From: a virus
Length of the DNA: 34,917 nt
Virus record (IMG/VR): IMGVR_UViG_3300003877_000007
Coordinates: 1-34,917 of that record
Direction: 5' to 3' (one strand)
Shown piece by piece: positions 1 through 34,917 of this stretch (position 1 is the first letter of the stretch; each line of letters begins with the position of its first letter). The notes under the pieces were generated by a model. The model was not told where the DNA came from and did no database searches. It saw nothing but the letters and a program-made list of their open reading frames with translations. The position numbers and the translations under genes are program-made.

Positions 1-77
1 TTGACGAATCAAAGCCTAAAATGTCGTATTTCTATAATGGTGACTGTAAAATAATAAAAGAATATAAAGTTCATTAA
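1..77 (+). CDS. C-terminal end of small lipoprotein (partial, cut by window edge)
   Basis: The frame ends ...YKVH-stop at 75-77 and is identical to the last 25 codons of the lipoprotein gene at 34043-34243. The start and signal peptide lie outside the window. It is followed after 12 nt by the ATG at 90, so the two genes are probably cotranscribed. Function is unknown. Confidence 0.8.
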   Translation, partial: DESKPKMSYFYNGDCKIIKEYKVH

Positions 78-97
78 AAAGGGCTAAAAATGAAAAC
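1..97. repeat. Direct repeat, left copy (97 nt)
   Basis: Positions 1-97 are identical to 34167-34263. The repeat covers the last 25 codons of a small lipoprotein gene, its stop, and the first 8 bases of the next gene. After it, 14 bases here replace a single base in the right copy, then 17 more bases match before the copies diverge. It begins exactly at the window edge, so the true repeat may extend further left. Confidence 0.95.
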
Positions 98-506
98 TAA
101 AAACGCAAATGTTAAAACAGAAGTCGAAGCAATGCACAGAATGCTTGATGGTGAAATTTTTTTATATGAAACAAAAACAAAGGAATACAGGCTTTTATTT
201 GATGCTGAAAATGCTAAATTTGAATACCGTGCTAAAAATTCTAATTTTTCTATTCGGCTTAATTTAAATAAATTTGATTTGTCCATTTTTATGGTTGAGG
301 CAGACTGGAAAGACGAAGTCTCAGAAGAAAATCCAATCTGTTGCTGGGTTAGTGATAATAAACATCGGTTGAAAAATAAAAAGACACCAGCATTGGTGAC
401 TGGAATTAATAGAAATGGCGGATACAGGGCAGGCCCTGTGAATTGGAAATACGCAGAGCCAATAAAAAAAGGTGAGATGAAATTTTGGGGTGAGGATGAA
501 GAATAA
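90..506 (+). CDS. Phage hypothetical protein, paralogue family copy A (138 aa)
   Basis: I do not recognise a named family. The protein shares a block pattern with the products at 5830-6255 and 34256-34488: an N-terminal HR-x-x-DGE-x-F motif (here HRMLDGEIF, about residues 16-24), then, in the 5830 copy, a tryptophan-containing strand, CWVS, (V/I)TG-x-N-x-NG, and a C-terminal Y-(S/K)-x-A-(Q/E)-PI ending. It looks like a small cytoplasmic protein of mixed alpha/beta content with no signal or membrane segment. The ATG at 90 follows AAAAAGGGC and is the only good start. The next gene (496) overlaps its end by 11 nt, suggesting translational coupling. The role is unknown; three copies in one small genome suggest a modular accessory protein. 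Confidence 0.85.
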   Translation: MKTKNANVKTEVEAMHRMLDGEIFLYETKTKEYRLLFDAENAKFEYRAKNSNFSIRLNLNKFDLSIFMVEADWKDEVSEENPICCWVSDNKHRLKNKKTPALVTGINRNGGYRAGPVNWKYAEPIKKGEMKFWGEDEE

Positions 507-765
507 AGCAGGAGCGCCAAAGAAAGACCCTGAGATTGTTAAGTCTAAATGCGGGTATATGCTACCAAAGTGGCTAAAAGACTTGATACGCGAACACGAA
601 ATGCCAGCTGGCGTACTAATCGAGCAAGTTTTAACTAAAAGAATCAAAATGAGGTGCAGAAAATGCAGCATATACGTATCAATAAGTGTTTTTAAAAAAA
701 CTAATGGTAGCTCCAGGTGCAGGTGTGGCGAGAGGATTAGCACTTTTAAAAAAGTAATTATGTAG
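496..765 (+). CDS. Small putative DNA-binding protein with Cys-rich tail (89 aa)
   Basis: The N-terminal half (about residues 15-50) is basic and reads as strand-helix-helix (KCGYMLPKWLKDLI...AGVLIEQVL), compatible with a ribbon-helix-helix fold. The C-terminal half has CRKC at about 51-54 and CRCG near 75, a possible zinc ribbon. ATG 496 is preferred over GTG 490 because GGGG sits 5 nt upstream. The gene overlaps the end of copy A by 11 nt and is followed within 12 nt by a long hairpin (777-829). A regulatory role is inference only; no family was identified. Confidence 0.65.
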   Translation: MKNKAGAPKKDPEIVKSKCGYMLPKWLKDLIREHEMPAGVLIEQVLTKRIKMRCRKCSIYVSISVFKKTNGSSRCRCGERISTFKKVIM

Positions 766-776
766 CAGAAAATAAA

Positions 777-829
777 AAGCCCTATCGGTTAATAGTCTTT
801 ATGAATTGACTTGTTAACTGAAAGGGCTT
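777..829. other. Long imperfect stem-loop after the 496-765 gene
   Basis: Arms AAGCCCT-A-TCGGTTAA (777-792) and TTAACTGA-A-AGGGCTT (814-829) form a stem of about 15 pairs with one A-A mismatch and one G-U pair, closing a 21-nt loop. It lies 12 nt past the stop codon, where a terminator would be expected, but has no T-tract. It may be a terminator, an RNA stabiliser or the first element of the structured region that follows. Confidence 0.6.
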
Positions 830-843
830 AGTATATTAAACAT

Positions 844-938
844 CGATTCTTGCTGTGGCGGCTTAGTTCGATAGAAGAAGTATATCATACTTATTCTATC
901 GATTAAAGAAATCAATTAAACCCAGCCATAGCAATTCG
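844..938. other. Two-tier stem structure with near-perfect 33-bp palindrome
   Basis: Inner arms 869-883 and 887-901 (CGATAGAA... and ...TTCTATCG) pair over 14 of 15 positions around a 3-nt centre. An outer stem pairs TTGCTGTGGC (850-859) with GCCATAGCAA (925-934), 10 pairs with one G-U. No ORF of useful length crosses it. It could be a structured RNA, a protein-binding palindrome or an origin element. The pairing is read directly; the function is unknown. Confidence 0.55.
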
Positions 939-1015
939 ATCTTGGCACGGGCCACCAACAGCACCAAGTTAAAAATGCGCAGAATTTTTTAAAGAAGTGG
1001 AACATAAATATAATC

Positions 1016-1061
1016 ACCGCTTACCCGTAAAGTCATGTTACGACAGGGTTTGACCGGCGGT
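1016..1061. other. Nested stem with bulges
   Basis: Complementary blocks nest in order: ACCGC (1016-1020) with GCGGT (1057-1061), ACCC (1023-1026) with GGGT (1046-1049), and GTAA (1027-1030) with TTAC (1038-1041) around a 7-nt loop. Each block is short, so the structure is less certain than the two upstream stems. Together the three occupy the non-coding stretch 770-1065. Confidence 0.35.
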
Positions 1062-1069
1062 AAAACAAA

Positions 1070-1211
1070 TTAAGTGGACACGAATAGGCTTTTTGACCAA
1101 TTTATCATGATGATTAATGGTTTTTGACAATTTGATTATATTTAGCTTAATGGATTATGTGCAGCAACAAAGATTAAACGATATTGGGTGATACTGCATA
1201 GTGTCCCTTAA
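1070..1211. repeat. Inverted repeat enclosing tandem promoter-like units
   Basis: TTAAG-T-GGACAC (1070-1081) is complementary to GTGTCC-CTTAA (1201-1211), 11 pairs with one bulged T, and brackets a 119-nt interior. The arms could close a small RNA or mark a mobile or binding element. The right arm ends about 40 nt before the HAD phosphatase start. Confidence 0.4.
1090..1153 (+). promoter_or_regulatory. Tandem promoter-like direct repeats
   Basis: Two adjacent units share TTTTTGAC, AATTT and TTAATGG: unit 1 at 1090-1120, unit 2 at 1121-1153. Unit 2 contains TTGACA (1124-1129) and TTAATG (1147-1152) at 17-nt spacing, a plausible sigma70 promoter for the 1251 gene. Unit 1 has TTGACC. They could also be iteron-like binding sites. 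Confidence 0.4.
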
Positions 1212-1250
1212 GGTCATTAGACAACTTATAAACTAAAAAAGGTGAAAATA

Positions 1251-1709
1251 ATGGGAAACTATGACGAACCAATTGAAGCGGTTATTTTTGATATTGATGG
1301 CACGTTGGCAAATGTAGATCACAGAAGACATTTTGTAGAAGGAAAGAAAAAGGATTTTGAAGCGTTTTATAATGCTATGGATAAAGATTCGGTTAATAGC
1401 CCTGTTTGTGGATTAATAAATATGTACTATCTTAATGACTGGCACGTAATAATTTGCACCGGAAGACCAGAAGAATACAGGGAAATCACAGTAAAATGGC
1501 TAAAGGATAAAGGAATATTTTATAGAGAGCTTCACATGAGACAAAACGAAAAAAAATATGAACCTGATTTTAAAGTAAAACAAGAAATGCTTAATGAAAT
1601 AACAAAACATAGAAAGGTACACGTTACTGTAGATGATAGAAAGCAAGTCGTTGATATGTGGCGAAAAAATGGGATTATGTGCTTTCAAGTTGACGAAGGT
1701 AATTTTTAA
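1251..1709 (+). CDS. HAD-superfamily phosphatase, polynucleotide-kinase 3'-phosphatase-like (152 aa)
   Basis: HAD motif I is FDIDGTL, with Asp14 as the expected nucleophile and Asp16 as acid/base. Motif II is IICTGRP (about 67-73), and motif IV is VTVDDR with the metal-binding Asp pair at about 128-129. The length and the DGTLANVDHR start match the stand-alone phosphatase domain of T4 PseT-like polynucleotide kinases seen in many phages, so DNA or RNA 3'-end repair is likely; a nucleotide phosphatase is the alternative. No kinase P-loop is present. ATG 1251 is chosen because AAGGTG lies 6 nt upstream; GTG 1242 would overlap that site. The gene stands alone behind the structured region. Confidence 0.88.
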   Translation: MGNYDEPIEAVIFDIDGTLANVDHRRHFVEGKKKDFEAFYNAMDKDSVNSPVCGLINMYYLNDWHVIICTGRPEEYREITVKWLKDKGIFYRELHMRQNEKKYEPDFKVKQEMLNEITKHRKVHVTVDDRKQVVDMWRKNGIMCFQVDEGNF

Positions 1710-1727
1710 ACTAAAAAAAGCAAAAAC

Positions 1728-1955
1728 ATGAAAATAACAACAAACTTAAATGATTTTTACTCTAAAACACTGCTTAAAGTTCATAGCGCTGGTTCTGGCG
1801 GAGTAAATGATAATTGCAGCATTAATATAAATTTATGTAGTGAAAAAAGACTTTTACAGTCGGTTAAAAGGAATTCGTATACAAATTTAATTGGTTATAA
1901 TGAGAAAATGTTTTTACCGTATTATCGTATATTCCTAGCCGATAAAAGAAGTTAA
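1728..1955 (+). CDS. Hypothetical protein (75 aa), uncertain
   Basis: A short open frame 18 nt after the HAD gene, starting MKITTNLNDFYS. No domain or membrane segment is visible and there is no clear Shine-Dalgarno, only an A-rich leader. It is followed by the operator-controlled promoter at 1979-2021. It may be a degenerate gene or a chance frame. Confidence 0.35.
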   Translation: MKITTNLNDFYSKTLLKVHSAGSGGVNDNCSININLCSEKRLLQSVKRNSYTNLIGYNEKMFLPYYRIFLADKRS

Positions 1956-1978
1956 CTGCTTATTAGGCCATTTAAGAA

Positions 1979-2021
1979 AATACAAATATTGTATTGACAA
2001 TCAATAGATTAATGTTAGAGT
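1979..2021 (+). promoter_or_regulatory. Early promoter with operator, rightward
   Basis: A perfect dyad AATACA-AATAT-TGTATT (1979-1995) abuts a promoter. TTGACA (1994-1999) shares two bases with the dyad, the spacer is 16 nt, and the extended -10 is TGT-TAGAGT (-10 at 2016-2021). The geometry is the same as at 3675, 5736 and (minus strand) 32968. It drives the small early genes from 2045 and the replication genes. Confidence 0.75.
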
Positions 2022-2044
2022 TATAAAAAACAAAGGGGAATGAA

Positions 2045-2251
2045 ATGAAAGCGATAATTTTAGAAGCAAAATTAACAAGCGAAGGCCTATTTATTGAGTT
2101 AAGCGAAAAAGCAAATATTGAAGGTAGAGGAATGAAGTGTAAAAGTCATTTTATAAGTTTTGATAAATTAGGGAGATTATTGTTTAATCAACAATACGCT
2201 GATTGTAGTACCGTTTCAGAATTAAATAAGCATAGAAATTTGGGGAAATGA
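2045..2251 (+). CDS. Hypothetical early phage protein (68 aa)
   Basis: It starts MKAIILEAKL with a strong AAAGGGGA ribosome site 4-9 nt upstream, about 24 nt after the promoter. The composition suggests a compact, mostly beta N-terminal half. There is no membrane segment and no recognised domain. It is the first gene of the repressor-controlled rightward operon, and the next gene starts one base after its stop. Confidence 0.75.
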   Translation: MKAIILEAKLTSEGLFIELSEKANIEGRGMKCKSHFISFDKLGRLLFNQQYADCSTVSELNKHRNLGK

Positions 2252-2252
2252 A

Positions 2253-2558
2253 ATGGAACATAAAAACACAGACTTAAAAATGGCCGAACTTTATACAGAG
2301 CGAGCAAGCGGGGCCATTCATGAAGTGGAAATTAATAATGAATTTTGGCGAAAAAAAACAACTGGTGATTTTTCATCTGCCGTTAGATATAGAATTAAAA
2401 CGGAAGATTTATGTATGTACGCAGTTACTTTAAGCGGCAAAATAGAAGCAACTTTTGACGACGAAGAAAGCGCGGCGTCAATGGCAAAAAAGTATAAAAA
2501 ACATTTTAACCCAAAAGTAATTAAGCTTGTGATTGATAAAACGTGGTCGCAAAAATGA
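2253..2558 (+). CDS. Hypothetical early phage protein (101 aa)
   Basis: A soluble protein with a central basic and acidic mix (RYRIKTEDL, FDDEESAASMAKKYKK). No domain is recognised. Its stop overlaps the next start as ATGA (2555-2558), indicating translational coupling to the replication gene. Confidence 0.75.
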   Translation: MEHKNTDLKMAELYTERASGAIHEVEINNEFWRKKTTGDFSSAVRYRIKTEDLCMYAVTLSGKIEATFDDEESAASMAKKYKKHFNPKVIKLVIDKTWSQK

Positions 2559-3022
2559 ACGCAAACGACACATATAAGCTTTTGAGCGCTTTTATTGATG
2601 CAGTTGGTTATGATATCGAAATTGATAAAACAATCCCTGGAGAACTTATTTTTAGCGTTAGCAAGCGTAAAAAGGAGCGCAGCAGCAAACAAATACAGGA
2701 TAATGATGAGTTTACCGAGTTTTATAATAATTACAAAAAGAAAGTTTGCAGGCCGTTAGCGCTTAAAGAGTTTTTAAAGCTAACAAAGTCTGAGCGAATT
2801 TTAATGCTTAATGATTATAAGACAAGGTTTAAGTACACTGAAAAATACCTAGTGCCAAAACCTCACAATTATATAAAAAATCGGGAGTTTATGGATGAAA
2901 GAATTGAGCGAAGTGGCAAAAAATCAAACGGCGAAAATGTCAAATCAAAATTGCAGAAAATCGCACACGACTACAAAAACAGCGGAAAATCTCGATTTAG
3001 CTTTAATAGCGGCAATACTTGA
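2555..3022 (+). CDS. Putative replication protein, lambda O-type C-terminal domain (155 aa)
   Basis: The segment from about residue 50 to 115 has the pattern seen after the winged helix in many phage replication initiators: F-x-x-F-(Y/W)-x-x-Y-x-x-K near the start (FTEFYNNYKKK), a helical middle, and a P-x-P-x-x-(Y/W)-(I/L)-x-x-x-x-(F/W) ending (VPKPHNYIKNREFMDE). The N-terminal 50 residues are too short for a full initiator domain, so this may be a reduced O-like protein. ATG 2555 is chosen over the upstream 2543 frame because it overlaps the previous stop (ATGA). It pairs with the P-like gene that starts inside it. Confidence 0.6.
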   Translation: MNANDTYKLLSAFIDAVGYDIEIDKTIPGELIFSVSKRKKERSSKQIQDNDEFTEFYNNYKKKVCRPLALKEFLKLTKSERILMLNDYKTRFKYTEKYLVPKPHNYIKNREFMDERIERSGKKSNGENVKSKLQKIAHDYKNSGKSRFSFNSGNT

Positions 3023-3341
3023 TGCATTTAGTGACAGATATTTAAACCGGTTTACAAATCAGATAGCCGGTCGAGAAATGGATGTGGCACAAGAGTGGTC
3101 CAAAGAGTTGGCCGGGTTAACTGATGAGCAAATAAAAGTAGGTATGACTTGGTGTGATGAGTGGCCACCCGATGTTTACTCGTTTAAACGGCATTGCTTG
3201 GGCGTCAACGGTGATAACTTGCATAACAGCGATGCGTACAAGATACATGATAAATCTAGGCTTTTAGGGTCAGTTAAGGCGACAAAGTCAGCATCTGACA
3301 AGCAAATGATTAAAATAAATAAAATATTGGGAGTTAAATAA
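2895..3341 (+). CDS. Putative replication protein P-like helicase loader (148 aa)
   Basis: The region from about residue 35 to 100 reads as AILDAFSDRYLNRF...AQEWSKELAGLTDEQIKVG, followed by WPPDVYSFKRHC. That is the order seen in lambda P-family proteins: helical domain, an aromatic/WxxxL stretch, 'I-x-x-G' and a 'P-P-x-x-F-x-x-x-C' ending. These proteins recruit host DnaB to the phage origin. ATG 2895 has GGGAG 7 nt upstream. It gives a 128-nt overlap with the preceding gene in another frame; ATG 2937 would shorten this but lacks a ribosome site. The N-terminal 30 residues are low complexity and may simply reflect the overlap. Confidence 0.6.
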   Translation: MKELSEVAKNQTAKMSNQNCRKSHTTTKTAENLDLALIAAILDAFSDRYLNRFTNQIAGREMDVAQEWSKELAGLTDEQIKVGMTWCDEWPPDVYSFKRHCLGVNGDNLHNSDAYKIHDKSRLLGSVKATKSASDKQMIKINKILGVK

Positions 3342-3342
3342 T

Positions 3343-3687
3343 ATGAGCTTATCATGTGAGTGCAGTAATTATGATTCTGACTGGTATTATTATAATGCGG
3401 AAAAATATACTACTTTACAAACAAAAAAAAGAGAACAATGCGTAAGCTGTGGAGTTTTAATAAATATTGGTGACATTGTAACTAGCCATTATTGCTTTAG
3501 AGACCCAAAAAGTGAACTCGAAGAAATTACGTGCGGTACTGAGGTTGGAATATCAGAAAAATATCATTGCGAGAGCTGCTCAGACATCGAATTTAATTTA
3601 TTAGAGCTTGGTTTTTGTGTTCAAATTGGGGTAGATATGAGGGAGTTAATAGAGGAGTACAAAAGAGAGTATTTAATACAAAAATAG
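3343..3687 (+). CDS. Cys-rich zinc-binding-type phage protein (114 aa)
   Basis: It contains paired cysteines CVSCG (about 33-37), a single C at about 51, C near 64 and HCESC (about 75-79), with CEC at the N-terminus. This suggests one or two zinc sites. No catalytic motif is visible. It starts one base after the stop of the P-like gene, so it belongs to the replication operon. Similar Cys-rich small proteins are common in phage early regions, but no named family was recognised. Confidence 0.7.
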   Translation: MSLSCECSNYDSDWYYYNAEKYTTLQTKKREQCVSCGVLINIGDIVTSHYCFRDPKSELEEITCGTEVGISEKYHCESCSDIEFNLLELGFCVQIGVDMRELIEEYKREYLIQK

Positions 3688-3717
3688 TATTGTAATAAAC
3701 TGTGACTATGCTAAAGT
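3675..3717 (+). promoter_or_regulatory. Early promoter with operator, rightward
   Basis: The dyad AATACA-AAAAT-AGTATT (3675-3691, 11 of 12 consensus bases) abuts TTGTAA (3690-3695). After a 16-nt spacer comes the extended -10 TGC-TAAAGT (-10 at 3712-3717). The dyad begins inside the end of the upstream coding sequence. It drives the 3745 and 4056 genes. Confidence 0.65.
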
Positions 3718-3744
3718 TACATAACAATAAAAAAGGGGTTTAAG

Positions 3745-4035
3745 GTGGAATTTGAATATAGGGGCGAATCATTTAATGTGTTTTCCAATTACGGTTTCGG
3801 TGATTACGAAATAGATATTTACAAAGATGGTAAATATTACTCAAGCGTATATATTGAAGATTATCACATGCATGAGTTGGCCACTTTAACTGAAAAATGG
3901 CAGATTAAAGAGTGGGTTATTAATCAAGCAATTGATAATGTTGATGATATTTATAAGTCAGAAATAACGGAAAATAGCTTTTACAATGAAATGCTTGCAA
4001 ATAGCTTTGATATTTTCCTTGGATTAAGCAAATAA
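3745..4035 (+). CDS. Hypothetical early protein (96 aa), GTG start
   Basis: Acidic and aromatic-rich (EFEYRGESFNVFSNYGFGDY). No domain or membrane segment is seen. GTG 3745 lies 6 nt after AGGGG and is the only start with a ribosome site. It is the first gene after the 3675 promoter, followed 20 nt later by the coiled-coil gene. Confidence 0.7.
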   Translation: MEFEYRGESFNVFSNYGFGDYEIDIYKDGKYYSSVYIEDYHMHELATLTEKWQIKEWVINQAIDNVDDIYKSEITENSFYNEMLANSFDIFLGLSK

Positions 4036-4055
4036 AAAAACAAAGAGGGTTTAAA

Positions 4056-5138
4056 ATGAAAAATGAAATAGTAAATTTAGGCGTTACAGATGCAGCTATA
4101 TCTGAATTAAGAGCGAAGTACAGCGATGTGCCTGATGCATCAACAAAAGAAGGATATGGCCTTGTAAAAGAGGCAAAAAACACCCTTACAAAGTACGTTA
4201 CAGGTGTTGAAAAGGAGCGGAAAATACAGGTGAGGGACGCAGTAGATCACCAAAAAAATGTAAATTCTGAGGCCAAAAGAGTTACAGCAGAGCTGGAAAT
4301 GATTAGACAGCCGATGATATTAGAAAAAAAGCGCATAGACGATGAAAAAGAGCGGCTAAAACAAGAAAAGCTTAATGCCGAAATTAACCGCATTAATACT
4401 ATTGAATCTAAAATTGCTGAAATTTCAGAAATTAAATCTGTAATAATTGGAAAATCTTCTACTGAGTTAAAGCTGCTGATTAATAAAGTTAACGAATTAA
4501 GCGCTGAAGATTTTGACTATGCCGAATATGCTGAAGCAAAAGAAAGCGCGGCATCTGGCGCTATTGATGAGCTAAATCAATATCTTAATAACGTATTGCA
4601 GATAGAGCAAATTGAAGTAGAAAAAGAAAAAATGCGGGTGCAGCAAGAAAAAATTGATAAGGAAAATCAGCGTATTGCAGCTGAAAAGCAAAAAATTGAG
4701 CAAGAAAAGCGGGAAGAAGAAATAAAGAAACAAGCGAAAGCAAGGGCAGAAGCAGCGCTTGAAGAGCAAAAAAAGCAAGCCAAACTCGATGCTATTGAAG
4801 CAGAGGAAAGGCTTGAAAAGCAAAAAGAACAAGCAAAACTTGACGCTATTGAAGCGGATAAAAAAAGGTTGCAAGATATTGAAGATGCTAAAAAAGCGGA
4901 ACAAGAAAGAATTAGACAACAAAACGAAGAAAAAGAACGTATTGCAGCTGAAAAGCAGAAAATTATTGATGATGAAGCTAAAAAGAAAGCTGAAAATAAG
5001 CGGCACATGAAAAAAGTAAATAATGAGGCAGTTGATTGCCTGATTGAAAACGGAATGGAAAAAGACAATGCCATTAAGTTTATTACTTTAGTTGCCCAGG
5101 GCAAAGTAAAAAATGTATCGATAAATTACTACGGCTAG
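4056..5138 (+). CDS. Coiled-coil phage recombination-associated protein, DUF1351-like (360 aa)
   Basis: The N-terminal 110 residues (LVKEAKNTLTKYVTGVEKER, then EAKRVTAELEMIRQPM) follow the pattern of DUF1351-type phage proteins often encoded with ERF/RecT annealing systems. From about residue 90 to 310 the protein is a long charged coiled coil with internal repeats, including two copies of KQAKLDAIEA / EQAKLDAIEA (near 245 and 265). The last 50 residues are a separate small domain. It has GAGGGT upstream of ATG 4056. Very long antisense frames across this gene are by-products of its Lys/Glu-rich codons. A role in recombination or replication is inferred from family company, not shown here. 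Confidence 0.7.
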   Translation: MKNEIVNLGVTDAAISELRAKYSDVPDASTKEGYGLVKEAKNTLTKYVTGVEKERKIQVRDAVDHQKNVNSEAKRVTAELEMIRQPMILEKKRIDDEKERLKQEKLNAEINRINTIESKIAEISEIKSVIIGKSSTELKLLINKVNELSAEDFDYAEYAEAKESAASGAIDELNQYLNNVLQIEQIEVEKEKMRVQQEKIDKENQRIAAEKQKIEQEKREEEIKKQAKARAEAALEEQKKQAKLDAIEAEERLEKQKEQAKLDAIEADKKRLQDIEDAKKAEQERIRQQNEEKERIAAEKQKIIDDEAKKKAENKRHMKKVNNEAVDCLIENGMEKDNAIKFITLVAQGKVKNVSINYYG

Positions 5139-5197
5139 CGACTCCAAGAGGGTATATAGTCGCTCTTAGACCAAAGAATTGATAAGTGCTAGCCGTA
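5130..5197. other. 3'-end structure: 10-bp inverted repeat with competing inner hairpin
   Basis: TACGGCTAGC (5130-5139) is exactly complementary to GCTAGCCGTA (5188-5197). Inside it, GCGACT (5138-5143) pairs with AGTCGC (5158-5163), and the two stems share two bases, so they partly compete. The left arm contains the stop codon of the 4056 gene, and GAGGGT sits in the inner loop. It could be an RNA switch, a 3'-end stabiliser or a DNA site. Confidence 0.45.
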
Positions 5198-5248
5198 TAT
5201 TCATAGTAGCTTATTGATTTGAGATTATAAAAAGAGGGAAAAAAGATA

Positions 5249-5270
5249 GGGGCCGGAATTAACCGGCCCT
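5249..5270. terminator. Hairpin between convergent genes
   Basis: GGGCCGG (5250-5256) pairs perfectly with CCGGCCC (5263-5269) around AATTAA, with an extra G-U. It lies between the convergent genes ending at 5138 (+) and 5277 (-), where a bidirectional terminator is expected. Neither side has a strong T-tract. Confidence 0.6.
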
Positions 5271-5276
5271 AGTTGG

Positions 5277-5540
5277 TTAAATTGTGATTAGATACATCAT
5301 TGATATTGATACAGCAATAAGGGATATCGCAGAAAATATTATTAATGTGCGCTCTAATGTGCTAAATACGCTTTTATTTTGTTTGCTTTTAACTTCAAAT
5401 CCACCGCCGCCTGTTCTGCGCTGGTATCCTTTTCTGCGATCACTCTCACGGCGGCAATATCTAATATCTTCAACAGGTCTCAAGGTATGCTCATAGCCTA
5501 TATTTCGAGCCTCTTTTATGTCTTTTTCTAATTTTGTCAT
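5277..5540 (-). CDS. Small membrane-anchored phage protein (87 aa)
   Basis: A basic cytoplasmic N-terminal part (CRRESDRRKGYQRRTGGGG, about 29-47) is followed by one strongly hydrophobic C-terminal segment (about 65-86). It looks like a tail-anchored inner-membrane protein. The start has GAGGG upstream and lies 4 nt after the stop of the 43-aa gene at 5545-5676. It is transcribed against all neighbours from an operator-controlled promoter. Superinfection exclusion or immunity is a reasonable guess from size and topology but is not demonstrated. Confidence 0.7.
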   Translation of the reverse strand: MTKLEKDIKEARNIGYEHTLRPVEDIRYCRRESDRRKGYQRRTGGGGFEVKSKQNKSVFSTLERTLIIFSAISLIAVSISMMYLITI

Positions 5541-5544
5541 GGTT

Positions 5545-5676
5545 TTACCCTCTTACGATTGTTAGTGTCACCAACGCGGCGACTATTATTAAAGCTGTAA
5601 TAACGTCAATAAGCGACATTACGTTATCTGTTTTGCTTAAAATTATCTTGTTTAGTTTGATTAAGTTCTTATGCAT
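5545..5676 (-). CDS. Very small membrane protein (43 aa)
   Basis: It reads MHKNLIKLNKIILSK..., then a hydrophobic stretch (SLIDVITALIIVAALVTLTI) and a short basic end. AAGGAG lies 6 nt upstream of the ATG at 5676, and the next gene begins 4 nt after its stop. A single-pass membrane peptide is likely. It forms a two-gene unit with the 87-aa protein. Confidence 0.7.
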   Translation of the reverse strand: MHKNLIKLNKIILSKTDNVMSLIDVITALIIVAALVTLTIVRG

Positions 5677-5696
5677 GTTTTTTCTCCTTGCGATTA

Positions 5697-5724
5697 ACTA
5701 TAATACATTAATTGTATTTGTCAA
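5697..5724 (-). promoter_or_regulatory. Leftward promoter with operator in its spacer
   Basis: On the minus strand TTGACA (5719-5724) and TATAGT (5697-5702) are 16 nt apart, and that spacer is filled by the dyad AATACA-N5-TGTATT (perfect, 5702-5718). A protein bound here would block polymerase directly. It drives the 43-aa and 87-aa membrane genes. Confidence 0.75.
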
Positions 5725-5735
5725 GAAGGCAAATA

Positions 5736-5778
5736 AATATAAAAATTGTATTGACTATTTATCCTGTTATGCTAGTAT
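5736..5778 (+). promoter_or_regulatory. Rightward promoter with operator
   Basis: The dyad AATATA-AAAAT-TGTATT (5736-5752) abuts TTGACT (5751-5756). The spacer is 16 nt, with the extended -10 TGC-TAGTAT (-10 at 5773-5778). Its centre is 34 bp from the neighbouring dyad of the divergent promoter, about three helical turns. It drives the 5830-9185 cassette. Confidence 0.75.
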
Positions 5779-5829
5779 TTAAGTCGTAAGCAAAACAAAA
5801 TAAAACAAGCAAATAGAGGGGGTTTAATT

Positions 5830-6255
5830 ATGAGTGATTTTTATAAAAACGCAAACATAGAAACAGTTGAGGAGTTTTGCCATCGCGCTATTGATGGCGA
5901 GGTTTTTTATGATAGAGAGATGTCAAAAGTATATTTTAATGATACTTTTTTTAAGCAAGGCCTTCTTTCGCCATTTATTATAAGGAACAGCGGAAAAAGA
6001 GAAGAAAAAGAATTAAGAGGATTATTTGATCTTGCTTTTTTCAAGGAACTAAGAGTCAAAGTTGAATGGCACGAAAATTTATCAAAGAATTATCAGCCGT
6101 TATGCTGGGTGTCAAAGGAATACATAGAGCAGCAAAGAACTGGTAGTTTAATAGCAAGAATTACTGGTAAAAATAAAAATGGTGAATTTGCATCAAAAGA
6201 CGGGTGCCTCTATTCTTTTGCTCAGCCAATTAATGTAAGTGAGCTAGATAAATAA
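5830..6255 (+). CDS. Phage hypothetical protein, paralogue family copy B (141 aa)
   Basis: Homologous to the 90-506 product. Shared features are HRAIDGEVF (about 19-27) against HRMLDGEIF, CWVS near residue 95, ITGKNKNGEF near 115, and a C-terminal AQPI. The middle of the two proteins is strongly diverged. There is no signal or membrane segment. The ATG follows AGAGGGGGT. It is the first gene after the operator-controlled promoter at 5736 and heads a cassette of envelope-type genes. No function is known. Confidence 0.8.
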   Translation: MSDFYKNANIETVEEFCHRAIDGEVFYDREMSKVYFNDTFFKQGLLSPFIIRNSGKREEKELRGLFDLAFFKELRVKVEWHENLSKNYQPLCWVSKEYIEQQRTGSLIARITGKNKNGEFASKDGCLYSFAQPINVSELDK

Positions 6256-6286
6256 AACATAAAAACCAAATAAAGAGGGTAAAATC

Positions 6287-6916
6287 ATGATGGCTCAACA
6301 GAAAACATTTTTAATTGTCGGTATTTTAATGATATTTTTGTTTCTTTTTGTCGGGTGCAAAAGCAGCGGCGGCGGGGATGTAGGAGCGGCGGCTATTGAA
6401 GCAAATATACTGGCACCAGACCCAGCAAACCCAGTAGATGGGCCAAAAGACCCCGCAAGACCCGTAGAATCAACTCCAAACCCGCCTCAAGGGTTTAATG
6501 ACTTAGTTATACACGTAGAAATAGTTAGGGGCATGGGGTTTTTAAAATCTAAGCAAGAATACAACATTAGGTTTTTTGAATATCAAAACATGTTTGAAAT
6601 CTACGATCATGAATCGTATCTTATCTCGTCAGGCAGTTATTCGTATGACGCAATATTAAATATCGCAATTATTACTGTAAACGATAGTAGATTCGGCGAG
6701 GGCACAATGCTGTTTAATTTTGATGATAGCATTAGCGGAAAATTTAGCTTAGAAGTGTCACCAGCCCCAGGATATAGCATTACAGATTGGCAACGTGGGC
6801 TTTTCCGAATCGAACAGGATGAGCCTGAAGTTGAAGAAGTAGACATAGTTGAGCAAGAATTAAACAATGAACACGACGAAAGCGAAGAATTAGAACATAA
6901 TAACGCAAATGATTAA
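6287..6916 (+). CDS. Phage-encoded lipoprotein (209 aa)
   Basis: A hydrophobic signal (residues 7-22) ends in a lipobox, FVGC, with Cys24 (Cys23 if the second ATG is used) followed by KSSGGG, a typical flexible linker. The absence of Asp at +2 predicts outer-membrane sorting. A Pro-rich linker (about 43-68) leads to a beta-rich domain (70-175) and a very acidic tail (about 180-209). It lies downstream of copy B with GAGGGT before its ATG. A cell-surface role such as conversion or exclusion is inferred from localisation. No homologous family was recognised. Confidence 0.75.
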   Translation: MMAQQKTFLIVGILMIFLFLFVGCKSSGGGDVGAAAIEANILAPDPANPVDGPKDPARPVESTPNPPQGFNDLVIHVEIVRGMGFLKSKQEYNIRFFEYQNMFEIYDHESYLISSGSYSYDAILNIAIITVNDSRFGEGTMLFNFDDSISGKFSLEVSPAPGYSITDWQRGLFRIEQDEPEVEEVDIVEQELNNEHDESEELEHNNAND

Positions 6917-6930
6917 ACTAAGGTGTAAAA

Positions 6931-8457
6931 ATGAGCTTTTTAAAACATAACGGAAATGCAATATCTAAAATTGACTTAACTCATATAACTGATTCAAAGC
7001 AGCTTTTAATGCATGTGTGGATTAAGGTGGATAGCATAACAAATGAAACGAGTTATATCTATGATCAAAACGCCTCTAGTCGTTGCTACTTAAGGCTTAA
7101 TTCAATTGAAACCAGCACGGGCAGAAAGGCTATTTTTAGTTTTTATGCCCGTAGCTTCGACAGAACGGATATAGCTGATATTGTTGGTGCATTTTATATT
7201 GACAAAAGCTCTGAATTTGTTGCAGTTGACATTTTTATTGATACAAATACAGGTCTTGCAAACATGTACGTGAATCTTGATTTGTCAAAGTCAGTAATTT
7301 CAAAATTAAATGAAGATATTTTCCATCAATCAACTCTAGCGTCAATTGGCATGCGCACCGACGGTTTTAAGCATGTAGCCGATGGAACAATAATAGATCA
7401 GCTTTACTACTCTAATGTAATACCTAGCGAGTATCTTGATGCAAACGGGTATATTACACATAAGTTTATGCGTGATTTTTATGATTTTGACGATGAAAAT
7501 AATTTAAAAATTAAACGCGAGTCACTACAGCTTGTGGGCTCGCCATCATTTTTATTTGAGGGCTGGCATGAAAAGTTTAGTACTGAAAAAATTACAGGAA
7601 AAATAGCGGAAATTACTGATATTCTTTATAAGAATAATTATAAAGATAATATCAAAAAGTTTGAAGGTAGTGATTTATTGGCATTTACTCAGGATAGGCC
7701 ATCATATTTAGACTTTGAAAAACATGGAATTAAAAACGATTTTGCATATTCAAGCGGATCATTTTTTAATGCTCCAAAGGATCGCACAATACAAGAGTTT
7801 TTAGCAATACTAGATTCTACGCTTATTTCTGACGTCAATCTGATGGACGAACAGCGCCGAGTTAGAGATACAAACACACACTTATTGCTAGATATTGAGT
7901 TTGCGCTACAGTCTGATAAGTTTGCTGGGTATATAGCAGATGAAAATATAGATCACATTGAAGTATTTAGAAAAATCAAAGTAATGATTGACGAGGTTAA
8001 GCGTTTGTTTCCCAATAAAATTATTGGTATTTACGGCTACATGCTGCCAAACGGCTCATCTACTTTTGATAGCTTAGAGCCACAAGCCGCCTCAATCCGT
8101 ACGGCTGCGGCTACAGGAATGCTTGATAATGTAGACGTGCTTTGGTCTGTAGTGTATTTAAGATTTGGGCCAACAGACAGCAATTATAACAAGATAATAC
8201 CGCAAACAGATGCCAGTATACGCAAAGCAAAGACAATTTTTAAATCAAACGGGGAAGAATTTAAGGTCGGTGCGTTGTATTCACAGCGTGTCATTAATTC
8301 AGATTCAGTTACAAATCATAAAAATGAAATATTAACTCAACCGGTAATTGAGCAACGACAATTAGTAAAAAATTATGATTTTGATGTTTTTGAAGGAGTG
8401 TGGGATAGTGATTGCGTAAAAGCTGGATTTAAGTGGTTTAAAGGCGTAAGCAACTAA
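6931..8457 (+). CDS. LamG-like lectin fused to a TIM-barrel-like glycosidase (508 aa)
   Basis: Residues 1-210 align by eye with the whole 25612-26337 product: YIYDQ-x-(A/S)S-(S)R-x-Y near 42-54, GT-(I/M)-(I/V)-DQ-x-YYSN-x-IPS near 152-166, FYDFD near 183, and SL-x-x-x-G-x-P...LFE near 198-210. This is a concanavalin/LamG-type jelly-roll. Residues about 255-500 have alternating strands and helices with LLLDIEF (318-324; Asp321 and Glu323 could be catalytic), IGIYGY (365-370), DVLWSVVYL, VGALYSQR and GVWDSD (489-494), compatible with a (beta/alpha)8 hydrolase. It lacks a signal peptide. It could be a polysaccharide-degrading receptor-binding protein. The glycosidase assignment is inference. Confidence 0.6.
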   Translation: MSFLKHNGNAISKIDLTHITDSKQLLMHVWIKVDSITNETSYIYDQNASSRCYLRLNSIETSTGRKAIFSFYARSFDRTDIADIVGAFYIDKSSEFVAVDIFIDTNTGLANMYVNLDLSKSVISKLNEDIFHQSTLASIGMRTDGFKHVADGTIIDQLYYSNVIPSEYLDANGYITHKFMRDFYDFDDENNLKIKRESLQLVGSPSFLFEGWHEKFSTEKITGKIAEITDILYKNNYKDNIKKFEGSDLLAFTQDRPSYLDFEKHGIKNDFAYSSGSFFNAPKDRTIQEFLAILDSTLISDVNLMDEQRRVRDTNTHLLLDIEFALQSDKFAGYIADENIDHIEVFRKIKVMIDEVKRLFPNKIIGIYGYMLPNGSSTFDSLEPQAASIRTAAATGMLDNVDVLWSVVYLRFGPTDSNYNKIIPQTDASIRKAKTIFKSNGEEFKVGALYSQRVINSDSVTNHKNEILTQPVIEQRQLVKNYDFDVFEGVWDSDCVKAGFKWFKGVSN

Positions 8458-8481
8458 TTTTTAAACAAAAAAGAGGGTAAC

Positions 8482-8862
8482 ATGATATATAAGATATTGA
8501 TTATAATGTTAATTGCGTCGGCTGCAAAATCTGAAGTATTAGAGTTTTCTTTTGTTGAAGGAACGCAATTTACAATATTTTGCGATAAACCGACTAACTT
8601 TATTGGAGGCGAGAAAATAACATCTAGTGTTAAGCTTAATTTATATAATCTCAAATTTAACCCGCTTGTTTGGGTAAAAAAGGCAACAAGCGATAGTTGT
8701 GAGTTTGATCTAAATCAATTTTTCGAGCAGGGCAGCAAGTTTTTTTATGTATCTGCAGAAGTTAATGGCGTTGAGTCTGAGCCTTCGCAAATTGCAATAA
8801 TTGAAGTAATAAGCAAGCCAGATGCAGTAATTTTATTTCCAGGGGGGTGCATAGCAAAATGA
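8482..8862 (+). CDS. Secreted Ig/FnIII-like protein (126 aa)
   Basis: Residues 1-17 form a signal-like stretch (KILIIMLIASAAKS) with a plausible cleavage near AAKS-E. The rest is beta-rich, with a YVSAEVNGVESEPSQ pattern typical of fibronectin-III or Ig-like strands and two Cys that could form a disulfide. It starts after GAGGGT and overlaps the next gene by ATGA (8859-8862). It probably acts in the periplasm or at the cell surface with the neighbouring lipoprotein. Confidence 0.65.
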   Translation: MIYKILIIMLIASAAKSEVLEFSFVEGTQFTIFCDKPTNFIGGEKITSSVKLNLYNLKFNPLVWVKKATSDSCEFDLNQFFEQGSKFFYVSAEVNGVESEPSQIAIIEVISKPDAVILFPGGCIAK

Positions 8863-9185
8863 GCGATTTAAACATTAAAAACACGCTTAAGTTAATTAAA
8901 AACTTTAGTGAGGGTAAAGACTGGTGTACTAATTTCCCAGACAAAATTTTTAAATACGATTTTAGGCTTGCTTGTTTGCTGCATGACATACAGTACACAG
9001 CAAAAAACAATTTAACCCGGGTGCAAAAGCAGGTGCTTAGTGCGAATGGTCGCGATCATTCAATGAGCAGGGAATACGCTGATTACGACTTTAAGCACGA
9101 TTTAAAAGGTATGGGGCCGTGGTATTTTAGCCTTATGATGTGGGCAGCTGTTAAGGTTTTCGGTGGTAGATATTGGCGGCTTTAA
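8859..9185 (+). CDS. Protein with C-x-x-x-HD-x-x-Y motif, DUF1353/PLA2-like (108 aa)
   Basis: Residues 39-46 read CLLHDIQY, and R71-E-Y-A-D-Y-D-F lies about 25 residues later. A Cys/His-Asp/Tyr block followed by R-x-x-AD-x-x-F is seen in small phage proteins of DUF1353 type and recalls the His-Asp dyad of secreted phospholipase A2. The C-terminus (AAVKVFGGRYW) also fits DUF1353. ATG 8859 is chosen because AGGGGGG lies 11 nt upstream and the start overlaps the previous stop; GTG 8847 would sit inside that site. Enzymatic activity is not established. Confidence 0.6.
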   Translation: MSDLNIKNTLKLIKNFSEGKDWCTNFPDKIFKYDFRLACLLHDIQYTAKNNLTRVQKQVLSANGRDHSMSREYADYDFKHDLKGMGPWYFSLMMWAAVKVFGGRYWRL

Positions 9186-9218
9186 GATAATCCAAACTAT
9201 TTCTTATGAGCTATTATT

Positions 9219-9434
9219 ATGTGTAATTTATTAGGAAAAAACAAAAGCTGCTATAAAATAAGGTTTTGCGGCCTTGCGGTTGATGGGCGTGATTTCATTG
9301 GTAGTATTACAATTAATTCTTTTGATTATAACGAAATTGAAGTTTTAAATAAAATTAAAAAAATATTTCAGGCTGAAAAAAAGGCGATTGCAAAAAAACT
9401 AAATATTACTTCATGCGTAAAAATAAACAAATAA
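9219..9434 (+). CDS. Hypothetical protein (71 aa)
   Basis: Short, basic, with a CNLLG...SCYKIRFCG start and a helical Lys-rich end. No good Shine-Dalgarno precedes ATG 9219. It lies between the cassette and the virion genes. No family was recognised. Confidence 0.5.
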   Translation: MCNLLGKNKSCYKIRFCGLAVDGRDFIGSITINSFDYNEIEVLNKIKKIFQAEKKAIAKKLNITSCVKINK

Positions 9435-9447
9435 ATCTTGCTTTTAT

Positions 9448-9456
9448 TGCTATAAT
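9448..9456 (+). promoter_or_regulatory. Possible extended -10 promoter before the first virion-region gene
   Basis: TGC-TATAAT (-10 at 9451-9456) lies 25 nt before ATG 9481 with no recognisable -35. A similar TGC-TAAAAT occurs at 9901 and 19280. It may be a late promoter used with an activator. Confidence 0.4.
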
Positions 9457-9480
9457 CACTAAAACACTAAAGACTATTTT

Positions 9481-9831
9481 ATGAGCCATAAAACCGAAAT
9501 ACTCGCAACAAAGGAAAATGTTAGGCTAAGCCAGCTCGAAGACTCCGATATTTTATATAAAGTTAATTGGAGTAATCGAATTAACGGTCTCACTATATCG
9601 AATAGCACATGGGTTTCCGAGATAAACTCTGGAATAGGGATAGGAAACGAGGCATTTACTGATTCATCAGCATCTGCTCAGCTTAACGGGCAAGTGGGAG
9701 AGTATCTGGTAACTAACACAGTAACGCTCTCAGATGGGCAGATAATGCAATTTCAGTTTATTTTGCGCGTAAATAGCAAAGAGTCGTTCGATAATAACGG
9801 ATACGGACTATATAACTACGGATATCACTAA
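9481..9831 (+). CDS. Putative Ig-like virion accessory protein (116 aa)
   Basis: The sequence W-S-N-R-I-N-G-L-T-I-S-N-S-T-W (about 30-44), followed by QLNGQVGEYLVTNTVTLSDG (about 69-88), is a pattern found in small phage beta-sandwich proteins encoded beside head genes. In them ISSSTW is followed by an LSGG-x-x-G-x-x-Y-x-V-x-N stretch. Those are often virion decoration or fibre-associated proteins. The end is Gly/Tyr/Asn-rich. It is the first gene before the terminase pair and is followed by a hairpin. Confidence 0.6.
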   Translation: MSHKTEILATKENVRLSQLEDSDILYKVNWSNRINGLTISNSTWVSEINSGIGIGNEAFTDSSASAQLNGQVGEYLVTNTVTLSDGQIMQFQFILRVNSKESFDNNGYGLYNYGYH

Positions 9832-9839
9832 AATCCAAT

Positions 9840-9858
9840 AAGCCCGCAGGACGGGCTT
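9840..9858. terminator. Hairpin after the Ig-like gene
   Basis: AAGCCCG (9840-9846) pairs perfectly with CGGGCTT (9852-9858) around CAGGA, 8 nt past the stop at 9831. There is no T-tract downstream, so termination may be partial. Confidence 0.5.
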
Positions 9859-9900
9859 AACTTAACATCCTGCACTACAATTATATCAATATTATATTTG

Positions 9901-9909
9901 TGCTAAAAT
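9901..9909 (+). promoter_or_regulatory. Possible extended -10 promoter upstream of terminase
   Basis: TGC-TAAAAT (-10 at 9904-9909) lies in the 157-nt gap between the 9481 gene and the small terminase. The hexamer 16 nt upstream is not a -35 match. It resembles the elements at 9448 and 19280. Confidence 0.35.
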
Positions 9910-9988
9910 TACTTAAATCTTATTTTAATTACAATTAAGACAAATTAACATAAAAGTTTTTTTGTATTACAGATCAAGGTATAACGCT

Positions 9989-10318
9989 ATGATTGATAAA
10001 GAAAAAGCGGGTATTAAAAATAGAACAAAGATCAGGGAGGAGAATAAGAAAAATGATATGCGCGAAAAACTGTCGTTTACTCAAACGATAATTCAAATAG
10101 ATAATCTCGAAGATGAGATTCTAAATCTCGCAAGATCAGAAGGAGAAATAACAAACGGCGCTGTATCGGCGTTTACAGCTGTACTTAACTCAAAGTGGAA
10201 AAAAATTAACAAGCTGCTCCCTGATATTAAAGCCATCGAGCATGTTGTTGAGCATAAACCAAATGTTGAGGAGTGCTCAGAAGAAGAGCTTGAAGCAATA
10301 ATCGCAAGTGAATCGTAA
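9989..10318 (+). CDS. Putative terminase small subunit (109 aa)
   Basis: A helical, charged protein directly upstream of and overlapping the large terminase gene. Size and position fit a TerS that recognises the packaging site, but sequence motifs are weak: a basic N-terminal region (about 1-30) and an acidic C-terminus (ECSEEELEAI). ATG 9989 is preferred over the upstream TTG 9962 because of AAGGT 8-12 nt upstream. The terL start lies 11 nt inside its end. Confidence 0.6.
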   Translation: MIDKEKAGIKNRTKIREENKKNDMREKLSFTQTIIQIDNLEDEILNLARSEGEITNGAVSAFTAVLNSKWKKINKLLPDIKAIEHVVEHKPNVEECSEEELEAIIASES

Positions 10319-11810
10319 AGAAGCCGCAATAGAGCTACTGGCTAGAAAAAGGGCTAGAACTAATTATATTAGTTTTTGCGAGTATATTGATGATGTTGAA
10401 AAGCCAGCAAAACATCATAAAATATTGTGCAATGCGCTAGATAAAGTATTGAGCGGCGACATTAGAAATTTAATGGTGTTTATGCCGCCTGGTTCCGCAA
10501 AGTCAACTTATGGAACAGTAAGATTCCCCCCGTATTATCTTGGCAGAACTAATAAAAAATCAATATTATGCTGCTCCTACAACGAAAAGCTGGCAACAAG
10601 CTTTGGAAGAAAAGTCAGAAACCTCGTAAATACTAAAAAATGCAATAACGTATTCCCAGATTTAACCTTAACTCAAGACCAAAAAGCGAAGGGTGAATGG
10701 GAGACCACAAGCGGGAGCTTTTACCTTGCAACTGGTGTTGGTGGTGGTGTTACTGGTAGGCGTGGCGACATTGGTTTTATTGATGATCCAGTCAAAGGCC
10801 GCAAAGAAGCAGATAGCCCAACAGTAAAACAAGACACATGGGACTGGTACATAAATGACTTTTTAACCCGGTTAAAGCCTGGCGCGTCTCAGATAATAAT
10901 ACAAACAAGATGGTCTGAGGATGATTTATCTGGACGCATATTGCCTGATGGATGGAGCGGGGAAAGCGGTGATATTAAATGTAAAGATGGAAAGCTATGG
11001 ACAGTTATTTGCATAAGCGCTGAGTGCGTAAAGGGCAAAAATGACCCACTAAAAAGAAAGCCAGGCGAGCTATTTTGGCTAGAATGGTTTAATAAGCAAT
11101 ATTGGGCAGAGACAAAAGAAACAGCAAACAAAAGTGATTCTAGAACATGGAACAGTCTTTACCAACAAAATCCAGCATCAGAAACAGGCACATTTTTTAA
11201 GCGAGAGTGGTTTAATCGATATAATATTGGGGATAGGCCAAAGCATCTAACCAAGTTTGGTGCAGCAGATTACGCCGTGACTGACGGTGGCGGCGATTTT
11301 ACAGAGCAGGGCGTGTGCGGCTTAGATTGCAACTCAGACTTGTATATAATTGATTGGATAAGCTGTCAAAGCGAATCTGATGTATGGGTTGATGATGTTA
11401 TTAATTTGCATAAAAAATATAATCTGTACATGTTTGGGGCAGAAAAAGGGCAGATAAGGAGGGCTATAGCGCCTTGGCTAAATCGCAGGCAATCAGAGGA
11501 AAACACATACTTTGATATAGAAGAAATGCCGCACATTGGCGATAAAGCGGCTAATGCAAGATCATTTCAAGCTATGGCAAAGGTTGGTAAAGTCTATATC
11601 CCTATGACAAAATGGGGGAATGATTTAGTCGATCAGCTTGTAAAATTTCCATCGGGCGCATTTGACGACAAAGTTGATGTATGCGGGATTATGGGCCGGT
11701 TAATAGACCAAATAAATGACGCAATAATTCCCGCGCAAGATAAAAAAGCAAAAGACAGCTGGGATAGGTCTTGGGAATCTCAAGATGATGAAAGTTGGAA
11801 AGTTGTTTAA
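10308..11810 (+). CDS. terL: Terminase large subunit (500 aa)
   Basis: The ATPase domain has Walker A MPPGSAKST (59-67), Walker B IGFIDD (155-160) and a coupling motif IIIQTRW (196-202). The nuclease domain shows AADYAVTDGGGDFT with Asp321 as the first metal ligand, and DDKVDV at 453-458 supplying the late Asp residues. Full length for the family. The enzyme pumps DNA into the procapsid and cuts the concatemer. GTG 10308 overlaps the small-subunit gene by 11 nt, implying coupled translation. Packaging type (headful or cos) cannot be fixed from the sequence, although P22-like head genes suggest headful. Confidence 0.95.
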   Translation: MNRKEAAIELLARKRARTNYISFCEYIDDVEKPAKHHKILCNALDKVLSGDIRNLMVFMPPGSAKSTYGTVRFPPYYLGRTNKKSILCCSYNEKLATSFGRKVRNLVNTKKCNNVFPDLTLTQDQKAKGEWETTSGSFYLATGVGGGVTGRRGDIGFIDDPVKGRKEADSPTVKQDTWDWYINDFLTRLKPGASQIIIQTRWSEDDLSGRILPDGWSGESGDIKCKDGKLWTVICISAECVKGKNDPLKRKPGELFWLEWFNKQYWAETKETANKSDSRTWNSLYQQNPASETGTFFKREWFNRYNIGDRPKHLTKFGAADYAVTDGGGDFTEQGVCGLDCNSDLYIIDWISCQSESDVWVDDVINLHKKYNLYMFGAEKGQIRRAIAPWLNRRQSEENTYFDIEEMPHIGDKAANARSFQAMAKVGKVYIPMTKWGNDLVDQLVKFPSGAFDDKVDVCGIMGRLIDQINDAIIPAQDKKAKDSWDRSWESQDDESWKVV

Positions 11811-11849
11811 ATTAAACAAATCAAGTAAAATGTAACAATAAATATTATA

Positions 11850-11864
11850 TTGTCGTGAGGACAA
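11850..11864 (+). promoter_or_regulatory. Hairpin presenting a GAGG ribosome site before portal
   Basis: TTGTC (11850-11854) pairs with GACAA (11860-11864), with the loop GTGAG carrying most of the GAGG ribosome site. The site is 13 nt from ATG 11874, longer than usual, so folding may tune portal translation. Confidence 0.35.
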
Positions 11865-11873
11865 AATAAAAAT

Positions 11874-13736
11874 ATGTCTCTGCACTTAACTAAACAGCCG
11901 TTAACAGCCGCAGAAGACCCAAACTTACTGTCTCTGTTAAAATCCTATTACACAGATTATATTGATGCAACAACGGAATCACGGGAATTAAGCAACAGAG
12001 ACAGAGACTATAACGACCATAAGCAATGGTCGGAATCTGAAAAGCAAATTTTACGCGCAAGAAAGCAAGAGCCGGTAGTAAATAATGTAATACGCAAAAA
12101 GATGAATTTTTTACGTGGTTATGAGCGCAAAATAAGAACAGACCCTAAAGCAGAGCCCAGGAATCCGTCAGACGAAAAAGATGCTGCTGCAATTACTGAC
12201 GCATTAAGATACGTTGCAGATAATACAAAGTTTGATGTTATACGTTCTGAATTTTGGGATTATTATCTTGTCGAGGGGGTTGGTGCAGCTGAATTATCAA
12301 TAAGCAAAAATTCAAAGCGAGAAATAGAAACAAAAAATATTCCTTTCGACCGTTATTTTTATGATCCGCACTCAAGAAAAGCTTGTTTTTCCGACAAAAG
12401 ATATGATGGTATCGTTATTTGGGATGATGCAGACAATATAAAGCGTAGGTTCCCTGGCTCAGACGATGTTATAAATACAGCAATAATAGACCATCAAGAT
12501 AGCGAGCAACCAGATAAGCCGAGTTTTTGGGTTGATAGCCAAAGAAACAGAGTTAAAATAATACAGATTTATTTTATTTACAAAGGCTTATGGCATCTTG
12601 CGTTCTTTACTGCGTCAGGATTCTTAAAAAAGCCTGCTTTGTCGCCCTGGTTAGACGAAAACAGACAGCCAAAGTGCGGGATTATTTCACAATCGCCATA
12701 TGTTGACCGCGAGGGTATGCGATTTGGCGAAGCTAGATTTATGATTGAGACCCAGGACGGGATAAATAAGCGCGAAAGCAAGATGTCTCATTTGCTTTCA
12801 CAACGTCAAACATTTGGAAATAGTAAAGCGTTTCCAGGCAGCGTGTCAAAGCAAAAAAGGGAATTAGCAAAACCAGATGGCCACGTTGAACTGAATGGTA
12901 ACGCAACTTTTGGGCAAGATTTTGGTATTTTGCCAACGGGTGACATGGCTAACGGCCAGTTTCAACTATTGCAAGAGTCAAAGCAAGCGGCACTATCAAA
13001 TAGCACAGCCTCTTTTCAGTCTGCGCCCGGGTCAGAAAATCAATCAGGGCGCGCAATAATTGCAAATCAAAACGGGCAGCAAATAGAAATAAACCCGTTA
13101 GCCGATGGAAAAAAACAATGGGAATCAAGAATATACGCGGCATGGTGGGATTTAATTCGCCAATTTTGGACAGAAGAAAAATGGATTAGAGTCACGGACA
13201 ACGAACAAAATACTAAATTTGTCGCTTTAAACAAAAAAGTGACTGTAGGTGACGTGCTTAAGGAAAATGGCACAGAATTACCGCCAGAAATGCAGTTTGA
13301 CCCAAGATTAAACCAAGTCGCAAGAATCGATAATAAAGTAAGTGAAATTGATGTTGATATAATTATCACAGATTCACCGGATGTCGTTAGCTTGCAAAAT
13401 GAGGAATTTGACAAGCTAATACAATTAGCGGGGGTTGGCATTACATTCGATCAGGCAACTTATATTAAAGCATCAAACCTAAGAAACAAAGAAGAGTTAT
13501 TGCGTGGAATTGAGGGACAAAACGAACAGCAACAACGGCAACTACAGGCGCAGCAGGAAGCGCAGCAGCAGCAGCAATTAGCTAACATGCAGTTACAGAA
13601 TGAAGCCGTTGCCGCAGAAGTAGAAAAAGATGGAGCTGACAGCGCGCTTAAACGTGCTCAAGCGGCGAAAACGCAGCAAGAAGCCGTGCAAACATCAATA
13701 GAGAACGACCAATTACAGCAAGGTATAAAATTATAG
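11874..13736 (+). CDS. Portal protein, P22/BPP-1 type (620 aa)
   Basis: The length, the N-terminal helical region (SNRDRDYNDHKQWSESEK) and the stretch VVNNVIRKKMNFLRGYERK are characteristic of the P22-type portal family. It forms the dodecameric ring at one head vertex through which DNA enters and leaves. The C-terminal 80 residues are a Gln/Ala-rich coiled-coil barrel (EQQQRQLQAQQEAQQQQQ, about 545-562), as in long-barrel portals. It follows terL after 63 nt and precedes scaffold. Confidence 0.9.
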   Translation: MSLHLTKQPLTAAEDPNLLSLLKSYYTDYIDATTESRELSNRDRDYNDHKQWSESEKQILRARKQEPVVNNVIRKKMNFLRGYERKIRTDPKAEPRNPSDEKDAAAITDALRYVADNTKFDVIRSEFWDYYLVEGVGAAELSISKNSKREIETKNIPFDRYFYDPHSRKACFSDKRYDGIVIWDDADNIKRRFPGSDDVINTAIIDHQDSEQPDKPSFWVDSQRNRVKIIQIYFIYKGLWHLAFFTASGFLKKPALSPWLDENRQPKCGIISQSPYVDREGMRFGEARFMIETQDGINKRESKMSHLLSQRQTFGNSKAFPGSVSKQKRELAKPDGHVELNGNATFGQDFGILPTGDMANGQFQLLQESKQAALSNSTASFQSAPGSENQSGRAIIANQNGQQIEINPLADGKKQWESRIYAAWWDLIRQFWTEEKWIRVTDNEQNTKFVALNKKVTVGDVLKENGTELPPEMQFDPRLNQVARIDNKVSEIDVDIIITDSPDVVSLQNEEFDKLIQLAGVGITFDQATYIKASNLRNKEELLRGIEGQNEQQQRQLQAQQEAQQQQQLANMQLQNEAVAAEVEKDGADSALKRAQAAKTQQEAVQTSIENDQLQQGIKL

Positions 13737-13764
13737 TGGTACGGGCCGCCACCGTTTGGGCGTT

Positions 13765-13783
13765 ATAACTGCCGCCGAGTTAT
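13765..13783 (+). other. Stem-loop in the portal-scaffold gap
   Basis: ATAACT (13765-13770) pairs with AGTTAT (13778-13783) around GCCGCCG. The 72-nt gap is unusually GC-rich for this genome (GGGCCGCC, CCGCCG). It may be a leader that raises scaffold/coat expression. Evidence is limited to the stem and composition. Confidence 0.35.
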
Positions 13784-13808
13784 CGGGCGATTTTTAGAGG
13801 ATAGAAAA

Positions 13809-14540
13809 ATGAGTGATGAACTTTTAGACGAAATGTTTGAATCAGAAGCAGACAACTTAATTGTTGATGAAGTTGAGCAGGTTGAACAAGTTGAAACGGC
13901 TGAAGAAGAAACAGCGCCAGCGGCTGAAACAAGCGAACAACCTGATATTGATAATTCAGGTAATGATTCGGTAGCTAAACAAATAGAGGCTTTTAAAAGC
14001 GCCGCCTTAAGCGAAAGAAAAAAGCGGCAGGCTTTAGAGGATCAAGTCAGAAGCATGCAAGAGCCGGTTGAGAAGCCAGACGCTTACATGGCCCCAGATG
14101 AAGCTATTGAACATGCTAATAAGCAATTATCAAACGATTTTACAGCAAGATTATTAAACATGTCAGAGTCTCAAGCAAGACTTAGACATGCTGATTTTGA
14201 TGAAATGAACGATGTTTTTTCAAATTTATCAGCGGATAACCCGCATTTAGGCCAGCAGGCTTTAAATGCGCCTGACCCGTATGAATTTGTTTATCAAGAA
14301 GCTAAAAAACATTCTGAATTTTCTCAAATTGGCTCTGTATCTGATTATAAAGCTAAAATTGAAGCGGAAATTAGAGCTAAAATTGAAGCGGAAGCAAACG
14401 AAAAAGCTAAAATTGAAGCGGAAAACGCTATAAATGCAGCGTTGCCGCAATCACTTGCAGACAGCACGGCTATCGGTGGAAATTTACCTGCAGAAACATC
14501 TGCAATAACACTTGATAGTGCATGCATAAACGATTTTTAA
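13809..14540 (+). CDS. Scaffolding protein (243 aa)
   Basis: Very acidic N-terminus (residues 1-55 are Glu/Asp-rich), a helical middle with KSAALSERKKRQALEDQV, and a Lys/Glu/Ala C-terminal helix with three AKIEAE repeats (about 182-205). Composition, size and position between portal and coat identify it as the internal scaffold that guides coat assembly and is then released. AGAGGA lies 8 nt before the ATG. Confidence 0.8.
   Translation: MSDELLDEMFESEADNLIVDEVEQVEQVETAEEETAPAAETSEQPDIDNSGNDSVAKQIEAFKSAALSERKKRQALEDQVRSMQEPVEKPDAYMAPDEAIEHANKQLSNDFTARLLNMSESQARLRHADFDEMNDVFSNLSADNPHLGQQALNAPDPYEFVYQEAKKHSEFSQIGSVSDYKAKIEAEIRAKIEAEANEKAKIEAENAINAALPQSLADSTAIGGNLPAETSAITLDSACINDF
14352..14423 (+). 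repeat. Three 18-nt in-frame repeats inside scaffold
   Basis: GCTAAAATTGAAGCGGAA occurs exactly at 14352-14369, 14376-14393 and 14406-14423, encoding AKIEAE three times. The 24- and 30-nt spacing keeps the frame and the helical charge pattern, so copy number could change by slippage without breaking the gene. Confidence 0.85.
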
Positions 14541-14566
14541 AATATATTACTATCGGGAGATAGCAA

Positions 14567-15682
14567 ATGGCTAACACAACGGTCGCAGCTGGCTTAATAG
14601 CAAAAGAGTTTGATAAAAACGCGTTCCTTGAATATTTTCGGGAGAATCAGTACGCTAAGTATATCGGCAAAACTGAAAACGCACCGATTCAAGTAAAGAT
14701 GAGTCTTACTAAAGTTCCGGGCGATTCAATTTCAATCGGTCTCATCGGGAAAGTCCCAAAAGGCAATAACGTTGGCTCTGGCACGCTTGAAGGCAACGAA
14801 GTTAAGATTGAAAACTTCAACTTTGATATTAAAGTAAAAGTTATTCGTAATGCATTTGCAATTGACAATTTTCAAGAAAGTTTATCGGCTATTGATATTA
14901 GAAAAGCTGGTAAAACTCAAATGATGAATTGGTCTAAAGACCTTTTCCGCGATGAAATTAACGAAGCGCTGCATTCGAGAAATGAGATCAACTACGGCAC
15001 GGCCACAGCCGCAAACCACAATACTTGGCAGGTCGATAATAACGACCGCGTAATGTACGTTGGTACGGCTAATTCAGGCGTTCACGCCACTGACTTGGCT
15101 ACTTTAACAGCTGGAACCGATATTGTTACTGCTAAAACATTGACGCTCGCAAAGCGTAAAATGAAAGTTGCATCTCCTAAGATTCGTCCGGCGCGTACTA
15201 AGGGCTCAAAAGAGCAGTTTATTTTTTTCTGTGATACCTATATGTTCCGTGATCTTGAAAACGACCCAGACATTAAAGCGGCTCAAATCGATGCCGACAA
15301 GCGCGGCATGGATAACAAGATATTTACAGCTGGTGACATTGTTTATCGTGGGATTATCATCCATGAAGTGCCTGAAATTTCAGAATTGATTGATGATGCT
15401 ACTGGTGTTTGGGGTGCTGGTGCAGCTTCAGCAGGTTTAGACAATGCCGGTGCAGCCGGTGCCCGTGTAGGCGTTGGCTTTATGGTTGGTGCCCAGGCAT
15501 TAGGCGTTGTTTATGGGCAAACGCTCAAAACTACAACTGATACGCGCGATTATGGTTTTGTCAAAGGCTTTGGTGTTCAAGAGTTTCGCGAAACCAAAAA
15601 GCTATTATTCAAAACCGGCACAACAAATCGCGTTGATCATGGCGTTTTAACAATGTATGCGGCAGCAGCGCTAGATATTTAA
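14567..15682 (+). CDS. Major capsid (coat) protein, N4-gp56/DUF4043-like (371 aa)
   Basis: The region VGSGTLEGNEVKIENFNFDI (about 67-86), with later MMNWSKDLFRDEINEALHSR (about 121-140), matches the pattern of the N4-gp56/BPP-1 coat family, a HK97-fold protein. In those proteins a TLEGNE loop precedes two strands and a D-x-x-x-x-A-x-x-x-L-x-x-W helix. It sits directly after scaffold with GGGAG 7 nt before the ATG. Codon choice is richer in C and G than in the surrounding genes, as expected for a highly expressed protein. Confidence 0.88.
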   Translation: MANTTVAAGLIAKEFDKNAFLEYFRENQYAKYIGKTENAPIQVKMSLTKVPGDSISIGLIGKVPKGNNVGSGTLEGNEVKIENFNFDIKVKVIRNAFAIDNFQESLSAIDIRKAGKTQMMNWSKDLFRDEINEALHSRNEINYGTATAANHNTWQVDNNDRVMYVGTANSGVHATDLATLTAGTDIVTAKTLTLAKRKMKVASPKIRPARTKGSKEQFIFFCDTYMFRDLENDPDIKAAQIDADKRGMDNKIFTAGDIVYRGIIIHEVPEISELIDDATGVWGAGAASAGLDNAGAAGARVGVGFMVGAQALGVVYGQTLKTTTDTRDYGFVKGFGVQEFRETKKLLFKTGTTNRVDHGVLTMYAAAALDI

Positions 15683-15721
15683 ACTTTCAATCACAGGGAT
15701 GTGATAACCGAGGGGTAACGA

Positions 15722-15946
15722 ATGAAATTTGTATACAAGTACGACGAAATAATAGGCGAAACATTAACAAAATACGGAATCGCATTCAAAGACGGCGAAA
15801 CGGTGGAAGTCGATAACGTGGATGTTATTAAAAAACTTTCTGCATCGCCGTATTTAGAAGGCTTTAGCGAAGAAGTTAAGCCCAAAAGAAAATACACAAA
15901 AAAGGCAAAAAATAGTGAAGCCGAAGCCGAAATAGCTGACGAATAA
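15722..15946 (+). CDS. Small head-region protein (74 aa)
   Basis: An acidic/aromatic N-terminal half and a basic KRKYTKKAKN stretch before an acidic end. GAGGGG lies 7 nt before the ATG. It is coupled to the next gene by TAATG. Many phages have a small protein of this kind between coat and adaptor; no specific role is known. Confidence 0.7.
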   Translation: MKFVYKYDEIIGETLTKYGIAFKDGETVEVDNVDVIKKLSASPYLEGFSEEVKPKRKYTKKAKNSEAEAEIADE

Positions 15947-16302
15947 TGCCAATAACAAAACAACAAATAGGGTTACTCGCATTACAAGCGTTAAAAGTTG
16001 TAGAAGGCGATGATACGTCGGCCGAACCAGCTGATGAGGCTGTAATTGAGCAGGCATACGATAATGTATACGCAAAACTATATAGTGATGGCCTTGTGTC
16101 TTGGGCGCTCGCTGACAATATTCCGGATTTGTTTATTGATGATGTTATGTGGCTAATGGCAGCATCGAGGATAACTGTATTTGATCCTGATCAACAAACA
16201 GTAGGAATAATTTTAGCAAACTCACAGCAATCAATAAAAAATATTACTGAGAATGTTGCGCTAGATTATGTCCCGCAAATTTATCCCGTTGAGTCGTTTT
16301 AA
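15946..16302 (+). CDS. Head-tail adaptor, P22 gp4-like (118 aa)
   Basis: A helical protein of adaptor size (QIGLLALQALKVV, then AYDNVYAKLYSDGLVSWAL, then an IDDVMWLMAASRI helix). P22 gp4 and its relatives form a ring under the portal that stabilises packaged DNA. It is coupled to its neighbours by TAATG on both sides. Position between coat and the gp10-like gene strengthens the call; sequence similarity alone would not be enough. Confidence 0.65.
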   Translation: MPITKQQIGLLALQALKVVEGDDTSAEPADEAVIEQAYDNVYAKLYSDGLVSWALADNIPDLFIDDVMWLMAASRITVFDPDQQTVGIILANSQQSIKNITENVALDYVPQIYPVESF

Positions 16303-17750
16303 TGCAAAAAATAAAACTAGGATTGCTGCCAATACAAGAAGGAAGTGTGTCACCAGGGAGCAGCATATCAGATCAATTTGCAAAAAATTGCATATACGAA
16401 GATGTTGGAACAAGTAATGCGTATGTGGCAAAAAGACCAGCATTTGGAGTAAATGTACAGAATCCATTTTCAGATCAATCAATAAACGGAGTTTCCTCAA
16501 GAGTTTTTTCGATTTTTGGTAGGAATGACTTTTACATACAGTACGGGGGCAAACTTTTTGCTAATGATTATACTAACGAAATACTGTCAATAGGCGGAAT
16601 TCCGGCATTTAGAGATTTTTATTTGTGCGGAGATAAAAATAATATATTTTTAAGCCAGGCAGGGAACCCGTTTACTAAATTAATAGATTCGGCAAATAAC
16701 GCAACAAATAACGTAGAATTGGATAACATATTAGATTTAAATCCATTATGTAGGGGATGTGCTCTTTTAAACGGAATTGTATTTGTTCAAAGAAGGAGTG
16801 GGGAAATATATAATTCTGCTGTAGAAGACTTTTCTTCGTGGAATTCCCTTGATTTTATATCATCCGAATTGCTAAACGATGAAGCATATTATATTGATTC
16901 AATTAACAACAATATAGTGTCTTTTAATTCTAGTTCAATAGAATTTTTTGAAGCCAGCGGAAGTCCTACAGGTTCAGCAATTAGACCGAGGCTAGACGTT
17001 TCTTTTCAAATTGGCGGCGAAGATGATGATGTATATTTTAAGCACAATGATAGAATATATTTTTTAGGGAGAGAAGCTTCAAAAGAAGATGATTCGGGTA
17101 ATGCATTTCACGGAAACGATTTAAATGATTTAGGCTTATATGTATTAGAAAATTTTTCAATTAAAAAGCTTTCTAATCATTTCGCAGATGAGGAAATAAA
17201 TAAAAACATAACTGCATCTTCTATAGCGCTTAAAAAAAGGAGTTTAACAGGGTATTTTTCAAATGGAAGATTGTTTTTGTGTATATCTGCATTAACCGCA
17301 TTTGGCGGCAGGTCGCTCGTATATGATACATTAAATGGAAGTTTTTACTATATGGATTTTTTAGGTGATTACTTTACAAGCGCGTCTGGTAAGCATTTAA
17401 TATCATCAAGCGGGCATACGTCAGTAATCAGAAAACTCAAAGACAAAGACGTGGGGTTAACAGGGGAGGAAGCTTTTAGCTCTGTAATTGAATTTAAACC
17501 AATTGATTTTGGCACCAGAGGGTATAAAAGGATAAAAAATATTGATATCGATGGAGATAAATCCGTTAGCACTGGCGATGTTATTTTAGATATAAAATAC
17601 GATGGTTCAAATTTTGGAAAGCAAAAAACTTATAAGATGTTAGCGCAATCAAAAGTAAAAAAATATAGATTTGGCCGGTTTAAATCAGTATCTTTTTCTA
17701 TATCTTTTGACAGCGCCCAAAGGCTTAGATCATTGGATGTAGAGTTTTGA
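16302..17750 (+). CDS. Packaged-DNA stabilisation / tail hub protein, P22 gp10-like (482 aa)
   Basis: The beginning (IKLGLLPIQEGSVSPGSSIS, then a CIYEDVG...KRPAFG block) and the repeated short beta strands through the whole length fit gp10-type beta-propeller tail hub proteins of P22-like phages, which plug the portal and hold needle and spikes. The C-terminus ends in FSISFDSAQRLRSLDVEF. The next gene starts at a TTG within its stop (TTGA). Confidence 0.7.
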   Translation: MQKIKLGLLPIQEGSVSPGSSISDQFAKNCIYEDVGTSNAYVAKRPAFGVNVQNPFSDQSINGVSSRVFSIFGRNDFYIQYGGKLFANDYTNEILSIGGIPAFRDFYLCGDKNNIFLSQAGNPFTKLIDSANNATNNVELDNILDLNPLCRGCALLNGIVFVQRRSGEIYNSAVEDFSSWNSLDFISSELLNDEAYYIDSINNNIVSFNSSSIEFFEASGSPTGSAIRPRLDVSFQIGGEDDDVYFKHNDRIYFLGREASKEDDSGNAFHGNDLNDLGLYVLENFSIKKLSNHFADEEINKNITASSIALKKRSLTGYFSNGRLFLCISALTAFGGRSLVYDTLNGSFYYMDFLGDYFTSASGKHLISSSGHTSVIRKLKDKDVGLTGEEAFSSVIEFKPIDFGTRGYKRIKNIDIDGDKSVSTGDVILDIKYDGSNFGKQKTYKMLAQSKVKKYRFGRFKSVSFSISFDSAQRLRSLDVEF

Positions 17751-19276
17751 GCCACAAATTAAGCCCTCCGCCGACTATAGTTAAGCTTATTGATGATATA
17801 GGCCGCAATTCTATATGGGTTACTTGGTTAAACAATTTAACTAATTATATAAATGAGACAATAGGTGACCAAGTGAGCGACTTAAAAAAAACATTGTTTG
17901 GTAATCAGTTAGTTGCGAACCTTAAGCCGGTTATTCAGGAAAAATTCGTTTATTTTATAAACCCTGGAACATGGAGGCTGCAAGTTAATTCGGGGTCAAT
18001 ATCTATAGATGCACATCGCTTAAAATTATCAGTATCAAATGCGGCGAACACATCATGCGGAATGCTCACCCGGTCAGCAATCAACTATCATTCTGGTGTG
18101 AGCAATATAATTAATTTTGATTGCGCATTTAATGCTGGGTTGGTTGGCTCAAACCAGCTTGCAGGCGTTGGTGATATTTCAGATGGATTTGCATTTGGAT
18201 ACAAAGACGATAAATTTGGTGCCTATGTAATATCTTATGGGCATTCAGATTACCAGAGGCTAAACATAATAGCTGGCGCTACATCCGCAGGGAGTGCCGC
18301 TGTAACGATAGACGGGGCAACTATTGGCGTCACTGTGACAAACAGTGGCGATGCAACGATAACGGCTAACGAGATAGCTAAAAACTTTAATTACAGCTCT
18401 ATTAAGCGTGGATGGAGGGCTAGCGCAAATGGAAGCGATGTTTTGTTCATAAGTTTTCGGGCCGAAGCATCGACCGGTGCATTTTCAATTTCTGGTCAAG
18501 GGATAACGGGGAACTTTGCAAATATTTTAACCGGCGTTAGCCCTAATATCGTATTTGATGAGCAAGCAAACTGGGTTGGTGACAAAATTCCAGCACTTGA
18601 CCCGCAGCTTTTGAATAATTATCAAATACGCTACCAGTGGGGCCGTGGCGTTGTTGAGTATTATATACAAGACCCTGTGACTACGAATTTTTTAAAGGTA
18701 CATACGATATCAAATATTAACAACTCTTTGTTGCCGATGATTAATAATCCTGTTTTGCCATTGGTTTACTTTGCCGAAAACACTACGAATACAACGGCAT
18801 TGAATATGTACTCGACAAATATTAGCGGGTTCAATGAGGGCAATGTATCGCCTGGGGGGCACGAGCACTCGGTTGCAATAGGGAGATCAATCAGTGGGAC
18901 AAGCTTTGTGCCATTAATCACATTGCATTCACCGGAATTATTTAAGGGCGTTCCAAATAGAGCCGAATCTAAAATATTAGTACTTTCAATTGCAGTTGAT
19001 GGCATAAAAGATCATATTATTCAAATAGTAAAAAGCACAGAGCTAACCGGTGCATCATTCTCTCAAGTAGATGATCATTCGCCTTTGATATTTGACACGC
19101 AGGCAACTTTAGCATCTGGCGGCGATGTCTTAGTGACTTTTGTAATGGCAAAAGCATCAGACAAGTTTCTTAAGACTGATTTTAAAATTAGCCCGGGCGA
19201 CCAAATATCTGTGCTTATTGATCCAAATGGGAACAGCGATGTTCTTGTTTCGCTCTCATTTGAAGATTTTCAATAA
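17747..19276 (+). CDS. Tail needle/fibre-like structural protein (509 aa), TTG start
   Basis: A short helical N-terminus (about 5-65) is followed by long beta-rich domains with Gly/Ser/Thr/Asn composition typical of fibres (ATSAGSAAVTIDGATIGVTV near 178-197). It includes a jelly-roll-like middle (about 65-370) and a C-terminal domain from about 400. TTG 17747 overlaps the previous stop (TTGA), and no better start exists nearby. In P22-type order this slot holds the needle or a tail fibre. Which one is uncertain. Confidence 0.6.
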   Translation: MSHKLSPPPTIVKLIDDIGRNSIWVTWLNNLTNYINETIGDQVSDLKKTLFGNQLVANLKPVIQEKFVYFINPGTWRLQVNSGSISIDAHRLKLSVSNAANTSCGMLTRSAINYHSGVSNIINFDCAFNAGLVGSNQLAGVGDISDGFAFGYKDDKFGAYVISYGHSDYQRLNIIAGATSAGSAAVTIDGATIGVTVTNSGDATITANEIAKNFNYSSIKRGWRASANGSDVLFISFRAEASTGAFSISGQGITGNFANILTGVSPNIVFDEQANWVGDKIPALDPQLLNNYQIRYQWGRGVVEYYIQDPVTTNFLKVHTISNINNSLLPMINNPVLPLVYFAENTTNTTALNMYSTNISGFNEGNVSPGGHEHSVAIGRSISGTSFVPLITLHSPELFKGVPNRAESKILVLSIAVDGIKDHIIQIVKSTELTGASFSQVDDHSPLIFDTQATLASGGDVLVTFVMAKASDKFLKTDFKISPGDQISVLIDPNGNSDVLVSLSFEDFQ

Positions 19277-19279
19277 AAA

Positions 19280-19288
19280 TGCTAAAAT
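19280..19288 (+). promoter_or_regulatory. Possible extended -10 promoter before gp14-like gene
   Basis: TGC-TAAAAT (-10 at 19283-19288) lies in the 50-nt gap, matching the 9901 element. It could provide internal transcription of ejection and tailspike genes. Confidence 0.35.
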
Positions 19289-19326
19289 AAGGCAACTGTC
19301 GTGATGATAGATAAAGAGCATAAAAC

Positions 19327-19809
19327 ATGAATTTAGCTGAAAAGTTAGATGAAATTAAAATAGAGCGAACCTATGATTCTGATCTGGTTCGCTTTGTTTT
19401 GTCTGATGAAGAATTATTGTTTCGTTCTGGAGCTGATGATTTAAACGTGTTCGACCCAGAAAATCAAGAAGGCATAATATATTTATCGGTTTATTTAGGC
19501 GATGAAATTATAGGCGTCAATGTATTTCACCCGTTTAATAACTTCGTCTGCGCTCAAGGCCACGTTAATTATTTACCTAAGTTTTGGGGGTCTGGTCTCG
19601 AAGAATACACAAAAGAGTCTATAAGCTGGATTTTTAACAATACAGATTATCAAAAAATAGTTTGCTTTGCGCCAGAATATTATCCAGAAGTTGAAAAACA
19701 CGCGGCATTGTGCGGGTTGAAAGTTGATTGCACTTTAAATAAATCTTCAATTTTTAAAGGCAATTTAATGGATCAGAAGCTAATGTCAATAAATAAGGTA
19801 GAGCTATAA
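19327..19809 (+). CDS. Head-assembly protein, P22 gp14/DUF2824-like (160 aa)
   Basis: A GNAT-like alternation of strands and helices with YLSVYLGDEIIGVNVFHPFN (about 52-71) and GHVNYLPKFWGSGLEEYTK. This resembles the small acetyltransferase-fold proteins encoded before the ejection genes in P22-like phages. P22 gp14 is needed for proper ejection-protein function. The acetyl-CoA loop is not obvious, so a structural rather than enzymatic role is likely. Its stop and the next start overlap (TAATG). Confidence 0.6.
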   Translation: MNLAEKLDEIKIERTYDSDLVRFVLSDEELLFRSGADDLNVFDPENQEGIIYLSVYLGDEIIGVNVFHPFNNFVCAQGHVNYLPKFWGSGLEEYTKESISWIFNNTDYQKIVCFAPEYYPEVEKHAALCGLKVDCTLNKSSIFKGNLMDQKLMSINKVEL

Positions 19810-20933
19810 TGCCAACAGCAGCCGCAACAGTAGCAGTCGCAGCAATAGGGGCGGTAGCCAGCAATAGAGCGAGCAGGCGAGCAGCTAACACAAGCGCAGC
19901 CGGAGCAAGAACCGCAGCAGACGCACAAAATAGAGCGTTATCTCAATCACAGCGCAACTTACAACCGTTTTTAGACGCAGCGGTAAGTAGTAGAGTTGTT
20001 GATGTAAATGGATTTAGAGCCGCAGTTGACCAATTTAATGAAAGAATTAGAGAAATAGATAATTTACCTATTTCTGACTTTGAAAAAAAGAAATTAAAAC
20101 TCGATGTTCCTAGCCGGCCTGAGCCCAGCCAATTCGTAACCACTGGTGCGCTGGATCAGTTTCAGTCAGGATTAAATCAGGCACCAAACGCGCCTACAAT
20201 TGATCAATTTAATCAACAGTCTAATCTACAGCAATTTAACGCGCCATTGCCACAACTAAATAATTTTAATTTTGATCCTACAGAGGCGTTAAACAACCCT
20301 GCTTTAGAGTTCCAGCGGTCTCAAGGTGAGCGCCAATTAGACCGAATTGCAGGCAAAAACAGGCAGCTTAACTCTGGACAACGGTTAATAGATGCGGTTA
20401 AGTTCGGTCAGGGCTTGGCGTCCCAGTCAATTGGCGATGAATTTAACCGGCAATCGGCTATAAACTCGCAAAATAACCAAGTTTCTCAGCAGAATTTCGG
20501 TAATCAGGGCCGGTTAAATCAGCTGCAAAATTCTATTACTGGTCAAAACTTATCAAATAATTTAAATATATCAAATGTTAATCAAAATAGATTATTACAG
20601 CAATTTGGGCTTGAAAATAATCAGTTTAATAACCGGCTAGATAGGCTTGGAAGCTTGATTAATGTAGGCGCGCAGACGGGGCAAGGGGTGTCCTCATTGG
20701 GTGCATCAACAGCAAATAATCTATCGAATATAGCGGTTAATGGCGCAAACACGCAAGCAGCTGCACAAATAGGCCAGGGTAATATTTTAAATGGATTTAT
20801 ACAGCAGGGCGCTGGTGCCTTAGCTCAAGGCGGGTTTTTCACGCCACAGCCACAGCAGTTAACGCAATTTGGCACTATACCAGGCAGCCAGCAAAGCAAT
20901 TTATTATTGCAGCAACAACAAGGGTTTAGTTAA
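19809..20933 (+). CDS. Ejection (internal virion) protein, gp7-like (374 aa)
   Basis: An Ala-rich hydrophobic N-terminus (AAATVAVAAIGAVASN) precedes Arg/Ala-rich and then GARTAADAQNRALSQSQRNL, a signature shared by many phage DNA-transfer proteins. The rest is Gln/Asn-rich with NQ repeats and low complexity. Such proteins are packed in the head and injected to build a conduit across the envelope. It is first of three ejection genes joined by TAATG overlaps. Confidence 0.75.
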   Translation: MPTAAATVAVAAIGAVASNRASRRAANTSAAGARTAADAQNRALSQSQRNLQPFLDAAVSSRVVDVNGFRAAVDQFNERIREIDNLPISDFEKKKLKLDVPSRPEPSQFVTTGALDQFQSGLNQAPNAPTIDQFNQQSNLQQFNAPLPQLNNFNFDPTEALNNPALEFQRSQGERQLDRIAGKNRQLNSGQRLIDAVKFGQGLASQSIGDEFNRQSAINSQNNQVSQQNFGNQGRLNQLQNSITGQNLSNNLNISNVNQNRLLQQFGLENNQFNNRLDRLGSLINVGAQTGQGVSSLGASTANNLSNIAVNGANTQAAAQIGQGNILNGFIQQGAGALAQGGFFTPQPQQLTQFGTIPGSQQSNLLLQQQQGFS

Positions 20934-22153
20934 TGGCAGCACTTGATACTTTTTTAGCGCAACAACAGGCTCCTAACGTTTTAGGCGCCGTAAACCGTGG
21001 CATTGCTACAAATAACTTGCAGCAATTAAACGCGCTAAAACTAGCGCAGGCACAGCAGCAAGCGCCATTACAAAACCAAGCCCTACAAGACAGAGTCGAT
21101 TTATCAGGCTTGAATCTTGATAATGCTCGTCAAAATGCACCGCTAAATACACAGTCTTTGCAAAATAAATTGCTATCACAAAACCAAAATTTACAATTAG
21201 GCGAGCAAAGAAAGCAAATAAATCAGCAAAATTTAGAACAAAATATTAGTGCTGAAGAAAAAAGCAGAATTGAAAATTTATTTGTTTTAACGTCAGATTT
21301 AATTGGAGACACCACAGATGAAGGCGAGTTTGAAAGCCTAATAAATAGCGCTACTTTTTTAGATGATGAGGCGAAGCAATTTGCTTTACAATTTGGCGCT
21401 GAAAAAATACGAGAAGTCGGTAAAAGGCTAAAAGGGCAAACTGATAAAAATGATAGGGTTGTTAAATCGTTAATAAACGACGATGGCTCAGTGGTTTTAG
21501 TTAGGGCGCAAAGCGGCGTACAAGTTATTCCAGCAAACGAGGTTGACTCTGAAATTTTGGCCCAGGCCAGGGAGTTTGATGTTGAAACTAAAAAACAGAA
21601 AGCACAGGCAAACCAGCTAGGCTCTGACACGGCTAAATTTGCTACCGATGCATTTAAGCAAGTAGCTAATATAAATAAAAATATACTAAATTTGCGTGAA
21701 GTTATTAAAACCGTTGAAGTTGATGGCGCGAATACCGGCCCACTTGATAAGAGATTACCTTCAATTACATCGGCAGCAGTTAAGTTAGATAACTTGGCTG
21801 GAAGGCTAGGACTTGACGTTGTAAGCGCTACAACATTTGGCGCGCTGTCAGAAAGCGAGCTGGCATTTGCAATAGACACGGCTTTACCCGCTGGATTACA
21901 AGGGCCAGAGCTAGTTAAGTGGGCAAAAGATAGAATAAATGCCCAAGAAAAACTTGCAAAATACTTGAATGAAGCAGCCCAATTTGCAAGCCAGCCAGGA
22001 AACACAGTAGCTGATTTTATGGCAAAAAAACAAGCCGAAAAGGATGCTTCAAGCGCTCAAGCGCAGCCACAAGCGCAGCAACAAAGTGATTTTGTGCCTA
22101 GCTCAGCACAGCCGTTTAGCGTTGGCCGTTTTGAAGTAAGGATTAAACAATAA
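20933..22153 (+). CDS. Ejection protein, gp20-like (406 aa)
   Basis: The first 100 residues are Gln/Asn/Leu-rich (LQNQALQDRV, LNTQSLQNKL), similar in composition to the preceding protein. A helical domain (about 105-380) follows, then a Gln/Ala/Pro tail. No enzyme motif is visible. It is translationally coupled on both sides. Confidence 0.7.
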   Translation: MAALDTFLAQQQAPNVLGAVNRGIATNNLQQLNALKLAQAQQQAPLQNQALQDRVDLSGLNLDNARQNAPLNTQSLQNKLLSQNQNLQLGEQRKQINQQNLEQNISAEEKSRIENLFVLTSDLIGDTTDEGEFESLINSATFLDDEAKQFALQFGAEKIREVGKRLKGQTDKNDRVVKSLINDDGSVVLVRAQSGVQVIPANEVDSEILAQAREFDVETKKQKAQANQLGSDTAKFATDAFKQVANINKNILNLREVIKTVEVDGANTGPLDKRLPSITSAAVKLDNLAGRLGLDVVSATTFGALSESELAFAIDTALPAGLQGPELVKWAKDRINAQEKLAKYLNEAAQFASQPGNTVADFMAKKQAEKDASSAQAQPQAQQQSDFVPSSAQPFSVGRFEVRIKQ

Positions 22154-24243
22154 TGCCTGTATTTGAAGTCACAGACCCAAATACAGGTATTACGCTTGAA
22201 TTGACCGGAGAAACCCCGCCAAATGAGCAAGAATTAAATCAAATATTTTCTTCTTTGCCGCAACAAGGCCAGCAATTTAACGCGAACCAGTTGCAACAAG
22301 CGCAGCAAATTAGCGCAGAGCCACAACCACAAAACAATGATTTTAGGCAGCAAATTAATGATTTTATACTTTCCGCCCCGGGCGGGCCTGAGGTAGCAGA
22401 ATTTGGGGCAGCCGTATCAAGAGGTGCTACTGATTTAGCTGACTTTTTTACAACAAAGCCCGTTAATGCGGCGTTAAATTTAGTCGGTTCTAACTCTCGA
22501 TTACCAGAATTAACAGACAAAGCAAGTGCGGCAACAACCGGAAATTTTTTAGAAAACGGCCTTAAAAAAGACATTATTAGGGGCGCAGGAGAGGCCATAC
22601 CTGGCGCTGTCGCATTTGGGGGAGCATTAAGGCAAGCAGCAAGCTTAATACCAAAAGCAGCGGAATCTGCAGCCAATGTAGGCGCCAACATAATTAAGCA
22701 ATTAGGGGCCACAACTGCCGCACAAGATGCAGGCTTTGCCGCAATATCTGGCGCCGGCTCTGAGGTAGGACGTGCAACGGAAATACCGGGCGGCGAAGTT
22801 ATAGGCGCGTTTCTTGCCCCAGTTGCCGCACTAACTACAGCTACAGCGGCTAAAAAAGGAACTGGCACAGTAATAAATGCGATAAAAAACGGCAAAACCG
22901 GTATAAAAGCATTATTAACGCCAGCCAAAGGAATTTCTAAAAATGGAGCTAAAACGCTTTTAGCTGAAGCAATGGTGCGCGAGGGGATAACCCCGCAGGA
23001 AGCAGAGGCGGCATTTAAAAGCCTTGGGCCTGATGCAATACCGGCAGATTTAGGAATAGCATTTTCTAAGCTCTTGCGCGAAGCTGGAAACCGTTTTCCG
23101 GTGATTGAAGGTGGAGCAGCTAAACTATTTAGGGCGCGACAAAGCAAGCAGGGACAAAGAATATTAAATTCATTAGATGATGCAAGCGGCACGTCTTCGT
23201 TGAATATAGACGATGAAATAGCTAGGCTAGATGCTGTTTTAAAGCCTCAAATTAACAAATTATATAACGAGGCAAAAAGCCAAAATATACCGTTAAGCAA
23301 AAGACTTCAAGGCCTTTTCGATGGTGATTCATCGCTTGCAAAAGCAAGAAAAAAAGCAAATCAAGAGCTTATTGATGTAGCGGCAGCAAAAGGCGAGGAA
23401 ATAGGTAATTCTTCAATAGAAATAATTGATGCGACTAAGCAAGTATTGGACGATCAAATTAGTGCAGCAATTAGAAAAGGGAAAAACGGCAAAGCATTTA
23501 ATTTAATTAATTTAAAAAACACAATGCTAAAAGAAGCTGACGAGAATGTTCCAAGATACAGAGAGGCTAGGGACCTATATGCCGGAAAAAAATCTTTAGA
23601 AGCAGCGGGGAGAATGGGCGAGGACTTTTTTAAAATAAATGCCGTTGATATACCTAAATTAGTTAGAAGCATGGGTGAATCAGAGCGTAATATTTTCATT
23701 TTAGGTGCAAAGCGAGCTATACTAAAAAAAGCAGATAGCTTGCAAGATAACGCCAACGCGGTAAAAAGGCTTTTTGGGAAAAATGGAGATACTAAAAAGT
23801 TACGGTTTTTATTTAGAGACCCGAAGGATTTTAAAAAGTTTGATGATACGCTAAACAGAGAAAGCCAGTTTATTTTAACTAGAAATTCAGCCCAGGGGAA
23901 TTCCACAACAAAAGGCCAGTTTGATGAAGGCGATAATATAGAGCTTGCATTTAGAACCGCAATAGATGCAGGTGCAGGCTCGCCAGTGTCAATAATTAGA
24001 AATTTAACAAGTAGATTGTCTGGCGATAAGTCACAAAAGCAATTTACAGATGCTTTAAAGGATGCTGGCGATATTTTATTGACAAAAGGTATGGAGCCAG
24101 GCCAGATATCAAAGCTTTTAAGGTCAGAAGACGACAAAGCAATAATTAAAGCACTGAAAAAATTTATAAATAGAAATAATGTAAAAGGTTTTGAAGCCGC
24201 AAGATTATCAGAATCAACTCAAGAAGCATTTAACGATAAATAG
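22153..24243 (+). CDS. Large ejection protein, gp16-like (696 aa)
   Basis: A short beta start with FEVTDPNTGITLELTGETPP, then a Gln-rich linker, then a Gly/Ala-rich membrane-active region (about 70-260, including VIGAFLAPVAALTTATAAKK) and a long helical Lys-rich C-terminal half. The hydrophobic middle without a signal peptide is typical of injected proteins that enter the inner membrane. Antisense frames of up to 317 codons here are by-products of Ala/Gly codons. Confidence 0.7.
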   Translation: MPVFEVTDPNTGITLELTGETPPNEQELNQIFSSLPQQGQQFNANQLQQAQQISAEPQPQNNDFRQQINDFILSAPGGPEVAEFGAAVSRGATDLADFFTTKPVNAALNLVGSNSRLPELTDKASAATTGNFLENGLKKDIIRGAGEAIPGAVAFGGALRQAASLIPKAAESAANVGANIIKQLGATTAAQDAGFAAISGAGSEVGRATEIPGGEVIGAFLAPVAALTTATAAKKGTGTVINAIKNGKTGIKALLTPAKGISKNGAKTLLAEAMVREGITPQEAEAAFKSLGPDAIPADLGIAFSKLLREAGNRFPVIEGGAAKLFRARQSKQGQRILNSLDDASGTSSLNIDDEIARLDAVLKPQINKLYNEAKSQNIPLSKRLQGLFDGDSSLAKARKKANQELIDVAAAKGEEIGNSSIEIIDATKQVLDDQISAAIRKGKNGKAFNLINLKNTMLKEADENVPRYREARDLYAGKKSLEAAGRMGEDFFKINAVDIPKLVRSMGESERNIFILGAKRAILKKADSLQDNANAVKRLFGKNGDTKKLRFLFRDPKDFKKFDDTLNRESQFILTRNSAQGNSTTKGQFDEGDNIELAFRTAIDAGAGSPVSIIRNLTSRLSGDKSQKQFTDALKDAGDILLTKGMEPGQISKLLRSEDDKAIIKALKKFINRNNVKGFEAARLSESTQEAFNDK

Positions 24244-24250
24244 GTGAAAT

Positions 24251-25615
24251 ATGTCTGATTTTATTAATATAACAAAATTTGGTGAAGTCGGACTAGGAAA
24301 CGATGATTCCGATGTTTTCAATCTCGCGCTATCAAAAATAAAAGATGGGCAACGGATAAATTTGCCGTATGACTTGGAATACAATATAAATAAACCGCTT
24401 ATAATGCCCGACAAGTCTATAGAATGGACTATTGGTGGAGTTGAAGGATCGCGGCCAAGAATAAATTATACGGGCAACGGCCCAATGTTAAAATTCTTCG
24501 TTGAAGGGGCTGGGATAAGTAATGTAGAAATATTCGGAGATTATGCAACAAACAAAACAAGTAAAACAGTCGGTGTTCATTTCGACTGCAACTTGTCTTA
24601 TGCAAGCAGAGTTAAGTTAAATAATTTATTAGTTGGTGCTAAATTTACAAGCAATTGCTCAACTGATTTTGATGATAAAATAGATTATAAAAATAATAAA
24701 GTTGACTCTATTGTTGAGTCTAATTTACTGCCAGTTGTTAATATGCTATTTAATACAGGTCAGTCAAATTCGGATGAAAGCCCGGTTGGAGACACAGTAA
24801 TAACAATGGCCGAAGAAGGCGTTGAAAACCCAGTTTATTCAGAGAATCCTTTTCCTGGTACACCATTCCGGCAATGGGCAAGCAAGGCTGGATTTAAAGA
24901 ATTTATGGACGGCTCTGAGGACGTTAAAACTGTTACTTCCGTTAATACAAGCAACCCAAGAGCTGTATTTACTTCAGCAGGGCACGGATATGCGCCAACA
25001 AACTTTGTTATAATTTCAGGGGCAGACCAACCCGAAGCAAATGGTTTTTTCAGGTTATTTAATAGAGATACAAATACTTTTGAAATAACAGAAGAAACTT
25101 TGCAGGGTCTAACTATAACCGGAAACATAACGGTTAAACGGGCCGGATGTATTGAAAAATGGGAATACGATATTGACCAACAAATAATTGCAGGGAATCA
25201 AGTTAATATAATCGGTATGATGTACATGCAAGGAAACGGAAACTCAAATTTATCTGGCGCGCTATCAATAGAATGGGCAGCAGGCAGATATTTTGCTTTA
25301 TTACTAAAAGATTTATTTAAAAACACGTACGGAGCCAAAAACTCTGTAATTATAGACCCAGGCTTTGCGATATCATTTGGATTAACATCAAACCATGGTG
25401 GAGCAAACGACGACCCACAAAAGTTATTTGAGGCAAGACGTTATCAAATGGCCGCAACAAAGTATCAAGACGATGTTTATTGGGTTGATTCGATGACTGA
25501 CCAAAGAATCGCAGATGGCGTACATATCGCTGATATGACGCCATTCCACCGTGCGCAAATACGCAGCATACTTGATTTAGAAAACAAAACTTCACTAGAT
25601 AGGACACAAAAATGA
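24251..25615 (+). CDS. Tailspike with beta-helix start and SGNH/sialate-O-acetylesterase-like domain (454 aa)
   Basis: Residues 1-150 have the tailspike start 'I-x-x-FG-x-x-G-x-x-x-DD-x-x-x-x-x-AL' and short right-handed beta-helix turns. A GQSN motif (170-173) places Ser172 as the nucleophile, MQGNGN (326-331) supplies the oxyanion-type block, and DGVH (422-425) the Asp/His pair: an SGNH (SASA-type) esterase triad. A small inserted beta domain (about 220-305; FTSAGHGYAP...DTNTFEIT) resembles the E1-FCCH-like module found in phage tail proteins. It probably deacetylates a surface glycan of the host. Confidence 0.75.
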   Translation: MSDFINITKFGEVGLGNDDSDVFNLALSKIKDGQRINLPYDLEYNINKPLIMPDKSIEWTIGGVEGSRPRINYTGNGPMLKFFVEGAGISNVEIFGDYATNKTSKTVGVHFDCNLSYASRVKLNNLLVGAKFTSNCSTDFDDKIDYKNNKVDSIVESNLLPVVNMLFNTGQSNSDESPVGDTVITMAEEGVENPVYSENPFPGTPFRQWASKAGFKEFMDGSEDVKTVTSVNTSNPRAVFTSAGHGYAPTNFVIISGADQPEANGFFRLFNRDTNTFEITEETLQGLTITGNITVKRAGCIEKWEYDIDQQIIAGNQVNIIGMMYMQGNGNSNLSGALSIEWAAGRYFALLLKDLFKNTYGAKNSVIIDPGFAISFGLTSNHGGANDDPQKLFEARRYQMAATKYQDDVYWVDSMTDQRIADGVHIADMTPFHRAQIRSILDLENKTSLDRTQK

Positions 25616-26337
25616 GTATTTTACTTGATGGCTCAACATCTGTTAGAAACATTAACTTACTTGCTGTCCCGAATAGCGACCAAGTAATGATACACTTTTG
25701 GATTAACGCAGCAGACCCTCTAAACGGCGCACAGCAGTACATATATGACCAGTCGTCAGCGTCAAGATCGTACGTAAGAATTGATGGCACAGGTGGCACA
25801 CTTGGTAGAGTATTTGTTAACATAAAGGATAGCACACAAACCACTGTAATTAATATGGGCGCTGGTTTAGCGCTCCAGCCATCAAATGGGTGGATAGCGT
25901 TTGACTTTGTTTTAGATCAAACGCGCGGCTTTGCAAAAATTTACAGAAATTTAGTCCAAGTTGGGTCTGCAACTCCTGGAAACGCAAATCCGATAACGCA
26001 TATTGCAAGTGCGGCTGATTTATATCAGCGCGGTGATAATGCTCTGCCGCTGTTAAATGGGACAATGGTAGATCAATTTTATTATTCTAACGCAATCCCA
26101 TCTACTTATACAGATGATAATGGAAATTTAACCGCTGAATATATTAAGCAGTTTTATGAGCTTGATTCAAATGCTGATACATTTAGACGCAAAGCATCAT
26201 TATCAACAACCGGCACACCTATCATGCTTTTTGAAAATGATTTTACTAATGCAGGTCAAAATAACGGCTCAGAAGGCAATGGCACAGTTTTTGGCACACC
26301 GCAAGATACCACAGACAAAACATATATTTTGCCATAG
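25612..26337 (+). CDS. LamG/concanavalin-like lectin protein (241 aa)
   Basis: The whole chain matches residues 1-210 of the 6931-8457 product (YIYDQSSASRSY, then GTMVDQFYYSNAIPSTY, then a FYELD and LFE ending) and then adds a Gly/Asn-rich tail. It is a single jelly-roll domain. ATGA overlap with the tailspike stop argues that the two are made together. It may bind glycan beside the tailspike or decorate it. Confidence 0.7.
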   Translation: MSILLDGSTSVRNINLLAVPNSDQVMIHFWINAADPLNGAQQYIYDQSSASRSYVRIDGTGGTLGRVFVNIKDSTQTTVINMGAGLALQPSNGWIAFDFVLDQTRGFAKIYRNLVQVGSATPGNANPITHIASAADLYQRGDNALPLLNGTMVDQFYYSNAIPSTYTDDNGNLTAEYIKQFYELDSNADTFRRKASLSTTGTPIMLFENDFTNAGQNNGSEGNGTVFGTPQDTTDKTYILP

Positions 26338-26362
26338 CGATAACTAAGAGGGCGTTTTAGCG

Positions 26363-26827
26363 ATGGGTTACAGCGTAATACAGTTAAAAAAGGAAATAGT
26401 TGATCCTACGCTTAGATACTTCGGTATGTACTCGCCACAGGCCGTTAATTTGCTTCTTGGTACTATGGCGCAAGAGTCAAAGATGGGCGAGTACATTAAG
26501 CAGCTAGGCAACGGGCCAGCATTGGGCGGCTACCAAATGGAGCCTAAAACTCATGACTCACTTGTAAATAATTACATTGTTTATCGGGCTGAGATTGACG
26601 ATAAGTTCAAAGCCCTGGGATATGATAATTATGATGCACAACGGTTAAAATATGATTTGCAGTACGCAACTGTTTTCGCTCGTATAAAGTATTTGCCGGT
26701 GCCAAAAAAAATACCAAGTGATATTGATGGCATGGCCGAATACTGGAAAGACTTTTACAACACAAAAAGCGGGAAAGGGAAGGTTGAAGAATTTATAGAT
26801 AATTACGAAAAGTATGTAATCAAGTGA
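26363..26827 (+). CDS. Putative endolysin, lysozyme-like (154 aa)
   Basis: LLGTMAQESKMGEYIKQLGN (31-50), then GPALGGYQME (51-60), is a lysozyme/transglycosylase-like active-site region with Glu38 in AQES as the candidate catalytic acid and the GGYQM turn after it. Similar small proteins sit in lysis cassettes of phages. No signal peptide is present, so it would need a holin, which follows. GAGGG lies upstream of the ATG. Confidence 0.7.
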   Translation: MGYSVIQLKKEIVDPTLRYFGMYSPQAVNLLLGTMAQESKMGEYIKQLGNGPALGGYQMEPKTHDSLVNNYIVYRAEIDDKFKALGYDNYDAQRLKYDLQYATVFARIKYLPVPKKIPSDIDGMAEYWKDFYNTKSGKGKVEEFIDNYEKYVIK

Positions 26828-26862
26828 CTAATGTCGCTGACAAAAAAACCAGAGGGTAAATA

Positions 26863-27183
26863 ATGAACCAGAACGATATCGACATAAACTTTTTGGCATT
26901 ATTTATCGCCGGTTTTTGGGGCTTAATCCGAATAATTTTAAAGTTTGATTACAATAAAAACAGGGTAACTCAATTTGTTTTGCTTGTTGTAATCGCCATG
27001 CCCCTGGGATACATGAGCTATATTATTGTAAGCGACTGCGGGTTTTCGAAAGCCGCTTACCCGCTAAGTTTTATCGTTGGAAAGCTTAGTTTATCCCTTG
27101 CATCTAAATTTATGTGCGATAGCGTAACTGAGATATTTAAAAAGCTAGCAAAAAAGGACAAAACAAATGACAAAAGAAAATAA
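26863..27183 (+). CDS. Putative holin, multi-pass membrane protein (106 aa)
   Basis: Three hydrophobic segments at about 10-26, 37-58 and 65-82 with a Lys-rich C-terminal tail (KKLAKKDKTNDKRK): class I holin topology. It comes after the endolysin and overlaps the next membrane gene. No named holin family was assigned. Confidence 0.6.
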   Translation: MNQNDIDINFLALFIAGFWGLIRIILKFDYNKNRVTQFVLLVVIAMPLGYMSYIIVSDCGFSKAAYPLSFIVGKLSLSLASKFMCDSVTEIFKKLAKKDKTNDKRK

Positions 27184-27433
27184 AGCCGTTGAAATGCTTA
27201 TATTTTATGTGTTGGTCAGTTCAGCGATTAATATTATTGCTTTATTCATGGCGGCACCTTATATACGAGAATTTATTTCCATGAGCACGATTGATTTAAT
27301 TCTGTTTATATTTTTAGTCAACATGTCAGTAGTTTTATTTTTAAACGATATTTACCGGCATTTCAACTGCATGAGATATAAAGCGGCTAAGAAAAAAAAT
27401 AATAACGTGTACAAAAAAACGATGCACTGTTAA
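27167..27433 (+). CDS. Small two-span membrane protein of the lysis cassette (88 aa)
   Basis: Two hydrophobic segments (about 9-30 and 40-60) and a Lys/Asn-rich cytoplasmic end. It overlaps the putative holin by 17 nt and is last before a strong terminator. It could be an antiholin, second holin or spanin partner; there is no lipobox and no periplasmic coiled coil. Confidence 0.6.
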   Translation: MTKENKAVEMLIFYVLVSSAINIIALFMAAPYIREFISMSTIDLILFIFLVNMSVVLFLNDIYRHFNCMRYKAAKKKNNNVYKKTMHC

Positions 27434-27456
27434 AATGCAATCTAACATCATGTTTT

Positions 27457-27503
27457 CCGCGCCCCTTTGTTTTAGACCCTCTTTCTTTGGGGCGCGGTTT
27501 TTT
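27457..27503 (+). terminator. Strong rightward terminator after the late operon
   Basis: CCGCGCCCC (27457-27465) pairs perfectly with GGGGCGCGG (27489-27497), followed by six T. It closes the late transcript and overlaps the stop of the convergent antirepressor gene (27502-27504). The 23-nt loop is long for a terminator and has no ORF. Confidence 0.85.
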
Positions 27504-28188
27504 ACTCATTATCAAGATAATTCATATACCGCTCAGTTAGTTTAACCTTTCCCCGTGGTGTAATCATTAAAGTATAGCCATTTTTGCCGGTTTTATCGTT
27601 ATTCCAGGGCTTCCAAGAGAAATAGCCTAACTTAATATACTTTTGATATGGTTCATTGTTTTTATTTACATAATCATGGTCTCGCAGCCACTCATACATT
27701 TTGTTTTGACCTACATCAACAAAATCGACTGATTTACAAAATTCCCTTACTAAAATATTGCCTGCTTCAATGCTCGCCCGGTTAGTCGCAATAATTAAAT
27801 TATCTTTGTGCTCAAGTGACGCCTGTTGTTTTTCGATTATTTCTTGTTGGTCTGCAGCAAGGCGCAAAGCTTCGACGTAATTTTTAGGTATTTTTGGCTG
27901 ATTATCATTAGATGCTTTATTAACCCAGTACTCTGTTATCTGCCTTAAATATGATGAGTCACACAAGGCAACAAGCATTTTAGACTCAACCTCTGGTAAC
28001 AAGTAATAATCAACATAACCCCTTGAATCCATAGATGGTCGAAAATCTCGACCATCTATTTCTTTTGGAAATAATGATTTTATTTTCTCGTGCATGTGCT
28101 TTTTTTCGTAACCAAGCATTTTTGCTAGCTCGGTAGATGTCATGGCTTTGTTTGTTAATTGTTTTTTTGGTACAATAGATAAAGTCAT
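27502..28188 (-). CDS. Antirepressor-type protein with KilAC/ANT domain (228 aa)
   Basis: The N-terminal part (about 16-75) contains TSTELAKMLGYEKKHMHEKI, a Rha-type helix-turn-helix. A helical linker (about 105-135, QEIIEKQQASLEHKD) leads to a C-terminal KilAC/ANT domain (about 145-225) with the usual MYEWLRDHDYV...PYQKYIKLGYF and ITPRGKVKL blocks. Such proteins lift repression or lock lytic growth. AGGAG sits 7 nt before the ATG. It is transcribed leftward, apart from the other leftward operon, behind a palindrome at 28218-28247. Confidence 0.85.
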   Translation of the reverse strand: MTLSIVPKKQLTNKAMTSTELAKMLGYEKKHMHEKIKSLFPKEIDGRDFRPSMDSRGYVDYYLLPEVESKMLVALCDSSYLRQITEYWVNKASNDNQPKIPKNYVEALRLAADQQEIIEKQQASLEHKDNLIIATNRASIEAGNILVREFCKSVDFVDVGQNKMYEWLRDHDYVNKNNEPYQKYIKLGYFSWKPWNNDKTGKNGYTLMITPRGKVKLTERYMNYLDNE

Positions 28189-28217
28189 TATTGACTCCTA
28201 TTAAGTTAATATTGATA

Positions 28218-28247
28218 GTGGATGGGGTGTTGTTGCACCTCATCTAC
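28218..28247. promoter_or_regulatory. Palindrome between antirepressor and holin, probable operator
   Basis: GTGGATGGGGTG (28218-28229) and CACCTCATCTAC (28236-28247) are complementary at 10 of 12 positions around TTGTTG. It lies in the 93-nt divergent gap. It is unrelated to the AATACA-N5-TGTATT dyad, so a second regulator is implied. Clear promoter hexamers were not found here. Confidence 0.5.
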
Positions 28248-28281
28248 GATACTAACACATAAAACAGACAAAGGGTAAGGC

Positions 28282-28773
28282 ATGGATTGGAAAAAATTAG
28301 TTGGTAGTATAGCTCCCGTTTTAGGCGGTTCACTTGGTGGCCCATTTGGCGCAATGGCCGGAAGCTGGCTTGCTGATAAGCTTGGTGTTAAAAAATCAGA
28401 GCTTGAAACTGCAATTACTAACGCAAATCCAGCAACGTTATTAAAAATTAAAGAACTAGATAATACGTTTGAAGTTGAAATGAAGAAAATAGGGTTAAGC
28501 AAAGAAAAGCTACATGCAAATGACAGGGATAGCGCACGAAGGATGGCAGCAAAGACAACTCTCACGCCACAGATAATACTTGCTTGCATATTCGTGATGG
28601 GGTTCATAGCGGTGCTTTATGCGGTGTTTTCAGGTGGTGTTGAGCTTGCTGATAAAATGAAGGATATGGCTAATTATCTCCTTGGAATCCTTTCCGCTGG
28701 TTTAGTTCAAATAATGAATTTTTTCTTCGGTAGCTCAGCTGGAAGCAAAGATAAAAATAAATTTATTAAGTAA
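28282..28773 (+). CDS. Holin of 3TMs (GTA-type) family (163 aa)
   Basis: A Gly/Ala-rich amphipathic N-terminus (VLGGSLGGPFGAMAGSWLAD, about 13-32), a charged middle with the family-typical DRDSARRMA (81-89), then TM segments at about 97-117 and 132-150. This is the layout of the GTA_holin_3TM family, associated with particle release. It is separated from the main lysis cassette by the antirepressor, so the phage may have two holin candidates. Its stop abuts the convergent 28774-29130 gene with no gap. Confidence 0.8.
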   Translation: MDWKKLVGSIAPVLGGSLGGPFGAMAGSWLADKLGVKKSELETAITNANPATLLKIKELDNTFEVEMKKIGLSKEKLHANDRDSARRMAAKTTLTPQIILACIFVMGFIAVLYAVFSGGVELADKMKDMANYLLGILSAGLVQIMNFFFGSSAGSKDKNKFIK

Positions 28774-29130
28774 TCAGTAATTAATATTTTTTACAATGCG
28801 TTCAGAGCTTCCAGAAAAAATGAAATTATCAAGATACCCGTATATTTCTTTTTTGCTGCGCTCGCGCATTTCGATAAATTCTTTTTTTTCAAATTCATCT
28901 AAGCTAATGCACGTGTAATATTTTGACATATTGCTGTTTAATACTTCTCTTTCTATTGCCCCGTTTCTAAACAAATTATAAACATTATGCTTAACCATAG
29001 ATTCGCTGTAATGACTAAACTTTTTGCATACATTTTTAAGTCTAATTGCCTTGCCTTTTTTCCCCTCAGTTTCCAAAAGTAAATAGTTAAATATCGCTAT
29101 TGTTTTTTTATTCGTTGTTTTTTTATTCAT
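28774..29130 (-). CDS. Winged-helix-like putative regulator (118 aa)
   Basis: Basic N-terminus (KKTTNKKT), then a helical region IAIFNYLLLETEG, KAIRLKNVCKKFSHYSESMVKHNVYNL and a short wing-like strand (REVLNSNMSKYYTCISLDEF), the order of a winged helix. It is the last gene of the leftward operon, where lambdoid phages carry the late regulator, so a late-gene activator is possible but unproven. Confidence 0.55.
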   Translation of the reverse strand: MNKKTTNKKTIAIFNYLLLETEGKKGKAIRLKNVCKKFSHYSESMVKHNVYNLFRNGAIEREVLNSNMSKYYTCISLDEFEKKEFIEMRERSKKEIYGYLDNFIFSGSSERIVKNINY

Positions 29131-29144
29131 GCTAGTTGCCTTTA

Positions 29145-29492
29145 TTAGCTATTAATTTCTTCTAATTGATATTTAATGTATTCACTTCCCTTTTTTATTA
29201 TTTCCTTATTCAAAATAAGAGAATATATTTGATTGTCGTTAAATAAGTATTTTTTTTGCAATATATCTTGAAATACTTTTACGCAATTATCTAAATCCGC
29301 GCCCCTATTACTTAATCCAAATTCAATTGATAGCTTTAATTTTGCGCACTTGCTAAAAAGTTGAAACTCGTTATTTAGTTTTAAATTTAAATCTTTCTCG
29401 TATTGCCTGTAATGCTTGCTTTTTCTCCTTACCCCTGTATAACATTTATTTACACTAAGCGGCTTAACTGCTAAATACTGATGCATTATCAA
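29145..29492 (-). CDS. rusA: RusA-like Holliday junction resolvase (115 aa)
   Basis: SVNKCYTG and KSKHYRQY near the N-terminus, DLDN (66-69) then Asp76, and FNDNQIYSL (84-92) with Asp86 reproduce the RusA pattern of conserved acidic residues around DLDN-x-x-K and DD-x-x-I. It is a dimeric Mg-dependent enzyme that resolves four-way junctions. It overlaps the HNH gene by ATGA-type coupling, a pairing also seen in lambdoid nin regions. Confidence 0.85.
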   Translation of the reverse strand: MIMHQYLAVKPLSVNKCYTGVRRKSKHYRQYEKDLNLKLNNEFQLFSKCAKLKLSIEFGLSNRGADLDNCVKVFQDILQKKYLFNDNQIYSLILNKEIIKKGSEYIKYQLEEINS

Positions 29493-29734
29493 GGCTCCAA
29501 TAATTTTAGAGTTTCAGCGAGCAAATGAAGCTCACTGCCGTGAACATTCTCAAAGTTTCGCTTATCTTTGTGTATGCTAAATGCACCAATATGGCATTCT
29601 GGACATAACGGGATAGTTAAAAAGTCGTTTTTAATTCGCTCTGTTCTGATGTGGTGAACATGAACGCCAAAATCACCACAGCAAACACAGTCAAGCTCCG
29701 CAACCCTGCCCATGTGCCTTTTTTCGGGAGTCAT
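29489..29734 (-). CDS. HNH nuclease, Ref-like recombination-enhancing protein (81 aa)
   Basis: HMGRVAELDCVCCG (7-20), HVHHIRTE (25-32), DFLTIPLCPECHIG (37-50) and SIHKDKR are the zinc and HNH residues of the C-terminal domain of P1 Ref, a RecA-dependent nuclease. This short form lacks the Ref N-terminal arm. Its start overlaps the stop of a 49-codon ORF upstream (29731-29880) and its end overlaps rusA. Confidence 0.8.
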   Translation of the reverse strand: MTPEKRHMGRVAELDCVCCGDFGVHVHHIRTERIKNDFLTIPLCPECHIGAFSIHKDKRNFENVHGSELHLLAETLKLLEP

Positions 29735-29880
29735 TTTTTAAAATCCTTAAGCGCTCGCATAATATTATTAATATACCGCTCAGATATACCAGTGTTTTTT
29801 ATATACTGTATACTGTCTTTGTAATAATAAATCCAGCCCACAACATTAGAATCAAGGCCTATTAGCGTTTGTCTTTTTAT
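29731..29880 (-). CDS. Small basic protein apparently starting at ATA (49 aa)
   Basis: A 49-codon frame (starting IKRQTLIGLD, ending MRALKDFKK) runs between the DUF1367 stop and the Ref-like start, sharing ATGA with the latter. GAGGGTT sits 5 nt upstream of ATA 29880, exactly where this genome places GAGGGT before ATG. No ATG exists until residue 41. GTG at residue 14 has no ribosome site. Either ATA is used, the start was mutated, or the gene is dying. Confidence 0.55.
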   Translation of the reverse strand: MKRQTLIGLDSNVVGWIYYYKDSIQYIKNTGISERYINNIMRALKDFKK

Positions 29881-29890
29881 TTTTTAACCC

Positions 29891-30358
29891 TCAATCGTAT
29901 TTTAAAATATTATTAGCAGTTTCACGCAAGTTTTCTTCCGTCCAAGTATCTGGCAAAATTTTTAAGCATGCGTTTATCACGCTGCTAAACAGCTTATCAA
30001 ACTCGTCTTGCTTCATCTTTGCAAAGCTGATGCTTTTAGCTTCGACTCTAACCGAGCCATCTGGAAACCCGTTCACATTATAATGCCCAGCTTTAACAGT
30101 TAAAAATTTTCTCGTATTATCAAACGTATGCTCGGGTGTAACCATTCTCCCCATAAATTCAACGGGTGCAGGTGGCGGCAAAATGTCATGCATCATTCGA
30201 AATAAAGAGATTATTTTTTTGTGAAAAGCATAATTTCTTATTTCTTTTATTTCAGCATTAAAAACTTTTCCGACTTTCGACTCTCTAAAAAACCCGTCGC
30301 CATCATCTGATATTGTTATAAGCTCTCCAGGCTTAATTAATTTTAGTTCAACGTCCAT
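29891..30358 (-). CDS. DUF1367 family protein (155 aa)
   Basis: The order FHKKIISLFRMMHD (about 45-58), then FDNTRKFLTVKAGHYNVNGF (about 78-97) and VEAKSISFAKMKQDEFDKLF (about 104-123) follows DUF1367 phage proteins, which sit next to NinB/RusA-type genes. ATG 30358 overlaps the previous stop as TAATG; the longer TTG start is unlikely. Function is unknown, presumed DNA metabolism. Confidence 0.8.
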   Translation of the reverse strand: MDVELKLIKPGELITISDDGDGFFRESKVGKVFNAEIKEIRNYAFHKKIISLFRMMHDILPPPAPVEFMGRMVTPEHTFDNTRKFLTVKAGHYNVNGFPDGSVRVEAKSISFAKMKQDEFDKLFSSVINACLKILPDTWTEENLRETANNILKYD

Positions 30359-30582
30359 TACCAGCAAACACTATTAACATTAAATTCTTTTTCGCAATTT
30401 GGGCACTCAACATCAAAATCAAAACCCTCATGTTCGGACTCAAAGGCATGATCTGATATTGACGCTTTATATAACTGCCCCTCATCTGTTAAATAGTCGA
30501 TGTCAAACATGTCAAAATACTCGTCACAATACGGGCAATTTACATACAAGTTTATTGATAATGTTGCTTCTGTTTTTTTCAT
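30358..30582 (-). CDS. Zinc-ribbon-type small protein (74 aa)
   Basis: Two CxxC knuckles, CPYC (16-19) and CPNC (60-63), flank an acidic middle. This forms a probable single zinc ribbon. It overlaps the DUF1367 start. Likely protein- or nucleic-acid-binding; no family name was recognised. Confidence 0.7.
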   Translation of the reverse strand: MKKTEATLSINLYVNCPYCDEYFDMFDIDYLTDEGQLYKASISDHAFESEHEGFDFDVECPNCEKEFNVNSVCW

Positions 30583-30607
30583 ACCTAACCCCTAATTTTA
30601 ATTAAAA

Positions 30608-30778
30608 TTAACGCCCATAGCAATACTGCATTGCAATTAAGGTTTCAAGCTTTTTATTTGCTTCTTTAAATGTCTTGAATTTCGTCTCGTTAACAATGCT
30701 ACCGTCTGGCCGTTCGACATAAAAAAAAGATACGTCTTTATCCTTTTTTTCAATTACTTTGTATATTTCAGTGCTCAC
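30608..30778 (-). CDS. Small hypothetical protein (56 aa), GTG start
   Basis: It reads (V/M)STEIYKVIEKKDKD, then FYVERPDGSIV and a helical end (FKEANKKLETLIAMQYCYGR). The GTG start overlaps the upstream stop (GTGA), strong evidence of a real coupled gene. Lysine-rich alpha/beta protein with no known domain. Confidence 0.65.
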   Translation of the reverse strand: MSTEIYKVIEKKDKDVSFFYVERPDGSIVNETKFKTFKEANKKLETLIAMQYCYGR

Positions 30779-31017
30779 TTTAAAGCCTCAATACCATTAA
30801 ATTTTAACCAGTTTCTTAAGTTTTTGTACTTTATTCCTTTTCCCATTGGCTTTTTAACTGTTTTACTAAACGGACAAATAAGCATAGGGCCCTTGCTTGT
30901 TTCTACCCTAACTAAGTTCTTTGAGCCCATTTGCCGCAAGTTAACGGCCCCGAAAACCTCTTTTATTTCTTTTAGATTTTCTTCTGTTTGGTCGTTCATT
31001 TCAAGAGCCTTTAGCAT
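30775..31017 (-). CDS. Hypothetical operon protein (80 aa)
   Basis: A helical N-terminus (NDQTEENLKEIKEVFGAVNL) then basic strands (LVRVETSKGPMLICPFSKTV) and KGIKYKNLRNWLKF. ATG 31017 overlaps the preceding stop; ATG 30999 is an alternative. No family was recognised. Confidence 0.65.
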   Translation of the reverse strand: MLKALEMNDQTEENLKEIKEVFGAVNLRQMGSKNLVRVETSKGPMLICPFSKTVKKPMGKGIKYKNLRNWLKFNGIEALK

Positions 31018-31199
31018 TTCCCCTCCATTGTTATTTTTATCGCCTTGTCTGTTGCATTGTCTATCGCTGTCAACCGTTCTTCAGCGCTGAATATTAAATC
31101 TTCATTTGGGCTTGAGTACATTTTTACAACTTCAAACAACATTAAAAGTCGTGAGTTTTCAATCTCTAACTCTGTAATTCTTTCTTTACTTGTTTTCAT
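31011..31199 (-). CDS. Small helical protein (62 aa)
   Basis: An amphipathic, probably coiled-coil N-terminus (ERITELEIENSRLLMLFEVV) and a second helix with EERLTAIDNATDKAIKI. GGGGG precedes the ATG. It is the first gene after the operator-bearing promoter at 31220-31248, heading a block down to 28774. Confidence 0.65.
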   Translation of the reverse strand: MKTSKERITELEIENSRLLMLFEVVKMYSSPNEDLIFSAEERLTAIDNATDKAIKITMEGKC

Positions 31200-31219
31200 A
31201 TTTCCCCCTTGTTAGCTTA

Positions 31220-31248
31220 ACAATAATACATAATTTGTACTATTGCAA
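31220..31248 (-). promoter_or_regulatory. Leftward promoter with operator in its spacer
   Basis: On the minus strand, TTGCAA (31243-31248) and TATTGT (31220-31225) are 17 nt apart. The spacer contains AGTACA-N5-TGTATT (31225-31241, 11 of 12 consensus). This is the same in-spacer layout as the 5697-5724 promoter. It drives the 31199 to 28774 genes. Confidence 0.65.
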
Positions 31249-31259
31249 GTAATTAAATG

Positions 31260-31877
31260 TTATTTATTTCTTAAAAAATCAAGCGTATCATTCTTTATCA
31301 TATTTGTTTCAATTATCCGGTCTTTTAAGCTTTGTATTACCTTTTCGTCTCGATTAATTTCTATTTTTTTGCACGGCAAATCAGGATGATAAAAAAACAA
31401 ATCAGCAGAATCATAGTCGGATACAAGAAGTTGCATTTGAACCTGTGCGTAATATGACGTAGGGCATTTATTGTTAACATCTGTATAAATCAATGCCTTG
31501 GTATGATGTACCCCGCTTAAGCACTTTATTTCTAATGTTTTTTTATTATCAATAACACCATCTGGTGAAGAGCAGCACGTATTTAAATCATTAACCATGA
31601 TACCAACTTCAACAACATCAACATCATATATAAATTTATAGTAATCCCTTGCTTCTGGCTCTAATCCAGCTCCCCTGTTTGTGTGTTTATTGCCACCAAA
31701 TTCACCAGTTGATTTGCCGCAATAAATATCATTAGCAAGGTCTATTGCATAATCATTAAGTGACTCACTCTTTTTCCCTGTTGATGTTATTATCCTTTTT
31801 GCTGCTGATGCCGATGGCTTACCAAGCCGCACAGCCCACCATTCCATGGTGTACTGGTCAAAGTCATATATCTTCAT
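31260..31877 (-). CDS. YqaJ-type / lambda-exonuclease-family recombinase (205 aa)
   Basis: The N-terminal W-x-x-x-R-x-G-x-P-S-A-S block (14-24), RGAGLEPEA (68-76), SSPDG with Asp106 and LEIKC (115-119; Glu116, Lys118) are the PD-(D/E)xK residues of the YqaJ viral recombinase family. It resects double-strand DNA 5' to 3', giving 3' tails for the annealase encoded just upstream. It overlaps the ERF gene by ATGA. Full length for the family. Confidence 0.9.
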   Translation of the reverse strand: MKIYDFDQYTMEWWAVRLGKPSASAAKRIITSTGKKSESLNDYAIDLANDIYCGKSTGEFGGNKHTNRGAGLEPEARDYYKFIYDVDVVEVGIMVNDLNTCCSSPDGVIDNKKTLEIKCLSGVHHTKALIYTDVNNKCPTSYYAQVQMQLLVSDYDSADLFFYHPDLPCKKIEINRDEKVIQSLKDRIIETNMIKNDTLDFLRNK

Positions 31878-32605
31878 GATTTAACCTTATCTTTCAATGC
31901 ATTAATCATTCTGTCTGCATTTTTATCGAGTATTGAGTCAAGGTTATCGACTTTGGCAAACTTCAAAAACAAGGTTTCATCTGATTTTGTTGATTCAATT
32001 AGCGATTTAATTTCGTTTAGTTTTTTCCCTGAAATAAAGCAATCTGATAAAGATTTAGCATCATCGTCAATATTGCAAAACTGTGAAGATATTCCGGTCA
32101 CCGCTTCAAAAGTTTCTATTTTTAAATAAGTTCTCGTTGACTTTCTTTCTTGTAGCTTATTTTTTGCGCCAGACTTGTCAGGCAGGCCATTTAATTCTAC
32201 AAACTCAAAATGCCCGTCTTTATGTGTTAAAAAACAAGATACATATACAAGGTCTGGCTCATCTTTGAAATCCCACCTAGTTGTAAATCCAAATTTCGAC
32301 ATCTCCCTTGTTACTTTTGTTACTATATTTCCTATAGATGAATACGATGAATTGTACTGAGAATTAACAAGGTCTTTTACTATTTGCAAATCCACCTCTT
32401 TAAATCTCGCTAAATCCCTTGCAAAAGACTTTCTTGCCTCCTCATTGTCATACTTGATTTTAAGTTCAAGCAGCTTATCAATGTACTCAATACTGGCCCC
32501 TTGTGCAATCGCATTTTCAAGTAATCTATCCTGCAGTGTACCAACTTCATTTATTTTTTGTGTTGCAACAACTTCTGTTTTTTCGTGCTCGATTAACTCG
32601 CTCAT
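31874..32605 (-). CDS. erf: ERF-family single-strand annealing protein (243 aa)
   Basis: The core (about 45-180) includes FARDLARFKEVDLQIVKD, YSSIGNIVTKVTREMSKFGF, then LTHKDGHFEF and ERKSTRTYLKIETFEAVTGI, the order of the P22 Erf/ERF superfamily. It forms rings that anneal complementary strands, working with the YqaJ exonuclease. In P22, Erf circularises terminally redundant linear DNA on entry, which suits a headful-packaging podovirus. It overlaps both neighbours by 4 nt. Confidence 0.9.
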   Translation of the reverse strand: MSELIEHEKTEVVATQKINEVGTLQDRLLENAIAQGASIEYIDKLLELKIKYDNEEARKSFARDLARFKEVDLQIVKDLVNSQYNSSYSSIGNIVTKVTREMSKFGFTTRWDFKDEPDLVYVSCFLTHKDGHFEFVELNGLPDKSGAKNKLQERKSTRTYLKIETFEAVTGISSQFCNIDDDAKSLSDCFISGKKLNEIKSLIESTKSDETLFLKFAKVDNLDSILDKNADRMINALKDKVKS

Positions 32606-32892
32606 AGCATGCGCTCCTGACTTTCGTCATAGCCATCATCAATAGATTCAAGATTATTCATGTATTGTATAGAGTCATTTATTATATAATTTGTTACCTT
32701 GCTTAAAAGCATATTAGCGAGCTTTAAGCGCATTTTATCGGTAACCCTGATAGATGCCTCAATATCAACGATAAGCTGACCTATATCGTTGTCCTGCATT
32801 GACAAAACCTCCTTTGCCGCCTCGTTTACACTACCGGCATCAGCCATTTGTAAATTATAAAAGTCTTGTGCTTCTTTAGCATTTTTGCACAT
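32602..32892 (-). CDS. Hypothetical helical protein upstream of ERF (96 aa)
   Basis: An all-helical, acidic protein (KEAQDFYNLQMADAGSVNEA, then MRLKLANMLLSKV). GAGGGC precedes the ATG. First gene after the 32926-32953 promoter and coupled to erf. It could be a recombination accessory, but no family was identified. Confidence 0.7.
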   Translation of the reverse strand: MCKNAKEAQDFYNLQMADAGSVNEAAKEVLSMQDNDIGQLIVDIEASIRVTDKMRLKLANMLLSKVTNYIINDSIQYMNNLESIDDGYDESQERML

Positions 32893-32925
32893 TTTTTAGC
32901 CCTCTTTTTTGTTGTCGTTGTAAAG

Positions 32926-32968
32926 ACTTTAGCATGATTTTGCCTCGTGTCAATATAATAATTGTATT
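32926..32968 (-). promoter_or_regulatory. Leftward recombination-operon promoter with operator
   Basis: Reading the minus strand, the dyad AATACA-ATTAT-TATATT (plus-strand 32952-32968) abuts TTGACA (32948-32953). The spacer is 16 nt and the extended -10 is TGC-TAAAGT (-10 at 32926-32931). The geometry is identical to the rightward promoters at 1979, 3675 and 5736. It lies beside the divergent YdaS/Cro-like gene. Confidence 0.75.
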
Positions 32969-33032
32969 TATTTTATAATAGTTAACAGATATAATGTATA
33001 ATACAAAATATATGCTAACCATTGAGGCTGTG

Positions 33033-33266
33033 ATGAAAAAAGTTGATTGCAAAAAAAACAAGAGTAAAAAAATACTGGTTTCGTACTGGCAGGAGATTGG
33101 CGAAAAAGGACAGGAAAAGCTAGCCAAAAAAGTTAAGCGGAAAGTAAACTACCTAAGAACTGTATTCTTTTGCTTTAATAAGTGCAGCGCAAAAACGGCT
33201 ATAGATATAGATAAAGCTACAGCTGGCAAAATAACAAAAGAAACACTAAGACCTGATTACTTCTAA
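33033..33266 (+). CDS. YdaS/Cro-like transcriptional regulator (77 aa)
   Basis: A short helical N-terminus (SYWQEIGEKGQEKLAKKVKR) then KTAIDIDKATAGKITKETLR and PDYF. This C-terminal block is the hallmark of the YdaS/Cro family, in which 'A-x-x-I-E-x-A-T-x-G-x-V-T-x-x-x-L-R-P-D' closes the HTH. ATG 33033 with GAGG 6 nt upstream is preferred over 32994, which overlaps the promoter. It is divergent from the recombination operon and near one AATACA dyad, so it is the best candidate for the operator-binding protein. A longer CI-like partner was not found. Confidence 0.75.
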   Translation: MKKVDCKKNKSKKILVSYWQEIGEKGQEKLAKKVKRKVNYLRTVFFCFNKCSAKTAIDIDKATAGKITKETLRPDYF

Positions 33267-33271
33267 AAAAA

Positions 33272-33288
33272 GGGGCCACTATGGCCCA
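33272..33288 (+). terminator. Short hairpin after the YdaS-like gene
   Basis: GGGCC (33273-33277) pairs with GGCCC (33283-33287) around ACTAT, 6 nt past the stop and preceded by an A-tract. No T-tract follows on the plus strand. The A-tract is a T-tract for leftward transcription from the 33376-33570 gene. Confidence 0.5.
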
Positions 33289-33375
33289 TCACACATTGCA
33301 GCACTCTTTATACTCAGATTGACTAAGACCCATAGGGCGGCAATAAGCGCGTGGTTACGCCTGCTTTGCTTACTT

Positions 33376-33570
33376 TTATTTAAATAATTTTATACGCTTA
33401 TTTAGCACATTAAGTAGTTCTAGCATGATGCCTTCTTGCTCAATTAAAAGATTTTTATTTTCAGAGCTTAACGATTTAAATTCATCATTAGATTCTATAA
33501 AGCTATACAATAATTGATATTTAAGCCTCAAATCTGAGCGTTCTTTTTTTACTCTATCTTGATATGACAT
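33376..33570 (-). CDS. Conserved small phage early protein (64 aa)
   Basis: MSYQDRVKKERSDLRLKYQL, then FIESNDEFKSLSSENKNLLI and a helical MLELLNVLNKRI end. Many phages encode a helical protein with this layout (Y-x-x-R-V-x-x-E, then F-I-x-x-x-x-F-x-x-L, then L-L-x-x-Q) next to early genes; its function is unknown. ATG 33570 has AAAGGGG 6 nt upstream. A TATAAT (about 33597-33602 on the plus strand) could be its -10. Confidence 0.7.
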   Translation of the reverse strand: MSYQDRVKKERSDLRLKYQLLYSFIESNDEFKSLSSENKNLLIEQEGIMLELLNVLNKRIKLFK

Positions 33571-33639
33571 ATTTTCCCCTTTTAATTTCACCCCATTATA
33601 CACAATAAAAAAATAATATTAATATATTTAATTAATGGG

Positions 33640-33668
33640 TTGACATTAATTATTTACATTGCTATAGT
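33640..33668 (+). promoter_or_regulatory. Rightward promoter without operator
   Basis: TTGACA (33640-33645), 17-nt spacer, extended -10 TGC-TATAGT (-10 at 33663-33668). No AATACA-N5-TGTATT match is at the expected place, so this promoter should be unrepressed or controlled differently. It drives the Cys-rich gene. Confidence 0.65.
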
Positions 33669-33704
33669 TAATTTAACAAAGCGGCAAACAAAAAAGAGAA
33701 AAAC

Positions 33705-33965
33705 ATGAAAACTAAAATATTTAAAACATATACTGAGTTCTCAAATAGAGAAGACAAGTCTATAAACGGTGTAAGCCAGGAGTTTGCTAGTAGCAACCCT
33801 TGTTATGAAAACGATAATTTATCTAATACTAATTGCTGGAATTGCTTAAATTGTCTGGAGAGCAAGGATTGCACAGATTGTGTTAACTGTTTTATTTGTG
33901 ATAATTGTCTAGGTTGCCTGAATTGTTTTCGTCTTTTTGGTGGTCTGAATTTACGGAATTCATAG
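33705..33965 (+). CDS. Period-3 Cys-repeat protein, apparently truncated (86 aa)
   Basis: The N-terminus (FKTYTEFSNREDKSINGVSQ) leads to a block where Cys recurs every third residue (44, 47, 50, then 56, 59, 62, 65, 68, 71, 74; position 53 is the one gap). From memory, related phage/bacterial proteins have longer CxxC repeats and a further C-terminal domain with a DWHTC-type motif; that part is absent here. GAGAAA precedes the ATG. The repeat could bind metal or fold as a thin helix; function is unknown. Confidence 0.65.
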   Translation: MKTKIFKTYTEFSNREDKSINGVSQEFASSNPCYENDNLSNTNCWNCLNCLESKDCTDCVNCFICDNCLGCLNCFRLFGGLNLRNS

Positions 33966-34042
33966 GGCAACTATGAATAGCTTCTTGGAATTTTCTAAGA
34001 GCAAAAAATATTTATAACATAAATCGATTCTATAGGTGAATT

Positions 34043-34243
34043 ATGAAAAAAATAATACTTATTACATTAATCACAATACTTGCTTGTGGCTGTAGTTATG
34101 TTGAACAAGAAAAGTTTAATGTAAAAACAGAAAGCGGCGAAATAGTAACATTTCTATGTCCAGTTATTGACGAATCAAAGCCTAAAATGTCGTATTTCTA
34201 TAATGGTGACTGTAAAATAATAAAAGAATATAAAGTTCATTAA
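34043..34243 (+). CDS. Small lipoprotein (66 aa)
   Basis: A basic start (MKKI), hydrophobic segment (4-14) and lipobox-like ILAC-GC (Cys15 or Cys17). The mature part is about 50 residues with two further Cys (about 40, 57). Its last 25 codons and the following 20 nt are duplicated at 1-97. It is secreted to the envelope, probably the outer membrane because Asp is absent at +2. Small phage lipoproteins often act in exclusion or host-surface change, but nothing in the sequence specifies this. Confidence 0.75.
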   Translation: MKKIILITLITILACGCSYVEQEKFNVKTESGEIVTFLCPVIDESKPKMSYFYNGDCKIIKEYKVH

Positions 34244-34263
34244 AAAGGGCTAAAAATGAAAAC
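34167..34263. repeat. Direct repeat, right copy (97 nt)
   Basis: Identical to 1-97. Immediately afterwards a 13-nt deletion relative to the left copy breaks the downstream gene, then 17 nt match again before divergence. Confidence 0.95.
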
Positions 34264-34488
34264 ATTAAAACAGAAGTCGAATTATTGCATAGGCTAATTG
34301 ACGGAGGTAGATTTATACAAGATGATGGAAATGTAATACATGAAATTTATTTTGATGAAACCGAGGAGGAAAAAAACTTTAATCCATTTAAAATTGAAAC
34401 AACAAATAAACGGACTGGAAGTAAATGCAAAATTGGCTACACGCTTAAAAATAGTTATATAAAACTAGATAAATTAAAGAATGTTTGA
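34256..34488 (+). pseudogene. Frameshifted, truncated paralogue family copy C
   Basis: The expected ATG (34256) opens only a 13-codon frame. The family's N-terminal block (TEVELLHRLIDGG) lies in another frame, reached by restoring the 13 nt present in the left copy. From TTG 34285 the frame stays open to 34488, but it ends at about half the 138-141 aa family length, where chpA-like sequence begins. The middle is diverged from copies A and B. It is either a broken relic or a gene cut by the junction with host DNA. Confidence 0.65.
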
Positions 34489-34917
34489 ATTTCGTTTATT
34501 CTTCTGTCTTTACTGTCTGCTAAAGCAACATAATACAATAAATTGTTGGTAAGTTTTTTATAGGGTCTTTCTTGGTTATCATCTGAAGCAATAATCATGC
34601 GTATAGCTTGATCTAGTCTTCCTGCCAACTGTTTAACCGTAACTGATTTTTCCAGGCCTCCACTTATTAAAGCCTCAAATAAACCACCAGCAACCCAAAA
34701 CAATTGTTTCTCATCAACTGGATCAATGACTGTTTTAAGTTTATCGACAATAACTTGTATTTTCTTTAAATTTTTGTCTGTATCAACATCTTTCAACCAA
34801 TTTAACAGGCACACTTGATAGGCTGAACGGATTTTTTTCACGACTTGAATGAGCTGATTTGAGCTAAGACTAAAACTGTTAGTTAGATTTCTACTGGGAA
34901 CCCCTAAACTTAAATCT
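34455..34917 (-). pseudogene. Fragment of host ChpA/PilL-type chemotaxis kinase, truncated at phage junction
   Basis: The minus-strand frame is open across the window edge, so its start lies beyond 34917. The residues QLFWVAGGLFEALISGGLEK and LTNNLLYYVALADSK...IQTFFNL match the N-terminal FimL-like region of ChpA/PilL hybrid kinases that control type IV pili. Those proteins continue for well over 1000 residues, whereas this frame ends at SSFI-stop a few codons after FNL. The junction to phage sequence is therefore near 34470-34490. It is the only host-like gene in the window. Confidence 0.75.

Follow-up and report, generated by a model that had tools for sequence, protein, structure and literature searches.

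Six copies of a 17-bp dyad, AATACA-N5-TGTATT, lie at positions 1979, 3675, 5702, 5736, 31225 and 32952 of a 34,917-nt viral sequence (the window, here always the whole stretch of DNA that was analysed), and they raise the question of which protein reads them and with what effect. A preliminary description had taken them for the operators of a phage repressor regulon, perfect at 1979-1995 and 5702-5718 and with one mismatch at 3675-3691, 5736-5752, 31225-31241 and 32952-32968; these coordinates and mismatch counts are all correct. The six operators make up five places, with 5702 and 5736 forming a divergent pair 34 bp apart, and the 3' end of the upstream ORF reaches 13 bases into the site at 3675.

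Chance in AT-rich DNA is hardly a credible source of these dyads. Copies with two mismatches do occur within genes, but the six sites score 18.9 to 24.0 with a symmetric matrix built from them, against 12.2 for the best other position in the window, and with a leave-one-out matrix every omitted site scores above all non-sites. When up to one mismatch is allowed, seven copies are found in the whole window, compared with a mean of 0.25 in shuffles (maximum 2, n=200); the seven are also found in intergenic DNA alone, compared with 0.04 in shuffles (maximum 1, n=300). The AATACA dyad likewise heads an exhaustive ranking of 6-mer dyads with gaps of 2 to 9 (p 1e-7), with the runner-up (2.4e-5) more than a hundredfold behind. 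Equally good sites in genes or in shuffles, which the preliminary description had named as a refutation, did not turn up. The seventh one-mismatch copy (34335, AATACATGAAATTTATT) has a matrix score of 9.9 and no promoter, and was rejected as a chance occurrence.

The arrangement of the sites at promoters also contradicts chance. Promoters and start sites were predicted from consensus sequences, with the start taken 7 bases past the -10. At 1979, 3675, 5736 and 32952, the dyad begins 15 bases ahead of the predicted -35 in identical register, which places its centre at -41, and each of the four promoters has a 16-nt spacer and a TGT or TGC extended -10. Register, spacer and extended -10 had been described before and stand as described; the statement that the dyad abuts the -35 does not, because its final TT overlaps the -35 by two bases. 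The other two sites, 5702 and 31225, do lie within the -35/-10 spacer, as had been reported, and are centred at -20. A strong promoter-like sequence with no operator (TTGACA-17-TATAGT) is found at 33640-33668 on the plus strand, ahead of 33705.

On the plus strand, the operator at 1979-1995 (AATACAAATATTGTATT) accompanies a predicted TTGACA-16-TAGAGT promoter (TGT) and the operon that begins at 2045, in which ORF 2543-3022 shows weak similarity to a replication initiation protein. To the left of this site, 1242-1709 encodes a polynucleotide kinase-type phosphatase domain (PF25109; phrog_415), and 780-1240 is a 460-bp stretch with no evident gene and, by eye, inverted-repeat-like sequence. The operator at 3675-3691 (AATACAAAAATAGTATT), with a predicted TTGTAA-16-TAAAGT (TGC), serves genes 3745 and 4056, and that at 5736-5752 (AATATAAAAATTGTATT), with a predicted TTGACT-16-TAGTAT (TGC), serves the 5830-9185 cassette. 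ORF 8847-9185 of this cassette weakly resembles prokaryotic phospholipase A2 (PF09056, E 6e-6, under the curated cut-off). The N-terminal regions of the products of 6931-8457 and 25612-26337 look alike by eye, and these may be related tail or surface proteins.

On the minus strand, the operator at 5702-5718 is inside a predicted TTGACA-16-TATAGT promoter for two small ORFs (5545-5676 and 5277-5540) that appear by eye to encode hydrophobic segments. The operator at 31225-31241 is inside a predicted TTGCAA-17-TATTGT promoter for the operon beginning at 31199, which encodes NinB/Orf, DUF968 and RusA and, at its end, an Ant antirepressor with a KilAC domain (27502-28188, minus strand). Finally, the operator at 32952-32968 (AATACAATTATTATATT on the minus strand), with a predicted TTGACA-16-TAAAGT (TGC), serves the minus-strand recombination operon, in which the first gene (32602-32892) is accompanied by those for an ERF-like annealing protein (31874-32605) and a YqaJ exonuclease (31260-31877). 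This last operator is the sole one adjoining the ydaS/cro gene (33033-33266, plus strand), 65 bp upstream of it.

The product of that gene, a 77-aa helix-turn-helix protein, is the proposed reader of the operators, and its earlier designation as YdaS/Cro-like is borne out by profile matches, phage Cro homology and predicted fold. It matches phrog_35 (transcriptional repressor) with E 2e-7 and YdaS PF15943 with E 6e-7, where its 29.6 bits fall 0.4 bits short of the curated cut-off of 30. The best phage matches are the Cro proteins of cdtI, SfV and SfIV (39% over 61 aa; E about 2e-6 for SfV/cdtI Cro in tblastn), and YmfT of e14 is almost identical to SfV Cro. The AlphaFold model (pLDDT 88), in which residues 40-42, YLR, lie inside helix 38-45, superimposes on YdaS of prophage CP-933P (8co2/8c7k) with TM 0.72 and rmsd 1.2 A, although at a weak Foldseek E of 0.04.

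The link between this protein and the dyad comes from its homologues. Cro of SfV, cdtI, e14 and Pseudomonas and Vibrio prophages, the closest of these, flank operators of the form TGTACC-N5-GGTACA, which have the same 17-bp length and the same spacing as AATACA-N5-TGTATT, with TAC and GTA in register. An inverted reading of the relatives' half-sites (TGTAC inward) was dropped, since positional alignment puts TAC in register. The shared portion of the half-sites is three of six bases (TAC), the outer bases being AA here versus TG there, and a random half-site would share TAC in register with a probability of about 0.02, estimated from base composition. The TAC-N7-GTA core is exact in the consensus and in four of the six sites; one arm of the operator adjoining ydaS reads TAT instead.

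A wider comparison ties the core to the recognition helix. A TAC-N6/7-GTA dyad accompanies 12 of 13 protein clusters with YLR but 2 of 11 without it (Fisher p 5e-4; 24 clusters, with N6 allowed beside N7 post hoc), and the clusters gathered after the rule was first noticed divide 8/9 versus 2/9 (p about 0.015, by hand arithmetic). The exceptions are one YLR homologue with no dyad (L109) and two non-YLR homologues with one; many non-YLR homologues (YLS, YLT, YLY, QLT, HLW) adjoin TTAGC/GCTAA-type dyads instead. A scan of viral loci that itself demanded YLR gave 80 loci representing 22 distinct proteins, of which 20 have a TAC-N7-GTA operator directly and one more by inspection; in the remaining case the end of the locus is too near the start of the protein for the operator to be judged.

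Because its homologues adjoin operators of equal length, spacing and core, the 33033-33266 product is the best candidate for the reader, and on these sequence grounds the six dyads are probably operators of the phage's own Cro/YdaS that set the output of its early promoters. A dimer would bind AATACA-N5-TGTATT, with the YLR-containing recognition helix reading the TAC/GTA core, and would control five early promoter regions (the replication-side operon; 3745/4056; the small ORF pair; the 5830-9185 cassette; the recombination operon together with the NinB/RusA/Ant operon). Its own gene is probably a target as well. The early promoters would be on at once after infection and would then be lowered while Cro builds up.

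The sign of this control is most likely repression, by analogy with CP-933P. The geometry could be read differently, with a single regulator activating from -41 at four promoters and repressing from -20 at two. Each of these positions is constant within its group, and -41/-42 matches a known activator position, the one used by lambda CI in activating PRM and by class II activators; a protein bound there could also touch sigma. Such dual action is nevertheless doubtful. Three of the -41 promoters have a good -35 and all four an extended -10, so that they should need little help, and the YdaS of CP-933P, a Cro analogue, represses PRM, PR and PL (PMC8630535). Slightly more doubtful still is the version in which the phage has no lysogeny repressor and Cro alone, at scattered single operators, activates at -41 and represses at -20.

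In the best-studied relative, CI and Cro use common operators, and so the site alone cannot say which kind of protein reads it. The main reader could instead be a CI-type repressor encoded outside the record (unassembled, recently lost, or belonging to another prophage or plasmid), with Cro using the sites too; the phage would then descend from a temperate ancestor and have turned virulent. Among the annotated relatives that were examined, both phages and plasmids, a gene divergent to cro is present and is in most cases labelled a repressor. Here that side of cro is occupied by the recombination operon, starting with 32602-32892, and neither a CI-type repressor nor an integrase was recognised in Pfam/PHROGs scans of all but about nine of the listed ORFs of a record that may be incomplete (the nine lie mostly among the structural genes, 13809-27433), yet a KilAC antirepressor is encoded. 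There is also a precedent, since the lytic mycobacteriophage D29 retains the stoperators of its temperate relatives after loss of the repressor (PMC5712189).

Two observations nevertheless make an outside CI-type reader unlikely. First, the operators look intact and uniform, which suggests that their reader exists today. Second, an exact 97-bp direct repeat (1-97 = 34167-34263) would join the phage into a closed genome of 34,166 bp, suggesting that it is complete with no CI gene. Past the repeat, 34264-34917 holds a second version of the 90-506 gene, shortened and frameshifted, and part of a large bacterial gene; the record is therefore either a chimera or an integrated copy, and bacterial DNA makes up its right end. 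The protein of 34455-34841 (minus strand) matches very large frames, which we take to be ChpA-like, at up to 35%. In sum, the earlier proposal of a phage repressor regulon has partial support: the family of the 33033 product and the operators of its homologues give good support to a regulon under that protein, but this record does not support the regulon of a lysogeny repressor, as no CI or integrase was recognised among the ORFs scanned.

A host transcription factor might in principle read the sites. This is very unlikely, because the Cro family of the phage itself already accounts for the operator core. The perfect motif also occurs 0 or 1 times per genome, with no excess over a reversed control, in 61 genomes of the order that contains the best ChpA-like match, a weak test in that the host may not belong to this order.

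Searches of viral contigs with the major capsid protein, terminase, ERF, YdaS and operator-promoter patterns yielded distant relatives only, and recurrence of the same site with the same protein in a close relative was not found by them. A scan of genome contigs gave a single terminase match (38%), and an exact operator-like match in L003 was rejected because it is located within an unrelated gene. Distant terminase relatives (L033 471-973, L043 3376-3900, L070 3070-4610) have repeated dyads of their own in two tight OL/OR-like clusters. The best terminase match, phage CBW1004C-Prop1 (MZ188970; 52%), has similar ERF/YqaJ and head-gene blocks, together with an integrase, a LexA-type repressor and, around the gene for the latter, two clusters of a repeated dyad, TATGGG-N4-CCCATA.

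Compared with known systems, the locus resembles the cI-cro regions (OL/OR) of SfV, cdtI and e14-type lambdoid prophages, with which it shares a YLR-bearing YdaS-family Cro, a 17-bp dyad with a TAC-N7-GTA core, and replication-side genes after cro. The differences are that their half-site is TGTACC (TG outer, C inner bases) rather than AATACA, that no cI is recognised divergent to cro here as it would be in a lambdoid temperate immunity region, and that their operators are clustered at cI-cro and beyond cI whereas here there are six single sites; genome-wide scans of SfV, D14E, Vibrio p42 and yong2 located the good operator copies at cI-cro and, past cI, in another cluster. The PaaR2-YdaS-YdaT region of CP-933P is alike in the YdaS fold and the Cro-like position, but its operators differ (half-site consensus GTTTAGTAA; PMC8630535) and it has CI (PaaR2) and CII (YdaT) analogues. 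The use of one regulator at many sites across the genome recalls the stoperators of mycobacteriophages L5/D29 and the C1 operators that are dispersed in phage P1. L5/D29 stoperators are asymmetric 13-bp sequences, about 24 per genome, mostly intergenic and for the most part away from promoters, whereas the six sites here are symmetric and all linked to predicted promoters.

On these comparisons the arrangement is probably a familiar phage control circuit in scattered form. The pairing of a YLR helix with TAC/GTA operators gives a large and poorly characterised family a recognition rule that can be tested. Studies of Cro have nearly always dealt with its competition with CI at clustered operators, and a phage in which Cro works from scattered single operators in the absence of CI would reveal the action of Cro alone.
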